Shown here: piece after piece, positions 1 to 64,000 of the stretch | How positions within the stretch are numbered: the first letter of the stretch is position 1 | How the letters are laid out: each line of letters opens with the position of its first letter | DNA from: Xanthomonas hortorum pv. pelargonii | GTDB lineage: Bacteria > Pseudomonadota > Gammaproteobacteria > Xanthomonadales > Xanthomonadaceae | NCBI RefSeq assembly: GCF_024499015.1 | Contig: NZ_CP098604.1 | Coordinates: forward strand, 3,410,001-3,474,000 | DNA: 64,000 nt | Direction: 5' to 3' | Notes under the pieces: generated by a model | Database searches by the model: none | The model's input: only the letters and a program-made list of their open reading frames with translations | What the model was told of the DNA's origin: nothing | Position numbers and translations under genes: made by a program

Positions 1-2
1 CG

Positions 3-551
3 ATGGTGGAAAACGTCGTTGTCGGCGGGCGGGCGATCCCGCAGGCGTGGGATCTGGGGCGGATCCTCGCCAGCCTGTTCACGCTGCGCGAGGAACGGGT
101 GCTGTGCTACCAGCGGCCGGGCGCAGCGCTGGCGCATGCCGGCACGCAGAGCAATCGCAGCCACGAATACGCATTGATTTTCCAGCATTGCCGTCCGCGG
201 TTAGACCTGCAGCAGGCGGCGCAGTTGCTGCAGGCGGTGCGGGCGCAAGGCCTGCCGGTGGTGGTGCACGGGAGCTACGCGCGTTGGTTGGAGTCGCCGG
301 ACTTGGTGCCCCAGGGCCCGGCCGATCTGGACCTGATCCTGCAAGCCGAGCAGCCACTGTGGGACCGCGTCACCGGTTGGCTGCAGGCGCAGGGATTCGC
401 GTTGAGCCTGTGGGGCGAGCCGTGCCGGGCGCCGGTGGCGCTGGCCGCGGTGCGTGCGCACCACTATCTACGCGCCGAGCGCATCGGCGCAGACGGCAGC
501 CGCCTGCAGCTGGACCTGCAATTGCCGGCGGATGAACCGCCGTTGCCCTGA
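3..551 (+). CDS. Nucleotidyltransferase-fold hypothetical protein, possibly cut by the window edge
   Basis: I do not recognise the family with certainty. The C-terminal half has a pattern typical of nucleotidyltransferase folds: HGSYAR (about residues 89-94) followed some 15 residues later by DLDLIL, the GS...DxD arrangement that binds metal and nucleotide. The N-terminal half (VENVVVGGRAIPQAWDLGRILASLF) has no motif I can name. The first ATG is at position 3 and the frame is open to the window edge, so the true start may lie upstream. The product as seen is 182 residues and soluble. It is followed by a 74-base gap before a lipoprotein gene on the same strand. The nucleotidyltransferase assignment is inference from the short motif only. 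Confidence 0.5.
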   Translation: MVENVVVGGRAIPQAWDLGRILASLFTLREERVLCYQRPGAALAHAGTQSNRSHEYALIFQHCRPRLDLQQAAQLLQAVRAQGLPVVVHGSYARWLESPDLVPQGPADLDLILQAEQPLWDRVTGWLQAQGFALSLWGEPCRAPVALAAVRAHHYLRAERIGADGSRLQLDLQLPADEPPLP

Positions 552-625
552 TCCGGCAACGCCACGCCACGCGCACATGGGTTGCGGCTATGCTCTTGGC
601 CGGTTTTGGATGCCGGAAATTTTCT

Positions 626-1429
626 ATGTCTTGTTCTTCCCTGATCGCGCGCACTGCGCTGCTTGGCGCGCTGGCAACCCTGGCTGGCTGCGGTGGCAGC
701 AAGGGCGACACGATGCTGATGCGCGAGTCGTTCAACTCCGACGATACCTATTCGCGCAGTGTGGCGGCCACCTCGATGCAGGCTTGCGAGGCCGCGCGGC
801 GCGTGTTGTTGAGCCAGGGCTACGCGGTCACGCGCGCCGATGCCGCAGGCGTGGAAGGCAGCAAGAACTTCCAGCTCAAGGAAGCCGACCAGAGCGAGCA
901 GCTCAATCTGCGCATTTCCTGCGCCACGCAGGAGGGCGGCAAGGCGCAGGTGTTCGTCAGCGCGCTGCAGGATCGTTATGCACTGAAGAAGAGCTCGACC
1001 TCGGCCAGCGTGGGTGTTGGCGTGCTCGGCTCGTTGTCGCTGCCGGTGGGCAGCACCGGCGATTCGCTGGTGCGTGTGTCCACCACCACGGTGCAGGACG
1101 CGGCTTTCTACAAGCGCTTTTTCGAGCGCTTGAACTCGTATCTGCCCAATGTGACCCAGGCCGTGCCTGCCGCTGCGAGTGCGGCCCCCGCGCCAGTTGC
1201 ACCGCCACATCCGGCTGCGGCTACACCTGCGGCGGCACCCGTGCCGACCGCAGCGGCTGCAACGCCCGCGACTGCAGTGCCGGCCGCTGCCGCAACGTCT
1301 GCTTCCATAACAGTCGAACAGCCGCCGGTTGCGCCGCTACCGGTCGAGGCCCAGGATCCGCCCCCTGCACCTGCACCTGCATCCACGCCGATGAACGTGC
1401 CGCAGACCGAGCCCGCAACTCAGCCGTGA
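626..1429 (+). CDS. DUF2242-like envelope lipoprotein with Pro/Ala-rich tail
   Basis: Predicted 267-residue lipoprotein. An N-terminal hydrophobic segment ends in the lipobox LAGC (Cys at about residue 22), followed by GGSKGD, so it should be lipidated and sorted to the outer membrane. I chose the ATG at 626 over the upstream in-frame ATG at 590 because it gives a proper signal peptide. The folded part (about 25-175) contains a region resembling DUF2242 lipoproteins (SMQACEAARRVLLSQGYAVT, then an alanine/serine-rich segment). From about residue 180 to the end the protein is a low-complexity Pro/Ala/Thr tail, probably a flexible or cell-wall-spanning extension. Function is unknown and the family assignment is from memory of the pattern. 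Confidence 0.7.
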   Translation: MSCSSLIARTALLGALATLAGCGGSKGDTMLMRESFNSDDTYSRSVAATSMQACEAARRVLLSQGYAVTRADAAGVEGSKNFQLKEADQSEQLNLRISCATQEGGKAQVFVSALQDRYALKKSSTSASVGVGVLGSLSLPVGSTGDSLVRVSTTTVQDAAFYKRFFERLNSYLPNVTQAVPAAASAAPAPVAPPHPAAATPAAAPVPTAAAATPATAVPAAAATSASITVEQPPVAPLPVEAQDPPPAPAPASTPMNVPQTEPATQP

Positions 1430-1553
1430 CGTTAGAGTTCACGCTTCGCTCCGGAACCTGAATAGCCGGCTGCGCGCTTCACGTTGCGTTCTCGACCGAG
1501 CCGCGAGAGTGCAGCCATGACTCGCCGAGTGGGCGAGAACGACGGAGACCACG

Positions 1554-1934
1554 ATGAAGATGCGCAATTCCCTGCTGGGTATTTCCTTGATCAGCCTGAT
1601 GGCGACGAGCACCTTCGCGCAGGCCCAGACCCATTCGCGTCAGCACCGTTATACGGAAGCAGACGAAGGCCGCAAGTTCAATGACGGCACGCGCGTGCGC
1701 TGCCACAATGTCGAAGTGCAGAAGAATTCGACCGACCCCAATCGCGTCGGCGGCACCGTTGCAGGCGCAGTGGTTGGTGGTCTGCTGGGTAATCAGGTCG
1801 GTGGCGGTAACGGCAAGAAGCTGGCAACCGTGGCTGGTGCAGTCGCCGGCGGTGCTGCGGGCCGCACCATCCAGGGCAATCGTCAGCAAGCCAACGGCAA
1901 CCGTCAGGTCGAGCGCGTCTGCGAACGCCGCTGA
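1554..1934 (+). CDS. Glycine-zipper 2TM-domain exported protein
   Basis: A 126-residue protein with a cleavable signal peptide ending AQAQ (about residue 25). The central region carries two glycine-zipper helices, GGTVAGAVVGGLLGNQVGGG and LATVAGAVAGGAAGRTIQG, the hallmark of the glycine-zipper 2TM (Rick_17kDa/SlyB-like) family. These are outer-membrane or periplasmic proteins that insert as a helical hairpin and are often stress-induced. The C-terminus VERVCERR ends in a Cys-containing motif common in the Xanthomonas members. The gene stands alone and is followed by a good stem-loop terminator. The role is structural or envelope-related by family; no specific partner can be named. Confidence 0.8.
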   Translation: MKMRNSLLGISLISLMATSTFAQAQTHSRQHRYTEADEGRKFNDGTRVRCHNVEVQKNSTDPNRVGGTVAGAVVGGLLGNQVGGGNGKKLATVAGAVAGGAAGRTIQGNRQQANGNRQVERVCERR

Positions 1935-1955
1935 AGGTGATGTATTGATTTTACG

Positions 1956-1980
1956 AGCCCCGGTCATGCCGGGGCTTTCT
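1956..1980 (+). terminator. Rho-independent terminator of the glycine-zipper gene
   Basis: An 8-bp perfect GC-rich stem (agccccgg at 1956-1963 with ccggggct at 1969-1976) and 5-nt loop are followed by a short T-rich run. It sits 22 bases after the stop codon. Confidence 0.75.
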
Positions 1981-2029
1981 ACGTTTGAGGGTGCAGCGCC
2001 GTGTTGTCGATTCACACCACATCGCAGCG

Positions 2030-3361
2030 ATGAGTTTTTTTCGCACTTGCCGCTACGGTATGTTTGCTCTGGCCTTGTTGGCCGCGCAATTGCTGCAGGT
2101 CGCCGGTGCCGCGCCAAGTGAGGCAGCAAACGCTGCAGGGGTGGACTGCGTCGAAGCATTGCTGCGGCGCCTGGGCTGGGACATCCGCAGCGCAGCGGTC
2201 AGTGCGCCGGTGATCCAACGCGGAGAACCGTGTACGCGCGGCTCGCTCGCGCAGGCACGCGCCGCCGGCGACCTGCAGCTGACGCTTCCGGTCACTTGGA
2301 ATGCGCAGCAACGCGGCGCATCGCTCAAGGCCTTGCTGGACGATTCCGCCACGCAGTGCGCCTACGCGTTCGAAGTCGGCGCGGCCACGCGGCGTGCAAC
2401 GACGCAGCTGCAAGACAACCCGCACTATCGGTTTTCGGCCGTGCAACTGGGCTGGATCGGCTTCGGCTGGCGTGGCGCCGCTGCGCAGGGCTGGAGCGGT
2501 TTTCGTAGTTTCGGGCGTGGTTATCAGCCGCGTGGCAGCAATGCGCAGGCGCTGGATGCGTTCTACAGCGGCCAGGTGCGCTCCGAATGCGGGGTTGGGC
2601 GCCAGGTGGCGCAGCTGGCCACGCAGCGCGAGCTGTATGGCGATGCCGGATTCGATCAGGTGTTTACGCCTGGCGAGTTGTCGATCGGTACCTTTTTGAC
2701 CTTGCACAACACCGACAGCATCTTGCTGGGTGCGCATGCCGGCGAATTCTTTGCCGACGGCAAGGCAGTCAAGACCGCGCAACTGGGGCGCCAGGCATTT
2801 GTCGGTGCGCCGGGGTTTATCGCGCATGTGTTCGACAAGTCGTATCTGGACGACATCCATAACCAGGCCGAAAACTTCGTGGTGGTGGATGTCAGCGATG
2901 CGGCGGCGCAGGCGTTGGCGCAGCACGGCGGCTTTGCGCATTACGACGCGCTCAATCGACAGATCTGGGAACTGGCCAAGGACTTGCGCGGGCGGGGCAA
3001 GCGCCGCTTCGAGCGTTTGCTGTACGAGCGCGATGCGCAGCTGCGCGCCACGCTCGATGCGCAACAACACGCGCAGCTACAAACGCTACAAGCGTTACTG
3101 GACGATCCGTTCTATCAGGGCTTTCTGGTCTACGTGCATCCCAAGGGCGTCAAGCCGATCGGTTACCACGTGGCGCGACTGCTCGACCGCAATCCGCGCA
3201 CGCCGTATGCCATCGACCTGACCCTGCACAATTTGCGCAGCACCTTGTACTGGCGCTGGATCGATTGGCAGCTGCAACAGTGCAGCGCCGGCACCGCTGC
3301 GGAACGATCCATTGAGAATTTCGCCACGCCAGCGTACGCCCAGCGTGGCACCCTGCACTGA
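2030..3361 (+). CDS. Conserved secreted hypothetical protein
   Basis: A 443-residue protein with an N-terminal signal peptide (MSFFRTCRYGMFALALLAAQLLQVAGAA); the ATG at 2030 is preferred to an upstream TTG at 1985 because it starts the signal peptide directly. The mature protein is soluble, has few cysteines, and includes a stretch FTPGELSIGTFLTLHNTDSI (about residues 220-240) and a C-terminal part rich in aromatic residues (TLYWRWIDWQLQQC). I do not recognise a catalytic motif or family. It ends 20 bases before the 6-phosphogluconate dehydrogenase gene on the same strand and may be co-transcribed with it. No function is proposed. Confidence 0.75.
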   Translation: MSFFRTCRYGMFALALLAAQLLQVAGAAPSEAANAAGVDCVEALLRRLGWDIRSAAVSAPVIQRGEPCTRGSLAQARAAGDLQLTLPVTWNAQQRGASLKALLDDSATQCAYAFEVGAATRRATTQLQDNPHYRFSAVQLGWIGFGWRGAAAQGWSGFRSFGRGYQPRGSNAQALDAFYSGQVRSECGVGRQVAQLATQRELYGDAGFDQVFTPGELSIGTFLTLHNTDSILLGAHAGEFFADGKAVKTAQLGRQAFVGAPGFIAHVFDKSYLDDIHNQAENFVVVDVSDAAAQALAQHGGFAHYDALNRQIWELAKDLRGRGKRRFERLLYERDAQLRATLDAQQHAQLQTLQALLDDPFYQGFLVYVHPKGVKPIGYHVARLLDRNPRTPYAIDLTLHNLRSTLYWRWIDWQLQQCSAGTAAERSIENFATPAYAQRGTLH

Positions 3362-3381
3362 TCAGATCGCGAGGAGCGATT

Positions 3382-4323
3382 ATGGAACTGGGTATGGTGG
3401 GTTTGGGCCGCATGGGCGCCAACATGGCCGAGCGTCTGGTACACGGCGGGCATCGCGTGCATGGCTACGATCCGGGCGAGGGCGCGCGTAGCAGTGCTCA
3501 GGCCAAGGGCATTGTCACTGCCGATGCGTTGGCAGCATTGGTGTCGGCGCTGCCGAGCCCGCGGGTGCTATGGTTGATGGTGCCGGCAGGCAAGATCGTC
3601 GATGACACCCTGGCGCAGCTGCTGCCGTTGTTGCAGGCCGGCGACATCGTCATCGACGGCGGCAATTCGTATTACAAGGATTCGCAACGCCGCGCCGCGC
3701 TGTTGCAGGCCAGCGGTGTTTCGTTCGTCGACTGCGGCACCAGCGGCGGCGTCTGGGGTCTGCAGGAAGGCTACAGCCTGATGGTGGGCGGCGACGAGGC
3801 GGCAGTGACCACGCTGCATCCGGTGCTGGCCACGTTGGCGCCGGCAGCGGACAAGGGCTGGGGACGGGTTGGCCCGAGCGGTGCCGGCCACTTCACCAAG
3901 ATGGTCCATAACGGGATCGAGTACGGAATGATGCAGGCCTATGCCGAAGGCTTTGCGCTAATGCAGCACAAGACCGATTTCGCACTGGATCTGCACCAGG
4001 TCGCCGAGATCTGGCGCGATGGCAGCGTGGTGCGTTCGTGGTTGCTGGATCTCACCGCCGATGCGCTGGGGCACAACCCGAGCATGGCCGGCATTGCACC
4101 GTTCGTGGCCGATTCGGGCGAAGGCCGCTGGACGGTGGCCGAGGCAATCGATCTGGAAGTGTCTGCGCCGATCATCACGCTGTCGTTGATGGAGCGGTTG
4201 CGCTCGCGCGACAAGGATTCGTTCACCGACAAGTTGCTGGCGGCGATGCGCAACCAGTTCGGTGGGCATGCGGTGATGACCACCACCGCGACACCGCCGA
4301 CGATCGGCAGCAAGGACGCGTAA
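3382..4323 (+). CDS. gnd: 6-phosphogluconate dehydrogenase, decarboxylating (short, probably NAD-dependent form)
   Basis: Converts 6-phosphogluconate to ribulose 5-phosphate, CO2 and NAD(P)H in the pentose phosphate pathway. The N-terminus has the dinucleotide-binding GLGRMGANMAERL motif (residues 7-19). The active-site segment DGGNSYYKDSQRR (about 93-105), the CGTSGGVWG loop (about 118-126) and the catalytic GHFTKMVHNGIEYG (about 168-181) are all intact. At 313 residues it belongs to the short YqeC/GndA-like class, which usually prefers NAD, rather than the roughly 470-residue NADP enzyme; the cofactor preference is inferred from class. The gene converges on an oxidoreductase gene with a hairpin between them. 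Confidence 0.92.
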   Translation: MELGMVGLGRMGANMAERLVHGGHRVHGYDPGEGARSSAQAKGIVTADALAALVSALPSPRVLWLMVPAGKIVDDTLAQLLPLLQAGDIVIDGGNSYYKDSQRRAALLQASGVSFVDCGTSGGVWGLQEGYSLMVGGDEAAVTTLHPVLATLAPAADKGWGRVGPSGAGHFTKMVHNGIEYGMMQAYAEGFALMQHKTDFALDLHQVAEIWRDGSVVRSWLLDLTADALGHNPSMAGIAPFVADSGEGRWTVAEAIDLEVSAPIITLSLMERLRSRDKDSFTDKLLAAMRNQFGGHAVMTTTATPPTIGSKDA

Positions 4324-4345
4324 CGCGTCAGCGAGTGAAGCAGTT

Positions 4346-4372
4346 CTGCGCGCCTGCCTTGCGGGCGCGCAG
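4346..4372. terminator. Probable bidirectional terminator hairpin
   Basis: A 9-bp perfect inverted repeat (ctgcgcgcc at 4346-4354, ggcgcgcag at 4364-4372) lies in the 54-base gap between two convergent genes. There is no strong T tract on either side, so termination strength is uncertain. Confidence 0.5.
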
Positions 4373-4377
4373 TCGTT

Positions 4378-5448
4378 TCAGCGGTCGCCAGACGTGGCGC
4401 CGGCACCATCCAGCCACTGCACCTGACCCGACGCGGCACTGCGTTGCGCCAGCTCCAGCAGTTCCATCAACTGCACGGCGTCTGCACCACTGACCGGTGC
4501 CGGGCCGGTACCGGCCAATGCATCGCGAAATGCGGCGTAGCAGTTGCGATAGTCGCCGGGCAGGGTGTCGGGTTGATGGGTGTGCACGCGGCCTTCTTCA
4601 TCGACACGGGTGACGGTGCCGGGCAGCGGGTCGACACCCCAGCCGGCGGTGCCCGGGCGACGCCCGGCGCGGAGTTGGTCTTCCTGCGTATCCAGCCCGT
4701 GCTTGAGATAACTGCCGCGAGTGCCGTGGACGGCAAAGCGCAGGCTGCTGTCGGCCACCAACGAGCCGGCATGCAGGATCACGCGCAGGCGCGGGTAACG
4801 CAGGGTCACATGGAAATAATCGTCGCTGCGTGCCTGGCTGCGTTGGCGCTGCAGATCCGCGCTGATCGCCTGCGGGGTGCCGAACAATTGCAGTGCCTGA
4901 TCGAGCAGATGCGGCCCCAGGTCGTACCACAGCCCGGCGCCGGGGATGTCGCTCTCGCGCCAACGGTCGCGTACTTGCGGGCGATAGCGGTCGAAGTGCG
5001 AATGGAATTCCACTACTTCGCCCAGCTGGCCTTCGTCGATCAACCGGCGCACGGTGAGAAAGTCTGCATCCCAGCGGCGGTTCTGAAACACGCTGACGAT
5101 GCGCCCGGCCGCTGCGGCAGCATCCACCACCTCGCGCGCCTGTGCGGCATCCAGTGCGAAGGGTTTGTCGACCAGCACGTGCTTGCCGGCGGCCAGTGCC
5201 TGCAAGGCGAACGGCGCATGGGTCTGGTTGGGCGTGGCAAGCACCACCGCATCGAGCGCGGGGTCGGCCAACGCGGTTTCCAGATCGGCAAGCACGGCCA
5301 CGTCGGGGAAGTCGGCCTGCGCTTGTTGCGGCTTGGACGACACCATGCTGTGCAACTGCAAACCCGGTGTGCTGGCAATCAGCGGGGCATGAAAGGTGCG
5401 GCCAACATAGCCATAGCCGACGACGGCCAGATTGAACGGTTTAGGCAT
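4378..5448 (-). CDS. Gfo/Idh/MocA family NAD(P)-dependent oxidoreductase
   Basis: A 356-residue dehydrogenase of the glucose-fructose oxidoreductase/inositol dehydrogenase family. The Rossmann motif VVGYGYVGRTFHAPL is at residues 8-22, the conserved (E/D)KP motif appears as LVDKPFALD (about residues 96-104), and a probable catalytic segment GLWYDLGPHLLDQAL lies near 180. This layout is like E. coli YdgJ and related sugar or polyol dehydrogenases. The substrate cannot be read from sequence. The start MPKPFNLAVVG is the natural one. It is transcribed convergently with gnd and divergently from the BON-domain gene, with 150 bases between the start codons. Confidence 0.85.
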   Translation of the reverse strand: MPKPFNLAVVGYGYVGRTFHAPLIASTPGLQLHSMVSSKPQQAQADFPDVAVLADLETALADPALDAVVLATPNQTHAPFALQALAAGKHVLVDKPFALDAAQAREVVDAAAAAGRIVSVFQNRRWDADFLTVRRLIDEGQLGEVVEFHSHFDRYRPQVRDRWRESDIPGAGLWYDLGPHLLDQALQLFGTPQAISADLQRQRSQARSDDYFHVTLRYPRLRVILHAGSLVADSSLRFAVHGTRGSYLKHGLDTQEDQLRAGRRPGTAGWGVDPLPGTVTRVDEEGRVHTHQPDTLPGDYRNCYAAFRDALAGTGPAPVSGADAVQLMELLELAQRSAASGQVQWLDGAGATSGDR

Positions 5449-5598
5449 TGAAAACGGTTCATCGCAACGACTGAGGAAGCGTCCATGGTATTGCACACAC
5501 CCGTGTGCGCCAGGTTCACAACCTCTGCATCTGGCAGTCACACCTGCACGACGAACGCCACTGCAGACTGCGGCCACATTCACTGGAAGGGGTATCGG

Positions 5599-5970
5599 AT
5601 GAAGAACATGACGCATGCACGCACGCTGTTGGCTCTGTCGCTGTCGCTCGGCCTGACGCTGGGCGCCTCGCAGGCATTCGCGGCGCCGCAGGAACATGCC
5701 GATCACAAGGACCACGCTGCCAGCATGGACGAGTCCAAGAAGCCGGTGACCGACACCTGGATCACCACCAAGGTGAAGGCCGATCTGCTGGCCACCGACA
5801 ACGTGTCGGGTACCGACGTCAAGGTCGAGACCAAGAACGGCATCGTGACCTTGACCGGTTCGGTCGCGACCAAGGCCGAGCACGACAAGGCCGTGGCTGT
5901 GGCCAAGGGCATCGAAGGCGTCAAGAGCGTCAAGTCGGTGGGTCTGAAGGTTGTTGCTGCGAAGAAGTAA
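5599..5970 (+). CDS. Periplasmic BON-domain (OsmY-like) protein
   Basis: A 123-residue exported protein. The signal peptide ends at AFA (about residue 28). The mature part begins with a His/Asp-rich stretch (PQEHADHKDHAASMDES) and then a single BON domain (about 50-118) with the characteristic pattern KNGIVTLTGSVATKAEHDKAVAVAKGIEGVKSV split over its length. BON domains bind phospholipid or other envelope ligands, and OsmY-like proteins are typically induced by osmotic or envelope stress. A strong terminator follows, so it is probably monocistronic. The His-rich N-terminus could bind metal, which is only a guess. Confidence 0.85.
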   Translation: MKNMTHARTLLALSLSLGLTLGASQAFAAPQEHADHKDHAASMDESKKPVTDTWITTKVKADLLATDNVSGTDVKVETKNGIVTLTGSVATKAEHDKAVAVAKGIEGVKSVKSVGLKVVAAKK

Positions 5971-6022
5971 TCGCAGCCACAGATGCCGGGCCGCCGCGAC
6001 GAGGCGGCTGGTCTGAGCACGA

Positions 6023-6050
6023 AGGCGCACTCTTCGGAGTGCGCCTTTTT
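6023..6050 (+). terminator. Strong Rho-independent terminator with TTCG tetraloop
   Basis: A perfect 10-bp stem (aggcgcactc at 6023-6032, gagtgcgcct at 6037-6046) closes a TTCG tetraloop and runs into a T tract. It lies 52 bases after the BON-domain gene. Confidence 0.92.
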
Positions 6051-6248
6051 GGTGTGCGTGGCTGATCGGGCCTGGAAGGTCGCTTGCCACGCCTTTCGGC
6101 GACGTGCGCGCTCGATGTGACGCCTTCTGCTGCGAGCATGCGTGGTGGCGGTTATATCAGGATCTTATCGGGGCCATAAGACGCTGCAGGGTCTCATCGC
6201 CGTCATCCCCACTTAGTATCGGTGCACCTCATTCGCCGTGCGCTCCCC

Positions 6249-6758
6249 ATGTCTCAGCCTTATCCGCGAAACTTCTCGCATATCGGTTTGTCGGTCACTG
6301 ACATCGACGCCGCTGTCGCGTTTTACACCGATGTATTGGGCTGGTATCTGATCATGCCGCCGACCCTGATCAACGAAGACGCCAGCGCCATCGGCGTGAT
6401 GTGTACGGATGTCTTCGGAGCCGGTTGGGGCTCGTTTCGCATCGCGCATCTATCGACAGGCGATCGTATGGGCGTGGAGATTTTCCAGTTTCGCAACGCG
6501 GAAAAGCCGGCCAACAACTTCGAATACTGGAAGAGTGGTGTCTTTCACTTCTGCATCCAGGACCCGGATGTCGAAGGACTGGCGGCGAAGATCGTTGCTG
6601 CCGGTGGCAAGCAGCGCATGCCGGTGCGTGAATACTTCCCGGGCGAAAAGCCTTATCGCATGGTCTATATGGAAGACCCGTTCGGCAATATCCTGGAAAT
6701 CTACAGCCACAGCTATGAGCTGACCTATTCGGCCGGTGCGTACGCGTCGACTCGTTGA
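6249..6758 (+). CDS. VOC-family (glyoxalase/dioxygenase-fold) metalloprotein
   Basis: A 169-residue cytoplasmic protein of the vicinal oxygen chelate superfamily. The first repeat opens FSHIGLSVTDIDAAVAFYTDVLGW (His at about residue 11). The second repeat has VFHFCIQDPDVEGL and ends in MEDPFGNILEIYSHSYE. The His, His and Glu in these positions are the usual metal ligands. VOC proteins include glyoxalases, extradiol dioxygenases and resistance proteins, and the substrate is not readable here. It sits 18 bases upstream of the tannase-family gene, so the two are probably co-transcribed and may act on the same aromatic or ester compound. Confidence 0.82.
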   Translation: MSQPYPRNFSHIGLSVTDIDAAVAFYTDVLGWYLIMPPTLINEDASAIGVMCTDVFGAGWGSFRIAHLSTGDRMGVEIFQFRNAEKPANNFEYWKSGVFHFCIQDPDVEGLAAKIVAAGGKQRMPVREYFPGEKPYRMVYMEDPFGNILEIYSHSYELTYSAGAYASTR

Positions 6759-6776
6759 AGAAAGAGGATCCTTGCG

Positions 6777-8606
6777 ATGTGTAGCCCGACCAGTTTCATC
6801 ATGCGCAACAAGCAGCTGTTCCGGGCGACCATGATTAGCGTAGTTGCCGCAGCGCTTGGCGGCGGGCTGCAAGGCTGCTCACGGGCCCAGGATGCGCCGA
6901 CTGCCGTTGTTCCAGCCATGGCAGCGCTGCCAAAGGCCGCTGCCGCGCTCGATGTCGTCAAGCCTGTGATGGCTTGCGCGGACTTGGCGACGTTCGATCT
7001 GGGCGCGATCGGGGGTGCGGGCAGCAAGATCACCGCTGCTGTCGAAACCACCAACCAGGCGGGCCGGTCGATTTGCGCAGTCGAAGGCACGCTCTCGCCC
7101 ACGATCAACTTTGCAGTGCAGTTGCCGATGCAGCATTGGACACAGCGCTATCTGCAGATTGGCTGTGGTGGGCTGTGCGGCAGCATCGCGGGCAATGTCG
7201 GCGCTGCCGATGGATGCGCGCCCTTGAATAGCGGCGGCTTCGTGTTGGCGGCCACCGACATGGGGCATCAGGATCAGGATGGCGCATTCGGCAAGGACGC
7301 AGGCAAACGCGCCGACTTCGCCTATCGCGGCCAGCACCTGACGGCCGTGGCTGCCAAAGCGTTGGTCCGGGCCTATTATGGCCGGCCGCAGCGCTACGCG
7401 TACTTCAGCGGCTGCTCCGATGGTGGGCGCGAGGCCTTGGTCGAGGCGCAGCGTTATCCGGATGATTTCGACGGCATCATCGCCGGTGCCGCCGCGCTGA
7501 ATTTCATTGTGCAAAACGCGGTCTTCCATGCCTGGCAGGCACGTGCCAATACCGGTGCCGACGGCAAGCCGGTGCTGCTGGCAGCGCGCCTGCCGATCCT
7601 GCATGCAGCGGTGCTCAAAGCTTGCGATGCGCTCGATGGACTGGCCGATGGGGTGGTCGGCAATCCGCTGGTGTGCCACTTCGATCCGGCAACGCTGCAA
7701 TGCCCGGCCGATGCGCGGGATCGTTCCGCCTGCCTGAGCGCGGCCGAGATCGAGGTCGCCCGCAAGTTTTATGACGGCCCACGCGACCCTGCGACCGGCA
7801 CGCGCCTGAGCGCCGGTGGCCCGCAGTACGGGTCGGAGCTAGCCTGGGCCGGCGTGTATGTGCCGCAGTCGGCCAACGAGGCGATCTTCAGTGAGAAGGT
7901 CAGCCTGCCGGTGCTGCGCAACATGGCGTTCGACGTTGATCCGCCGAGCGATTTCACGCTGGCCGACATGCAGTTCGATCTGGCGACGTTTCAGAAGCTG
8001 CGCTTTCGGCATCGCCTGTTCGATGCGACTGACCCCGACCTGTCGGCCTTTGCCGACAACGGCGGCAAGCTGATCCTCTTCCACGGTTGGTCCGACCCGC
8101 ATATTTCGCCGATCAACAGCATCGCCTACTACACTGCGATGCGCGAATACATGGGCAGCAAGCGTGTCGACGGCTTTGCACGCCTGTATGTATTTCCCGG
8201 CATGTATCACTGCTCCAACGGCGAGGGTCCCTACCAGATGGATCTGCTGACGCCGATGATGGCCTGGGTCGAGCGTGGCAGTGCGCCGGATGCAATCCAG
8301 GCGCGTCAACCGCAGCAGGATGCAGCGAGCGATTTTGGAGCGCCGCGAGGTGCAGGTGGCATGGGCGGTGAGCGCGCGGCGCCTGCGCCAGGCACGCAAG
8401 CAGCAGCGCTTGGGCCGGACAAGCCGTCCACCGTACCGATCATGCGAGCGCGCCCGGTGTATCCCTGGCCGTTTACGACAGCGTGGAATGGCAAGGGCGA
8501 CCCCGACAAGGCATCCAGCTTCGTACGGGGCCCGGCGATCGACGTGCAGATGCCGGAGTGGGCCGGCGCCGAATTTTTCAGCCCTTACGCACCACTGGCG
8601 CAGTGA
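6777..8606 (+). CDS. Tannase/feruloyl esterase family lipoprotein
   Basis: A 609-residue serine esterase of the tannase and feruloyl esterase family, which releases phenolic acids such as ferulate or gallate from plant esters. The N-terminus is hydrophobic and ends in the lipobox LQGC (Cys about residue 34), so it is probably surface or periplasmic and membrane-anchored. The nucleophile elbow is GCSDGGREAL (about residues 212-221), preceded by RPQRYAYFS. A C-terminal region with HGWSDPHISPINSIAYY and FPGMYHCSNGEGP supplies the predicted Asp and His of the triad. It has many Cys residues, as expected for the family. The start at 6777 has an AGAGGA ribosome site; an ATG 24 bases downstream is also possible. 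Confidence 0.85.
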   Translation: MCSPTSFIMRNKQLFRATMISVVAAALGGGLQGCSRAQDAPTAVVPAMAALPKAAAALDVVKPVMACADLATFDLGAIGGAGSKITAAVETTNQAGRSICAVEGTLSPTINFAVQLPMQHWTQRYLQIGCGGLCGSIAGNVGAADGCAPLNSGGFVLAATDMGHQDQDGAFGKDAGKRADFAYRGQHLTAVAAKALVRAYYGRPQRYAYFSGCSDGGREALVEAQRYPDDFDGIIAGAAALNFIVQNAVFHAWQARANTGADGKPVLLAARLPILHAAVLKACDALDGLADGVVGNPLVCHFDPATLQCPADARDRSACLSAAEIEVARKFYDGPRDPATGTRLSAGGPQYGSELAWAGVYVPQSANEAIFSEKVSLPVLRNMAFDVDPPSDFTLADMQFDLATFQKLRFRHRLFDATDPDLSAFADNGGKLILFHGWSDPHISPINSIAYYTAMREYMGSKRVDGFARLYVFPGMYHCSNGEGPYQMDLLTPMMAWVERGSAPDAIQARQPQQDAASDFGAPRGAGGMGGERAAPAPGTQAAALGPDKPSTVPIMRARPVYPWPFTTAWNGKGDPDKASSFVRGPAIDVQMPEWAGAEFFSPYAPLAQ

Positions 8607-8855
8607 CGCGGTGGCCTGGTGAGCGACAGTGGCGATCGATTCCAGGATCGATCGTGCGCAACTCAGGTGTATCGCATCGCGTGGCAGTGTCCGGATGCTG
8701 ATATCAGATTCGGCGATGGAGGAAATAAAAAGTAAGGATTGGATTTATATCTGCTCGGCCGCCATCTTTGGCCGAACAGACAGGCATGGGCAGCAATTGC
8801 GCGCCCGTGGCACTGCTGATCCAGGCCACTTTCATCCAACGCAGGACTATCTCTC

Positions 8856-9388
8856 ATGCAAACCAACGTTGCGCACGCCAATGCGATCATCTGGCCAGAA
8901 GGCTACGTGCCGGGTTTCACCGAAAATTTTGCCTCCAACGAGGTCATCGTCGCCGGCTTGTCTGCCGCCGAGATCTGGCCGTTGCTAAGCGTGCCCTCGC
9001 GCTGGCCCAGCTACTACGCCAACTCGGCCAATGTGCGTTTTTCGATGACACCGGTCCGCAGCTGGAAGACGGTGTGCGTTTTTATTTCGAAACCTTCGGA
9101 TTTCCGGTGCATGCCCGCTGCACCGAGTTCGTCGCACCGACCAACGGCCAGCCCGGACGCGTTGCGTGGCACGGGTGGTCGGGCGAGGAGGGCAGCGCGA
9201 CGCGACTGGACGTGCACCATGCCTGGCTGGTGGAAGACCTGGATGGCGGCCGCGTGCGCATCCTCACGCAGGAAACCCAGAAAGGTAAGCCGGCCGAAGA
9301 GCTGCACAACACCAAGCCCAACCCGATGATCAATGGTCACCAGGAGTGGTTGGACGGTCTGGTTGCCGCTGCCCGCGCCGCCAGGTAA
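8856..9388 (+). pseudogene. SRPBCC-domain protein, reading frame broken by a 1-base change
   Basis: The first part (from the ATG at 8856, MQTNVAHANAIIWPEGYVPGF...) and the second part (ending ...GHQEWLDGLVAAARAAR at 9388) lie in different frames. They join naturally at a TTTTT run (9038-9042): one extra T would restore ...NVRFF-DDTGPQLEDGVRFYF... and give one protein of about 178 residues. The product looks like a SRPBCC (START/polyketide cyclase/AHSA1-like) hydrophobic-ligand-binding protein. The gene faces the convergent LysR gene 82 bases away. The break could be a true mutation or a homopolymer sequencing error. As written, translation would stop after about 157 residues with a wrong C-terminus. 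Confidence 0.78.
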
Positions 9389-9470
9389 GCGCGGCATCTG
9401 CCAGTTGCCGGGATGGCGTGAGCTGGAATGCCATCGTTGAATGGCGACGCCCTGCGGTCACGCGCACTGC

Positions 9471-10397
9471 CTATCTACGGCGGCGCGTGGCGCGATCTCC
9501 GCAATGATCGAACAGCAGCTGGCGCAGCCAGCGTTGCGCGCCATCGTGATGGGTACGCGCATGCCAGGCGGCAATCTTGGTAAAGCCCGGGATGGCGATG
9601 GGCGGCTCGAATGTGGCCAGGCCTTCGATGCCGGCAACCAACCGGCTGGGCAGGATCGCCACCATGTCGCTGGCGCGCAGGATCTCGGGAAGGATGAGGA
9701 AGGACTGCGCCGACAAGGTGACCCTGCGGTGCTTGCCGAGCGCTGCCAGGGCCTCGTCGGTCACACCGCGGAATCCTCCGCCCAGATACGACACCAGCGC
9801 ATGGTCGAGCGCGCAGAACTGGTCGATCGTCAGGCGCTTGCGGTTTCGCTGCAGGGCAGGGTGGTCGCCACGCAACACGCAGACGTAGCGTTCTTCGAAC
9901 AGCGCGCGGGCATGCAGGTCGGGCGGCGTGCTTTCTGGCGTCAGCAGGGCCAGGTCGATCTCGCCGCGTTCCAGCTCAACGTAGATCTGCCGGTCGTCCA
10001 CCGGCACCAGGGCCACACTGATGTGCGGCGCCTGTTGCTTGAGTGCAGACAGGAACGGAATCGCGATCGCCCGCAAGGCGTAATCGGTGGCCGCAATCGT
10101 AAAGGTCTGCGCCGCGGTCGATGGCTCGAACACCAGCGGTTGCAGCAAGCCGCCGATTTCGCTGATGACCTGCTTGAGCGGCCCGGCCAATGCCAGGCAA
10201 CGCTGCGTGGGCACGATACCGCGCTGTGCCCGCACGAAGAGCGGGTCGTCGAAGGTCTTGCGCAACCGCGTCAGCATGCCGCTCATGGCCGGTTGGGTGA
10301 CGCCCAGCCGGGCCGCAGCGCGGGTGACGTTGTGCTCGTCCAGCAAGGCATCCAGCGCCTTGAGCAGGTTCAGATCCAGTGTCTTGATGTCTTTCAT
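9471..10397 (-). CDS. LysR-family transcriptional regulator
   Basis: A 308-residue LysR-type regulator. The N-terminal winged helix-turn-helix is clear: LDLNLLKALDALLDEHNVTRAAARLGVTQPAMSGMLTRLR spans about residues 7-46, followed by DDPLFVRAQRGIVPT. The C-terminal effector-binding domain starts near residue 90 (FTIAATDYALRAIAIPFL). It shows features of the NodD/LinR-like subgroup. The target is unknown. The SRPBCC gene is convergent to it rather than divergent, so the usual divergent-target logic does not apply. Upstream it is separated by 277 bases from the divergent histidine kinase gene, which is a possible but unproven target. Confidence 0.88.
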   Translation of the reverse strand: MKDIKTLDLNLLKALDALLDEHNVTRAAARLGVTQPAMSGMLTRLRKTFDDPLFVRAQRGIVPTQRCLALAGPLKQVISEIGGLLQPLVFEPSTAAQTFTIAATDYALRAIAIPFLSALKQQAPHISVALVPVDDRQIYVELERGEIDLALLTPESTPPDLHARALFEERYVCVLRGDHPALQRNRKRLTIDQFCALDHALVSYLGGGFRGVTDEALAALGKHRRVTLSAQSFLILPEILRASDMVAILPSRLVAGIEGLATFEPPIAIPGFTKIAAWHARTHHDGAQRWLRQLLFDHCGDRATRRRR

Positions 10398-10674
10398 TAA
10401 GGCGTTCTTGGCATCGCTTGGGACCGGCGCCTAGATGGCGGCATGGTTGCCTGCACACACTTCGCCACGTCGGTTGTGCAGTGTGCCAACGATACAGCCG
10501 ATAAACGGCGTACTTGTCTCACCGTTTTCACCTTTACTGCACTTATGATATGCCCATTCAGCTATGTCACGGATCGGCGTGACAAATCTGAATCATTAAT
10601 CTCACCTTGGGTCTGGTCGGGGATAATACCGGCGCGCCTTCGGGTCCTTGCAGCGAGCGGATACAGATCGAGTA

Positions 10675-12486
10675 ATGCAGACAACGGTCCAAGCAGACAG
10701 ATGGGATCGCTGGCGCCTGCCTTTGCTGGCAGTTGCCGTGTTCCTGATTGTGGTGGTGCCCTCGTTGCTGTTGCAGCAGATGGCGCACAACGCCAATCAG
10801 GCTGCGGTGTGGGTCTCGCATAGCCAGGACGTGCAGGAGACCGCGCAGCGCTTGGAAGCGGCGATGCGCGATACCGAATCGGCGGCGTTGATGCGCTCGC
10901 ATGGTGTGGTGCGCCCTGCCTTGCTGGAGCGCATGCGGCGTGGCCGGCGTGAAGCGCTGGCGGCGGTGCATCAGCTCATCGTGCTGACCAAGGACAACCC
11001 GGCTCAGCAAGTGCGGATGGGGCGCATCCAGAGCACGATCGAGCGCCGCTTGCTGCTGGCCGAGCGTATCGCGGTGACCACCGATCCGGCGCAGATCCGT
11101 GCGTTGATCGACGACATGACCTTGAGCAACCCGATCCGGCTGTTGATCGACGAGTTGCAACGCGCCGAAAGCAAGTTGCTGGAACTGCGCAGTACGCGCG
11201 CCACCAAAGAACGCACGCATTACGCGGTGTTGAGCTGGGCGACGCTGGCCGTGCAGTTGCTGCTGTTGGGCACGGTGATCTGGTTGCTGCAGCGGCAGAT
11301 CCGTCGCCGCCTGGCGGCCGAGCAGGAATATCTGCGTGCCAATGGCCGCGCCAGTTCGGTGCTGCAGACCGTGCGCGAGCCGATCGTGCTGCTGGACGAC
11401 AATCAGCGCATCATGCTGCACAACCCGGCCTTCGCCGAGTTGTATGGCCTGGAAGAGCGCGGTAACGAATCGATGTCGCTGGAGGACGTGGGCGAGGGCG
11501 TGTGGCGCGATGCGCAGATTCATCAGCGACTCGCCGACGTGCTGCTGCGCGACCGCGAGTTGTGGGATTACGAACATGAGCAGCGCGGCGCCGATGGCGT
11601 GCTGCGCACCATGTTGATCAACGCGCGACGCATGCCGTTGCCCGATACCAACGACGAAGACGTGGTACTGATGACGGTGAGCGACATCAGCCTGCAGAAA
11701 GCCTCGCAGCAGCGCATCCAGGAACTCAACCGGCAGATGGAAGGCAAGGTCGATCAGGTGTCCGAGGTCAACCGCGAGCTGGAAGCCTTCAGCTATTCGG
11801 TCTCGCACGATCTGCGCGCACCGTTGCGGCATGTGGCCGGTTTTTCGGACAAGCTGGCGCGCCACCTGGGCGATGCGGCGGACGAAAAATCGCGTCACTA
11901 CATGGAGGTGATCAGCAGCTCGGCGCGGCGCATGGCGTCGCTGATCGACGACCTGCTGGTGTATTCGCGCCTGGGCCGCAGTGCGCTGCGCCTGCAGGCG
12001 GTGGACATGCAATCGCTGGTGTCGGAGACGCGCGCGATCCTGGATTCCAGCGTGCAGAGCGAAAACACCGGCCACCGTGTGGACTGGCATATCGCCCCGC
12101 TGCCGGTGCTGGTGGCCGACGAAAACATGATGCGCCAGCTGTGGATGAACTTGCTGGGCAATGCGGTCAAGTACAGCGCCAAGCGCGAAGTGGCCAAGAT
12201 CGAGGTCAGCTACCGGCCGCTGCCGGACGGCGGCCATCAATTCAGTGTGCGCGACAACGGTGCCGGCTTCGATATGGAGTACAGCGCAAAGTTGTTCGGT
12301 GTGTTCCAGCGTCTGCACAAGGCCAGCGAATACGCCGGTACCGGCATTGGCCTGGCCAGCGTCAGGCGCGTGTTGACGCGCCACGGTGGCCGGGTCTGGG
12401 CCGAGGGCGTCGTCGACGAAGGCGCCACGTTCCATTTTGTGCTTCCCCCTGCGCATGAAGCGCCCAACCAAGAGTTCAATGTATGA
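10675..12486 (+). CDS. Membrane sensor histidine kinase (CHASE3-like, PAS, HisKA, HATPase)
   Basis: A 603-residue inner-membrane kinase. One transmembrane segment is near residues 13-31 (LPLLAVAVFLIVVVPSLLL) and another near 185-207 (ATLAVQLLLLGTVIWLL). The roughly 150-residue periplasmic loop between them is helical and resembles a CHASE3 sensor. A PAS domain follows (about 225-340), then the H-box SYSVSHDLRAPLRHVAGF with the phospho-accepting His at about 378. The N-box WMNLLGNAVKYS and G-boxes DNGAGFD and GTGIGLASV are intact. The ATG at 10675 is preferred over 10648. Its stop codon overlaps the next gene (ATGA), so it is translationally coupled to the response regulator. Confidence 0.9.
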   Translation: MQTTVQADRWDRWRLPLLAVAVFLIVVVPSLLLQQMAHNANQAAVWVSHSQDVQETAQRLEAAMRDTESAALMRSHGVVRPALLERMRRGRREALAAVHQLIVLTKDNPAQQVRMGRIQSTIERRLLLAERIAVTTDPAQIRALIDDMTLSNPIRLLIDELQRAESKLLELRSTRATKERTHYAVLSWATLAVQLLLLGTVIWLLQRQIRRRLAAEQEYLRANGRASSVLQTVREPIVLLDDNQRIMLHNPAFAELYGLEERGNESMSLEDVGEGVWRDAQIHQRLADVLLRDRELWDYEHEQRGADGVLRTMLINARRMPLPDTNDEDVVLMTVSDISLQKASQQRIQELNRQMEGKVDQVSEVNRELEAFSYSVSHDLRAPLRHVAGFSDKLARHLGDAADEKSRHYMEVISSSARRMASLIDDLLVYSRLGRSALRLQAVDMQSLVSETRAILDSSVQSENTGHRVDWHIAPLPVLVADENMMRQLWMNLLGNAVKYSAKREVAKIEVSYRPLPDGGHQFSVRDNGAGFDMEYSAKLFGVFQRLHKASEYAGTGIGLASVRRVLTRHGGRVWAEGVVDEGATFHFVLPPAHEAPNQEFNV

Positions 12487-12923
12487 GTGCCATCCGTACC
12501 ATTCTTCTGGCAGAAGACAGCTCGGCCGATGCAGAAATGGCGGTCGACGCTCTGCGCGAAGCCCGCCTGGCCAACCCCATCGTGCATGTCGAAGACGGTG
12601 TGGAAACCATGGACTATTTGCTGCGTCGTGGCGCGTTCGCCGATCGCGAGGAAGGCTTGCCGGCGGTGTTGCTGTTGGACATCAAGATGCCGCGGCTGGA
12701 TGGCCTGGAAGTGCTCAAGCAGGTGCGCGGCGACGAGACGCTCAAGCGCTTGCCGATCGTGATCCTGTCGTCCTCGCGCGAAGAGAGCGACCTGGCCCGC
12801 AGCTGGGACCTGGGCGTGAATGCCTATGTGGTCAAGCCGGTGGATGTCGATCAGTTCTTCAATGCAGTCAAGACGCTCGGCACGTTCTGGGCGGTCATCA
12901 ATCAGGCACCGGAGCTGGACTGA
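12483..12923 (+). CDS. Single-domain response regulator (Rcp1-like CheY family)
   Basis: A 146-residue stand-alone receiver domain. The acidic pair is in LLAEDSSADAEM (residues 8-19), the phospho-acceptor Asp is in LLLDIKMPRLDG (Asp66), the Thr/Ser position is IVILSSSREESD and the conserved Lys is in AYVVKPVDVDQF. The acidic pocket is therefore complete. The long alpha4-side insert LLRRGAFADREEGLP is typical of the Rcp1 group that partners bacteriophytochrome-like kinases. No output domain is present, so it should pass the signal on by phosphotransfer or protein binding. It overlaps the upstream kinase by 4 bases and is followed by the hybrid kinase after 3 bases. Confidence 0.9.
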   Translation: MSAIRTILLAEDSSADAEMAVDALREARLANPIVHVEDGVETMDYLLRRGAFADREEGLPAVLLLDIKMPRLDGLEVLKQVRGDETLKRLPIVILSSSREESDLARSWDLGVNAYVVKPVDVDQFFNAVKTLGTFWAVINQAPELD

Positions 12924-12926
12924 ACC

Positions 12927-14429
12927 ATGCTGCAAGAGGGTGGCAAACTGGAGCAGCTGAAGATCCTTCTGGTGGAAGATTCACCGGAAGATGCCGAGCT
13001 GTTGTCCGATCAGCTGCTGGATGCCGGCATCGACGCGGCGTTCGAGCGCGTGGACAGCGAACGCTCGCTGCGCAGCGCGCTGGATGAATTCCAGCCGGAC
13101 ATCGTGCTGTCGGATCTGAGCATGCCCGGGTTTTCCGGCCACCAGGCATTGCGTCTGGTGCGCCAGAACGGCGCCACGCCCTTCATCTTCGTCTCCGGCA
13201 CCATGGGCGAGGAGACTGCGGTCAAGGCGCTGCAGGACGGCGCCAACGATTACATCATCAAGCACAACCCGACCCGCTTGCCGAGTGCGGTGATCCGCGC
13301 GATCCGCGAAGCGCGTGCCGACCTGGAACGTCAGCGCGTGGAGAGCGAGCTGATGCGCGCGCAGCGGCTGGAAAGCCTGGCGATGCTGGCGGCCGGGTTG
13401 AGTCACGACCTGCGCAATATCCTGCAGCCGTTGTTGATCGTGCCCGACCTGCTGGCCGGGCGCACCGACGACCCGCAGCTGCGTCAGTTGGCCAAGGTGG
13501 TGGCCGAGTGCGGCCGGCGCGGGCATGAGATGGCCGAGTCGATGCTCTCGTTCGTGCGCGGCTCCAACAAGCCGCGCGAGCAGGTATCCGTCGCCAGTCT
13601 GTTCCAGGGCGTGCAGATGCTGCTCAGGAGCAGCCTGCCCGATGGCGTGCGCCTGCAGATGGAGACGATCGCCCTGGATCTGACCATCGAGGCCAATTAC
13701 ACCGAACTGCAGCAATGCCTGCTCAACCTGGGCTTGAACGCGATCCAGGCGATGCCGGGTGGCGGCACATTGATTCTGTCGGCCGATCGCCATGACGATG
13801 CGCGCGTGCGCATGAGCGTGGCCGACACCGGCGTGGGCATGAGCGATGAAACCCGCGCACGCCTGTTCAGCCCCTTCTTCACCACCAAGGCCGATGGCAC
13901 CGGGCTGGGGCTGATTTCGTGCAAGCGCATCATCGAAAGCTACGGCGGCAGCATCCTGGTCGACAGCCGGCTGGGCGAGGGCACGCGTTTCGACATGCTG
14001 GTGCCGATGCGCTCGAACGCGGTGGCGGTTGCCGACACCGAGCCGCCGCTGCCGCTGGGCCAGGGGCAACGCATCCTGCTGGTGGACGGCGAAGCCACGC
14101 GCCTGTCGCTGCTGGGCAATGCACTGTCCAGCCAGGGCTATCAGCCGCAGCTGGCCACCGATGGCGCGGCCGCGCTGCAACTGGTGCAGCCACACGCCAT
14201 GCCCGACCTGGTGATCATCGACAGCGACATCATTCTGCTCTCGGCCGTGAGCGTGCTGTTGAGCATGCAGGAGCTGGGCTATCAGGGCCCGGCGATCGTG
14301 CTGGAAGATGTCGGCGCGCCGCTGCAGCGGATGCACTTTCCGGCGGATATCCCGGTGCATGTGCTGCGCAAGCCGCTGGAAATGCGCCGGGTGTTCCGTG
14401 CCGTGTCGCACGCGCTCGAAATGGCCTGA
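12927..14429 (+). CDS. Hybrid receiver-histidine kinase-receiver protein
   Basis: A 500-residue cytoplasmic protein with the order REC, HisKA-like, HATPase, REC. The first REC (about 10-130) is complete: LLVEDSPEDAE, phospho-Asp63 in VLSDLSMPG, and Lys in DYIIKHNP. The kinase part has the H-box AAGLSHDLRNILQPL (His about 160), N-box LLNLGLNAIQAMP and G-boxes DTGVGMSD and GTGLGLISCKRI. The second REC (about 380-497) looks degenerate: it has LLVDGEATR instead of the usual acidic pair and lacks the Thr/Ser, though an Asp in VIIDSDI and RKP remain. It lacks membrane segments, so input probably arrives through the first REC from the upstream kinase. It is the last gene of the three-gene operon. 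Confidence 0.88.
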   Translation: MLQEGGKLEQLKILLVEDSPEDAELLSDQLLDAGIDAAFERVDSERSLRSALDEFQPDIVLSDLSMPGFSGHQALRLVRQNGATPFIFVSGTMGEETAVKALQDGANDYIIKHNPTRLPSAVIRAIREARADLERQRVESELMRAQRLESLAMLAAGLSHDLRNILQPLLIVPDLLAGRTDDPQLRQLAKVVAECGRRGHEMAESMLSFVRGSNKPREQVSVASLFQGVQMLLRSSLPDGVRLQMETIALDLTIEANYTELQQCLLNLGLNAIQAMPGGGTLILSADRHDDARVRMSVADTGVGMSDETRARLFSPFFTTKADGTGLGLISCKRIIESYGGSILVDSRLGEGTRFDMLVPMRSNAVAVADTEPPLPLGQGQRILLVDGEATRLSLLGNALSSQGYQPQLATDGAAALQLVQPHAMPDLVIIDSDIILLSAVSVLLSMQELGYQGPAIVLEDVGAPLQRMHFPADIPVHVLRKPLEMRRVFRAVSHALEMA

Positions 14430-14522
14430 TCCAAGGGTTTTCGCGAATTGCGGGCGTGCTTGTTCAAGTGCAATGCGATTGCAACAGTTGACGCCCACGC
14501 CGGCCGCATGCGCGAATAACGC

Positions 14523-15035
14523 ATGACCACCGTGCTTCTCAGCCTCGGCAGCAATGTCCAGCCGACTCACTACCTTCGCTTGGCCGTCGACGCCTTGCGC
14601 GCGCGCTTTGGCCAGCTCGACGTGTCGCCTGCGTACCGCACGCCGGCGGTGGGCTTCGATGGGCCGGACTTCGTCAACAACGCGGTGGTGCTGGACACCG
14701 ATCTGGATCTGCACGCGCTCGATCATTGGCTGCATGCGCTGGAAGACGCGCACGGCCGCGACCGCAGTGGCCCGCGTTTCAGCGACCGTACGCTGGATGT
14801 GGATGTGGTGTTCTTCGGCGATTGCATCATCGAAGGGCCCGGGCATCTGCGCATTCCGCGGCCGGAGCTCAAGCATGCGTTCGTGTTGAAGCCGCTGGCC
14901 GATATCGCGCCCGACTTTGTCGACCCGTTGAGTGGGCAGACGCTGGCGGCGCTGTGGCAGGCGCACCCGCAGTATGGCACCGCGTTTACGACGGTGGAGC
15001 TGGATGCGGCCCCATCGCTGGATGTGGCGCGGTAG
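14523..15035 (+). CDS. folK: 2-amino-4-hydroxy-6-hydroxymethyldihydropteridine diphosphokinase (HPPK)
   Basis: Transfers pyrophosphate from ATP to 6-hydroxymethyl-7,8-dihydropterin in folate synthesis. The 170-residue length is typical. The N-terminus LLSLGSNVQPTHYLRLAVDAL and the HPPK signature DRSGPRFSDRTLDVDVVFF (about residues 81-99) are intact, as is the C-terminal LRIPRPELKHAFVLKPLADIAP. It is followed after 12 bases by a convergent pteridine-reductase-like gene, so two pterin-related genes lie tail to tail. Confidence 0.95.
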   Translation: MTTVLLSLGSNVQPTHYLRLAVDALRARFGQLDVSPAYRTPAVGFDGPDFVNNAVVLDTDLDLHALDHWLHALEDAHGRDRSGPRFSDRTLDVDVVFFGDCIIEGPGHLRIPRPELKHAFVLKPLADIAPDFVDPLSGQTLAALWQAHPQYGTAFTTVELDAAPSLDVAR

Positions 15036-15047
15036 CGCCGTTGCCGC

Positions 15048-15785
15048 TCAACTGAGCTGGCGGCCACCGTCCACATGCAAGGTATGGCCCGTGACAAAGC
15101 TGGCTTCATCGAGCAACCAGCGCACTGCCTCGGCGATCTCTTCGGGCGTGCCGATGCGTGCCAGTGGCGTGCGCGCGAGCAGGGCCTGCTTGGCGTCGGA
15201 AGACTTGCCTTCTTCCGGCCACAGAATCGCGCCGGGGGCGACCGCATTGACGCGCACCTGCGGTGCCAGTTCCAGTGCGAGCGAGCGGGTCAGCATCTCC
15301 AGCGCGCTTTTGGAGGCGCCGTACAGCGGGTGATTGCGCATTGGCTGCTGGGCATGCAGGTCGGTGAGGTTGACGATGGCACCATGGTGCTGGCGCAGTT
15401 GTGCGGCCGCAGCCTGGGCGATGAAGAACGGCGCGCGCGCGTTGACTGCAAACAACTCGTCCCATTGCGCTGCGGTCGCTTCGCCCAGCGCGGTGGGATA
15501 GAACGCCGAGGCGTTGTTGACCACGCCATCCAGGCGGCCGAATGCGGCGATGCAGTCGGCGACCAGTTGCGCCGGTGCCTCCGGCAGGCGCAGATCGGCG
15601 TGCAAGGCCAGCGCGCTGCCTGCGCGTTGCGTGCACAACGCGGCCACGCGCGCGCTGAGCGCGTCGCCGGAGCGGTGCGCATGCAAGGCCACGCGGTAGC
15701 CGGCCGCATGCAGGGTGGTGGCGATCTGCGCGCCGATACGGCGGCCTGCGCCGGTGATCAAGACCACCTTGGAACTGTCTGTCAT
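15048..15785 (-). CDS. Short-chain dehydrogenase of the pteridine reductase (FolM/PTR1) type
   Basis: A 245-residue NADP-dependent SDR. The cofactor motif is LITGAGRRIGAQIA, with the TGxxxRxG form seen in pteridine reductases instead of the common TGxxxGxG. The active site has NLTDLHAQQP, where the usual Ser is replaced by Asp, followed by YGASK (Tyr and Lys). This Asp-Tyr-Lys set is the hallmark of PTR1 and E. coli FolM, which reduce dihydrobiopterin or dihydromonapterin and dihydrofolate. It also has the NNAS motif and C-terminal VTGHTLHVDGG. Its neighbour folK supports a pterin role. The start at 15785 is followed upstream, after 67 bases, by the divergent methyltransferase gene. Confidence 0.85.
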   Translation of the reverse strand: MTDSSKVVLITGAGRRIGAQIATTLHAAGYRVALHAHRSGDALSARVAALCTQRAGSALALHADLRLPEAPAQLVADCIAAFGRLDGVVNNASAFYPTALGEATAAQWDELFAVNARAPFFIAQAAAAQLRQHHGAIVNLTDLHAQQPMRNHPLYGASKSALEMLTRSLALELAPQVRVNAVAPGAILWPEEGKSSDAKQALLARTPLARIGTPEEIAEAVRWLLDEASFVTGHTLHVDGGRQLS

Positions 15786-15852
15786 GGCGTACTCGCTCGG
15801 CGTTGCAAAGGGCTCGGCTATCCTGTGCATTGTCCCCGCAACCGGTGCCCGC

Positions 15853-17037
15853 ATGCACGCCGACCTTCCCACTCCCGATTCGGACGCATTGGCGCACAGC
15901 GACCGCCTGGCTGCGCATGTGCGCGCCGAAATCGCCGCTGCCGGCGGTGCGATCCCGTTCTCGCGTTTCATGGAGCTGGCACTGTATGCGCCGGGTCTTG
16001 GCTATTACAGCGCCGGCTCCAGCAAATTTGGCGAGGCCGGCGATTTCGTCACCGCGCCCGAGCTTGGGCCGTTGTTCGCAGCGACCGTGTCCGGTGCGTT
16101 GGCGCCGGTGTTGCAGCAACTGGGCCCAAGTGCCCGCGTGCTCGAAGTAGGCGGTGGCAGCGGCGCATTTGCCGAAGTCACGCTCAAGCGCCTGCTCGAG
16201 CTGGATGCGCTGCCCGAGCGTTACGCGATTCTGGAGCCCAGTGCAGACTTGCGCGAACGTCAGCGCGAGCGGTTGGGGCGCACGCTGATACCGCCGGTGT
16301 TCGATCTGGTCGAGTGGCTGGATGCACCGTTTCCGGACGATTGGGAAGGCGTGCTGTTCGCCAACGAAGTGATCGATGCATTGCCCACGCCGCGCTTCGC
16401 ACTACGCGATGGCGAGGTGTATGAGGAAACCGTGGTGCTGGATGCGCAGCAGCAGTTTGCGCGTGGCGAGCAGCCGGCCGATGCGTTGCTGGGGGCAGCG
16501 GTGCGTCATCTGGAGCGCTATCTGCAACAGCCGTTCGCCGATGGGTATCGCTCGGAGTTGTTGCCGCAGTTGCCGTACTGGATTCAGGCGGTGGCCGGTG
16601 GTCTGAAGCGCGGGGCGATGTTGTTTGTCGACTACGGTTACCCGCGTGGCGAGTTCTATCGTGCGCAACGCGAAGACGGCACCTTGCGTGCGTTTTACCG
16701 TCATCGCATGCATGAGGATCTGTATCGCTGGCCGGGTCTGCAGGATCTGACCGCGTCGGTAGACTTCACCGCATTGGCCGAGGCCGGCACCGGGGCCGGT
16801 TTCGAGTTGGCCGGTTACTGCACGCAATCGAGCTTTCTGTTTGGCAATGGATTAGATGCGCTACTGGCGCAGGCCGATACGCGCACCGATGAGGTGGGGC
16901 GCATGCGCTTGCGCGAGCAGATCAAACGATTGACCTTGCCCAGCGAAATGGGCGAGCGATTCCAGGTGATGGGCTTTGCGCGCGATGTCGATTTTGCGCC
17001 TGCATTCCTGGCGGGCGATCTCACATGGCGGCTGTAA
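15853..17037 (+). CDS. SAM-dependent methyltransferase, MidA/NDUFAF7 family (DUF185)
   Basis: A 394-residue protein of the family whose mitochondrial member NDUFAF7 methylates an arginine of complex I. Family hallmarks are the N-terminal IPFSRFMELALYAPGLGYYS, the GDFVTAPELGPLFA loop and the SAM-binding VLEVGGGSGAFAEVTL (about residues 96-111). Further on, VLFANEVIDALP and FVDYGYPRGEFY are also typical. The bacterial substrate is not established. The start at 15853 (MHADLPTPDSDALAHSDRLA) matches the family's usual N-terminus; further upstream in-frame starts would add an unrelated leader. It overlaps the VanZ-like gene by 13 bases. Confidence 0.88.
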   Translation: MHADLPTPDSDALAHSDRLAAHVRAEIAAAGGAIPFSRFMELALYAPGLGYYSAGSSKFGEAGDFVTAPELGPLFAATVSGALAPVLQQLGPSARVLEVGGGSGAFAEVTLKRLLELDALPERYAILEPSADLRERQRERLGRTLIPPVFDLVEWLDAPFPDDWEGVLFANEVIDALPTPRFALRDGEVYEETVVLDAQQQFARGEQPADALLGAAVRHLERYLQQPFADGYRSELLPQLPYWIQAVAGGLKRGAMLFVDYGYPRGEFYRAQREDGTLRAFYRHRMHEDLYRWPGLQDLTASVDFTALAEAGTGAGFELAGYCTQSSFLFGNGLDALLAQADTRTDEVGRMRLREQIKRLTLPSEMGERFQVMGFARDVDFAPAFLAGDLTWRL

Positions 17038-17438
17038 CGTCTGCGCTGCGTCCGTTTCATCGGCCGTGGTTGTGGGTGGGTTTGTGGGTCGCGGCAATTT
17101 TCGTGGTGATTGCGGTGTGCCTGGGGCCACCGCCAGAGTTTCCGGAGCTACCCTCCAACAGCGACAAGGCCGAGCACTTTTTGACGTTCGCGTTGTTGTG
17201 CTGGGGCGCGGTGCAATTGTTCGCCACGCGTCGGGCGTTGTTGTGTGCGGCGTTTGGGTTGGTGCTGTTGGGCATCGGGATCGAGATCGCGCAAGGTGCG
17301 TTGACCACCAATCGCAGTGCTGATCCCTACGATGCGCTGGCCGATACCTTGGGCATCCTTGCCGGGTTGTGTCTTGCGTGGACGCGGCTGCGATTGGTGA
17401 TGTTGCGGGTGGATCAGCGGGTGTTTGGGTCGCGCTGA
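17025..17438 (+). CDS. VanZ-like small membrane protein
   Basis: A 137-residue protein with about four transmembrane helices, starting WLWVGLWVAAIFVVIAVCLG. The motif NSDKAEHFLTFALLCWGAVQLF followed by GIGIEIAQGALTTNRSADPYDALADTLG is the VanZ-like pattern (K-x-x-H-F, then E-x-x-Q...D-x-x-D). The biochemical role of these proteins is not well defined. It overlaps the methyltransferase gene by 13 bases and is therefore co-transcribed with it. After its stop the region consists of repeat modules up to the convergent oxygenase gene. Confidence 0.8.
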   Translation: MAAVTSALRPFHRPWLWVGLWVAAIFVVIAVCLGPPPEFPELPSNSDKAEHFLTFALLCWGAVQLFATRRALLCAAFGLVLLGIGIEIAQGALTTNRSADPYDALADTLGILAGLCLAWTRLRLVMLRVDQRVFGSR

Positions 17439-17496
17439 TTTTTCTGTGTTTTGCTGTTTTGGAATGACCGGCAAAATTTGGTGCGCAGGGCTGCGG

Positions 17497-17700
17497 CATG
17501 GCTGGAGGGCCCTTGCCCGCCCACCGTCGCGGGACACGCCGCAAGTACGTCCGTGTAGGCTCTTACGCGGCATCCATGCCGCGTAAGGTCCCGCGACGGT
17601 GGGCGGGCAAGGACCAGTCGAGGTGGTCGGTGCGCATGTTTTCAAGCAATCAGCAAACTGTGCGGTGAGGGCACCGCGCGCTCGACTCACCAAGCTTTTG
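17497..17700. repeat. Palindromic intergenic module R1 (intact A unit, collapsed B unit)
   Basis: Unit A is a perfect 25-bp inverted repeat (17511-17535 and 17588-17612) enclosing an unpaired stretch and an inner 12-bp hairpin with a 2-nt loop (17562-17587, core GGCATCCATGCC). Of unit B, only its end (gcggtgagggcaccgcg, from about 17661) remains, as if deleted between two copies of gcggtg. The same module occurs three more times in this window. This and module R2 fill the 645-base gap between the VanZ-like gene and the convergent oxygenase gene; I see no real coding sequence there. Confidence 0.9.
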
Positions 17701-17769
17701 ATCGCATCTAAACGGCGCTAAGACTCGAAATCTCGGTTGTCTTGAAACGCATGGAGAGTGCGGATAGAT

Positions 17770-18078
17770 CAGTTACAGAGCGGTTGATCTGTGCCTTCGC
17801 TGCAGGGCCCTTGCCCGCCCACCATCGCAGGACACGCCGCAAGTACGTCCATGTAGGCTCTTACGCGGCATCCATGCCGCGTAAGGTCCCGCGACGGTGG
17901 ACGGGCAAGGACCAGTCGGGGTGGTCGGTGTGCATGGTTTTAAACAAAGCAACCGATCAACTCTCTGGTGCGGTGTCCTCGCTGATTGCGGGACCGTGTG
18001 GCGGCATGGATGCAGCCACCGAGCCTCCACGGACGGATTCACGGCGTGTCCCGCGAGCGGTGGGGCACCGCGCACTCG
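17770..18078. repeat. Palindromic intergenic module R2 (A and B units)
   Basis: Unit A has arms at 17809-17833 and 17886-17910 (22 of 25 pair). Unit B has arms at 17970-17994 and 18048-18071. Unit B is an inverted relative of A: its reverse complement shares the core CGCGGGACACGCCG and GGCATCCATGCC but has different outer arms (gcggtg... instead of ccttgcccgccc). The B unit ends 12 bases from the stop codon of the oxygenase gene. Confidence 0.9.
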
Positions 18079-18083
18079 ACTGA

Positions 18084-18941
18084 CTAGGGCAAACGCACCG
18101 CGCGTTCGCGCAACCACTTGGTTGCGACCCACTTTTCGCCGGCTAATACCGGTGCGCCGGCATGCAGGCTGCGCGTCATCGGATGCGGGCGGTCGTAGCT
18201 GAAAAACACGGCGTTGCCTTTGACGGCAGCCACGTCCAGATGTGCATCCGGAAAGCGCGTGGCGCCGCCGCGTTCGGGCGTGTTGAGATACATCACCAGC
18301 GATGCGAGGCGTTGACCGCCGGCCTGCAACAACACCGGCGTGCCGGCGGCGGTTGGGTCGAAATAATCGTAGTGCGGCTGATATTCCGCGCCGGTGGCGT
18401 AGCGCAGGACCTGCAATCCTTCGCCGTGGTCCACCGGCCAATCGAGCAGGCGTGCGATGCGCGCTTCGATGCGCTGGCATAACGCGTCCTGGCCCAGTTG
18501 CAGACACATGCTGTCACTCGTGCGCGCTGCGTGCACGATCTGGGCGCCGTTGTCGTTGTCCACGGTGCGCGAGCGTGCCAGGCGTGGTTGTGCCAGTGCG
18601 ATCAAGGCATCGCATTCTGCATCGGACAGAAAATCACCCAGCACCACCACGCGCGGCAGCAGCAGGCTGACCAGCACGCGCACCTGGCGGTCGCCCAGAT
18701 CCAGCAGCGAGGCATCGTTGTCCTGCAACACCGCAGGCACGCGCACCGGTACCGGCAGGCTGTTTGTCACTGCATGTTGCTGGATGTGCTCACGCAGCAA
18801 TGCTTCTACCGCGTCGATGGCGTCCTGCTCGTTCCAGCCCTGATCCAGTAGCGGTTGTAGCGCTTGCTCGGGCGGTTGGCCAGCCATTGCCTGCGCAATG
18901 ATCCAATCACCCAGGGCGGCGGGAATAGTGGTCGATGTCAT
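18084..18941 (-). CDS. 2-oxoglutarate/Fe(II)-dependent dioxygenase (prolyl 4-hydroxylase-like)
   Basis: A 285-residue protein with a C-terminal prolyl-4-hydroxylase-type double-stranded beta-helix domain (about 90-285). The iron ligands are the H-x-D in YQPHYDYFDP and the distal His in TRSLHAGAPV, and the 2-oxoglutarate-binding Lys is in GEKWVATKWLRE. The entry segment RVVVLGDFLSDAECDALIALA is also typical. The N-terminal 80 residues contain a small UBA-like helical stretch (LLDQGWNEQDAIDAVEALL). The substrate is unknown. I chose the start at 18941 (MTSTTIPAALGDW) over an upstream in-frame ATG. It is divergent from the ElpS-like lipoprotein gene. Confidence 0.87.
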   Translation of the reverse strand: MTSTTIPAALGDWIIAQAMAGQPPEQALQPLLDQGWNEQDAIDAVEALLREHIQQHAVTNSLPVPVRVPAVLQDNDASLLDLGDRQVRVLVSLLLPRVVVLGDFLSDAECDALIALAQPRLARSRTVDNDNGAQIVHAARTSDSMCLQLGQDALCQRIEARIARLLDWPVDHGEGLQVLRYATGAEYQPHYDYFDPTAAGTPVLLQAGGQRLASLVMYLNTPERGGATRFPDAHLDVAAVKGNAVFFSYDRPHPMTRSLHAGAPVLAGEKWVATKWLRERAVRLP

Positions 18942-19128
18942 CACCCTACAGTGCATGCCAATGTGTGGCAGCTTTATGTCAAATGTGTCGCGGTAAGACA
19001 AATGCAACACATAGCCCCTATAAAAGTGACGGGGATCTTGAACGTGCTCGCCACTGCAGTGCGCGGAACGCCACCAATTCTTGACGACTCCTCTTCATAC
19101 CGGACCTTTTGACCTGGAGATCAGCCGC

Positions 19129-20607
19129 ATGGCCGTTCGCAACAGCAGCAAGACATTATTGATGACGTTTGGTACCGCACTGGCGCTGTCCGCCTGCGGT
19201 GGTGGTGCCGACCGCGTCGCTTCGCCTGGCGAGGGCGCGTTTCCGCCCGCACCGACACCCGCTCCTGCACCGACCCCGGCGCCCACGCCGGCACCGACGC
19301 CTGCACCGGCACCGACCGGCCCGGCTGCGGATTGCCCGACCGGTTTTTCCAACGTCGGCACCATCGCCAACAACACGCTGCGCGCCTGCCAGTTGCCGGA
19401 CACCATCACCGGCAATCTGGTTGTACCGGCACGTGCAGGCACTGCGTATTCGATCAGTGGCCGCGTCAACGTGGGGACCGACCGCGGCGGCAATGCCATT
19501 GCACCTGCCGCCGGCAGCGCGCAGGGCATCTTGACGATCGAGCCGGGCACGACGTTGTACGGCTCGTCGGGTAGCGACTACATCGTGGTCAATCGCGGCT
19601 CGCAGATCTTTGCCGAAGGCAGCGCCACCGCACCGATCGTGTTCACCGCGCGTCAGGCGCTGGACGGCACCGTCACCGCCAATACCATCGGCCTGTGGGG
19701 CGGCATTGTGGTGTTGGGCCGCGCGGCCATCAACAACTGCCCGGGCACCACCGTGTCAGGTACGCCGGAATGCCAGGCGCAGGTGGAAGGCACCAACGCG
19801 TTCTACGGCGGCAACAGCGTCACCGACAACAGCGGTTCCATGCGCTATCTGCGCGTGATGTATTCGGGCTTCGAAATCTCGCCCAACAACGAGCTGCAGG
19901 GCATCACCCTGGCCGGTGTGGGCAACGGCACGCGTCTGGATTACGTGCAGATCCACAACAGCTCCGACGACGGCATCGAATGGTTCGGTGGTTCGGTCAA
20001 CGGCAGCCACGTGGTGATCACCGGTGCCGACGACGATTCGCTGGATACCGATGCCGGTTGGAACGGCGCCTTGCAGTTCGGCATCGTGGTGCAGCGCGCC
20101 GGTGGCGGCGACCGCATGAACGAGTGGAGCAGCCTGCGTCGCCAGCCGTATTCGCGCCCGAAGGTGGCCAACTTCACCTACGTGGGCAATGCGCGCGCCG
20201 GTGCGGCGATCATGCTCAACCAGGGCACGCAGGCCGCGTTCTACAACTCGGTGTTTACGCGTCCGGCGGGTGGCACCGGCGATGGCCTGGTGTGCTTCAA
20301 CCTGGCCGACGCCGATACCCTGGGCACATTCAACTCGGTGTTCTTCGCCTGCCCGACCGCCTTCGGTAGCGATGCGCGTGCGGCCACCCAGTTTGCGGCC
20401 GGTACCAACAACGTCGCCAACGGTGTGTCCACGTTGCAGAACACCTTCGTCAATGGCGCCAACGAAACCGCCGTGCCGGCATTCCAGGGCTTGAATGGGG
20501 TAAGCAGCTTCTTCCAGCAGGTGAACTACATCGGTGGCGTGCGTGATGCTAACGACACCTGGTGGCAGGGCTGGACCTGCGGTCTGACCGCCGATCGTCC
20601 CTGCTGA
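19129..20607 (+). CDS. ElpS-like lipoprotein, possible Xcs T2SS substrate
   Basis: A 492-residue lipoprotein. The signal peptide ends in the lipobox LSAC (Cys23), followed by GGGAD. A flexible linker made of Pro-Ala-Thr repeats spans about residues 36-62. The rest is a beta-rich domain with right-handed beta-helix-like features (Asn/Gly/Ser-rich, repeated RLDYVQIHNSSDDGIEWFGG-like turns). From memory, the order lipoprotein, TBDR, gspC-N matches the Caulobacter locus that encodes ElpS, an extracellular lipoprotein secreted by the T2SS under phosphate starvation. That suggests this protein is exported to the cell surface by Xcs. The start at 19129 has a GGAG ribosome site; a TTG at 19081 is possible but would spoil the signal peptide. 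Confidence 0.72.
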   Translation: MAVRNSSKTLLMTFGTALALSACGGGADRVASPGEGAFPPAPTPAPAPTPAPTPAPTPAPAPTGPAADCPTGFSNVGTIANNTLRACQLPDTITGNLVVPARAGTAYSISGRVNVGTDRGGNAIAPAAGSAQGILTIEPGTTLYGSSGSDYIVVNRGSQIFAEGSATAPIVFTARQALDGTVTANTIGLWGGIVVLGRAAINNCPGTTVSGTPECQAQVEGTNAFYGGNSVTDNSGSMRYLRVMYSGFEISPNNELQGITLAGVGNGTRLDYVQIHNSSDDGIEWFGGSVNGSHVVITGADDDSLDTDAGWNGALQFGIVVQRAGGGDRMNEWSSLRRQPYSRPKVANFTYVGNARAGAAIMLNQGTQAAFYNSVFTRPAGGTGDGLVCFNLADADTLGTFNSVFFACPTAFGSDARAATQFAAGTNNVANGVSTLQNTFVNGANETAVPAFQGLNGVSSFFQQVNYIGGVRDANDTWWQGWTCGLTADRPC

Positions 20608-20617
20608 GGCACAGCGT

Positions 20618-20645
20618 CACGCGGCGGCCTGATGGTCGCCGCGTG
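20618..20645 (+). other. Intercistronic hairpin between lipoprotein and TBDR genes
   Basis: A 9-bp perfect stem (cacgcggcg at 20618-20626, cgccgcgtg at 20637-20645) lies in the 78-base gap and has no T tract. It could stabilise the upstream message or partly terminate it, allowing higher lipoprotein than receptor expression. Confidence 0.5.
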
Positions 20646-20685
20646 ATGCGTCCAGCTTCATCTTTCAGTTGCCAGGGCTCCCACG

Positions 20686-23349
20686 ATGCGAACCTCCGCT
20701 GTCGCCCGTCTTTCGCGGACGGGCCTGTCTCTTTCCATTTCCACCTTGCTGTTTTCCGGCGCTGCTCTGGCGCAATCGACCACGACCGATGCCGATTCCA
20801 GCAGCGGTACCAGCAGCACGACCAGCACCACCAACAGTGCGCCCAAGCAACTCGACCAGGTCGTGGTGCGTGGCGAGTACATTCCCGAACCGATGCTGCA
20901 GACTTCCGAGGTGGCGTCCTTCATCACCCGTGAGGACATGGAGCGCACCGGCGACAGCAGCGCAGCGGTAGCGCTGACGCGTGTCACCGGCCTGAGCCTG
21001 TCGCGCGGCAAATATGTGTATGTGCGCGGCCTGGGCGAGCGCTATTCCTCTGCGTTGTTCAATGGCTCGCCGTTGCCCAGCCCCGAGCCGATGCAGCGCG
21101 TGGTGCCGCTGGATCTGTTTCCCAGCGATGTGCTGGCCAGCGTGACCGTGCAAAAAACCTATTCGGCCGATTATCCGGGCGAATTCGGCGGCGGCGTGAT
21201 CGATCTGCAATCGATGACGGTGCCGGATAAACCGTTTCTCTCGCTCACGGTGGGCGGCGGCGTCAGCAGCGTCAGCACCGGCGAAAAAGGCCTGACCTAC
21301 TACGGCTCCGGCGACGACGAGTGGGGCTATGACGATGGCACGCGCAAGCAGCCTGCCGCGTTGCGCGATGCGATCCAGAGCGGCCGGCGCGTCGATCTGG
21401 GCAGCTTCTCGCGCGAGGACATCCGCAGCATCGGCCGCAGCTTGAACAATGCCAACCTGTACGTGCTGCAGGAAAAGGACAGCATCGCCCCGGACGTCAA
21501 TGTGGGCGGCAGTGCCGGTTACAGCATGGATGTGGGCGAAGCCAAGCTGGGCATCATTGCAGTGGCCAGCTACGACAACGAATGGCGCACGCGTACCGGC
21601 AAGCAGCAGGACGGCATCTTTGTCGGCGATACGGTCGAGTTCAATTCCAATTACGACTTCGCCACCACCCGTAACAACGTGCGCACCAACGGCATGCTGG
21701 GCCTGGGCTGGGAATACGGCCGCCACACCATCGGCTGGACCACCTTGTATGTGCACGATGCCTTGAAGGTGGCGCGCAGTCGCGCCGGCCGCGATGAGCT
21801 GGCCGGTTTCGATGTGCGCGACGACAACACCGAGTGGTACGAGCGCCAGCTGATCAACAACCAGCTACGCGGTACGCATGCGTTCGGCGAATACGATGAC
21901 CTGAAGATCGAATGGCGCGCAGCGGTGGCCAATGCCAGCCGCGATGTGCCGTACGAAACCGGCATTCGTTACGAACTGCTGGATGGCTACTGGGCGCACG
22001 ATGCTTCGCGCGTGCAGAACTACACCCGTTTCAGCAAGGTCGACGACAAGGTGGCCAGCGGTGGCGTGGATGTGACCTGGCGCTTGCCGATCGAGCACGA
22101 CCTCACCGTCAAGGGTGGTCTGGCCTATCTGGACAACGACCGCACGGCGTGGAGTCGCGAATTCCGCTTCCTGGCACTGGACGGCCCGCTGCCGTTCTAC
22201 AACCAGTTCCAGCGTGTGGATTACCTGATCTCCGATTTCAACCTCAGCAACGATCTGCTGCGCCTGCGCGAAGCTACCGGCAGCTTCGGTGCGGCCGCGT
22301 ACGATGCGACCTTGAAGGTCAAGGCGGCGTATCTGCAGGCCGAAGGCGAGATCGTGCCGACCCTGCGCGCCACCGTCGGTGTGCGTTACGAAGACGCCAC
22401 GCAGGCGGTGCATCCGTACGACATCTTCAGCGGCACGCGCCAGGACAGCGTGGCACCGTTGGAAAACAGTTACGCGCTGCCATCGGCCACGGTGACCTGG
22501 AATTTTGCCGAAAACCAGCAACTGCGCTTCGGTGCCTCCAAGACCATCGCACGGCCGCAGTTCCGCGAGATGGCACCGCAGCAGTATCTGGACCCGGATA
22601 TCGACCGCCAGTTCTTCGGTAACCCGTTTCTGGTCGATAGCGAGCTGGTCAATCTGGATGCGCGCTACGAATGGTTCTTCGAGCCGGGCCAGTACGTTAC
22701 CGTTGGCGCGTTCTACAAGAGCATCGACAAGCCGATCGAAGCCATCGTCAACGATGCACCCGGTGGCGGCATCGTGCAGAGCTTCATCAATGCGCCCAAA
22801 GCCACGCTATACGGCGTCGAGCTGGAAGCCAAGAAGTATCTGGACCTGCCGATCGCGGGCGACTGGTGGGGCGACAACCGGGTATTCGTGTCTGGCAACT
22901 ACACGCGCACCAAGTCGGAAGTAAGTGCCAGCGATGGCGACACCGTGCAGCCGTTCGGCTTCACCGCACCGGTGCAGGCGACCTTGTTCATCCGCGATGG
23001 CTCGGCCTTGCAGGGGCAGTCCGACGACATCGCCAACCTGCAGATCGGTGTGGAAAGCGAAAGCACCCACAGCCAGGCCACGTTGATCGCCAACTATGTC
23101 GGCGAGCGGGTGTCGGCGCGTGGTCGCCCGGGGCAGCCGGATTACATCGACAAGCCGGGCACTTCGTTGGATCTGGTGATCAAGAAGGGTCTGGTGTGGT
23201 CGGGCAATACGCTGTCGCTGAACTTTGCGGCACGCAATCTGCTCAAGACCAAGTATCAGGAATACCAGAGCCTGGGCAGCAACCGGGTGGACCTGTACGA
23301 GTACCAGCCCGGCGTGACGTATGACCTGAGTGTGACAGCGCGCTTCTGA
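20686..23349 (+). CDS. TonB-dependent receptor associated with the Xcs T2SS locus
   Basis: An 887-residue outer-membrane receptor. The signal peptide ends ALA-Q (about residue 28), followed by a Ser/Thr-rich linker, a probable TonB box (LDQVVVRG) and a plug domain (about 60-200) with VRGLGERYSSALFNGSPLPS. The plug ends in EFGGGVIDLQSM, and the rest is a 22-strand barrel ending in the aromatic terminus TARF. The ligand is unknown; its fixed place between an ElpS-like lipoprotein and the T2SS genes suggests a role linked to the secreted protein or its product. A clear terminator follows, so it is probably transcribed with the lipoprotein gene rather than with xcsC. Confidence 0.88.
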   Translation: MRTSAVARLSRTGLSLSISTLLFSGAALAQSTTTDADSSSGTSSTTSTTNSAPKQLDQVVVRGEYIPEPMLQTSEVASFITREDMERTGDSSAAVALTRVTGLSLSRGKYVYVRGLGERYSSALFNGSPLPSPEPMQRVVPLDLFPSDVLASVTVQKTYSADYPGEFGGGVIDLQSMTVPDKPFLSLTVGGGVSSVSTGEKGLTYYGSGDDEWGYDDGTRKQPAALRDAIQSGRRVDLGSFSREDIRSIGRSLNNANLYVLQEKDSIAPDVNVGGSAGYSMDVGEAKLGIIAVASYDNEWRTRTGKQQDGIFVGDTVEFNSNYDFATTRNNVRTNGMLGLGWEYGRHTIGWTTLYVHDALKVARSRAGRDELAGFDVRDDNTEWYERQLINNQLRGTHAFGEYDDLKIEWRAAVANASRDVPYETGIRYELLDGYWAHDASRVQNYTRFSKVDDKVASGGVDVTWRLPIEHDLTVKGGLAYLDNDRTAWSREFRFLALDGPLPFYNQFQRVDYLISDFNLSNDLLRLREATGSFGAAAYDATLKVKAAYLQAEGEIVPTLRATVGVRYEDATQAVHPYDIFSGTRQDSVAPLENSYALPSATVTWNFAENQQLRFGASKTIARPQFREMAPQQYLDPDIDRQFFGNPFLVDSELVNLDARYEWFFEPGQYVTVGAFYKSIDKPIEAIVNDAPGGGIVQSFINAPKATLYGVELEAKKYLDLPIAGDWWGDNRVFVSGNYTRTKSEVSASDGDTVQPFGFTAPVQATLFIRDGSALQGQSDDIANLQIGVESESTHSQATLIANYVGERVSARGRPGQPDYIDKPGTSLDLVIKKGLVWSGNTLSLNFAARNLLKTKYQEYQSLGSNRVDLYEYQPGVTYDLSVTARF

Positions 23350-23370
23350 TCCAATATCTGTTGCGGTAAT

Positions 23371-23410
23371 CGCAAACGCCCGCTGTGCAACGCATGGCGG
23401 GCGTTTTGCG
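23371..23410 (+). terminator. Rho-independent terminator after the TBDR gene
   Basis: A 10-bp stem (aaacgcccgc at 23374-23383, gcgggcgttt at 23397-23406) is followed by TTTT and sits 24 bases after the receptor stop. It separates the lipoprotein-TBDR unit from xcsC. Confidence 0.88.
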
Positions 23411-23459
23411 TTCGATGGTGTCGCGCCGTGTGTCGGCGTGTGTCATTGGTTTCTTCGAA

Positions 23460-23487
23460 CTGACACATTGCTGCCGCATTCTGTCAT
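23460..23487 (+). promoter_or_regulatory. Possible Pho-box-like direct repeats upstream of xcsC
   Basis: Three CTGnC-type heptamers occur with 10-11 bp spacing: CTGACAC at 23460, CTGCCGC at 23471 and an exact CTGTCAT at 23481. PhoB sites are built from CTGTCAT-like heptamers repeated every 11 bp. Only the third copy is a full match, so this is a weak candidate, raised because the related Caulobacter locus responds to phosphate. Confidence 0.3.
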
Positions 23488-23508
23488 CCGACCGCAATCC
23501 TGAGACGG

Positions 23509-24327
23509 ATGTCCGCTTTGCAGCGCGTTTTGCCCTCCTTGAAACCCTTGATGACGCTGCGTGGTGTTCGCACCGCGTTGGCCTGCGTGCTGCTTGCGGT
23601 GTTGGCGCTGCAGTGCGCGCGCCTGCTGTGGATCTTGATCACACCGATCGGGCCGTTGGGCACTGCCCAGGTTGCCACGGCCACCGGCGCGGACCTGCCC
23701 GCATTGCGCCGCGATGTGTTCTATCGCAGCGTGCCCGAGAGCAGCAGCGATGGCATCGTGTTGCATGGCGTGCGCGCAGGCGGCACGCAAGCCGCCGCGT
23801 TTTTGAGCAGTGGCGACGGCAAGCAAGGCGCCTATCGCATCGGCGATGTCGTGGTGCGTGGCGTGACGCTGCAAGCGATCGCGAGCGATCACGTGTTGCT
23901 GCGTGCAAGCAATGGCGTGCGGCGTCTGGCGTTGGTGGAATCCACGGCATCGGCTTCGTCGACCACATCGCCGGCAACGAACGCGACAGTGCCGACAAGC
24001 GCCGCAGCTGCCGTGATGTCGAATGTCGGCACAGTCACCGGCACCGCCGCAGCAACGGCCGTCGACCCGCAACAACTGCTGACGACCGCCGGCTTGCGTG
24101 CAAGTACGGATGGCAGCGGCTTTACCGTGATGCCGCGCGGCGATGGCGCACTGCTGCGCCAGGCCGGCCTGGCACCGGGCGATGTGCTGACTCAAATCAA
24201 TGGCCGCACGCTCGATGCCGAACACCTGCGCGAGCTGCAGGACGAACTGCGCGATGGCCAGGCGGCCACGCTGACCTACCGCCGCGACGGCCAGACCCAC
24301 ACCATGACCTTGAAGCGCCCGCAATGA
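23509..24327 (+). CDS. xcsC: Type II secretion protein C (inner-membrane clamp)
   Basis: A 272-residue GspC homologue linking the inner-membrane platform to the outer-membrane secretin. It has one N-terminal transmembrane segment (about 20-45, TALACVLLAVLALQCARLLWIL), a periplasmic homology region (about 65-145, including SDGIVLHGVRAGG and GAYRIGDVVVRGVTLQAIA) and a C-terminal PDZ-like domain (about 200-270, LLRQAGLAPGDVLTQINGRTL). A Thr/Ala-rich linker joins the last two. It is the first gene of a 12-gene cluster in C-to-N order, which distinguishes Xcs from the Xps cluster, and overlaps xcsD by 4 bases. Confidence 0.88.
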   Translation: MSALQRVLPSLKPLMTLRGVRTALACVLLAVLALQCARLLWILITPIGPLGTAQVATATGADLPALRRDVFYRSVPESSSDGIVLHGVRAGGTQAAAFLSSGDGKQGAYRIGDVVVRGVTLQAIASDHVLLRASNGVRRLALVESTASASSTTSPATNATVPTSAAAAVMSNVGTVTGTAAATAVDPQQLLTTAGLRASTDGSGFTVMPRGDGALLRQAGLAPGDVLTQINGRTLDAEHLRELQDELRDGQAATLTYRRDGQTHTMTLKRPQ

Positions 24328-26402
24328 CTGCTGTTCGCCCTATATGGCTGCTTTCAGCCACGTTGTTGCTTGCACCGCCGGCGGTGCCGATGGTGTCGCT
24401 GCATGCCGCCGATGCGCCGGCCGTGCGTTTACAAGATGTGGACCTGCGTGCCTTCATCCAGGATGTGTCGCGTGCCACCGGCATCACCTTCATCTTGGAC
24501 ACGCGCGTGCAGGGCACCGTCAATGTGGCGCGTGCGCAGGCGATGTCGGAAGAGGATCTGCTCGGCATGCTGTTGGCGGTGTTGCGTGCCAATGGCTTGA
24601 TCGCGGTGTCCAGCGGTCCTTCGACCTATCGCATCATTCCCGACGACACCGCAGCGCAACAGCCCGGCAGCGCGGCCAACGGCAACCTGGGCTTTGCCAC
24701 GCAGGTGTTCACCCTGCAGCGCGTGGATGCGCGCAGCGCTGCTGAGATTCTCAAGCCCTTGATCGGGCGCGGCGGCGTGATCATGGCGATGCCGCAAGGC
24801 AATAGCCTGCTGATTGCCGACTACGCCGACAATCTGCGCCGCGTGCGCGGCCTGGTCGCACAGATCGACACCGACCGCGCGGCGATCGATACGGTGACCT
24901 TGCGTAATAGCTCGGCGCAGGAACTGGCGCGCACGCTGACCTCGCTGTTCGGGCAGGCGGGCGAGCGCAGCAATGTGCTGTCGGTGTTGCCGGTGGAAAG
25001 CAGCAACTCCCTGATCGTGCGCGGCGACCCGGCACTGGTGCAGCGGGTGGTGCGCACTGCGGTGGATCTGGACGGGCGCGCAGAGCGCCGCGGCGATGTC
25101 AGCGTGGTGCGTCTGCAACACGCCAGCGCCGAGCAATTGCTGCCCGTGTTGCAGCAGTTGGTCGGGCAGACGCCAGGCAATGACGCGCAGCCTGGGCAGG
25201 ATGCGCGCCCGACTGCCGTGGATGTGGCGGCCGCTGCCGGCGGTGCACAGACGCAGGTGATTGCACCGGCTGCCGGCAAGCGCCCGGTGATCGTGCGGTA
25301 TCCCGGTTCCAATGCCTTGATCATCAACGCCGACCCGGAAACCCAGCGCGCCTTGATGGATGTGATCCGGCAGCTGGACGTGCATCGCGAGCAGGTCCTG
25401 GTCGAAGCGATCGTGGTGGAGATCTCCGATAACGCCGCCAAGCGCCTGGGTGTGCAGCTGTTGCTGGCAGGCCGCAATGGCACGGTGCCGTTGATCGCCA
25501 CGCAATACAGCGGTGCAGCGCCGGGCATCGTGCCGCTGGCCGCTGCGGCTGCCGGCACGCGCAGCAATAACGGTGAAGAAGATTCGGTGTTGGAACAGGC
25601 GCGCAATGTGGCCGCGCAATCGTTGCTGGGGTTGAGCGGTGGATTGATCGGCCTGGCCGGGCAGAGCAACGATGCGGTGTTCGGCATGATCATCGATGCG
25701 GTCAAGAGCGACACCGGCTCCAACCTGTTGTCCACACCGTCGATCATGACGCTGGACAACGAGCAGGCGCGTATTCTGGTGGGCCAGGAAGTGCCGATCA
25801 CCACCGGCGAAGTGCTGGGCACCGCCAACGTCAATCCGTTCCGCACCATCCAGCGCCAGGATGTGGGCGTGCAGCTGGAAGTGCGCCCGCAGATCAATAC
25901 CGCGGGCGGCATCACGCTGGCGATCAAGCAGGAGGTCTCGGCGATCGCCGGGCCGGTCAGCGCGCAATCCTCGGAGCTGGTATTCAACAAGCGCCAGATC
26001 GAAACCCGCGTGGTGGTGGAAAACGGCGCCATCGTCGCGCTCGGTGGACTGCTCGATCAGAACGACCGCCAGACGGTGGAGAAGGTGCCGCTGCTGGGCG
26101 ATGTGCCCGGTCTGGGCGCGCTGTTCCGGCATAAATCGCGCAATCGCGACAAGACCAATCTGATGGTGTTCATTCGCCCGACCATCATCCGCGATGCGGC
26201 CGATGCGCAGCGCATGACCGCACCGCGCTACAACTATCTGCGCGATCGCCAGTTGGCCGATGGCGACCCGGAAGCCGCGCTCGATGCACTGGTGCGCGAC
26301 TATCTGCGTGCACAGCCGCCGCAGTTGCCGGCCGGGCCATCGTCGGTGGCGCCAGCACCAGCACCCACGCCTGCGCCCAGCGCACGCCCCGTGCAGCGCT
26401 GA
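24324..26402 (+). CDS. xcsD: Type II secretion outer-membrane secretin D
   Basis: A 692-residue secretin forming the outer-membrane channel. A signal peptide (about 1-27) precedes the N0 domain (VRLQDVDLRAFIQDVSRATG), then N1-N3 modules (e.g. TQVFTLQRVDARSAAEILKPL and VVRLQHASAEQLLPVLQQL). The C-terminal secretin domain contains LLSTPSIMTLDNEQARILVG, the VPITTGE gate motif and VEKVPLLGDVPGLGALF. A Gln/Pro/Ala-rich stretch interrupts N3, and a Pro/Ala-rich tail of about 30 residues ends the protein, perhaps for pilotin or envelope contact. The start overlaps xcsC (ATGA). Confidence 0.93.
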   Translation: MTAVRPIWLLSATLLLAPPAVPMVSLHAADAPAVRLQDVDLRAFIQDVSRATGITFILDTRVQGTVNVARAQAMSEEDLLGMLLAVLRANGLIAVSSGPSTYRIIPDDTAAQQPGSAANGNLGFATQVFTLQRVDARSAAEILKPLIGRGGVIMAMPQGNSLLIADYADNLRRVRGLVAQIDTDRAAIDTVTLRNSSAQELARTLTSLFGQAGERSNVLSVLPVESSNSLIVRGDPALVQRVVRTAVDLDGRAERRGDVSVVRLQHASAEQLLPVLQQLVGQTPGNDAQPGQDARPTAVDVAAAAGGAQTQVIAPAAGKRPVIVRYPGSNALIINADPETQRALMDVIRQLDVHREQVLVEAIVVEISDNAAKRLGVQLLLAGRNGTVPLIATQYSGAAPGIVPLAAAAAGTRSNNGEEDSVLEQARNVAAQSLLGLSGGLIGLAGQSNDAVFGMIIDAVKSDTGSNLLSTPSIMTLDNEQARILVGQEVPITTGEVLGTANVNPFRTIQRQDVGVQLEVRPQINTAGGITLAIKQEVSAIAGPVSAQSSELVFNKRQIETRVVVENGAIVALGGLLDQNDRQTVEKVPLLGDVPGLGALFRHKSRNRDKTNLMVFIRPTIIRDAADAQRMTAPRYNYLRDRQLADGDPEAALDALVRDYLRAQPPQLPAGPSSVAPAPAPTPAPSARPVQR

Positions 26403-26406
26403 TGCC

Positions 26407-27894
26407 ATGAGCAGTGCGCGCGCCAGCATTTCGTATGCGTTCGCCAAGCGCCACGGCGTGGTGCTGCTCGGCAGCGACACTGTTGCGCAGATCGGCCTGC
26501 GCGAAGGCGGCGATGTGCAGGCCCTGATCGAGCTGCGGCGTGCGCTCGGTGTGCCATTGCAGGTACGCACCTTGGCGCCGTCGGTCTTCGACCGGCATGT
26601 GTCGGAGATCTACGCCGATGCTGGCATGGAGCAGGGCGTGCAGGTGGAGGCGCTGGATCTGCACGGCAGCCTGGATTCGTTGATCGACGATATCCCCACC
26701 GCCGATCTGCTCGACAGCCAGGACGATGCGCCGATCATCCGCCTGATCAACGGCATCATCGCCGAGGCTGCACGCCTGGGCGCCTCGGACGTGCATCTGG
26801 AATCCTACGAATCGCGCTTGCGCGTGCGGCTGCGCGTGGATGGCGTGATGCGCGAAGCGGCGACCTTGCCCGGACGCATCGCCCCGCTGCTGGTGTCGCG
26901 CGTCAAGGTGATGGCACGCCTGGATATCGCCGAAAAACGCATTCCGCAAGATGGCCGCGTGTCGTTGGTGATGGGCGCCAAAGCGTTGGATGTACGTGTC
27001 TCCACGCTGCCTACGCGCAGCAGCGAGCGCGTGGTGCTACGAATCCTGGACAAGGAGCAGGGCACGCTGTCGTTGGCGCAGTTGGGCATGCCGCCGGCGG
27101 TGATGCACACCGTGCAGCGCGCCTTGCAGGTGCCCAACGGCATCGTGCTGGTCACCGGCCCGACCGGTTCGGGCAAGACCACCACGTTGTATGCGGCGCT
27201 GAGCTTGCTCAACGATGGCTCGCGCAACATCCTCACGGTGGAGGACCCGGTGGAATACGCCATCGACGGTGTCGGCCAGACCCAGGTCAACGCACGTGTC
27301 GGCATGACGTTCGCGGCCGGCTTGCGCGCGATCCTGCGGCAGGATCCGGACGTGGTGATGATCGGCGAGATCCGCGACACCGAGACCGCGCAGATTGCGG
27401 TGCAGGCCAGCTTGACCGGCCACCTGGTGCTGTCCACCGTGCACACCAACGATGCGGTGGGCGCGGTCACGCGCCTGCGCGATATGGGCATCGAACCGTT
27501 CCTGCTCGCATCGAGCCTGCGGTTGATTCTGGCGCAGCGGTTGGTACGGCGCCTGTGCACGCAGTGCCGCGCACCGCGCCCGCTGGATGCCAGTACGCGC
27601 CAGATGTTGGATGCCACGGACGCGGCAACGACCTACACCGCAGTGGGTTGCCCGGTCTGCCATCACAGCGGTTATGCCGGGCGCGTGGGCATTTACGAAG
27701 CCATCGCGGTGGACGATGCAATGCGGCGCCTGATCGGCGACAACGCCGACGAAGATGCCCTGGCCGCGGTGGCCTTCGCACGCGCACCGCGCCTGGGCGA
27801 TGCCGCGCGCGCTGCGGTGCTGCAAGGTCTCACCACGCTGGAAGAAGCGCTGCGCGTCACCCGCCAGCAGGACGATGCGCATGCCACGGTTTGA
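26407..27894 (+). CDS. xcsE: Type II secretion cytoplasmic ATPase E
   Basis: A 495-residue ATPase powering pseudopilus assembly. The Walker A motif GPTGSGKTTT is at about residues 251-260, the Asp box is VEDPVEY, Walker B is VVMIGEIRDTETA and the His box is TGHLVLSTVHTNDAVGAVTRL. The tetracysteine zinc site is present as CTQC and CPVC separated by about 28 residues. The N-terminal domain is short and atypical. The start at 26407, four bases after xcsD, is supported by context; earlier in-frame starts lie inside xcsD. Confidence 0.94.
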   Translation: MSSARASISYAFAKRHGVVLLGSDTVAQIGLREGGDVQALIELRRALGVPLQVRTLAPSVFDRHVSEIYADAGMEQGVQVEALDLHGSLDSLIDDIPTADLLDSQDDAPIIRLINGIIAEAARLGASDVHLESYESRLRVRLRVDGVMREAATLPGRIAPLLVSRVKVMARLDIAEKRIPQDGRVSLVMGAKALDVRVSTLPTRSSERVVLRILDKEQGTLSLAQLGMPPAVMHTVQRALQVPNGIVLVTGPTGSGKTTTLYAALSLLNDGSRNILTVEDPVEYAIDGVGQTQVNARVGMTFAAGLRAILRQDPDVVMIGEIRDTETAQIAVQASLTGHLVLSTVHTNDAVGAVTRLRDMGIEPFLLASSLRLILAQRLVRRLCTQCRAPRPLDASTRQMLDATDAATTYTAVGCPVCHHSGYAGRVGIYEAIAVDDAMRRLIGDNADEDALAAVAFARAPRLGDAARAAVLQGLTTLEEALRVTRQQDDAHATV

Positions 27895-29077
27895 TTACAC
27901 CGTGCTCGATCTGCACGGGCACAGCCGCCAGGGCGTGATCACTGCCGACAACGCGCACAGTGCGCGTGCGCAACTGGAACAGCGGCAGTGGGTACCGGTG
28001 CGCGTGGAGGCGGCGGTAGCGACCAGCAGCGTGCGCCCGGCGCGTTTCAGCGGCAAGGATCTGGTGTTGTTCACCCGCCAGCTCGCCACACTGGTGGAGA
28101 CCGCGCCGCTGGAAGAAGCGCTGCGCACCATCGGCACGCAGTCCGAACGCCGCGGCGTGCGCCGGGTGACCAGCCAGACGCATGGGTTGGTGGTCGAAGG
28201 CTTCCGTCTGTCCGATGCGATGACACGCCAGGGCAATGCGTTTCCGCCGCTGTATCGCGCGATGGTGGCCGCGGGCGAAAGCGCCGGTGCGTTGCCGCAG
28301 GTGCTGGAGCGGTTGGCGGATCTGTTGGAGCGGCAGGCGCAGGTGCGCAGCAAGTTGCAGTCTGCACTGGTCTACCCGGCCGCGCTGGCGTTGACCGCGG
28401 GTGCGGTGGTGATCGTGCTGATGACCTTCGTGGTGCCCAAGGTGGTGGACCAGTTCGATTCGATGGGGCGTGCGTTGCCGTTGCTGACGCGCATGGTGAT
28501 TGGCGTGTCGAACTTTCTGTTGCATGCAGGCATTCCGTTGCTGATTGCGTTGGTCATTGCGGTGATCGCGGCGCTGCGGTTGCTCAAGCGCCCGGAGCTG
28601 CGCCTGGCGGCCGACCGCGCGCTGCTGCGTGCGCCCTTGCTCGGCAGGTTGATCCGCGATCTGCACGCCGCACGCATGGCGCGCACCCTGGCGATCATGG
28701 TCAACAGCGGGCTGCCGTTGATGGAAGGCTTGATGATCGCTGCGCGCACCGTCGACAACCGCGCGTTGCGGCTGGCCACCGACAACATGGTCACCGCGAT
28801 CCGCGAGGGCGGCAGCCTGGCAGCGGCGATGAAGCGGGCGGGCGTGTTTCCACCGACGCTGTTGTACATGGCCTCCAGCGGCGAAAACAGCGGGCGCCTG
28901 GCGCCGATGCTGGAACGTGCCGCCGATTATCTGGAGCGCGAATTCGAGTCGTTCACCACCGCGGCGATGAGCTTGCTGGAGCCGGCCATCATCGTGCTGC
29001 TGGGCGGCGTGGTGGCGGTGATCGTGCTGTCGATCCTGCTGCCCATCCTGCAATTCAACACCCTCGCGCTTGGTTGA
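27881..29077 (+). CDS. xcsF: Type II secretion inner-membrane platform protein F
   Basis: A 398-residue polytopic protein with the GspF/PilC fold: two cytoplasmic helical domains (LVLFTRQLATLVETAPLEEAL near 50-75 and AARMARTLAIMVNSGLPLMEGL near 260-285) and three transmembrane segments (near 170-190, 205-235 and 365-392). It anchors the ATPase and pseudopilus base. It overlaps xcsE by 14 bases, indicating translational coupling, and is followed by a 28-base gap before xcsG. Confidence 0.92.
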   Translation: MPRFDYTVLDLHGHSRQGVITADNAHSARAQLEQRQWVPVRVEAAVATSSVRPARFSGKDLVLFTRQLATLVETAPLEEALRTIGTQSERRGVRRVTSQTHGLVVEGFRLSDAMTRQGNAFPPLYRAMVAAGESAGALPQVLERLADLLERQAQVRSKLQSALVYPAALALTAGAVVIVLMTFVVPKVVDQFDSMGRALPLLTRMVIGVSNFLLHAGIPLLIALVIAVIAALRLLKRPELRLAADRALLRAPLLGRLIRDLHAARMARTLAIMVNSGLPLMEGLMIAARTVDNRALRLATDNMVTAIREGGSLAAAMKRAGVFPPTLLYMASSGENSGRLAPMLERAADYLEREFESFTTAAMSLLEPAIIVLLGGVVAVIVLSILLPILQFNTLALG

Positions 29078-29105
29078 GCGCAGCCGCTTATCCTTGGAGA
29101 TCCTC

Positions 29106-29570
29106 ATGCAGTCCATCCATCCTCGCGTACGCATCGGCTCGCTCACATCGTGCAGGCGCATGCGCGGCTTCACCCTGGTCGAGTTGATGGTGGTGATCGT
29201 CATCATCGGCCTGCTCGCCACGGTGGTGATGATCAACGTGATGCCCAGCCAGGACCGCGCGATGGTCGAAAAAGCGCGTGCCGACGTGGCGGTGCTGGAG
29301 CAGGCGCTGGAAACCTATCGCCTGGACAACCTCGGCTACCCGAGCACCGAACAAGGTTTGCAGGCACTGCTCAACGCGCCGAGCGGATTGACCCGGCCGG
29401 AGCGCTATCGCCAGGGTGGCTACATCCGCCGCCTGCCGGAGGATCCGTGGGGGCATGCGTATCAGTACCGTCGCCCGGGCCGCAGCGGCGGCTTCGATGT
29501 GTATTCGTTCGGCGCCGATGGCGTGGAAGGCGGCGACGCCCATAATGCCGATATCGGCAACTGGCGCTGA
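29106..29570 (+). CDS. xcsG: Major pseudopilin G
   Basis: A 154-residue major pseudopilin. The class III prepilin motif is RMRGFTLVELMVVIVIIGLL, with cleavage between Gly and Phe and the conserved Glu at +5. The globular domain has the GspG signatures DNLGYPSTEQGLQALL, EDPWGHAYQYRRPG and DVYSFGADGVEGG (calcium-site loop). The leader before the cleavage site is long (about 20 residues); the ATG at 29106 is well placed. No prepilin peptidase gene lies in the window, so processing must use a peptidase encoded elsewhere, such as the type IV pilus or Xps enzyme. Confidence 0.94.
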   Translation: MQSIHPRVRIGSLTSCRRMRGFTLVELMVVIVIIGLLATVVMINVMPSQDRAMVEKARADVAVLEQALETYRLDNLGYPSTEQGLQALLNAPSGLTRPERYRQGGYIRRLPEDPWGHAYQYRRPGRSGGFDVYSFGADGVEGGDAHNADIGNWR

Positions 29571-29579
29571 GTTGCCGAA

Positions 29580-30080
29580 ATGTCTGGGCAACCGACCATC
29601 GTTAAGCACGTGCCCGCACGCGCGCCGCGCGCGGGCATGCGTGGCTTCACCTTGCTCGAACTGCTCGCGGTGCTGGTGATCACCGCACTCGCCAGCACCT
29701 TGGTGGTGATGACCTTGCCCGATACACGGCGCGATCTGCACGACCAGGCCGACGCGTTGGCCAGCGCCCTGCTGCACGCACGCGACGAGGCGATCCTGAG
29801 CCTGCGCATGGTCGAGGTGACTGTCGATGCGGGTGGATATGCATTCCGACGTCAGGTGCAGCAGCGTTGGGTGCCACTGGATGAAAAACCTTTCGTTGCC
29901 ATGCGTTGGCCGGATGGCGTGCAGACCGCATTGCCGGTTGGCGGCACCCAAGTGAGCGTGCGTTTCGATCCTACCGGTGCGGCCACGCCGCAACGCATCG
30001 CGCTGGCTGACGGTCAACAGCAGGTGCAGGTCCTGGTGGATGCAGCCGGCGTGGTGCGGGTCGATGCGCCACAACGCTAA
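29580..30080 (+). CDS. xcsH: Minor pseudopilin H
   Basis: A 166-residue GspH homologue. The prepilin motif is GMRGFTLLELLAVLVITALA, with Glu at +5, after a Pro/Arg-rich leader of about 21 residues. The rest fits the GspH beta-sandwich (LHDQADALASALLHARDEAILS). It starts 9 bases after xcsG and its end overlaps xcsI by 17 bases. Confidence 0.88.
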   Translation: MSGQPTIVKHVPARAPRAGMRGFTLLELLAVLVITALASTLVVMTLPDTRRDLHDQADALASALLHARDEAILSLRMVEVTVDAGGYAFRRQVQQRWVPLDEKPFVAMRWPDGVQTALPVGGTQVSVRFDPTGAATPQRIALADGQQQVQVLVDAAGVVRVDAPQR

Positions 30081-30444
30081 TCGCCATGACAGCGCTGGAT
30101 TTTCGCTGCTCGAACTGATGGTCGCGCTGGCGATCTTCGGTATGGCCGTGGTTGGCTTGCTGAATTTGTCCGGCGAAAGCACGCGCACTGCGGTGGTGCT
30201 GGAAGAGCGTGCGTTGGCTGCGGTGGTTGCAGAGAATCAGGCAATCGAAGCGATGCTCGCGCCCACCCCTGCAGCACTGGCACCGGCGAATGGGCAAGAG
30301 GCACTGGGCGGACGCACATGGGACTGGCAGCGAAAGTCGATGCCGGCCGGCGGCGCAGGCATTGTGCGGATCGAGGTGCAGGTGCGGGCCGCAGCGCAGG
30401 CGCAGGAAATCGCCAGTCTCAGCGTCTTGCGGAGCGCCGAATGA
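30064..30444 (+). CDS. xcsI: Minor pseudopilin I
   Basis: A 126-residue minor pseudopilin of the tip complex with J and K. The prepilin motif DSAGFSLLELMVALAIFGMA has Glu at +5. The body (AAVVAENQAIEAMLAP, then RTWDWQRKSMPAGG) matches GspI, whose conserved WxW-like segment is seen here as WDWQRK. The ATG at 30064 lies inside the end of xcsH; an upstream in-frame start would give a leader with no prepilin features. Confidence 0.88.
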   Translation: MRHNANRHDSAGFSLLELMVALAIFGMAVVGLLNLSGESTRTAVVLEERALAAVVAENQAIEAMLAPTPAALAPANGQEALGGRTWDWQRKSMPAGGAGIVRIEVQVRAAAQAQEIASLSVLRSAE

Positions 30445-31064
30445 TCCGCGCACGTCGTGCCGCAGTGTGTACCCGTGACAGTGCCGGCTTCACCTTGATC
30501 GAGTTGCTGGTTGCACTGGCGGTGTTCGCACTGGTGGCAGTCGCGGCAGTGGTGGTGATGCGGCAGAGCATCGATCAGCGCGATGCGGTACGTGCGCGCC
30601 TGCAGCAGATTCGTGAGTTTCAACTTGCGCATGGTCTGCTGCGCAGCGATCTGCAGCAGGCCGCTGTGCGGCGCACGCGCAACAGCGAGGGCGGCGCAGC
30701 ACGTGAAGCGTTCATCGCAAGCCAGCCGGGTGTGTCTGGGCCCTTGTTCGGGTTTGTGCGGCGCGGCTGGAGCAATCCGGATCAGGCGCCGCGTGCGTCG
30801 TTGCAATACGTGGAGTACCGCGTGGTCGATGGACGCCTGGAGCGCAGTGCACGCCCCGCGCTCGATGGTGCAGTTGCCGGCACGCCGCAGGTGGTGCTGC
30901 GTGGCGTGCGCTCGGCGGTGGTGGGGTTTCACTATCGCGCGCAATGGAGCGATGGCTGGAGCGGCGGGCTCGAGGCACTGCCGGATGCGATCTCGCTGGA
31001 GCTGGACCTGGAGCAATGGGGCCGCGTGCGTCAGCTGTTCGTGCTGCCGGAGGGACGCGGATGA
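30441..31064 (+). CDS. xcsJ: Minor pseudopilin J
   Basis: A 207-residue minor pseudopilin. The prepilin motif DSAGFTLIELLVALAVFALV has Glu at +5. The globular part has GspJ features (FQLAHGLLRSDLQQAAVRR, LQYVEYRVVDGRLERS, DAISLELDLEQWG). It overlaps xcsI and xcsK by 4 bases each, so the I-J-K tip-complex genes are tightly coupled. Confidence 0.9.
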   Translation: MIRARRAAVCTRDSAGFTLIELLVALAVFALVAVAAVVVMRQSIDQRDAVRARLQQIREFQLAHGLLRSDLQQAAVRRTRNSEGGAAREAFIASQPGVSGPLFGFVRRGWSNPDQAPRASLQYVEYRVVDGRLERSARPALDGAVAGTPQVVLRGVRSAVVGFHYRAQWSDGWSGGLEALPDAISLELDLEQWGRVRQLFVLPEGRG

Positions 31065-32053
31065 AGGCCTTGAACGCAGGTACGCAGCAACGCGGCGTGG
31101 CACTGCTGACGGTGTTGTTGCTGGTCGCAGTGATGACGCTGCTGATGGTGGCGGTGCTGGACGATCTGCGCTTCGGTCTGCGTCGTAGCGGCAATGGCGA
31201 GGCGATGACGCAGGCGCAGTGGTACGCGCTGGGCACCGAAACCATTGCGCGGCAACGTCTGCAGGCATTGGCCAGGCGCGACCCGATGCGCACAACGCTG
31301 GAGGGCGGCTGGAACGATCAACCGATCACCTTCCCGCTGGACGACGGCGCGGTGAGCGTGCGTCTGCGCGATCGCGGCGGCTGTTTCAATCTCAACAGTG
31401 TGGTCGCCGGTGCTCCCGAGCAATGGCAACGCAACGACGACGGTACACGCCAATACATCGCGTTGCTGCAGGTGCTCGGCATCGCGCCGCAACAGGCGCA
31501 GGCCTTGAGCGATGCGCTGGTGGACTGGATCGACAGCGACAGCCAGCCCGGTGCGCAGGGCGCCGAAGACGATCGCTACCTGCAATCGGCAGTGCCGTTG
31601 CGCACCGGGGCGACCTTGCTGGCCGGCGTCAGCGAACTGCGCGCCATCGCCGGCTATACGCCGCAGGTGATCGCGCAATTGCGGCCGTATCTGTGTGCAT
31701 TGCCGGAGGGGCGCTTGTCGCCGATCAATATCAATACGCTCAGCCTGGAAGATGCGCCGGTGTTGGTGGCGCTCACCGAAGGCGCGTTGGAGCTGCCAGC
31801 TGCGCGACGCGTCATTGCCGCGCGGCCGGCCGGAGGATGGCGCGACGCCAAGACGTTCCTGAGCCAGTCTGCGCTGATACAGGCCGAGCCTTCCAACGCC
31901 GTATTGGAACAATTCGCACTACGCACCAGCTATTTCTCCCTCTACAGCCAGGTCGACCATGCCGGCGCGCAGGTCATGCTGGATGCCTTGTTGCAGCAAG
32001 ATCCTGCGGGGCGTGTGCGGCTGGTGGCACGCCAATGGAGTTCCGACGAATGA
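31061..32053 (+). CDS. xcsK: Minor pseudopilin K (tip protein)
   Basis: A 330-residue GspK homologue, the large tip pseudopilin. Its prepilin segment RGVALLTVLLLVAVMTLLMV lacks the Glu at +5, as is normal for GspK. The body contains the inserted helical region with ININTLSLEDAPVLVALTEG and GGCFNLNSVV, typical of the family. It overlaps xcsJ and xcsL by 4 bases each. Confidence 0.9.
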   Translation: MKALNAGTQQRGVALLTVLLLVAVMTLLMVAVLDDLRFGLRRSGNGEAMTQAQWYALGTETIARQRLQALARRDPMRTTLEGGWNDQPITFPLDDGAVSVRLRDRGGCFNLNSVVAGAPEQWQRNDDGTRQYIALLQVLGIAPQQAQALSDALVDWIDSDSQPGAQGAEDDRYLQSAVPLRTGATLLAGVSELRAIAGYTPQVIAQLRPYLCALPEGRLSPININTLSLEDAPVLVALTEGALELPAARRVIAARPAGGWRDAKTFLSQSALIQAEPSNAVLEQFALRTSYFSLYSQVDHAGAQVMLDALLQQDPAGRVRLVARQWSSDE

Positions 32054-33138
32054 GTACCACCTTGCTGTTGCTGACCACCGATGCCACTGCGCAAGCCATT
32101 GCCGTGCGCGTCGATGCGCACGGCCAGGTGCTGTCGCAACGCGCAGCCAGCGCGCCGTTTGAAGCGTCTACACGCTGCGTGCTGGTGGTGCCGGGCGTGG
32201 ACGTGCAGTTGCGCTGGCTGACATTGCCGGGCCGCAGCACCGCGCAATCGATAGCCGCCGCACGCCTGCAACTGGTCGAGCATCTGGCCGTGGAGACGCA
32301 GACCTTGCATGTGGTGATCGCCGAGAGTGCCGAAGCCGATGGCACGCGCCTGGTGGCTGCGGTGGAGAGCGCGGTGATGCAGCAGTGGTTGGCGCGCGCA
32401 GCGCAGCTAGGCGTCACCCCCGATGCCGTAGTGCCCGATTGCCTGCTGCTGGAGCCCGGTGCCGACGGTGCGGCGGCAGTGATGGACTGGGATGGCCGTT
32501 GGCTGATCCGTGCCGCAGGCCTGGCCTGCAGCCTGGAGCCCGAGGTTGCACGCATGCTGCTGGGCGAGCGCGCACCGGTACAGCCGCCAACGACCGATCC
32601 TGCGCTTGCGATTGCCTGCTTTGCGCGATGCGCCACACGCACACCGATCAATCTGCGTCAGCACGCATTCGCTGCAAAGCCGGACACTGCGCAGATGGTC
32701 ACGCCGCGTCGTCTTGCGGCATTGGCCGCGCTGGTGTTGCTGTCGCCACTACTTCTGTTGCTGGCGCAGACACTACGCTACGAGATCGGTGCGCGCATGC
32801 TGCAGTCGCGCGCCGCCGCGCAGTTGGGCGTGCACGACGCAGCGGCGGTGCCTGCAGCGCTGCAGGCACGTCGGCATGCGGGTGCGGCGGTCGATACCCT
32901 GGCGGTGCAGCTCGGCACCTTGTTCGCCGCAGTCGATGCCATTCCCGCTGCCGAACTGGATCAGCTTGACTATCAATCCGCACAGCCGTTGCGGGCCACA
33001 CTGCTGCATACCGATGCCGCCAGCGTGCAGCAACTTTCCGCGCGGCTGGCAGAGGCAGGATGGAAAGTGCAACCAGGCACCAGCCAGAGCGAGGACGATC
33101 GTCTGCGCACGCCATTCGTGCTGGAGCCAGTGCAATGA
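32050..33138 (+). CDS. xcsL: Type II secretion inner-membrane platform protein L
   Basis: A 362-residue GspL homologue. The N-terminal cytoplasmic actin-like domain (about 1-210; LRWLTLPGRSTAQSIAAARLQLVEHLA split over residues 55-82) binds the ATPase E. A single transmembrane segment (about 221-243, LAALAALVLLSPLLLLLA) leads to a periplasmic ferredoxin-like domain that pairs with M. It overlaps both xcsK and xcsM by 4 bases. Confidence 0.87.
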   Translation: MSTTLLLLTTDATAQAIAVRVDAHGQVLSQRAASAPFEASTRCVLVVPGVDVQLRWLTLPGRSTAQSIAAARLQLVEHLAVETQTLHVVIAESAEADGTRLVAAVESAVMQQWLARAAQLGVTPDAVVPDCLLLEPGADGAAAVMDWDGRWLIRAAGLACSLEPEVARMLLGERAPVQPPTTDPALAIACFARCATRTPINLRQHAFAAKPDTAQMVTPRRLAALAALVLLSPLLLLLAQTLRYEIGARMLQSRAAAQLGVHDAAAVPAALQARRHAGAAVDTLAVQLGTLFAAVDAIPAAELDQLDYQSAQPLRATLLHTDAASVQQLSARLAEAGWKVQPGTSQSEDDRLRTPFVLEPVQ

Positions 33139-33611
33139 GTGCAGGTCTGCAACGCGGGATGCAGTGGTGGCAGACGCGTGCGCCGCGCGAGCGGGTGATG
33201 CTGGGCGTGATGTGCGCCGCAGTGGCCGCGTTCATCGGTTGGTATGCGCTTTACCTGCCACTGCGGCACTGGCGTGTACAGGCGCAGGCGCGTTACGCAG
33301 ATGCGGCGCAGCTGGTACTGGATGCATCCGCGCAGACGTCGGCAACCAAGCGTCCCACCGCAGCGGGCACAGCTGGGCTGGCCGAGATCATCGCAAGCAG
33401 TGCACGCGATGCCGGTGTCGGCATCACCTCGCAACAGCGCAGCGCTTCGGGCCGGTTGGAGGTGCAGATCGATGCGGTGAGCGCCACCACCTTGTTCGCC
33501 TGGCTGGAACGGCTGCGGCAAGCGCATGGCCTGGCACCGACGCAGCTGAGCATCGTGCGCGACCAGGGCCAACTGCGGGTACGCTGCGGATTTGCGGAGC
33601 CCGCACCGTGA
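33135..33611 (+). CDS. xcsM: Type II secretion inner-membrane platform protein M
   Basis: A 158-residue GspM homologue: a short cytoplasmic N-terminus (WWQTRAPRERVML, with the conserved aromatic-Arg-Glu-Arg pattern), one transmembrane segment (about 22-45) and a periplasmic ferredoxin-like domain. It partners XcsL. It is linked to xcsN by a TGA/GTG overlap. Confidence 0.87.
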   Translation: MSAGLQRGMQWWQTRAPRERVMLGVMCAAVAAFIGWYALYLPLRHWRVQAQARYADAAQLVLDASAQTSATKRPTAAGTAGLAEIIASSARDAGVGITSQQRSASGRLEVQIDAVSATTLFAWLERLRQAHGLAPTQLSIVRDQGQLRVRCGFAEPAP

Positions 33612-34327
33612 CGCGCACGCGTTGGATTTTGGTATTTGCACTGATGTTATTGGTCGCGTTGCTGGCATGGCTGCCACTGCGCCTGGTACTGCCACGCGAG
33701 GGGCTGCCGTTTTCGGTGCTGGACGTGGAAGGGCCGGTGTGGGCCGGCACGTTGCGGCAGGTGCAATGGCAGGGCATCGCATTCGGCGATGTCGCGGTGC
33801 GGCCGCGCGTCTGGCCGTTGTTGCGTGGCGAGCGGCAGGTGTACCTGCAGACCACGCAGCTGCAAGTGCTGCTGGTGGATGGCACGCAACACGGCATTCG
33901 CGATGCGCAGGGGCAGTTGTTGGTACGCCAGCCTGCGGGGATGACCTTGATCGATCTGGCATTGGAACTGCAGCAGGTCGATCTGCTATTCGATGCCACC
34001 CGCTGCGTGCACGCACGCGGGCGGGTCAGCCTGCAACTGCTGCCGAGTGGGGCGGGCGAGCTGACGGGTTTGCCGCCGCTGCGGTTATCCGGGCAACCGG
34101 TGTGCGTGGACGACACGGCGGTGCTGACACTGCTGCCGGACGCCGCGCTGCCTGCAGGTGTGCAGGCCAACGCGCAGCTGCAACTGTGGCGCGACGGACG
34201 CTGGCAGCTGCAGTCGCGCGTCGATCCCGGTCAGGACGCGGTGCTGGGCGTGGGCCTGCAACTGCTGGGCTTTACCGCCACGCCGGAGCGCATGTCGTTG
34301 CGCATCGATCAGGGGCAATTGCGCTGA
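33608..34327 (+). CDS. xcsN: Type II secretion protein N
   Basis: A 239-residue GspN homologue with one N-terminal transmembrane segment (about 8-27, WILVFALMLLVALLAWLPL) and a periplasmic beta-rich domain (VEGPVWAGTLRQVQWQG, PVCVDDTAVLTLLPDAALP). I place the start at a GTG (33608) that overlaps the stop of xcsM; no ATG gives a complete membrane segment. GspN is present only in some T2SSs and its exact role is unclear. It is the last gene of the cluster and is followed by a 726-base non-coding region. Confidence 0.82.
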   Translation: MTRTRWILVFALMLLVALLAWLPLRLVLPREGLPFSVLDVEGPVWAGTLRQVQWQGIAFGDVAVRPRVWPLLRGERQVYLQTTQLQVLLVDGTQHGIRDAQGQLLVRQPAGMTLIDLALELQQVDLLFDATRCVHARGRVSLQLLPSGAGELTGLPPLRLSGQPVCVDDTAVLTLLPDAALPAGVQANAQLQLWRDGRWQLQSRVDPGQDAVLGVGLQLLGFTATPERMSLRIDQGQLR

Positions 34328-34442
34328 GCGCTGCTTGGCGGGCTGCGCGCCAGGTAGGCTGTCTTCTGCACCATTAGCGTGCATGCGTGATGGCCTGTGT
34401 CTTCGTCCAGGCCGACTTGACGGCGCGCACAGCTAGCCTGCT

Positions 34443-34454
34443 GACAACGTTGTC
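34443..34454. promoter_or_regulatory. LacI-type operator candidate (NagQ box)
   Basis: A perfect 12-bp palindrome GACAACGTTGTC with the central CG typical of LacI-family sites. A related palindrome lies upstream of the second TBDR at 52132-52155, and nagQ in the same locus encodes a LacI-family regulator. A half-site TGACAACG recurs at 34646-34653. NagQ binding is inferred. Confidence 0.6.
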
Positions 34455-34604
34455 GGCGTAGCGCCGCCTGTAGTCATTGCTGCAGTCAGCTGGTTGCGTT
34501 GGTGAGACATCGACGCCGCTTTCGACACGCAGGAACGCCTGAATATCGACTGTGACGCAGCTTCCAGCGAATGCGATGCGTCTGGCACATTTCGCCTGGA
34601 ACAA

Positions 34605-34630
34605 AATTGGTCTGGTAATGGCGAATTGGT
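34605..34630 (+). promoter_or_regulatory. AATTGGT repeats, NagR (GntR) site candidates
   Basis: AATTGGT occurs at 34605-34611 and 34624-34630, and again at 34801-34807. The same word is upstream of nagR (44683-44689). In DNA this GC-rich, repeated occurrence near nag genes is suggestive, but no full palindrome is evident. Confidence 0.35.
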
Positions 34631-34759
34631 CATTGACTGGTCCTGTGACAACGATACCCGGGATGCACCCGAATGATCCTGAGCGCACCCATAAAAACCC
34701 TTGAATAAAGGATATGGCTCCAGTCACGAGTAGCGATCAAACACTTTCGACAGTGACTG

Positions 34760-34789
34760 TTGACAGAATCTTTTAAAGACCATAAGAAT
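34760..34789 (+). promoter_or_regulatory. Sigma70-like promoter candidate for the TBDR gene
   Basis: A perfect -35 TTGACA at 34760-34765 is followed 17 bases on by an AT-rich ATAAGAAT that resembles a weak -10. It lies about 265 bases upstream of the start codon, implying a long leader. Confidence 0.4.
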
Positions 34790-35053
34790 CAAATTCACTG
34801 AATTGGTATTTGCCAGTCAGGGCCGTTGATCAGCAATGGCACGCGATGTCCGTCCTGGGAGGGAGGCGGCATCGGCACCCACGGGGGGCCGTACGGGGTG
34901 CGTCTCAAACAACAGATCGCAGGCGGTTCCGGATGTCCGGGACTGGGGGCCTGTGCGCGTGTGGGTGGGTTGCCCAACGCCGGGATCTGTCATCGCTGAC
35001 CGATCGGAATGCCAGTCGCGTCGTCGTCCAGCCATTCCACCTCAGGATCTCCC

Positions 35054-37762
35054 ATGTCACCTGTCTCGCGTGCCTCGTTGCGTTGTTGTTCGCCTTCCTC
35101 GCTATCCATCGCCATCGCGCTGTCGCTGCTTGCCTGCGGCGCCAGCGCGCAGGCGCAGGAGTCGCCGCCTGCAGACGCTGCGCAGATTTCCCAGCTCGAT
35201 ACGGTCAAGGTCACCAGTTCGTACCAGAAGAGCCTGATCACCGCGATGGACAACAAGCGCGACGACGTGCGCATGACCGACGGCATTTCGGCGCAGGACA
35301 TCGGCAAGTTCCCCGCCGAAAACATCGCCGAGGCGATCCAGCGCATTCCCGGTGTGCAGATTTCCACCATCAACGGGCGCGGTTCCACCATCAGCGTGCG
35401 TGGCCTGGGCCCGCAGTATTCGGCCACCACCATCAACGGCCAGGTGATCAAGAGCGCTGATTTCACCGATGGTTTCCGTTACGACATCATCCAGCCGGAA
35501 GTGGCTGCCGGTATCGAGGTGATCAAGTCGCCGTCGGCCGACATGGATGCCGGCGGGTTGTCCGGCACGGTCAACATCAACACCACCAAACCGCTGGACT
35601 ACAAGCAGACCAAGCTGCTGTTTTCGGCCAAGGCGCAATACGCCGAATTTGCCGGCGGTGCGCCCACGCCCAAGGGCGTGCTGACCTATATCGACCAGTT
35701 TAAATTCGGCGGTGGCGATCTGGGCGTGTTCCTCAGCGCCGGTTATCAGAAGCTCAAGGATCGCGCCGATTATCTGTGGATCGACCGCTGGTATACGCAG
35801 CAAACCGACGCCGGCACCTTGTACATTCCACGCCGCCCGCGCTACCGCTCGATCGAGCGCGAAACCACCCGCAAGATGTTCAACGGCGGGCTGCAGTGGA
35901 AGCCCAGCGATCAGCTGGAAATGAACCTCACCGCGCTGTATTCGCAGGACAAGACCGCCAACGACATGAACCAGTTGGTGTATTCGTTCGAGCGCAGCCC
36001 GCTGACCGTACTGCAGACCAACGGGCTCACTGCCACGCAGGTGTCGGCGTCCGACTACTGGCTGGAAAACAACCGCCAGATCGAACAGCACGATCTGTCT
36101 ACGCGGCTACTGACCTACGACTTCAAGTGGAAGGGCGATGCCTGGACCTTGAGTGGCGCGGCCAATTACACCGAAGGCAAGACCGATGAAAACGAGCGCG
36201 CGGCGATCCTGGGCCGCAAGCCGACCTCGACGCTGCTGGACACCTCGAATTCGGATGCGATTTCGCTGATCACCGATGCCGACGCCACCGATGCCAGCGC
36301 CTGGGACAAGGCCAATCTGGTGCGTAGCGAATATCCCAATGGCGGCATCCAGTCGCTCAGCAACAAGGAATGGTCGTTGCAACTGGATGCCGAGCGGTAT
36401 CTGGACCTGGGCGCGTTGAACGCAGTGCGCTTCGGTGCCAAATACCGGCGCGAAACCTTCGACCGCGATGTGCGCAGGCGCGATTTTCTGTATTTGCTCA
36501 GGACTGGTGCCGTGTCGGGCTTCGACATGTTCCCGGAACTGTCGGCCGCCAACAGCACGGTGAGCAACTTCCTCGACGGACAACTCGCCTCGCAGGACAG
36601 CTGGGTGACCCCGGACATTGCGGCCTACGCGCGCTCGCTGGCGGCTGCCGGTATCAGCGTGCCGGTGCTGTTCGCCCCGCAAAGCAGCTACAGCATCGAG
36701 AACGACATTTCATCGGCCTATGCGATGGCGCGCATCGATACCGACATCGGCAGCATGCGTCTGCGCGGCAACGTCGGCATGCGTTACGAAAACACCAAGC
36801 GCACCACCGACACCTACCTCACCCAGGCGCAGGCAGCCAGCGACGACGCCAACGTGGTGATCGGCACCGCGCGTGCGCCGTACGACTATTCCAACTGGTT
36901 GCCCAGCCTGAATCTGGTGCTGGACATGCGCGAAGACCTGCTGCTGCGCTTTGCCGCCGCCAAGGTGCTGGTGCGGCCGATCCTGGACAGCAACACCGCC
37001 ATCGCTTCGACCATTTCCACCGGCACCAATACCGGCGGCACCACCACGTTCATCGTCACCCAGGGCCAGACCGATCTGAAGGCATTGACCGCCGACCAGG
37101 CCGACCTGAGCCTGGAGTGGTATTACGGCAACGGTGGCGCGCTGACCGTTGCCGGCTTCTGGAAGAACATCAAGAACGGCACCTTCAATAGCATCGTCTG
37201 CCCGGGCGCGTTCAACGGCACCGCACTGTCCAGCAATGCGGCCGGCGACTGCGTGGACGGCGTCGGCAACATCTACGAGATCACCGCCACCACCAACGAT
37301 CCGAGCAAGGTCAAGATCCGTGGTTACGAGCTGGGTTGGACACAATCGCTGGATGCCTGGCTGCCGATCGATGGCTTCGGCGTGACCTCCAACTTCACCC
37401 GCGTGATTCCGCAGCGCGATACGGCATTCCAGATCCGCAATCTGTCCGAGCAGACCTGGAACGCCACCGCATACTGGGAAAGCCAGCATTATTCGGCACG
37501 CGTCTCGCTCAACCATCGCAGCGAATACGAGCAGGACAGCAGCGACAGCTTCTTCGCGCGCGAAGGCCACACCATGAAGGCGCGCACGCAGCTGGATGCG
37601 GTGCTCGGGTATCAGGTCAACGACAAGCTCAGCTTCCAGCTGGGCGGTTTGAACCTCACCAACCGCACCGAAGAGGCCTACAAGGACATCACCAGCCGTT
37701 GGCAGATGACTGGGGTCACCGGTCGCAGCTACTACCTGTCGATGCAGTGGGACATGCTTTGA
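35054..37762 (+). CDS. TonB-dependent receptor of the nag/glycan locus
   Basis: A 902-residue outer-membrane receptor, likely importing GlcNAc-containing oligosaccharides. The signal peptide ends AQAQ (about residue 34). A TonB-box-like LDTVKVTSS is followed by SYQKSLITAMDNKRDD and the plug signature DGISAQDIGKFPAENIAEAIQRIPGVQIS (in pieces), the pattern of the carbohydrate-type receptors abundant in Xanthomonas. The barrel ends SYYLSMQWDML. I chose the ATG at 35054 because it starts the signal peptide. The gene precedes the two glycosidase genes and follows candidate NagQ/NagR sites, so the substrate link rests on context. Confidence 0.88.
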   Translation: MSPVSRASLRCCSPSSLSIAIALSLLACGASAQAQESPPADAAQISQLDTVKVTSSYQKSLITAMDNKRDDVRMTDGISAQDIGKFPAENIAEAIQRIPGVQISTINGRGSTISVRGLGPQYSATTINGQVIKSADFTDGFRYDIIQPEVAAGIEVIKSPSADMDAGGLSGTVNINTTKPLDYKQTKLLFSAKAQYAEFAGGAPTPKGVLTYIDQFKFGGGDLGVFLSAGYQKLKDRADYLWIDRWYTQQTDAGTLYIPRRPRYRSIERETTRKMFNGGLQWKPSDQLEMNLTALYSQDKTANDMNQLVYSFERSPLTVLQTNGLTATQVSASDYWLENNRQIEQHDLSTRLLTYDFKWKGDAWTLSGAANYTEGKTDENERAAILGRKPTSTLLDTSNSDAISLITDADATDASAWDKANLVRSEYPNGGIQSLSNKEWSLQLDAERYLDLGALNAVRFGAKYRRETFDRDVRRRDFLYLLRTGAVSGFDMFPELSAANSTVSNFLDGQLASQDSWVTPDIAAYARSLAAAGISVPVLFAPQSSYSIENDISSAYAMARIDTDIGSMRLRGNVGMRYENTKRTTDTYLTQAQAASDDANVVIGTARAPYDYSNWLPSLNLVLDMREDLLLRFAAAKVLVRPILDSNTAIASTISTGTNTGGTTTFIVTQGQTDLKALTADQADLSLEWYYGNGGALTVAGFWKNIKNGTFNSIVCPGAFNGTALSSNAAGDCVDGVGNIYEITATTNDPSKVKIRGYELGWTQSLDAWLPIDGFGVTSNFTRVIPQRDTAFQIRNLSEQTWNATAYWESQHYSARVSLNHRSEYEQDSSDSFFAREGHTMKARTQLDAVLGYQVNDKLSFQLGGLNLTNRTEEAYKDITSRWQMTGVTGRSYYLSMQWDML

Positions 37763-37926
37763 TGGCGGGGAGGGCGCGCAGCGCCAGTGTGCACGGCTGC
37801 GTGCTACAGCACGCATTGAATGCAATGCTGCAGCTGTTGTGGAAGCGCAGTTCAAAGATGCTGCGGGTGTTGCTGCTGCGCGTCGTTCGCAGGGCATGTA
37901 CGCAATGCTGTTGATCGGGCACTGCC

Positions 37927-40821
37927 ATGCGCAGGCGTGACTTCCTCGCCGGCAGCGTCTGCGCCTCCTCGTTGCTTGGTGTGCCGACGTTGACTCCCGG
38001 CATGGCGAGCGCTGCAACTGCACGCGCTGGTGTTACCGGTAAGCCGCGTCCTACTCCGCCGCCATCGGTCAAAGATGGCAGTGGCCAATGGCTGGATCTG
38101 GATGAGGGCTGGCGGTTCCATGCCGGCGATCTGCCGTTCCCGCGTCTGCTTGCGCAGGACGAGACCTACGACAACGCCAAGGCGGGCCGGGCCTGGGGTG
38201 CGGCGGCGCCGGACTTCGACGACACCGGCTGGCGGCAGCTGCAATTGCCGCACGATTTTGTGGTGGAGCAGGCAGTGCGCGCCGACGCCAATATCGCGCA
38301 AGGCTATCGCCCGCGCGGTATCGCCTGGTACCGGCGCACGCTGCGGTTGGAAGACTCCGCGCGCGGCCAGGCGGTGGAGCTGCGTCTGGACGGCATCGCC
38401 AGCCATGCCACCGTGTGGGTCAACGGCATGCTGATGGCACGTAGCTGGAGCGGCTACAACGGGTTGGTGATCGACCTCACGCCGGTCGCGCGCTACGGTA
38501 ACGCCTTGAACAGCATCGCCATCCGCGTCGATGCCGAAGCGATGGACGGTTGGTGGTACGAAGGCGGCGGCATCTACCGGCACACCTGGCTGGTGCTGCG
38601 TACGCCGTTGCATGTTGCTGGCGATGGCCTGGCAGTGGTGCCGCGCGAAGGCCCGGGCGATGTCTGGCAGGTGCCGGTGCAGCTGGAGCTTGTCAACAGC
38701 GATGAGCAGCCTGCCGAGGCCTGGGTAGATGTCGAACTACGCGATGCACGTGGTGTTGTGGTGGCGCATGGCGAGACGCAATTACGCGTCGCTGCATTCG
38801 GTACTGCGCAAGCAGAAGTGAGCGTATCGGTCGCGCAGCCACAGCGCTGGAGCGTGGACACGCCGGCGCTGTATCGCGTGGTGGCCAGCGTGCGCGGCGA
38901 AGACGGCCGCAGCGATCATGCCGAGTGCGAGATCGGTTTTCGCAGCCTGCGCTTCGATGCCGACCACGGCTTTTTTCTCAATGGCCGCGCGCTCAAGATC
39001 AAGGGCGTGTGCCTGCATCAGGACCATGCCGGCGTTGGTGTGGCGCTGCCCGATGCCTTGCATGCGTTTCGCCTGCGTCGCCTGAAATCGATGGGCTGCA
39101 ATGCCATCCGCCTGCATCACGCGGTGGCGCCGGAGTTGCTGCAGGCCTGCGACCGGCTCGGCATGCTGGTGATGGCCGAGAACCGCTTGTTCAACCCCGC
39201 ACCCGAGTACGTGGCGCTGTTGCAAACGATGGTGCGGCGCCAGCGCAACCATCCCAGCGTATTCCTGTGGTCGCTGCTCAACGAAGAGCCGCTGCAGGGC
39301 ACCGCCACCGGCTACGCCATCATGGCGCGCGCCGCCAGCGCCGTGCGTGCGCTCGACGACACCCGCCCGATCACTGCCGGCATGAACGATGGCATGTTCG
39401 CCACCCGCGGCGCGGCCGATGTGGTGGACGTGCTGGGCTTCAACTATCGCCAGTACAACTACGACCGCGTGCATGCCGCGCGCCCGCGCACGCCGATGTT
39501 GTCCAGCGAAGACACCAGTGCCTTTCAGACCCGCGGCGCGTGGTTCACCGACATGGACGCACACGTGGTGGCCGAAGACGACAGCCTGGCCGCCGACTGG
39601 GGCAATACCCATCGCCGCGCCTGGCAGCTGATTGCCGAACGCCCATTCGTCGCCGGCAGTTTCGTGTGGACAGGGTTCGATTATCGCGGCGAACCCACGC
39701 CGTTCGAATGGCCGTCGGTGGGCTCGTTCTTCGGCATCATGGACCAGTGCGGATTTCCCAAGGGAGCCTACTGGTTGCGCCGCGCGTTGTGGATCGACGA
39801 TGCGCCGGTGCTGCATCTGTTGCCGCACTGGAACTGGCCGGGCCGCGAAGGCCAGCCGATCAAGGTGATGGCGTTCTGCAATGCCGCGCAGGTGGAGTTG
39901 TGGCTCAACGGCCGCTCGCTCGGCAAACAGGCGGTGGATCGCGCGCAGATGAATCAATGGCAGGTGCAGTACGCGCCGGGCGTCCTCGAAGCGGTGGCCT
40001 GGCGCGATGGCCGCGAGGTGGCGCGCACGCGCGTGGAAACCACTGGCGCAGCGGTCGCGCTACGACTCACGCCCGACCGCCCCCAGCTACGCGGCGATGG
40101 CCGCGACGCGCAGCCGGTGACGCTGGAAGCGGTGGATGCGCAAGGCCGCCACGTGCCCGATTGCACTGCAACGCTGACACTGCAGATCAGCGGCGGCCGG
40201 CTGCTGGGCGTGGGCAATGGCGACCCGAATGCGCACGCACCCGATCAGGCCACGCAAGTGGCCCTGTTCAACGGGCTGGCGCAGGCCATCGTGCAGGCAG
40301 GCCGCGGTGCCGGCGTACTACGCCTGCAGGCGCGTGCATCAGCACTGCAAGATGCGGTGGCCGAGATCGCCTGCACGGCGGTGCCGCTACCAGCGGCTGT
40401 GGCAGTGGCCGCGCCGGTGATGGTGGTCGAAAGCTGGCGCCACACTGCCGCCTTCGCGCAGCCACCGGCACCGGATCTGTCGCGCCGCCCCAATGACAAC
40501 AACAGCTGGAGCAACACGCTACCCGGCACGCTGGAAACCGCACCCGAACGCGCCGGCTACGTGCTGTACCGCACCCAGTTCACGCCGTGGCAAGGCGTGC
40601 AGACCCACGGCGGCGTGCTCGATCTGGGCCGCCTCAGCGGCCCGGCGCAGGTATTTCTGGATGGTCGCGCAGTGACGCAAGCGGCAGCCGGCGCGCCGAT
40701 CAAACTGACGCTTGCGCCCGCAACCGGTGTGCGCACGCTGGCGGTGATCATGCAGGTCGACGCTGATCAGCCGTTTGGATTCCACGACGTTGTTACCGTG
40801 CATTATCGGAACTCGCCATGA
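37927..40821 (+). CDS. Tat-exported glycoside hydrolase family 2 (beta-galactosidase-like)
   Basis: A 964-residue GH2 enzyme. The N-terminus MRRRDFLAGS is a twin-arginine signal, so it is exported folded. Domain order: jelly-roll sugar-binding domain (about 50-215, GYRPRGIAWYRRTL, DGIASHATVWVNG), Ig-like domain (about 220-335), TIM barrel (about 340-640), then DUF4982 and other Ig-like domains. The catalytic acid is the Glu of LWSLLNEEPLQ and the nucleophile is the Glu of MLSSEDTSAF. It could be a beta-galactosidase, beta-mannosidase or related exo-enzyme; a role in trimming glycans that contain GlcNAc is suggested by its neighbours. It overlaps the GH89 gene by 4 bases. Confidence 0.87.
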   Translation: MRRRDFLAGSVCASSLLGVPTLTPGMASAATARAGVTGKPRPTPPPSVKDGSGQWLDLDEGWRFHAGDLPFPRLLAQDETYDNAKAGRAWGAAAPDFDDTGWRQLQLPHDFVVEQAVRADANIAQGYRPRGIAWYRRTLRLEDSARGQAVELRLDGIASHATVWVNGMLMARSWSGYNGLVIDLTPVARYGNALNSIAIRVDAEAMDGWWYEGGGIYRHTWLVLRTPLHVAGDGLAVVPREGPGDVWQVPVQLELVNSDEQPAEAWVDVELRDARGVVVAHGETQLRVAAFGTAQAEVSVSVAQPQRWSVDTPALYRVVASVRGEDGRSDHAECEIGFRSLRFDADHGFFLNGRALKIKGVCLHQDHAGVGVALPDALHAFRLRRLKSMGCNAIRLHHAVAPELLQACDRLGMLVMAENRLFNPAPEYVALLQTMVRRQRNHPSVFLWSLLNEEPLQGTATGYAIMARAASAVRALDDTRPITAGMNDGMFATRGAADVVDVLGFNYRQYNYDRVHAARPRTPMLSSEDTSAFQTRGAWFTDMDAHVVAEDDSLAADWGNTHRRAWQLIAERPFVAGSFVWTGFDYRGEPTPFEWPSVGSFFGIMDQCGFPKGAYWLRRALWIDDAPVLHLLPHWNWPGREGQPIKVMAFCNAAQVELWLNGRSLGKQAVDRAQMNQWQVQYAPGVLEAVAWRDGREVARTRVETTGAAVALRLTPDRPQLRGDGRDAQPVTLEAVDAQGRHVPDCTATLTLQISGGRLLGVGNGDPNAHAPDQATQVALFNGLAQAIVQAGRGAGVLRLQARASALQDAVAEIACTAVPLPAAVAVAAPVMVVESWRHTAAFAQPPAPDLSRRPNDNNSWSNTLPGTLETAPERAGYVLYRTQFTPWQGVQTHGGVLDLGRLSGPAQVFLDGRAVTQAAAGAPIKLTLAPATGVRTLAVIMQVDADQPFGFHDVVTVHYRNSP

Positions 40822-43229
40822 TCGCTTTATCGTTTTCACCCTCGTCGCATACGCGCCTGTTCGCTGGTGCAGTGCTGAGCGCGTTGCTCGCCATTCCAGT
40901 CAGCGTGCTGGCCGCACCGCCCGCACAGGCGGTGGTGCAACGTTTGATCGGCACACGTGCCGCACAGTTCGAGATGACGATGGCGCCACGCGGCAACGGT
41001 GCGGACTGGTATCGCATCGATGCCGGTGGCGACACGGTGCGCATTGCCGGTTCCTCGCAAGTGGCATTGGCGCGTGGCGCCTACGCCTATCTGGGCCAGG
41101 CCGGTGCGGCCTCGATGAGCTGGGAAGGCGACCGCGTGGCGCTGCCGGCGCAATGGCCGGCCTACAGCAGCGGCCAGGTGCGCACGCCGTTTGCCCATCG
41201 CGCCTATCTCAACACCTGCACCTACGGCTACACAACGCCGTTCTGGGACTGGCCGCGCTGGCAGCGCGAGATCGACTGGATGGCGTTGCACGGCATCGAT
41301 ATGCCGCTGGCGATGGAAGGCCAGGAAGCAATCTGGCAAGCGCTGTGGCGCGAGTTCGATGTGGGCGATGCTGCGTTGGCGGAGTATTTCTCCGGCCCGG
41401 CGTTCACCCCGTGGCAGCGCATGGGCAATATCGAAGGTTATCGCGCGCCGTTGCCGCAACAGTGGATCGACAGCAAGCGCGTGCTGCAGACGCAGATCCT
41501 GAAGCGCATGCGCGAGCTCGGCATGCAACCGGTGCTGCCGGCATTTGCCGGCTACGTACCCAAGGCATTCGCGCAGGCACATCCGAACGCGCGCATCTAC
41601 CGCATGCGCGCCTGGGAGGGTTTTCACGAAACCTACTGGCTGGATCCGCGCGATCCGTTTTTCGCCAAGGTTGCGCGCCGATTCCTGGAGCTGTACACGC
41701 AAACCTACGGCGCAGGCGAGTTCTATCTGGCCGATGCCTACAACGAAATGCTGCCGCCAGTGGCCGACGATGGCAGCGACGTGGCCGCGGCAAAGTACGG
41801 CGACAGCATCGCCAATTCCGATGCTGCGCGCGCCAAGGCAGTGCCGCCAGCGCAACGCGATGCGCGCCTGGCCGAATACGGTCAGGCCTTGTATCGCTCC
41901 ATCGCACAAGTGAATCCGCAGGCCACGTGGGTGATGCAGGGCTGGTTGTTCGGTGCCGACCGCGACTTCTGGCAACCGCAGGCGATCGCCGCGTTTCTGG
42001 GCAAGGTACCCGACGCGCGGCTGATGGTGCTGGACATCGGTAATGACCGCTATCCGGGCACATGGAAGGCCTCGCAAGCCTTCGACAACAAACAATGGAT
42101 CTACGGCTACGTGCACAACTACGGCGCCAGCAATCCGCTGTACGGCGACTTTGCATTTTATCGGCAGGATCTGCAGGCCTTGCTGGCCGACCCGGACAAA
42201 CGCAATCTGCGCGGTTTCGGCGTGTTTCCCGAAGGCTTGCACAGCAACTCGGTGGTCTACGAGTACCTCTACGCGCTGGCCTGGGAAGGCCCGCAGCAGT
42301 CCTGGTCGCAGTGGCTCACGCAGTACACGCGCGCCCGCTACGGTCGTAGCGATGCGGCATTGCTGCAGGCCTGGTCGGATCTGGAAGCGGGCATCTACCA
42401 GACCCGCTATTGGTCGCCGCGCTGGTGGAACAAGCGTGCCGGCGCGTATCTGCTATTCAAGCGACCGACTGCAGACATTGTGGGCTTCGACGACCGCCCC
42501 GGCGATCCGCAACGCCTGCGCCGCGCCATCGACGCGCTACTGCAGCAAGCCGACCGTTACGCCGACGCGCCGCTGTACCGCTACGACCTGATCGAAGACG
42601 CGCGGCATTACCTCAGCCTGCACGCCGACCGCCAACTGCAGGCGGTGGTGCAGGCGTACGGCGCCGGCGACTTCGCACGCGGCGATGCGCTGTTGGCGCG
42701 CACGACGCGATTGGTGCAAGGACTCGATGCACTGGTCGGCGGCCAACACGAAACCCTCGCCGACTGGACCGGCCAGGCGGCCGCTGCCGCGGGCGACGAT
42801 GCCGCATTGCGTCGCGTGTATGTCGGCAACGCGCGTGCGCAGGTCAGCGTCTGGGGCGGCGACGGCAATCTTGCCGATTACGCGTCCAAGGCGTGGCAAG
42901 GCATGTACGCGGAGTTCTATCTGCAGCGCTGGACGCGCTTTCTGAGCGCCTACCGGGCTGCGCGCAAGGCGGGCACGCCGTTCGACGAAGCGGCCTTCAA
43001 CACAAAGCTTGCAGCGTGGGAGCGCCAATGGGCGGAGCAGGGCAGCGTGCCGAAGCGTCAGCCACCACGCGACCCACTGACCTCGCTGCGTACATTGCTG
43101 GCACAGGTGGATGCGCAAGACGATGTGCAGAGTGCTCTGCAAGGCGAGTTGCAAGGCGAGGTGCAAGGAATTGCGCACGGCGCCATGCACGGCACCACGC
43201 ACGGAACTGTGCAAGGCGACGCCCAATGA
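40818..43229 (+). CDS. Glycoside hydrolase family 89, alpha-N-acetylglucosaminidase (NAGLU-like)
   Basis: An 803-residue exported enzyme related to human NAGLU, which removes terminal alpha-linked GlcNAc. A signal peptide ends near residue 32 (VLA-AP). Family features are RAYLNTCTYGYTTPFWDWPRWQREIDWMALHG (residues 118-150 in pieces), the NEMLPP region and WVMQGWLFG, and GVFPEGLHSNSVVYEYLYALAW, which carry the two catalytic Glu residues. The C-terminus ends in an unusual run of tetrapeptide repeats (see the repeat entry). It is translationally coupled to the GH2 gene and lies upstream of the NagX-like acyltransferase gene. Confidence 0.9.
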   Translation: MIALSFSPSSHTRLFAGAVLSALLAIPVSVLAAPPAQAVVQRLIGTRAAQFEMTMAPRGNGADWYRIDAGGDTVRIAGSSQVALARGAYAYLGQAGAASMSWEGDRVALPAQWPAYSSGQVRTPFAHRAYLNTCTYGYTTPFWDWPRWQREIDWMALHGIDMPLAMEGQEAIWQALWREFDVGDAALAEYFSGPAFTPWQRMGNIEGYRAPLPQQWIDSKRVLQTQILKRMRELGMQPVLPAFAGYVPKAFAQAHPNARIYRMRAWEGFHETYWLDPRDPFFAKVARRFLELYTQTYGAGEFYLADAYNEMLPPVADDGSDVAAAKYGDSIANSDAARAKAVPPAQRDARLAEYGQALYRSIAQVNPQATWVMQGWLFGADRDFWQPQAIAAFLGKVPDARLMVLDIGNDRYPGTWKASQAFDNKQWIYGYVHNYGASNPLYGDFAFYRQDLQALLADPDKRNLRGFGVFPEGLHSNSVVYEYLYALAWEGPQQSWSQWLTQYTRARYGRSDAALLQAWSDLEAGIYQTRYWSPRWWNKRAGAYLLFKRPTADIVGFDDRPGDPQRLRRAIDALLQQADRYADAPLYRYDLIEDARHYLSLHADRQLQAVVQAYGAGDFARGDALLARTTRLVQGLDALVGGQHETLADWTGQAAAAAGDDAALRRVYVGNARAQVSVWGGDGNLADYASKAWQGMYAEFYLQRWTRFLSAYRAARKAGTPFDEAAFNTKLAAWERQWAEQGSVPKRQPPRDPLTSLRTLLAQVDAQDDVQSALQGELQGEVQGIAHGAMHGTTHGTVQGDAQ
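43137..43220 (+). repeat. Seven 12-bp tandem repeats encoding x-(Q/H)-G-x at the GH89 C-terminus
   Basis: Units read LQGE, LQGE, VQGI, AHGA, MHGT, THGT and VQGD, preceded by degenerate AQDD and VQSA. The 12-bp period is conserved at the bases coding for Q/H-G. This is beyond the normal end of GH89 enzymes. Confidence 0.9.
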
Positions 43230-43350
43230 GCGGATCCGTCTTGCGCTTCGTCTGCATGCATGACCGTTGCAGCGGCGATGCAATCACGCAAGCTATCGGC
43301 ATCAAACGCCCACCTCGTACCCACCTGCAGTACCGTAGCAAGGAACTGCA

Positions 43351-44522
43351 ATGAGCGAACAAACACCCGCTGCTGCAGCGATCACTGCATCGCCAACACC
43401 AACACCAAAGCGCGAACGCTTTCTATCGCTGGACGTCTTCCGCGGCCTGACCATCTTCCTGATGATCCTGGTCAACACCGCCGGGCCGGGTGCGCAGGCG
43501 TATGCGCAGCTGACCCATGCGGCCTGGTTCGGCTTCACGCTTGCCGATCTGGTGTTTCCTTCGTTCCTGTTCGCAGTGGGCAGCGCGATGAGCTTCGCGC
43601 TGGCGACAGACACGCCGCATCGGCCGTTTCTCGGTCGCGTGGGCAAGCGCGCTGCGCTGATTTTTCTATGCGGCGTGCTGATGTACTGGTTTCCATTCTT
43701 CCATCTGCAGCCCGGTGGGGGATGGGCATTTACCGCGATCGATCAACTCCGCTTGACCGGCGTGCTGCAGCGCATCGGCTTGTGCTATCTGCTTGCCGCG
43801 TTGCTGGTGCGCTATCTGCCGCCACGCGGCATCGCGCCGGCCTGCGTGGCGCTGCTGCTGGGCTACTGGGCGGTGTTGTACGTCTTCGGCCAGCCCGGCG
43901 CCGAGTTGAGCAAGACCGGCAACGCCGGCACCCGGCTGGATCTGTGGCTGTACGGGCGCGCGCACCTGTATCGCAAAGACAACGGCTTCGACCCGGAAGG
44001 TCTGCTCGGCACGCTGCCGGCCACGGTCAACGTGCTGGCCGGCTATCTGACCGGGCGCTTCCTGCAGCGCCGCGGCAAGACCGCTGCGGCCACGCGCACG
44101 CTGTTGCTGGCCGGCGTGGGCTTGGTGCTGCTCGCGCTGCTCTGGAACCCCGCCTGGCCGCTGTCGAAAAAGCTCTGGAGCGGGTCATTCGTCGCCTGCA
44201 CCGTGGGCCTGGATCTGCTGGCCCTGGGCGTGCTGGTCTACCTGCTGGAGCTGCGCGGCTGGATCGGCGGCAGCGGTTTTTCACCGTGCTGGGGCGCAAC
44301 CCGCTGGCGATCTATCTGTTCTCCGAATTGTTCGTGGTGGTGCTGCGCCTGCTCCCGGCCGGCAGCTCCGGCCAGGACCTGTACGCCTGGGCAGGTATCC
44401 GCGTCTTCCAGACCATCGCGCCGGGGCCGCTCGGCTCGCTGCTCTGCGCGCTGAGTTACACGCTGCTGTGCTGGGGCGTGGGCTGGTGGATGGACCAGCG
44501 GCGCTGGTACCTGCGGTTGTGA
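43351..44522 (+). pseudogene. nagX: NagX/HGSNAT-like membrane acyltransferase, frame broken near its 3' end
   Basis: A polytopic inner-membrane protein of the DUF5009/DUF1624 type, related to human heparan-alpha-glucosaminide N-acetyltransferase. It starts LSLDVFRGLTIFLMILVNTAG, the family signature, and has about 10 transmembrane helices. The frame shifts at a TTTTT run (44277-44281): one more T would restore ...GGSGFFTVLGRNPLAIYLFSELF... and the normal C-terminus ending DQRRWYLRL at 44522, giving about 390 residues. As written the last two or three helices are lost. In nag clusters of gammaproteobacteria this gene is called nagX; its role is not proven. The break may be a sequencing error. 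Confidence 0.8.
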
Positions 44523-44682
44523 GGCCACGGCGCGTCAAGTGATGGTATGGCTGCCGATGCTTGCAGGTTGTCGCCGCCAGGTCCTGCCAGCGCCGGCCGC
44601 CGCGTGACGCGCGGAACCTTGCGATTCGCAGGTCAGTGCGAGCTGTCGCCGGGATCGGCACCGCACAGATGCGCCGCAGCCA

Positions 44683-44702
44683 AATTGGTACTATATTGGA
44701 CC
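44683..44702 (+). promoter_or_regulatory. Candidate NagR autoregulatory site
   Basis: ATTGGTAC at 44684 and ATTGGACC at 44695 are direct repeats with an 11-bp period, 33 bases upstream of nagR, and share the AATTGGT word with the region upstream of the first TBDR. Autoregulation is typical for GntR regulators of this type. Confidence 0.45.
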
Positions 44703-44734
44703 TAACGAATCCAAGTCGGTCCGGAGGACAAGCA

Positions 44735-45502
44735 ATGGCCAAACCCAAGGCGGCACCCCGGAACGACACCGATCCCCGGGTGGACGATCTGGCGTTGGAC
44801 GCGTCCGCGCCGACCCCGTTGTACCTGCAACTGGCCGGCAAGCTCACCGACGCCATCCGCGGCGGTGAGTGGAAGGCCGGCGAGGCGCTGCCGGCCGAGC
44901 GCCAGCTGTGCGAGCGTCTGCAGATTTCGCGGGTGACCCTGCGCCAGGCGGTGGACGTGCTGGTCGAACAAGGCCTGGTCTCGCGCCGTCAGGGCGCCGG
45001 CACCTTCGTCACCGCGCAGATCCAGCATCAGCTCAGCGGCCTGACCAGTTTCAGCGAGACGCTGCGCATCAAGGGTTACGAGCCGGGCACGCGCTGGCTG
45101 GAGCGGCGCCTGCGCCCGGCGCATGGCGAAGAAATCCTGCGGCTCGGTCTGTCGCCGGATGCGGCAGTGGCCTCGCTGACGCGTCTGCGCAGCGCCGACG
45201 ACCGCGTCATGGCCTACGAGCACGCGGTGCTGCCGCAACGCATCGTCGCCGACCCGCAGCAGATCGGCGATTCGCTCTACAGCTATCTGGATGCGCAAGG
45301 CACGCCGGTGGTGCGCGCGTTGCAGTATTTCCGCGCGATCAATCTGCCCGCGCGCCTGGCCGAACATCTGCGCATGAAGACCGGCGAGGCGATCCTGCAT
45401 GTGGTGCGCGTGGGCTATGCCCGCGATGGCAGCGCAATCGAATTGACCGACACCTATTGCCACAACGACTTCTACGATTTCGTCGCCGAACTGCGCCGCT
45501 GA
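44735..45502 (+). CDS. nagR: GntR/HutC-family transcriptional regulator NagR
   Basis: A 255-residue repressor. The winged helix is RQLCERLQISRVTLRQAVDVLVEQGLVSRRQGAGTFV (about residues 54-90 in pieces), followed by a C-terminal UTRA ligand domain (about 100-250, LTRLRSADDRVMAYEHAVLP). In Xanthomonas and other gammaproteobacteria, GntR/HutC regulators of this kind control nag genes in response to GlcNAc-6-phosphate or GlcN-6-phosphate. I chose the start at 44735, 6 bases after a GGAGG ribosome site. It is followed by nagP after 45 bases. Confidence 0.85.
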   Translation: MAKPKAAPRNDTDPRVDDLALDASAPTPLYLQLAGKLTDAIRGGEWKAGEALPAERQLCERLQISRVTLRQAVDVLVEQGLVSRRQGAGTFVTAQIQHQLSGLTSFSETLRIKGYEPGTRWLERRLRPAHGEEILRLGLSPDAAVASLTRLRSADDRVMAYEHAVLPQRIVADPQQIGDSLYSYLDAQGTPVVRALQYFRAINLPARLAEHLRMKTGEAILHVVRVGYARDGSAIELTDTYCHNDFYDFVAELRR

Positions 45503-45547
45503 TTCCAGCCGGCGTCCCCCAACGACAACCTCAGAGCCAGCCGATCC

Positions 45548-46822
45548 ATGACTACTGCCAGGCCCGCAAATCCCGTTGTCTCGATCGCCATCGTCGGCGT
45601 GCTGTTTTTCATCATCGGCTTTTTCACCTGGATCAACGGGCCGCTGATCACCTTCGTGCGCTTGGCGTTCGACCTCAACGAGGTCAACGCGTTTCTGGTG
45701 CTGATGGTGTTCTACCTGTCGTATTTCTTCCTGGCGCTACCGGCGTCGTGGATACTCAAACGCACCGGCATGAAGAAAGGCCTGGCGCTGAGCCTGGTGG
45801 TGATGGCGGTGGGCGCGGCCGGCTTTGGCCAGTTCGCCACCCAGCGCTGGTATCCGGGTGCGTTGGCCGGCCTGTTCGTGATCGGTAGCGGCCTGGCGCT
45901 GCTGCAGACGGCGATCAACCCGTACATCAGCATCCTCGGCCCGATCGAGAGCGCGGCCCGGCGTATCGCGCTGATGGGCATCTGCAACAAGATTGCCGGC
46001 ATCCTGGCGCCGATCCTGATCGGCTCGCTGGTGTTGCACGGCATCGGCGATCTGTCCGAGCAGGTGGCCAGTGCCAATGCCGCGACCAAGGAAACCTTGC
46101 TCACTGCGTTCGCCGCCAAGATTCACGCACCGTACCTGGTGATGTCCGGCGTACTGTTGCTGTTGGCCATCGGCGTATTGTTCTCGCCGTTGCCAGAACT
46201 CAAGGCCTCCGAGGCCAATGCAACGCCCGGCGCGGCCGGCGTGCAGAAATCCAGCATCTTCCAGTTTCCGCATCTGTGGCTGGGCGTGTTGTGCCTGTTC
46301 GTGTACGTGGGCGTGGAAGTGATGGCCGGCGATGCGATCGGCACCTACGGTCACGGCTTCAATCTGCCGTTGGACAGCACCAAACTGTTCACCTCCTACA
46401 CGCTGGGTGCGATGCTGGTGGGCTATATCGCCGGCCTGGTGCTGATTCCGCGCGTGATCTCGCAGGCACGCTACCTGAGCGTGTCGGCGGTGCTGGGTGT
46501 GCTGTTCTCGCTCGGTGCATTGCTCACCCACGGCTATGTGTCGGTGGGCTTCGTTGCCGCGCTGGGCTTTGCCAACGCGATGATGTGGCCGGCGATCTTC
46601 CCGCTGGCCATTCGCGGGCTCGGTCGCTTTACCGAAATCGGTTCGGCACTGCTGGTCATGGGCATTGCCGGTGGCGCGATCATTCCGCAGCTGTTCGCCA
46701 TTCTCAAACAGCACTACGACTTCCAGGTCGTGTTCGCTGCGCTGATGGTGCCGTGCTATCTGTACATCCTGTTCTATTCGCTGCGCGGTCATCGCGTGGG
46801 CCTGCCGGCCCAGGCCAAGTGA
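45548..46822 (+). CDS. nagP: GlcNAc inner-membrane transporter NagP (MFS, FucP family)
   Basis: A 424-residue major-facilitator sugar transporter with about 12 transmembrane helices. The FucP-family signature FTWINGPLITFVRLAFDL replaces the usual MFS loop, and GxLALLQTAINPYISILGP (residues 118-136) matches the sugar-binding segment of that family. It would take up GlcNAc by proton symport, with phosphorylation by a kinase not present in this window. It lies between nagR and nagQ. Confidence 0.87.
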   Translation: MTTARPANPVVSIAIVGVLFFIIGFFTWINGPLITFVRLAFDLNEVNAFLVLMVFYLSYFFLALPASWILKRTGMKKGLALSLVVMAVGAAGFGQFATQRWYPGALAGLFVIGSGLALLQTAINPYISILGPIESAARRIALMGICNKIAGILAPILIGSLVLHGIGDLSEQVASANAATKETLLTAFAAKIHAPYLVMSGVLLLLAIGVLFSPLPELKASEANATPGAAGVQKSSIFQFPHLWLGVLCLFVYVGVEVMAGDAIGTYGHGFNLPLDSTKLFTSYTLGAMLVGYIAGLVLIPRVISQARYLSVSAVLGVLFSLGALLTHGYVSVGFVAALGFANAMMWPAIFPLAIRGLGRFTEIGSALLVMGIAGGAIIPQLFAILKQHYDFQVVFAALMVPCYLYILFYSLRGHRVGLPAQAK

Positions 46823-46862
46823 ACGCGCCAGCATGATGCGTTCCGACGAACAAGGTACCTCC

Positions 46863-47930
46863 ATGCGCAGGCCCACCATCAAAGATGTCGCCGAGCGCGC
46901 CAAGGTCTCGTTGAAGACCGTGTCGCGCGTGATCAACAACGAGCCATCGGTGATGCAGGCCACGCGCGCGCGCGTGCTGCGCGCCATCGCCGATCTCGAT
47001 TACGAACCCGATCCGTCCGCACGCAATCTGCGCAGCGGTACGCCGTTCGTGATCGGTCTGGTCTACGACAACCCCAACCCGTATCACATCATCGCCATTC
47101 AAAATGGCGTGCTCGCCGCGTGCCGCGAAACCGGCTTCGGTCTGCAGATCCATCCCTGTGATTCCACCTCGCCGTTGCTTGCCGAAGAATTGGCCGAATG
47201 GGTGCAACGCTCGCGTCTGGCCGGCGTGGTGCTGACCGCACCGATGTCAGAGCGCCCCGAGCTAATGGCCGGGCTGGCCGCGCGCGGTATCAAGAGCGTG
47301 CGCATCATCGCCGCTACCGATGACCCCGGCGATGGCCCGTGTGTGTACATCGACGACCGCGCTGCGGCGTATGAGATCACCGAACATCTGGTCCAGCTCG
47401 GCCATCAACGCATCGGCTTTTTGTGGGGCGGCCCGCAGCATCGCTCCAGCGGCGAGCGCTACGCCGGCTACGAGGCCGCGCTGAAGGATTACGGCATCAC
47501 GCTGGACAAGCATCTGGTGATTCCCGGCGACTACACCTTTGACGATGGCTTCCGTGGCGCACGCCGGCTGTTGTCGCTGCGCGAACCGCCCACCGCCATC
47601 TTCGGCAGCAACGACGAAATCGCCGCCGGCGTGCTGGCAGCGGCCAAATCCACCGGCATGAACGTGCCGTATCAACTCTCGATCGCCGGCTTCGAAGACA
47701 GCCCGTTTTCGCGCCAGTCTTGGCCGGCATTGACCACCGCCAAGCAGGCCACCGACGACATCGCGCGGCATGCCGCACGCCTGTTGATCAGCCAGCTGCG
47801 CAGCGATGCCTACGACGACCAGCCCGCGCAATTGCAAAACCGCGGCTTCGTGCCGCAACTGGTCGTGCGCGGTTCCACTGCACCGGCGCAACCGCCGGCC
47901 GCCAAATCCTCTCCCACCGAATCCGTCTGA
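46863..47930 (+). CDS. nagQ: LacI-family transcriptional regulator NagQ
   Basis: A 355-residue LacI-type repressor. The HTH and hinge are TIKDVAERAKVSLKTVSRVINN and PSARNLRSG, and the rest is a periplasmic-binding-like effector domain (IGLVYDNPNPYHIIAIQNG, IFGSNDEIAAGVL, IAGFEDSPFSRQSWPALTT). The start at 46863 (MRRPTIKDVA) is normal for the family; in-frame ATGs at 46833 and 46836 would add 9-10 residues. A Pro/Ala/Ser tail of about 15 residues ends the protein. It should bind the ACAACGTTGT-type palindromes upstream of the two TBDR genes; that link is inference from site symmetry. Confidence 0.85.
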   Translation: MRRPTIKDVAERAKVSLKTVSRVINNEPSVMQATRARVLRAIADLDYEPDPSARNLRSGTPFVIGLVYDNPNPYHIIAIQNGVLAACRETGFGLQIHPCDSTSPLLAEELAEWVQRSRLAGVVLTAPMSERPELMAGLAARGIKSVRIIAATDDPGDGPCVYIDDRAAAYEITEHLVQLGHQRIGFLWGGPQHRSSGERYAGYEAALKDYGITLDKHLVIPGDYTFDDGFRGARRLLSLREPPTAIFGSNDEIAAGVLAAAKSTGMNVPYQLSIAGFEDSPFSRQSWPALTTAKQATDDIARHAARLLISQLRSDAYDDQPAQLQNRGFVPQLVVRGSTAPAQPPAAKSSPTESV

Positions 47931-47935
47931 GCCCG

Positions 47936-48964
47936 ATGAGCCTTCCCCTCGAAACCGATACCTTGATGTTCCGCGAGGCGGCGCAGACCGCCGACGTGGT
48001 CGCCGCACAGTTCGCCCGCAACGCCGACACCATCGCCGCACTTGCGCAATCGCTGCGCGACACACCGCCGCCGTTCGTGGTGACCTGCGCGCGCGGCAGC
48101 TCCGATCACGCAGCGACCTACGCCAAGTACCTGTTCGAAACCCAGCTTGGCATCGTCACTGCCTCGGCATCACCGTCGGTGGGTTCGGTTTATGCAGCGC
48201 CGCTGCAATTGCGCGGCGCGCTGTACATCGTGATTTCGCAATCGGGCAAGAGCCCGGACCTGCTGCGTAATGCCGAGGCCGCAAAGGCTGCCGGCGCGCG
48301 CGTGGTCGCCCTGGTCAACGTGGAAGATTCGCCGCTGGCGCAGTTGGCCGAGGTGGTGATTCCGCTGGGCGCAGGCCCGGAAAAGAGCGTGGCCGCCACC
48401 AAGAGCTATCTGGCTTCGCTGGCCGCTGTGCTGCACCTGGGCGCGGTGTGGAAGAACGACGCCGCATTGTTGGCCGCGCTGGATGCATTGCCGCAGCAGT
48501 TGCGCAACGCCTGGCAGGCCGACTGGTCCGCACTCACTGCCGGCCTGGTGCCCGCACACAACCTGTTCGTGCTCGGTCGCGGCCTGGGCCTGGGCGCGGC
48601 GCAGGAAGCGGCCCTGAAGTTCAAGGAAACCTGCGGCCTGCACGCCGAAGCGTATAGCTCGGCCGAGGTCAAACACGGCCCGATGGCGCTGGTGGGGCCG
48701 GGCTTCCCGGTGCTGGTGTTTGCCCAGCCGGACGAAACCGGTGCCGGTACGCGTGCACTCGCCGCCGAGTTCCGCGCGCGTGGCGCACAGGTGTGGCTGG
48801 CCGCGCCCGATGGCGACCTGCCGCTGGCCGATGCCGCACATCCGGCCAGCGCACCGCTGCTGACCGTGCAAAGTTTCTATCGCGCGATCAATGCGCTCGC
48901 ACTCCAGCGTGGCCACAATCCCGATTTGCCGCCGCATTTGAACAAGGTTACGGAAACGGTTTGA
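47936..48964 (+). CDS. nagB-II: Glucosamine-6-phosphate deaminase, SIS-domain type (NagB-II)
   Basis: A 342-residue protein made of two SIS domains, like the isomerase half of GlmS, and unrelated to classical NagB. It would convert GlcN-6-phosphate to fructose-6-phosphate and ammonia. Motifs: TCARGSSDHAATYAKYLFE, ISQSGKSPDLLRNAEAAK and GRGLGLGAAQEAALKFKETCGLHAEAYSSAEVKHGPMAL (in pieces), including the substrate-binding Ser/Gly loop and the catalytic Glu. The gene follows nagQ by 5 bases and precedes nagA by 2, so the three are one transcription unit. Confidence 0.9.
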   Translation: MSLPLETDTLMFREAAQTADVVAAQFARNADTIAALAQSLRDTPPPFVVTCARGSSDHAATYAKYLFETQLGIVTASASPSVGSVYAAPLQLRGALYIVISQSGKSPDLLRNAEAAKAAGARVVALVNVEDSPLAQLAEVVIPLGAGPEKSVAATKSYLASLAAVLHLGAVWKNDAALLAALDALPQQLRNAWQADWSALTAGLVPAHNLFVLGRGLGLGAAQEAALKFKETCGLHAEAYSSAEVKHGPMALVGPGFPVLVFAQPDETGAGTRALAAEFRARGAQVWLAAPDGDLPLADAAHPASAPLLTVQSFYRAINALALQRGHNPDLPPHLNKVTETV

Positions 48965-48966
48965 AC

Positions 48967-50121
48967 ATGGATGCTTCCCCGATTCAAGCGTTGTGCAATG
49001 CACGCGTGCTCACCGACGACGGCCTGCAGGATGGGCTGGTTGTCTTGCTGGCGGGCACGCAGATACAGGCGGTCGTGGCGGCCGACGATGCGCGTGTTGC
49101 GCAGGCGCACACACGTGTGGATCTGGGTGGCGCCACCTTGTTGCCGGGCTTTATCGACATCCAGGTCAACGGCGGCGGCGGCGTGTTGTTCAACAACGCG
49201 CGCGACCCGCAGGCACTGGCCACGATCGCTGCGGCGCATCGCCGCTTCGGCACCACCGGCATGTTGCCCACGCTGATCAGCGACACCGCCGAGGTGATGG
49301 CCGAGGCGATCGAAGCCACGCGTCAGGCGATCGCGCAAGGCGTGCCCGGTGTGCTCGGCATCCATCTGGAAGGCCCATACCTGAGCCCGGCCCGCAAGGG
49401 CACGCACGACGCGCACAAGTTCCGCCTGCCGGACGCGCACGAGATTGCGGTCGACACCTCGCTGGACAACGGCGTCACCCTGATAACGCTCGCACCCGAG
49501 CGCGTGCCGTTGGACGACATCCGCGCCTTCGTCGCCGGCGGCGCAATCGTGTTCGCCGGCCACACCGCAGCGACGTACGAGCAGGCGCACGCCGGCATTG
49601 CCGCCGGCGTCAGCGGCTTCACCCATCTGTACAACGCGATGTCGCAACTGGCCGGGCGCGAACCCAGTGCTGTGGGCGCCGCGTTGGAAGACCCCAACGT
49701 GTGGTGCGGCGTCATCGTCGACGGCGTGCACGTGCACCCTGCCAGCCTGCGCGTCGCGTTGGCGGCCAAGCCGCGCGGCAAGCTGTTGCTGGTCACCGAC
49801 GCCATGCCGATGGTCGGTGCCGACAGCCCCAGCTTCGATCTGTATGGCGAGACCATCACCGCCGTGGACGGTGTGGTGCGCAATGCCGACGGCGCACTGG
49901 CCGGCTCCGCGCTGGACATGGCAACGGCAGTGCGCAACAGCGTGCAATGGCTGGGCGTGGACCTGGCCGAAGCCGCGCGCATGGCGTCCACGTATCCCGC
50001 GCAGTGCATCGGCCTGGGCGATCGCCTCGGTCGGATCGCGCCGGGCTATCAAGCCGATCTGGTGCTGGTGGATGCGGATGTGCAGGTGTTGGCGACCTGG
50101 GTGGCCGGGCAGCGCGGGTAG
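48967..50121 (+). CDS. nagA: N-acetylglucosamine-6-phosphate deacetylase
   Basis: A 384-residue amidohydrolase converting GlcNAc-6-phosphate to GlcN-6-phosphate and acetate. Metal and substrate motifs are GFIDIQVNGGGGVLFNN, HLEGPYLSPARKGTHD (metal Glu), FAGHTAATYEQ (His), THLYNAMSQL (His) and VTDAMPMVGAD (catalytic Asp). The length is normal. It is the last gene of the nagQ-nagB-II-nagA run; the next gene is 217 bases downstream. Confidence 0.95.
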   Translation: MDASPIQALCNARVLTDDGLQDGLVVLLAGTQIQAVVAADDARVAQAHTRVDLGGATLLPGFIDIQVNGGGGVLFNNARDPQALATIAAAHRRFGTTGMLPTLISDTAEVMAEAIEATRQAIAQGVPGVLGIHLEGPYLSPARKGTHDAHKFRLPDAHEIAVDTSLDNGVTLITLAPERVPLDDIRAFVAGGAIVFAGHTAATYEQAHAGIAAGVSGFTHLYNAMSQLAGREPSAVGAALEDPNVWCGVIVDGVHVHPASLRVALAAKPRGKLLLVTDAMPMVGADSPSFDLYGETITAVDGVVRNADGALAGSALDMATAVRNSVQWLGVDLAEAARMASTYPAQCIGLGDRLGRIAPGYQADLVLVDADVQVLATWVAGQRG

Positions 50122-50338
50122 GCGGATCGGTCAGGCCGAATACGCTAGCCAAGCGGGATCGACGACCGCGCGACGCGGTATGTGCTGTCCGACTACCGCG
50201 GTTGTTGCGCGCGATCTACAGCCACGTTGCCCCTAGTCGCCACGTTCGCGGGTTGGATGTCGCAGCTCGCATACGGCCTTACAGCACATGCAATGGCTGC
50301 TAAAGTTGCGTCTGACCTCAGGTTGCGACGATTGACGG

Positions 50339-51716
50339 ATGAAAAACGCACGGATGCGATGGTGGCTGATGCTGAGTCTGTTGTGCAGTGTGCATGCGAT
50401 GGCAGCGATTCCAAACTGGTACGCGGCTGCCGGTGGTACTGATTACCAACTGACTGCGGTGCAAGGCGACGTGCAGTCTGGTGAAGGTGCGCAATTGCGT
50501 CTGACCGCAGTTGCCGCGCGTACTGCACCGTTCGGTGCTGCCTCCGCACAATTGGACGCTGTTTTTGCGCGGCCAGTCGTTGTTGTTGTCCGGTGTATTG
50601 GCAACCTCAAACGCATCGCAGGGTGCCACGCTATGGATGCGCGCCGATGACGCGCATGGCAAACGCCTGGCGTTCGAAAGCTCACAGATCGATCCGGTCG
50701 GCGGTACGACGCGCGCAAGCCGCTCCATTGCGCTGCAGGTACCGATGGATGCGCAGAAGGTGTTTATCGGTGTTGTGCTGCGAGGCGATGGAGCGCTGGA
50801 CGTAAGCCAGTTGCGGCTGACTGCAAAGCCGCTGGCCGATGCCGCATCGGCCAGCGCGATCCTGGATATCGCCATCCCCGCGATCCGGGAGCACGCGCTG
50901 CACAGCGCCCGCATCGACTGGACCACGCGTGAGCCGCAGCTGCGTGCACAGGCCGCAAACATGCGCGAGGTGGACGCCTATGTCGCCATTGATGCATTGG
51001 TCGCCCAGCTCGATGACGGCCATAGTTTCCTGATGCGTCCTTCCAGGCGACGTAACGTGGAAGCTGTCGCACAGCGCGAGCCGCCCGCCATGCAGGCGCG
51101 TCTGCTGTCATCCGGCATTGCCTACATCGACGTCCCCGGCCTGATGGCATCCTCCAGACAAGTCAGCAGTGCTTACGAGACATCGCTCGCGACGGCGCTG
51201 GATCAAGTCGCCGTGCAGGCCAGTTGTGGCTGGCTTGTCGATTTACGCCACAACACGGGCGGCACGATGTGGCCAATGATCAACGGGCTGCATGCGCTAC
51301 TGGGCAATGTAGCGCTCGGTAGCTTTGTCGATGCAGCAGGCAAGCAATCGCCATGGCGGGCACGGTCAACGCCGCGCTCGACTAGCTCGCCCGACGGCCT
51401 GCAAACAAATCGCCCGGTCGCCGTCTTGATCGGTCCAAGGACCGCAAGTGCGGGTGAGATGGTTGCGATCTCCTTCCGTGGCCGTGCGAACACGCGCAGC
51501 TTCGGTCAGCCAAGCGCCGGCCAGACCACCGGTAATCGCTCGGTGGAACTGCCTGGCGGCGGTGTCCTTGCGATTGCCGCCAGCTCTACGCAGGATCGCA
51601 ACGGGCATCGCATCGATGGCCGGCTACAACCGGATGTCTTGCTCGACCCGCAGATCGAAGCGACCGAGGCGGCAGCACGCTGGTTGCGTACGCAGGGCTG
51701 CGCGCCGTCGAAGTAA
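50339..51716 (+). pseudogene. S41-family (tail-specific) peptidase, reading frame broken
   Basis: The first part (MKNARMRWWLMLSLLCSVHA..., from 50339) has a signal peptide and runs to ...SAQLDAVF; the second part, in another frame, continues ...LRGQSLLLSGVLATSNAS... to 51716. They join at a TTTTT run (50562-50566): removing one T gives QLDAVLRGQSLLLSG and an intact protein of about 458 residues. The C-terminal half is an S41 peptidase: the catalytic Ser is in GPRTASAGEMVAISF and the probable base Lys region is QPSAGQTTGN. As written only a secretion-less C-terminal fragment could be made. The gene follows nagA and precedes the second TBDR on the same strand. Confidence 0.78.
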
Positions 51717-52349
51717 TCGCTTGTTGGTGAGCGCCTTGTGGGCTGCATTGGCCGCTGTTGTAACTCAAAGAAGTTTGCGTATGAAGTCGTGCGGTACTTG
51801 ATGCAACTTACGAGATTTGCTTCATCGGTGTTGCTGCATCTACATGTGCATGTGCTCGCAACAATTCTTCAAGCGTAATTGGAATGCCTTAGTAGCGAAC
51901 ATCCCGCACAAACGCGCAGCACATCCAAGCATGCAAAACACTTTGCATCGCAACATCTGCGTGCGCAGCCTTATGCCATCAGGTCTCCATGCGCAGTGGT
52001 CTGCACGGACCACGAAGAGAATGCGATGACGATCACGCCGTCATTCCGTTATCTGCGTTGAATTCGACGAATTACACATAAATCAAGCTGTTTGTGTCGT
52101 TGAGTTGACAGCGCGGCTTGCGGGAGGCACCTTCGTTGATAACGTTGTCAACGAACAGGAGCACACTCCGAATTCATGCAGACGTTGCCGCCGATGATGC
52201 ATCGGTCTGGCGCCTTGACCCGCACGCCACGAGGCAGTGCGGGACGCTGCTCGCATCCGGCACAGGGGACGGAGTGCGGGCATGGCACGCGCATCGCGCG
52301 TTCTTGCGCAACTCACCGGTTGCGACGTATCAGCCTAGAGGTCCACGCA
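51717..52349 (+). other. Non-coding region upstream of the second nag-locus TBDR
   Basis: A stretch of 633 bases without a convincing gene. It includes a possible promoter (ttgaat at 52059 with cataaat about 17 bases on) and a strong LacI-type palindrome annotated separately. The leader before the receptor start is about 200 bases. Confidence 0.65.
52132..52155. promoter_or_regulatory. LacI-type operator candidate (NagQ box) upstream of the second TBDR
   Basis: A 24-bp palindrome (11 of 12 pairs) centred on AACGTT: ttcgttgataac followed by gttgtcaacgaa. It resembles the perfect 12-bp palindrome upstream of the first TBDR. It lies about 195 bases before the start codon. Confidence 0.7.
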
Positions 52350-55013
52350 ATGGTGTATCCCCGTGTGTTCGAGTTGTCCGGTCATTTCCTGTGTCATGCG
52401 CGTGCACCGCGTCGTTCGCCACTGAGCGCAGCGGTCCGTGGTTTGCTGTTGGGTGGCGCGGCTTTTGCCAGCACTGCGGCACTTCCCGCATTCGCGCAGG
52501 AACAGCCTGCACCCGCCCAGCAACAGGCACCCGCGCAAACCAATCCATCGGTCTCCACCTTGGATGAAATCAAGGTGGTGGGCTATCAGGCCAGTCTCGG
52601 CAAGGCGCTCAACGTCAAGCGCAATGCCGATGCGATCGTCGATGCGATCAGCGCCGAAGACATCGGTAAATTTCCCGATACCAACGTCGCCGAATCGCTG
52701 TCGCGGCTCTCCGGCATCACCGTGGACCGGCAATTCGGCGAAGGCGAAAAAGTCAGCATCCTCGGCACCGATCCTGCGCTCAATCGCGTGCTGCTCAATG
52801 GCCAGACCATTGCCTCCACCAGTTGGGGCGGCGACCCCAACGATCCGGATAGCCGCTCGTTCAACTACAGCACCCTGGCGCCGGAAGTGGTCGGCTTGAT
52901 GGAGGTCTACAAGACCCCGGAAGCGCGTATCGACGAAGGCTCCATCGGCGGCACCGTGATCGTGCACACGCGCAAACCGCTGGATCTCGAGCGCAATACG
53001 CTGACCGGCACGGTGAGCTACGGCTATAACGATCGCTCCGAAGACCCCAAGCCGAACGTATCGGCGTTGTACAGCTGGAAAAACCAGGATGAAACCCTGG
53101 GTGTGCTCACCTCGGTGATGCATTCGCAGCGCGTGTTGCGCCGCGATGGTGTGGAAATTTTCGGCTACGACAACGTGGAAGGCGCAGGGTTTCCGCCGGG
53201 TGTGGTGGGCAATAACACCGGTGTGTTTCCGACCTCGATCAACACGGCCTTGTTTCAGCAGACGCGCAAGCGCGATGGTGTCAGCGCCGCATTGCAATGG
53301 AAGCCGGATGCCGACTTCGAGCTCAATCTGACCGGTTTGTACGTCAAGGAAAGTTTCGACAACTACAACCAGAGCCGCTACGGCTACTGGGGCTCCAACC
53401 CGGGCGATGCGCAGGCGCTGGGCTTCGAAAACGGCGTGGCCACCTCGGGTACGTTCGGCGATCAATCCACCACGTTCCTGGATGGTTATCTGCGCAACAG
53501 CGATGTCACCACTGGCAGCATCCACTTGCGTGCCGACTGGCATGGCGATGGCTGGAATGCGTCGAGCCAGGTTGGCTACACCAGCTCGCAAGGTGGTGCC
53601 GAGCGCATCTACGGCATCCAGTTCCGCAATCTTGCCGGCTACAGCTACAACATCGACGGGCGTCGTACTGCGATGGACTACAGCACCGACCCCACCAACG
53701 CGGCGGCGATGCAACTCAACAATGCATCGGCCAGCCACAGCCCGCAGTACGACAAAGAGCGCTATCTGCAGCTGGACTTCGATCATGCAGTGGAGTGGGG
53801 GCCATTCACGCAGATTCTGACCGGCATCAAGCTCACCAATCACGCCACCGGGCAATCGGCGTACAGCCGTACTTGGACGCCGAACGATGGCAGCACGCTC
53901 GCTGCATTCTCGCCGGGCATCACGCCGTCGGGCTATCTGGATGGCATATCCACCAGTGCCGATATGCAGCAGTGGTCGACGATCAACAGCGGCGCGATCA
54001 GCCAGTACATCAGCGGGCTGGAAGGCGATGACGGGCTGCCGATCAGCTACGCCGGCAACTACAGCATCGAAGAGCAGAACCGTGCGTGGTTCCTGCAAGC
54101 CAATTTTTCTGGCGAGCGCTATCGCGGCAACATCGGCGTACGGTATGTGCATACGCGCGATTCCACCGACGGTTTTAGCTATGCGCCGGGCGGCGGCTAC
54201 ACGCCGGTCAACTTCCTCAACAGTTATGGCAAGTGGCTGCCGGCCTTCAATATCGCCTACGACCTGCGCGACGATTTGATGGTGCGCTTTGCCGCCTCCA
54301 AGGTGATCGCGCGGCCGCGCTACACCAACATGACCCCGTACGTGGCCACCGACGACACCACGCTCACCGCATCCACCGGCAATCCTGGTCTGAGCCCGTA
54401 CGAGTCGACCAATCTGGGCGCATCGCTGGAGTGGTATTTCTCCGACAGCAGCCTACTCAGCAGCGAATTCTTCTCACGCGATATCTCCAACTACATCCTG
54501 ACCACGGTGGAAGACCGGGTGTTCTTCAACAACGCCACCGGTGGTTCAAGCACGTATCAGACCTCCGTGCCGACCAATGCCGGCGATGCCAAGGTGCGTG
54601 GCGTGGCGCTCAACCTGCAGCACAACTTCGGCAATGGATTCGGCGTGGTGGCCAACTACACCTATTCCGATTCCAAGACCGACGGCGATTACAGCCTGCC
54701 GTACAACTCGCGCAACGCCTACAACATCAGCCCGTACTACGAGCAGGGCAAATGGAGCGCGCGGGTGAATCTGGGCTGGCGCTCGGAGTACTTCACCCAG
54801 ATCGGCCGGCTCAACGGCCAGCAGATGACCGATGCCTTCACCCAGGTGGATGCATCGTTCGGATACCAGGCCACCGAGCGCCTGCGCGTGGCGCTGGAAG
54901 CCACCAATCTGCTGGACGAAACCTACTTCAGCTACATCGGCAACAAGAACCAGCCGTACTACATCTACAAGAACGGCCGTTCTTTCATGTTGAGTCTGAA
55001 TTTCAAGCTGTAG
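52350..55013 (+). CDS. TonB-dependent receptor, probably of the NagQ regulon
   Basis: An 887-residue outer-membrane receptor. A signal peptide (about 1-48, with the hydrophobic core LLLGGAAFASTAALPAFA) precedes a Pro/Ala/Gln linker, TonB-box-like LDEIKVVGY and the plug signature ISAEDIGKFPDTNVAESLSRLSGI. This plug type is shared with carbohydrate receptors of Xanthomonas. The barrel ends SFMLSLNFKL. The ATG at 52350 is preferred to the upstream in-frame ATG at 52176, which would add an unlikely leader across the regulatory region. The upstream LacI-type palindrome and nearness to nagA suggest GlcNAc control. Confidence 0.87.
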   Translation: MVYPRVFELSGHFLCHARAPRRSPLSAAVRGLLLGGAAFASTAALPAFAQEQPAPAQQQAPAQTNPSVSTLDEIKVVGYQASLGKALNVKRNADAIVDAISAEDIGKFPDTNVAESLSRLSGITVDRQFGEGEKVSILGTDPALNRVLLNGQTIASTSWGGDPNDPDSRSFNYSTLAPEVVGLMEVYKTPEARIDEGSIGGTVIVHTRKPLDLERNTLTGTVSYGYNDRSEDPKPNVSALYSWKNQDETLGVLTSVMHSQRVLRRDGVEIFGYDNVEGAGFPPGVVGNNTGVFPTSINTALFQQTRKRDGVSAALQWKPDADFELNLTGLYVKESFDNYNQSRYGYWGSNPGDAQALGFENGVATSGTFGDQSTTFLDGYLRNSDVTTGSIHLRADWHGDGWNASSQVGYTSSQGGAERIYGIQFRNLAGYSYNIDGRRTAMDYSTDPTNAAAMQLNNASASHSPQYDKERYLQLDFDHAVEWGPFTQILTGIKLTNHATGQSAYSRTWTPNDGSTLAAFSPGITPSGYLDGISTSADMQQWSTINSGAISQYISGLEGDDGLPISYAGNYSIEEQNRAWFLQANFSGERYRGNIGVRYVHTRDSTDGFSYAPGGGYTPVNFLNSYGKWLPAFNIAYDLRDDLMVRFAASKVIARPRYTNMTPYVATDDTTLTASTGNPGLSPYESTNLGASLEWYFSDSSLLSSEFFSRDISNYILTTVEDRVFFNNATGGSSTYQTSVPTNAGDAKVRGVALNLQHNFGNGFGVVANYTYSDSKTDGDYSLPYNSRNAYNISPYYEQGKWSARVNLGWRSEYFTQIGRLNGQQMTDAFTQVDASFGYQATERLRVALEATNLLDETYFSYIGNKNQPYYIYKNGRSFMLSLNFKL

Positions 55014-55171
55014 AGCGCACGGTGTGGGGGAGGTGCGCACGGGCGCGTGGCCGGCATCGATGCTCATGCCACTGCGCGCCCGGTGTGCTTCCTGCAAATA
55101 CTGCGCTTCTTCGCGTCGCGCAGAGCGTTGCGCCTGGCGATTCATGCGTCTCACGCGGTGCAATCAGCCGC

Positions 55172-55194
55172 GTAGGAGCGCACCTGGGCGCGAC
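55172..55194 (+). repeat. REP-like element (GTAGGAGCG family)
   Basis: GTAGGAGCGCACCTGGGCGCG forms a short hairpin (GAGCGC ... GGGCGC-type) of the kind common in Xanthomonas and Pseudomonas intergenic DNA. It is a single copy in the 259-base gap between the convergent TBDR and cca genes. Confidence 0.6.
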
Positions 55195-55272
55195 GTGGCT
55201 TTCACGACTGATGCTGGCCTAGCTCACCGATCCGCCGGCACAGCGCCGCTCCCCTCAATAAGCGACTGCTTC

Positions 55273-56511
55273 TCACTCCAAGCGCTTTAAAACGCGTACA
55301 GCCGCAATCGCGGCAATCCGTGCCTTCGCCAATGCCTCACCAATCTGCGGGCCTTGCAAACCTTCTGCAGCCAGGTCGCGTGCGTTGATTGCGAGCGCAG
55401 CGGCATGCAAGCGCTTGAGTTCTTCGCCCTGCGGATAGGCTGCGTTTTCGCTGCCCAGTCGGCCACGCTTGTCGGCTTCGCAGACCAGGGCGAGCTGTGC
55501 GACGCGCTCGGGGCGGCGGAAGGCATCGCAGCGCATCAGCAGTTCGTGCACGGTGCGGTCGCGCAGTTCGGGCAGGCGATGCACGTTCAAGTGTTCGCGG
55601 CAGGCGGTGACGGCAAGCTGGCGATAGTCCTGCGGCACCTTGAGGCGTTCGCACAGTGCTTGCAGCGGGGCGACGCCGCGTTGCTCGTGCATGATGTGGC
55701 GTGGCCATTCGTCGGGTGGTGTGAGTGCTTTGCCCAGATCGTGGGTGAGCGCGGCAAAGCCCACCAGCGCATCGCCCGGCGCTAGCCGCGCGGCCATGTC
55801 GCTGACCATTTCCTGGTGGATGCCGGTATCCACTTCAGGATGAAACTCGGCGCGTTGCGGTACGCCGTACAGCGCGTCGATTTCCGGCAGGATGACGCGC
55901 AGTGCGTCGGTGTCGTGCAGGGCGCGCAAAAATGCGGAGGGCTGCGCGCTTGCCAGTACGCGACGCAACTCCTGCCACACGCGTTCGGGCACCAGGCTGT
56001 CGAGTTCGCCGCTGGCGGCCATCTCGCGCATCAATGCAGCGGTCTCTGGCGCGATAGTGAAACCCAACGGTGCCAGTCGCGCCATGAAGCGCGCTGCGCG
56101 CAAGACGCGCACGGGATCTTCGACGAACGCCGGGCCTACATGACGCAGCACGCGCGCTTGCAGATCGCGCGCGCCGCCGTAGGGATCGAATAGCTCGCCA
56201 GTGTCTTCGTCGCGTGCGATCGCATTGATGGTGAAGTCGCGGCGCAGCAGGTCTTCTTCGAGCGTCACCGACGGGTCGGCATCCACCACGAAGCCACGAT
56301 AGCCGCGCCCGGACTTGCGCTCGGTACGCGCCAACGCATATTCCTCACCGCTACGCGGATGCAGGAATACCGGGAAATCCTTCCCCACCGGTTTGAAGCC
56401 CAGGCTTTCCATCTGCGCCTGATCGGCACCGACCACGACCCAGTCGCGGTCGCCAGCAGGCTGACCAAGCAGGGCATCGCGGACTGCGCCGCCAACGAGA
56501 TAGATCTTCAT
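55273..56511 (-). CDS. cca: tRNA nucleotidyltransferase (CCA-adding enzyme)
   Basis: A 412-residue enzyme adding CCA to tRNA 3' ends. Class II nucleotidyltransferase motifs are [13 protein letters not shown] and GDRDWVVVG (the DxD), then [10 protein letters not shown] and [16 protein letters not shown]. The C-terminal part has an HD phosphohydrolase domain ([20 protein letters not shown]), as in E. coli Cca. I chose the start at 56511 ([12 protein letters not shown]); an ATG two codons upstream (56517) is equally possible. Confidence 0.95.
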
Positions 56512-56669
56512 CGCCATATGATGCCCGATGCGGTGCGCGAGTCGAAACACCACGCATCGAGTGCTGACGGATTTCTGGCCAGAGTTCGGGGATAGCCAAG
56601 GGGCGCCAACATGCAAAATCTCTGCGTCTGGCGACGATTTGTCAGGGCGGATAGTTCAGTCGTCAAGCA

Positions 56670-57065
56670 GAGAGCGGCTGATCTGCGGTTTGGTTGCAGG
56701 GCCCTTGCCCGCCCACCATCGCGGGACACGCCGCAAGTACGTCCATGTAGGCTCTTACGCGGCATCCATGCCGCGTAAGGTCCCGCGACGGTGGGCGGGC
56801 AAGGACAAGTTGAGATGGTCGGTGTGCGAGATGCAAGCAGTGCATGACGTGTGTCATCTAGGTAATGGCGCGCCCAATCAGCTTCCAAAACAAGCAGAGG
56901 AATAAGCGGGCTTTTAACAAAGCAACCTGCAAACTTCCTGGTGCGGTGTCCTCGCCGATTGCGGGACCGTGTGGCGGCATGGATGCCGCCACCGAGCCTC
57001 CAGGGACGGATTCACGGCGTGTCCCGCGAGCGGCGAGGGCACCGCGCGCTCGACGGACTAAGCTT
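56670..57065. repeat. Palindromic intergenic module R3 (A and B units)
   Basis: Unit A has arms at 56703-56727 and 56780-56804 (24 of 25 pair); unit B has arms at 56943-56967 and 57021-57045. A spacer of about 138 bases lies between. The module fills most of the 720-base gap between the cca start and the slt stop; no real gene is seen there, and open frames through it are by-products of the palindromes. Confidence 0.9.
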
Positions 57066-57231
57066 TTGACTGCACCTAACTTATGCAACGACCCTCGGTT
57101 GCCTTGAAGCGTTAGAGGATGTTGATACAACAGTCGTCAGCGAAGATTGTCTGATTTGCACCTTGGCCGCAGCGCAAAGACCCAAGCACGACTACCTCGT
57201 ACGGCAGCCGTGCTCGTCGGCTAACTGGAGC

Positions 57232-59205
57232 TCAATCCTGCGCCGCGTTGTTGGCGGTCTGGCCCGGCGTGCACACCGGCTTCAAGCGCTTGTCCACCAG
57301 TTTGCCCATCAGCCGGTCGCTCAACGGCAGCATGTCGCCGTTGAGTTGCCAGTCGTAGATCACGCTGAAGGCCAACACACGCGCCACGTACTCGCGGGTT
57401 TCCTTGTAGCTGATGGTCTCTATCCAGAAGTCCGGCTCGAAGTTGGGCCGTTGCGATTGCCAGCGCCCGGTCGGCCCGGGGCCGGCGTTGTAGGCGGCGA
57501 TGGTGAGGTAGGGCAGGCCGTAGGTGTTGAGCAACTGACGCAAATAGGCGGTGCCGATGGCGATGTTGGTGTCCGGCTCGTACAGGCTGGTGGCACCTGC
57601 GTAACCGGGCAAGGCGATGCCCTTTGCCACGGCGGCGCCGGTGCCCGGCAATACCTGCATCAGGCCCATTGCGTTGGCAGGCGAGCGGGCGCGTGGATTG
57701 AAAATGCTTTCGGCACGAATTTCTGCTGCCACCCAGGCCGGATCGATCGCGTTCTTGGCGGCTTCGCGGCGGATGCTGTCGTCGTGATGCAGCGGAAAGC
57801 GCAATGCATACAGCCGTTGTTCGTCCGGCTGCTTGCCGAGCGCGAACACCGCGCGATCGAACCAGCCGTTCTCGCTGGCCACTTTCACGGCCAGACGGCG
57901 TTGGGTGTCGTCGAAGCGGGTGGCGGCATCGTTCCACTCGGCCACCGCCCAACCGGGGCGGTCGATCTGGAACAACGCAATCGCGCGGATCAATGCCGGG
58001 TCACGCGCAACCGCGGCCTTGGCCTGCGGATTGTCCTTGGGCTCCCACGGACACAGCCGATAGGGCTGCTGCAGACGATCGGCGGCCAGAAAGCCGTGGA
58101 AGGTCGGCGATTGCGCGGCCGCACGATACAGCGGCTGTGCGGCCGCGGCAGCGCCGGTCTTCTCGGCCAGGCGCGCTTCGAAATACTGCCAGCGCGAGTC
58201 GCTGCGCTGGGTGGCGGACATCTTGCGGATCGCCGCCAATGCAGCCGGCCAGTCGCCACGCGACATCGCCTCACGCGCGCGCCATTCGTGCAGGCGTTCG
58301 TCGTACGAGGCATCGGGCACTGCGTTGAGGCGGCGCGCCGAATCCGGCAAGTACGAGGCCACTGTCCACAGCGCGATCTGGTACAGCACCTGGCCGCGCT
58401 GCGCCTCGCTAAAGCCGAGTGCGGTAGCCAGTTGCGGCAGCTGTTGCTCGGCCGCGTCCGGGTCGCTCTTGGCCAACTTGGCCAGCCCATCGACAGCGAT
58501 GCCACGGCTGCGTTCGGTCTTGGGCCAACCCAGTGCACGCGGGTGCACCTTGTCCAGAAACGCGGCGTAATCGGTGGCTAACGCCAGATCGGCCACCGGC
58601 AGGCCGCGTGCGGCGGTGCGCATCACCGCAGGCAGTTGTGCATCGGCCGCCGCTTCCACGCGTTCCCAGCGCAATGCCGGGGTGAGATCCCCGCGCGACT
58701 CCAGCCCGGCAACGACCGGATCGCAGGCATCCGGCAGCGCCTTGCCGTTGCGCCATAGCGTGAGCGCATCGCGGCTCCATTGTGCATCGGCCTTGCCGGT
58801 GGCCTGACGCGCAGTGAGCTGTGCGCAGCGCAGGCCGAGGTTGTCGGTGGATTTCCAATTGGCCAGCAGCGTGGTCCAGTCCTGGCGACGCGCTACGGCC
58901 GGCAGCCAAGTGCTACGGAAGCTCTCCGCCACCGGTTGGCCCGCATAGCGCTGCAGAAACCCCTGCGCCTGCGCATTGGAAACGCTGTCGATGCTGCGCT
59001 TGAGCGTGGCGAATTCCAGCCAGCCATACAGCGGATGGCGACTCAAAGCACTGAGTTGACCGGCGTCGGATTGACCGCGCTCTGCAGCGGCGATGGCATC
59101 GCGCATGGCGGTGAGTTGCGGGTCCAGGCTTTGGGCATGCAGCGCAGTGCTGCCAAGGCACAGCAGGCCGACGAAAACAGTGGCGAGACGGGGGGCATAA
59201 GTCAT
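57232..59205 (-). CDS. slt: Soluble lytic murein transglycosylase
   Basis: A 657-residue periplasmic enzyme cutting peptidoglycan to 1,6-anhydro products. The signal peptide ends TALHAQ (about residue 22). The long N-terminal region is an alpha-helical superhelix (U/L-type), and the C-terminal SLT domain has the catalytic Glu in AEIRAESIFNPRARSPANAMGLMQV and the AAYNAGPGPTGRW signature. It matches E. coli Slt70 in size and plan. I chose the start at 59205; earlier in-frame starts lie in the region shared with the divergent TBDR promoter. Confidence 0.92.
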   Translation of the reverse strand: MTYAPRLATVFVGLLCLGSTALHAQSLDPQLTAMRDAIAAAERGQSDAGQLSALSRHPLYGWLEFATLKRSIDSVSNAQAQGFLQRYAGQPVAESFRSTWLPAVARRQDWTTLLANWKSTDNLGLRCAQLTARQATGKADAQWSRDALTLWRNGKALPDACDPVVAGLESRGDLTPALRWERVEAAADAQLPAVMRTAARGLPVADLALATDYAAFLDKVHPRALGWPKTERSRGIAVDGLAKLAKSDPDAAEQQLPQLATALGFSEAQRGQVLYQIALWTVASYLPDSARRLNAVPDASYDERLHEWRAREAMSRGDWPAALAAIRKMSATQRSDSRWQYFEARLAEKTGAAAAAQPLYRAAAQSPTFHGFLAADRLQQPYRLCPWEPKDNPQAKAAVARDPALIRAIALFQIDRPGWAVAEWNDAATRFDDTQRRLAVKVASENGWFDRAVFALGKQPDEQRLYALRFPLHHDDSIRREAAKNAIDPAWVAAEIRAESIFNPRARSPANAMGLMQVLPGTGAAVAKGIALPGYAGATSLYEPDTNIAIGTAYLRQLLNTYGLPYLTIAAYNAGPGPTGRWQSQRPNFEPDFWIETISYKETREYVARVLAFSVIYDWQLNGDMLPLSDRLMGKLVDKRLKPVCTPGQTANNAAQD

Positions 59206-59475
59206 TGCGCGATGATACCGAAGCACGCATGAGCGCTTGAGTGAATGCGCGTTGCAGCGCTGCGAACGCGCAGATCTCGGCGTGCAGGCGTAGCGCGTGA
59301 GGGCACGCGCAATTGCACGCTCGCGTTCAGGTGTTACGCCATGGCAACCACTGCGGCCTGCTGCGCAGTGCTGCACTGCCAGCTTGCGGCGCGTTAAGGT
59401 TTCGTTTAAAAGTTGGGGCGGACCGCAGGGCACGGGGGCGTGCGGATACTTGAAATCCTTCTGGAGAGAGAACGG

Positions 59476-62355
59476 ATGAAGCGTCTGATTGCCCCTCATC
59501 GGTCATGCCTGGCCGTGCAGTTGTCGTTGTGTCTGATTCCCACACTCGCCTGGGCGCAACAGCCCGAGGCCGCCCCGAGTACGCGCACGCTCGACAGCGT
59601 GCAGGTCACCGGCACGCGCATCAAGACCGCCGAATTGCAGGGCCAGGTGCCGATCCAGACGCTCAATCGCGCCGACATCGAACGCACCGGCCTGACCTCG
59701 ATCGGCGAGGTGCTGCAGGAACTCACCGCGTCCGGCTCGGCGCTCAATGCCAAGTTCAATTCGTCCGGCAACTTCGGCTTTCCGCCGGACGGCGGTGGTG
59801 TGGGTGCGGGCTCGGCGCAGGTGGATCTGCGCCATCTCGGGTCCAAGCGCGTGCTGGTGCTGGTGGATGGCATTCGCTGGGTCAACGAATCTTCGGCCTC
59901 CGGCGTGGGGTCGTCGACCGATCTCAACACCATTCCGCTGGCGATCGTGGAGCGCATCGAGGTGCTCGAAGACGGCGCTTCGTCGCTGTACGGTTCGGAT
60001 GCGATTGCCGGCGTGGTCAACATCATCACCCGGCGCAGCTTCGACGGTGCGCAGGTCACGCTCAACTACGGGCAGTACGGCAAGGGCGATGGCGCCAATC
60101 AGGGTATGGACCTGGCCTGGGGCACCAGCGGCGAGGATTTCAGCCTGTTTCTGGGTGCCAGCTACGTCAAGCAGGACCCGATCTATGCACGCGACCGCGC
60201 GCAGGCCCGCTTTCCGATTCCGGGCACCGGGCTGACCTTCGCCAGCTCGGCAACGCCAGATGGGCGCTTCCAGTTCGTCGACCCCAACACCGGTGTGCGT
60301 CAGAACCTCACGCCCAATGCCGGTGTCGGCACGCCGCAATACGATGGCAGTGCGGGGTGTACACGCAGCGACGATTACCACTGTTTCGGCACCGCAGACC
60401 GCTACAACTTTGCCGAGCAGAATCTGTTGCTGACACCGTCCGAGCGCAAGGGTGTATTTGCGCAGTTTCGCTATTACTTCAACGACGATGTGCAGTGGTA
60501 TGTCAAAGCGTTGGGCAATAGGCGCGAGTCGACCAACCAGGCCGCACCCGAGCCGATCTTTCTCGGCCCCGATGCAGGCACCGGCAATCCGCTGGCCGAC
60601 AACATCGTGATTTCGGCGCTGAATCCGTTCAATCCATTCGGCTTTGAGTTGAACTCGGCTACCAACCTGATCCAGATCGGCCGCCGCCCGGTGGAAGGCG
60701 GGGCGCGTCGGTTCGAGCAGCAGGTCGATACGCAATACTTCGGCACCGGTCTGGTGGGCACCTTCGAAGGCGCGGCGCGCACGTGGTTCTGGGACGTCAA
60801 CGGCATGTACAGCAAGAACAAGGCCGAGCAGACCAACTACGGCAGCTACAACCTGTTCAACATCAATCTGGGGTTGGGCGACCCGGCCGCGTGTGCGGCA
60901 GTGGCCGGCTGCGTGCCATTGGATATCTTCAGCGGCGCCGGCAGCATCACGCCAGAGATGTTGCGCTGGATCCAGCCGGTGGTGCGCGACCGCAGCCAGA
61001 ACGAATTGAGCCTGTTCACCGCCAACCTCAGCAGCGAGTTGTTCCAGTTGCCCGGCGGTGCGGTGTCGTTCGCCACCGGCTACGAGTACCGCAAGTACGA
61101 GGGTTCGTATCAGCCCGATCCGCTCACCGTGGCCGGCCGCTACAACGGTGTGCCATCGCTGCCGACCTCGGGCAGTTACGACGTCAATGAAGCCTATCTC
61201 GAACTCAACGTCCCGATCTTCGCCAATTCGTCGTTGGGCGACAAACTCGATTTGAATATTGCCGGCCGCTATTCGGATTACTCCACCTTTGGCGGCGAGT
61301 TCACGCCAAAATACGGCCTGCGCTGGCAAGTCACCGACGAGTTGGTGCTGCGCACCAGTTATGCAGAAGGCTTCCGTGCGCCGACCATCGGTGAGTTGTT
61401 CGGTTCGGCGGCGCGCGCCGACCTGCAGTTGTCCGATCCATGTTCGATCGGGTTGGGCGGCACCGCGCCGCGCGGCAGTGCTGCCAACTGCGCTACGCTC
61501 GGTGCGCCGGTGGGCTATCAACAGGCCAATCAGCAGATCTCGGTCACCACGGGGGGCAACGAGCAGTTGGATCCTGAGCGCTCGCGCAGTTTCAGTGCCG
61601 GCTTCGTGTTTAGCCCGGGCTTTGCGAGCAATGCCAGTTGGTCGGATCGCCTCGATCTGGAGATGACGTTCTATCGCCATCATGTGGATGGGGCGATTCA
61701 GGCGATCAATGCGCAGACGCAGCTGGATCTGTGCGTGGATACGTTGGATGCGCTGTACTGCAACGGCATCACGCGTGCATCCACCGGGGGCATCAATGCG
61801 TTCAATAATCGGTTGACCAATCTGGGTTCGATCAAGACCGACGGTTGGGATGTGGATCTGTTCTGGACGCTGCCGGAAACCGGCTTGGGCCGCTTCAAGT
61901 TGTCGTGGCAGAACACCTTCGTGGGCCGTTACGAGGCGCTCGGTGCAGTAGGGCAACGGCAGCCGCAAGGTCCAGGCATCGAGGTGGTGGATAGCGCGAT
62001 TCCCGAGTGGACCAGCAACGCGGTGTTGGATTGGTCGTTGGGCAATTGGACGGCATCATGGACGGCGCGCCACATTTCCAAACTCACCGAGCAATGCGGC
62101 GATGCGGTGGAATTTGCGGTGTGTTCCGATCCTGCCGTGGGCACCAATCGGCTAGATGCGATCACCTATCACGATGCGCAGGTGGGTTATCGCGTCGATT
62201 GGCTCAAGGGTCTGCAACTGACGGCTGGCTTGAACAACGTGTTCGACAAGGATCCGCCGCTCTGCCTGTCGTGCTCACTCAATGGCTATGACGCGTCCAC
62301 TTACGACATTCCCGGTGGGCGCTTCTGGTATGCACGTGTGGATTTGAAGTTTTAG
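59476..62355 (+). CDS. TonB-dependent receptor
   Basis: A 959-residue outer-membrane receptor. The signal peptide ends AWAQ (about residue 28), followed by TonB-box-like [15 protein letters not shown] and the plug with [38 protein letters not shown] and [24 protein letters not shown] (in pieces). The extracellular loops include several Cys residues (e.g. [13 protein letters not shown]). The barrel ends WYARVDLKF. This plug type differs from the two nag-locus receptors. The ligand is unknown and it has no substrate-specific neighbours. It is divergent from slt with 270 bases between starts. Confidence 0.9.
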
Positions 62356-62379
62356 TCCATCAGGTCGGGTCGGTCGTAA

Positions 62380-62785
62380 AGCGGAGAGCGGGTGATCTGC
62401 GGCTTGGCTGTGGGGCCCTTGCCCGCCCACCATCGCGGGACACGCCGCAAGTACGTCCGTGTAGGCTCTTACGCGGCATCCATGCCGCGTAAGGTCCCGC
62501 GATGGTGGGCGGGCAAGGACCAGTCGAGATGGTCGGTGCGCATGGTTGCAAGCAAGGCATGGTGTGTTGTTTGGATAACGCCGCGGCCGATCAGCTTCGC
62601 AACGCAAAACGCAACGCGATCAACAGGTAGGCCTTCATCAAACTACCGACCAACTTTCTGGTGCGGTGTCCTCACCGATTGCGGGACCGTGTGGCGGCAT
62701 GGATGCCGCCACCGAGCCTACATGGACGTACTTGCGGCGTGTCCCGCGAGCGGTGAGGGCACCGCGCCCTCGACTACCCAGGTTC
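62380..62785. repeat. Palindromic intergenic module R4 (A and B units)
   Basis: Unit A has arms at 62417-62441 and 62494-62518 (25 of 25 pair, with a compensatory A-T in place of R1's G-C); unit B has arms at 62663-62687 and 62741-62765. The B loop here is nearly the same as the A loop, unlike R2 and R3. The module lies between the TBDR stop and the IS element. Confidence 0.9.
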
Positions 62786-62842
62786 ACGGCCGCCGCAGTT
62801 ACCAGTTCACCTTGCGAGCAGGTTGAATCGCGGCCTTTACTA

Positions 62843-63656
62843 GGGCCTGTTAACACATCCGAAGCCCATCAACGACTAGGACGAAGCTGAGGAATCCAAG
62901 GAACATGACATCCAGCTTCTCGAAGCGCGAGAAAATCCGGCGGTAGCCTTTCAAGCGACGGAACAGTCTCTCCACTTCGTTACGCCGCTTGTACATCTCC
63001 CGGTTGTATTCCCAAGGCTCGACCCGATTGGATTTCGGCGGGACCACCGGCACGAAGCCAAGATCGAGCGCCAACTGGCGGGTTTCGTTGCCTTCGTAAG
63101 CACGGTCCATCAACAAATGAATCGGCCGCTCCACTGGCCCCAGGTGTTCAAGCAACGCGCGGCCTGCAGGTGCGTCATGCACGTTGCCAGGCGTCAATCC
63201 AAAGGTGATGGCTGTTCGAGCATCTGCGGCAACCATATGAATCTTGGTGTTCCATCCACCGCGAGACTTGCCGACGGCCTGCGGGCCGTTTTTTTTAATG
63301 CACCCGTGCCATCGGGATGGACCTTGACGCTGGTGGAGTCCAGCGAGACTGCTTCGATCTTGATGCGCACGATCTGGGACTTCTGCAATTGGGCGAACAT
63401 CCGGTCCAGCACACCCGCCTTGGCCCAACGGTTCATGCGTGTGTAGACCGTATGCCAGTTGCCAAAGCGCTTGGGTAGGCCGCGCCATTTGCAGCCATGC
63501 TCGGCAACGTAAAGGATGGCGTTGACCACTTGCAGGTTGGTCATGCTGACATTGCCGCGCTGCGCCGGCAGGCAGTGTTCGATCAGAGAAAATTGTGCTG
63601 GCGTGATCTCCATGCCCAATAGTTTAATCGCTCGGGCCATTAGTGTTAACAGGCCC
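62843..63656. mobile_element. IS5-family insertion sequence, about 814 bp
   Basis: Perfect 14-bp terminal inverted repeats: gggcctgttaacac at 62843-62856 and gtgttaacaggccc at 63643-63656. TA flanks both ends, consistent with a 2-bp target duplication. It carries one transposase on the minus strand in two overlapping frames. It inserted between module R4 and the end of betA, 10 bases from the betA stop codon. Confidence 0.93.
62850..63613 (-). CDS. IS5-family DDE transposase made by -1 frameshifting
   Basis: Frame 1 (from 63613, MEITPAQFSLIEHCLPAQRG) encodes the N-terminal part with the first catalytic Asp in SLDSTSVKVHPDG and runs to GALKK. Frame 2 continues KNGPQAVGKSRGGWNTKIH with the second Asp in LLMDRAYEGNE and the Glu in RNEVERLFRRLKGYRRIF, ending at 62850. 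They join at an A8 run (T8 on the plus strand, 63289-63296), a classic slippery site for -1 slippage in this IS group. The fused product is about 254 residues and looks functional. The start could also be 63640. Confidence 0.88.
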
Positions 63657-63666
63657 TAAATGCAGA

Positions 63667-64000
63667 TCACCCACGCACAGGCGCATCGCCCGCCACGTAG
63701 TAGTCCGCCGTACTGCGTGGCAATGGCGTGCGGCCACGCATGCGGTCGGCGATCTTCTCGGCGATCATGATCGTGGTGGCGTTGAGGTTGCCGGTGATGA
63801 TGCGCGGCATGATCGAGGCATCGATCACGCGCAGGCCTTCCATGCCGTGCACGCGGCCCTGTCCATCGACCACCGCCATATCGTCGGTACCCATCGCGCA
63901 GGAGCAGGAGGGATGGTAGGCCGTCTCTGCACGCGCACGCACGAAGGCGTCGAGTTCGGCATCGGTCTTGCAGTCCGCGCTCGGGCTGATCTCGCGGCCG
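63667..64000 (-). CDS. betA: Choline dehydrogenase, C-terminal part (runs off the window)
   Basis: The last 111 codons of a GMC-type flavoprotein that oxidises choline to betaine aldehyde and glycine betaine, an osmoprotectant. The segment [42 protein letters not shown] and [19 protein letters not shown] (in pieces) is the GMC signature with the catalytic His and Asn, and ends [15 protein letters not shown] as in BetA. The start is beyond position 64000. The stop lies 10 bases from the IS element, so the insertion spared the gene. Confidence 0.93.

Follow-up and report, generated by a model that had tools for sequence, protein, structure and literature searches.

Which protein, if any, does the Xcs T2SS of Xanthomonas serve? 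Lu 2008 placed xcs, running from xcsC through xcsN, in strain 85-10 (Xav), and raised the possibility that Xcs either has a role unrelated to pathogenesis or does not function. In Leaf131, leaf degradation and virulence depend on Xps only, not on Xcs (PMC10769872). The question is posed again by a 64,000-nucleotide stretch of the genome of Xanthomonas hortorum pv. pelargonii (the window), in which a lipoprotein gene and the gene of a TonB-dependent receptor (TBDR) precede the xcs genes, as follows:

18084..19010, minus strand: 2OG-Fe(II) oxygenase, prolyl-4-hydroxylase (P4H)-like, divergent from elpS; start codon as given by the ORF finder
18975..19128, no strand: elpS/P4H intergenic region, alignment of 10 Xanthomonas sequences
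19129..20607, plus strand: elpS, lipobox lipoprotein with GGG following the cysteine, a PAPT linker and a predicted beta-helix
20614..20649, plus strand: 16-bp mRNA hairpin in the gap between elpS and the TBDR gene, from fold and covariation
20686..23349, plus strand: TBDR gene; best NCBIfam match TonB-Xanth-Caul, scoring under that model's cut-off
23371..23410, plus strand: terminator-like hairpin in the gap between the TBDR gene and xcsC (-28.9 kcal/mol, z -3.61)
23509..24327, plus strand: xcsC (GspC with PDZ), PF11356 at 41.8 bits
24429..26402, plus strand: xcsD secretin, PF21305, PF03958 and PF00263; the first base given is the onset of the N0 domain match rather than a called start codon
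26260..27894, plus strand: xcsE, PF00437 at 483 bits; ORF bounds, the true start may lie further in
27755..29077, plus strand: xcsF, PF00482 at 190 bits; ORF bounds, the true start may lie further in
29070..32053, plus strand: pseudopilin genes xcsG, H, I, J and K, from domain matches
31219..33138, plus strand: xcsL, PF05134 at 63 bits; ORF bounds, domain match from about 32170
33060..33611, plus strand: xcsM, PF04612 at 84.5 bits
33608..34327, plus strand: xcsN (GspN), PF01203 at 51.5 bits

These features confirm the block described in the initial annotation (lipobox lipoprotein with Pro-Ala-Thr linker and beta-helix-like domain, TBDR, terminator, xcsC-N), the terminator being a terminator-like hairpin. 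As judged from sequence, the lipoprotein is an orthologue of Caulobacter ElpS, and the Caulobacter elpS-TBDR-gspC-N locus has its Xanthomonas counterpart here. Window ElpS and that of C. vibrioides T5M6 (used here as the Caulobacter reference for identities, rather than strain CB15N) are 56% identical over 477 alignment columns spanning the whole mature protein, and they share the mature N-terminus CGGGADxVASPGEG; the TBDR is 50% identical to its counterpart beside elpS in the same strain, in the same gene order. The likeness to the elpS (cc0170)-cc0171-gspC-N locus of Caulobacter crescentus therefore holds in gene order and in the orthology of both ElpS and TBDR, as had been claimed. It is not new: Le Blastier 2010 already drew the X. 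campestris locus and named that species as sharing the organisation, and the parallel has been in print since (PMC2996285). The lipobox of window ElpS is LSA-C23. Although ElpS found no match in our local Pfam copy, as might be expected of an unrelated lipoprotein resembling ElpS in its signal peptide only, that explanation can be dismissed with near certainty, being refuted by the full-length homology and by the 1493 relatives found at E 0.001 or better, of which all 120 listed carry the precomputed Pfam label PF28492. The predicted ElpS fold is a beta-helix; no one known family stood out in comparisons with it, and these had no bearing on function. One apparent PstS-ElpS fusion (P0077) probably reflects a neighbouring gene called from the wrong start, as its PstS-like stretch lies ahead of an internal lipobox start of ElpS. 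Unlike Caulobacter, Xanthomonas has a divergent P4H gene at the locus and a second T2SS (Xps), and its ElpS linker consists of Pro, Ala and Thr, whereas that of C. vibrioides T5M6 contains Gly, Asn, Thr and Pro.

The partner with which ElpS has evolved can be sought in its divergence. Across 61 loci carrying all five genes (65 loci less the short L023, L031, L043 and L065), the partial distance correlation of ElpS with TBDR is 0.74, as against 0.06, 0.13 and -0.07 with GspD, E and F; without the loci closest to Xanthomonas (46 left) it is 0.73 as against at most 0.05. There are two co-diverging blocks, ElpS with TBDR and D with E and F, and the divergence of ElpS follows its own TBDR and not GspD/E/F, which is a new observation. 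The TBDR gene adjoins elpS in all 74 testable close loci and, by automatic count, in 23 of 29 loci of the phylum sample; reading of four automatic misses (L117, L121, L122 and L143) found a two-domain ElpS with the TBDR directly after it, which leaves L124 and L128. The two genes also adjoin on all three Bacteroidota plasmids inspected, a set that does not include hits H15 and H18, and pairs with a lipobox ElpS occur in genomes without a recognisable T2SS. A dedicated receptor had been proposed from the window alone, and co-divergence and adjacency, even where no T2SS is recognisable, speak for it. Replacement of the T2SS by a T9SS in Bacteroidota was considered and rejected, as the three Bacteroidota ElpS examined gave no match to the T9SS tail domain at E 0.01 and their N-termini look, by eye, like lipoprotein starts.

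The adjacent TBDR would accordingly be described as the putative functional partner of ElpS: ElpS may capture or process a ligand, most likely a phosphorus-containing one, and hand it over to the TBDR, which would import it in a TonB-driven manner. In the SusC/SusD systems of Bacteroidota a TBDR likewise has a neighbouring gene for a surface lipoprotein; the SusD fold is alpha-helical, in contrast to the beta-helix predicted for ElpS.

The tie to the T2SS was examined at the level of genomes and of loci. GspK was found in 20 of 30 ElpS-positive genomes and in 127 of 269 others, a weak association (p 0.054); strict dependence of ElpS on a T2SS was rejected on this ground. Ten of the 30 ElpS-positive genomes lack GspK, and seven pass neither the GspK nor the GspD test, one of these (G102) being ambiguous with a GspD match of 192 bits, under the cut-off. 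To this extent the notion of a dedicated Xcs substrate in the initial annotation is weakened. It is possible to read ElpS-TBDR as a self-contained surface uptake pair whose proximity to the T2SS is historical, with Xcs carrying other proteins or doing little. The separate divergence of the two blocks fits this reading, as do the phylum-sample loci, of which only 5 of the 25 testable (window excluded) have gspD at a distance of 7.5 kb or less from elpS and the other 20 are not next to it, and the lack of effect of an xcs deletion on leaf degradation and virulence in Leaf131 (PMC10769872), a strain that itself has the elpS locus (L028). However, the block is intact in 61 of the 67 close loci that could be tested, most of them from Caulobacterales and the Xanthomonas family. 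Within Xanthomonas, ElpS is present in 28 of 35 genomes, all 28 with an Xcs-type GspK, whereas six of the seven ElpS-less genomes have a single, Xps-type GspK only, and G398, also ElpS-less, retains an xcs remnant without C-F; linkage alone could cause this joint loss. Moreover, deletion of the T2SS abolishes ElpS release in Caulobacter (PMC2996285). We consider a purely historical proximity rather improbable. A GspC-like gene lies directly upstream of elpS in five of six named Brevundimonas loci.

A more specific tie is suggested by GspN. Export of lipoproteins in a GspN-dependent manner was first reported in 2025; in Acinetobacter, surface lipoproteins require GspN whereas soluble proteins do not, and the sorting motifs at P2'-P4' are GGG or ND(N/D) (PMC12802150). 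The N-terminus of window ElpS, CGGGADRV, has GGG at P2'-P4', matching the motif in Table 1 of that paper, and shares CGGG after the lipobox with InvL (CGGGGDGY) of Acinetobacter; the T2SS of InvL and other Acinetobacter lipoproteins and of Klebsiella PulA/PulN includes GspN (same source), as does Xcs. The genome has a single match to PF01203 (GspN), located in xcs, and this combination of a sole GspN match in Xcs with a GGG motif in ElpS is a new observation. Because Xcs alone has a GspN match, it would be the lipoprotein-competent T2SS of the genome. Among T2SS-positive genomes, GspN exceeds the cut-off in 18 of the 23 that have ElpS and in 63 of the 127 that lack it (p 0.013, kinship ignored). 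GGG was found in one of 21 other sampled lipoproteins, the bearer resembling a periplasmic binding protein, so that the motif is not specific. The AlphaFold model of XcsN (pLDDT 64) was too weak for use. Roberts 2025 lists "Xanthomonas campestris 85-10" among strains without gspN, whereas Lu 2008 describes xcsN in 85-10, so that Xanthomonas seems to have a GspN system that was overlooked.

The Caulobacter data do not point in the same direction as those on GspN. In a gspC-N deletion, ElpS is palmitoylated, located in the outer membrane and still accessible to proteinase K at the surface; release, not surface exposure, requires the T2SS, and released ElpS lacks acylation and has been cut near residue 38, release being blocked by protease inhibitors (PMC2996285). 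The statement in the initial annotation that the Caulobacter T2SS secretes ElpS is not supported in that form, as only cleaved release needs the T2SS. Le Blastier's model, in which ElpS gets to the surface without the T2SS and a T2SS-secreted protease clips it off its anchor, would make Xcs a release system for ElpS rather than an exporter. It accounts for the published surface exposure of ElpS, which is T2SS-independent in contrast to that of GspN-dependent lipoproteins, and for lipobox ElpS-TBDR pairs in genomes without a recognisable T2SS. On the other hand, no protease gene was seen to recur in the neighbourhood, the queries being genes of the window and an Alteromonas locus, although such a protease could be encoded elsewhere; the model predates knowledge of GspN-dependent export; and GG at P2'-P3' of ElpS is commoner in T2SS-positive, GspN-positive genomes (11 of 17) than elsewhere (2 of 10; p 0.046, kinship ignored, three lipobox-less ElpS left out). 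We regard shedding as a possibility of some weight, although not a probable one.

The reading that we prefer, and to which we give about an even chance, predicts that ElpS is the surface partner of the TBDR in phosphorus scavenging and that Xcs is a lipoprotein-competent T2SS serving ElpS. ElpS would be a surface lipoprotein whose beta-helix head is held by a flexible Pro/Ala/Thr tether on a lipid anchor, the GGG motif being of a kind that may serve Lol avoidance and T2SS sorting; Xcs would carry it to the surface, probably together with other clients, or at least control its release. The suggestion that a lipoprotein substrate could explain the absence of Xcs from known enzyme secretion keeps its appeal here, since such a client would fit the sole GspN match and the GGG motif. 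Overall, the earlier interpretation of the locus is partly supported.

The phosphorus component derives from gene neighbourhoods and from Caulobacter, where phosphate starvation induces elpS (PMC2996285) and the T2SS appears among the listed members of the PhoB regulon. In A. macleodii and similar genomes elpS comes after phoB, phoR and a PstS-type gene, and in a Caulobacter MAG after genes for a PstS-like protein, an ABC permease and an ABC ATPase. A Pho-box scan of 24 regions (mononucleotide shuffles, p values without multiple-test correction) scored 18.0 of 23.4 upstream of window elpS (p 0.02), with no clear box in Xanthomonas; two relatives (L018, L040) gave p <0.005, and the Caulobacter control, where the box is absent, p 0.6. 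Phosphate may be the signal for the elpS locus in Xanthomonas too. From about the TGTCAAATGTGTC block up to the ATG, the elpS/P4H intergenic DNA is strongly conserved in Xanthomonas (10 sequences aligned).

The divergent gene upstream encodes a protein matching PF13640 (61 bits) and solved P4H chains (phmmer E 1.9e-40 and 1.8e-38). H213, D215, H283 and K293 are invariant in 11 sequences, and we take the first three to be the HxD...H iron site and K293 the 2OG-binding lysine. It is a new observation that a P4H gene adjoins elpS in Xanthomonadaceae (divergent, upstream of ElpS-TBDR), in Alteromonas and one like genome (same strand, upstream) and in three genomes of one further family, f38, probably sphingomonads (convergent, downstream). 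Equally new is the composition of the linker, with at least 25% Pro in 35 of 35 counted P4H-linked loci and 9 of 52 without P4H, or 29 of 29 and 9 of 49 unique linkers, allowing for the same contig appearing twice; the 35 loci are mostly of the Xanthomonas family and so represent few independent origins. The statistic required 1.2 kb of upstream and 3.5 kb of downstream sequence, which reduced 98 loci to 87; of 41 P4H-linked loci, six were left out because of short flanks or unreadable linkers (L032, L035, L045, L077, L078 and L152), among them Alteromonas L152, with TTP repeats and a linker of 17% Pro, under the cut. Five of the nine Pro-rich loci without adjacent P4H (L136, L140, L141, L145 and L146) have P4H elsewhere in the genome, and G007 has P4H and a Pro-poor linker; the whole-genome control comprised 28 ElpS-negative genomes, hand-picked and mostly GspK-positive rather than random. 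It is conceivable, if doubtful, that the predicted P4H modifies the Pro-rich tether of ElpS to give a hydroxyproline-containing, perhaps glycosylated, stalk, which a GspN-type T2SS would display and which would be coupled to the TBDR.

The gap between elpS and the TBDR gene contains a covarying hairpin, which is also a new observation. The 81 nt around it fold with z -4.07, and across 11 Xanthomonas sequences 97.1% of cells are paired and five pairs have changed on both sides; neither pairs with double change (as high in 22 of 500 shuffles) nor further pair types (339 of 500) stood out in the shuffle test. In one Xanthomonas locus (L046) the region has a different minimum-energy fold, and the hairpin has no match in Rfam.

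With Bacteroidota included, the ElpS-TBDR pair gives the impression of a widely distributed uptake module, possibly for compounds of phosphorus. The link of P4H to ElpS suggests what a bacterial prolyl hydroxylase could act on and, if true, would mean that a Gram-negative bacterium has a hydroxyproline-bearing stalk on its surface. Should Xcs be the lipoprotein T2SS of the genus, its role could be addressed cleanly through the effect of xcsN on surface ElpS, and the Caulobacter ElpS result would be re-opened in the light of present knowledge of GspN.

The block is laid out in the window as follows:
18084-19010, divergent from elpS: prolyl-4-hydroxylase-like (P4H) gene, matching solved prolyl 4-hydroxylases
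18975-19128: region upstream of elpS, very strongly conserved in Xanthomonas and containing the TGTCAAATGTGTCGCGGTAAGACA block
19129-20607 (+): elpS
20614-20649: 16-bp hairpin between elpS and the receptor gene, covarying in Xanthomonas
20686-23349 (+): TonB-dependent receptor (TBDR) gene
33608-34327 (+): xcsN, the GspN gene (PF01203)
35009-37762: second TBDR gene, downstream of xcsN

By sequence, the window lipoprotein is ElpS, orthologous to that of Caulobacter vibrioides T5M6 (locus L020; 56% identity over 477 columns); the T5M6 TBDR is 50% identical to the window TBDR, and the gene order is the same. The initial annotation had given this order for Caulobacter, together with secretion of ElpS by the T2SS. 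Passages of Le Blastier et al. (PMC2996285) describe Caulobacter ElpS as palmitoylated, outer-membrane and proteinase K-accessible with the T2SS present or absent, the T2SS being required for release of cleaved ElpS. The order given there was therefore right, and the mechanism only partly so, since the T2SS is needed for cleaved release and not for surface exposure. The same text gives X. campestris the tandem elpS organisation; the block is real, and the ElpS parallel is already in print.

Among the best-scoring close relatives listed (at least 80) in a scan of genome contigs, the TBDR gene adjoins elpS in 74 of 74 testable loci, and 61 of 67 testable loci have gspD no more than 7.5 kb downstream. 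In an evenly drawn sample, ElpS is present in 30 of 299 Pseudomonadota genomes, with gspD nearby in only 5 of 25 testable loci (window not counted); seven of the 30 fail the GspK and GspD tests alike, and one of these, G102, is ambiguous. Across the Xanthomonas family, 30 of 99 genomes carry ElpS, 14 copies being close (at least 50% identity) and 16 distant; GspK lies within about 13 kb of 13 of the close copies (the exception is genome G342) and near none of the 16 distant ones. Within the genus, 28 of 35 genomes have ElpS, every one alongside an Xcs-type GspK, the two sharing a contig in 27. Six of the seven ElpS-less genomes carry a single Xps-type GspK alone, and one of these, G386, retains the P4H gene and the xcsL-N end; in the stretch read from the seventh, G398, xcsG-L survives next to the P4H gene, and elpS, TBDR and xcsC-F have no match. 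Loci L153 and L154 represent two Xanthomonas genomes with decayed xcs, one lacking elpS, TBDR and xcsC-F and the other keeping only P4H and the xcsL-N end. The elpS frame of X. arboricola pv. guizotiae (L043:9980 onwards) is interrupted, with a 309-residue open frame.

Pairwise distances over 61 loci having ElpS, TBDR, GspD, GspE and GspF, with shared ancestry handled only by conditioning, fall into two blocks. The ElpS-TBDR partial correlation is 0.74 (still 0.73 in the 46 loci left without those close to Xanthomonas), and those among T2SS genes are 0.53 (E-F), 0.40 (D-F) and 0.32 (D-E); ElpS gives 0.06 with D, 0.13 with E and -0.07 with F, and TBDR 0.20 with D. On three Bacteroidota plasmids, too, the TBDR gene adjoins the ElpS gene. 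ElpS-TBDR looks like the durable unit, and the T2SS like an add-on in the Caulobacter-Xanthomonas set, also in Sphingomonas parapaucimobilis, Indioceanicola and some others. Brevundimonas shows a closer ElpS-T2SS tie, with a GspC-like gene directly 5' of elpS in five of six loci (L063, L071, L074, L083 and L086; not L081), as also in L132. For two of these, the GspC-like PDZ protein encoded next to elpS was checked against Pfam:
L074:8716-9639: above the PDZ cut-off only
L086:8948-9748: above the T2SSC cut-off
Another gspC-like match lies downstream of TBDR in L074.

The P4H product matches two solved prolyl 4-hydroxylases, from Bacillus and Chlamydomonas (E about 1e-40 and 1e-38), and its iron and 2OG residues are invariant. 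P4H adjoins ElpS-TBDR in three arrangements, found across Xanthomonadaceae, Alteromonas with one similar genome, and three members of a single family, f38 (probably sphingomonads). It is near all 14 close Xanthomonas-family copies, directly adjacent in 13 and, in G314, at the distal end of the T2SS genes; relatives also occur in ElpS-less genomes of this family (e.g. G386, G337, G383). Among loci with sufficient flank, linkers of at least 25% Pro occur in 35/35 P4H-linked loci vs 9/52 without P4H (unique linkers, 29/29 vs 9/49); of six P4H-linked loci outside this count, four have 41-58% Pro, one an unreadable linker and Alteromonas L152 17%. In other lineages, too, a P4H neighbour nearly always goes with a Pro-rich linker. 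At 200 bits or more, P4H is found in 12 of 30 ElpS-positive genomes vs 2 of 28 hand-picked ElpS-negative ones. The association is partly one of lineage: one ElpS-less f38 genome also has P4H and G007 combines P4H with a Pro-poor linker. One literature search combining prolyl 4-hydroxylase, TonB-dependent receptor and Xanthomonas found no paper in the collection searched.

Across 11 Xanthomonas sequences, 97.1% of hairpin cells are paired and five pairs are changed on both sides; in both the share of paired cells and the covariation score the alignment stands above each of 500 shuffles and each slid control, and for further pair types it stays within the range of the shuffles. The hairpin has no Rfam match, and the minimum-energy fold of L046 differs from it. 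As a guess, the hairpin may help to set elpS and the TBDR gene at different levels of expression. In Caulobacter, starvation induces elpS, and expression of cc0171, the TBDR gene after it, is alike in rich and poor media (passages of Le Blastier et al., PMC2996285).

Phosphate genes accompany elpS at several loci. A plasmid of A. macleodii encodes a 1356-residue ElpS with repeated domains:
pBGP9, L152:1804-12864: in a row, phoB, phoR, PstS-type binding protein, 2OG-Fe(II) oxygenase, ElpS and TBDR
PhoR, PstS and ElpS matches occur together in L118, L119 and L122, with PhoB in the first two; PhoB and PhoR matches lie beside ElpS in L117; and in a Caulobacter MAG elpS is preceded, across a single short ORF, by genes for a PstS-like protein, an ABC permease and an ABC ATPase. 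A PhoB regulon listing (PMC11208175, in part) includes the Caulobacter T2SS. In a scan for Pho boxes, none stood out clearly upstream of Xanthomonas elpS: the window scored 18.0 of 23.4 (p 0.02 against shuffles, uncorrected over 24 regions), two relatives (L018, L040) gave p below 0.005, and the Caulobacter control gave p 0.6.

Acinetobacter GspN is needed for surface lipoproteins, among them InvL, with GGG at P2'-P4' as one of two sorting motifs (PMC12802150). The N-terminus CGGGADRV of ElpS closely resembles CGGGGDGY of InvL. xcsN is the sole PF01203 match in the window's genome, and xps lacks an xcsN homologue according to Lu et al. (2008). The Fig. 1B legend of Roberts et al. (2025; PMC12802150) lists X. 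campestris 85-10 without gspN, contrary to Lu et al. (2008), whose text places an xcsC-N cluster in that strain. The window and 40 other stretches of its genome, 864 kb together, gave 22 candidate lipoproteins by a simple rule of our own; two have GGG, ElpS and the following:
L193:10940-12067: second lipoprotein with CGGG after cysteine, by eye resembling an ABC-transporter periplasmic binding protein
The motif is therefore uncommon but not specific. GspN scores above cut-off in 18/23 T2SS-positive genomes with ElpS vs 63/127 without (p 0.013, uncorrected for kinship). Excluding ElpS without a lipobox (G102, G122, G154), GG stands at P2'-P3' in 11/17 ElpS from T2SS- and GspN-positive genomes vs 2/10 others (p 0.046, uncorrected for kinship); with Asp at P2' added post hoc, 14/17 vs 2/10 (p 0.003, likewise uncorrected). 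In the distant relatives L123, L124, L126 and L128 no lipobox was found, and their N-termini resemble ordinary signal peptides.

The initial annotation had proposed a dedicated substrate for Xcs, should the parallel hold; dedication is weakened by the ElpS-positive genomes that fail both T2SS tests. The published surface exposure in Caulobacter stands against direct export of ElpS. The evidence favours Xcs as the GspN-type, lipoprotein-competent T2SS of Xanthomonas, with ElpS, whose closest partner is the TBDR, as its prime candidate client.
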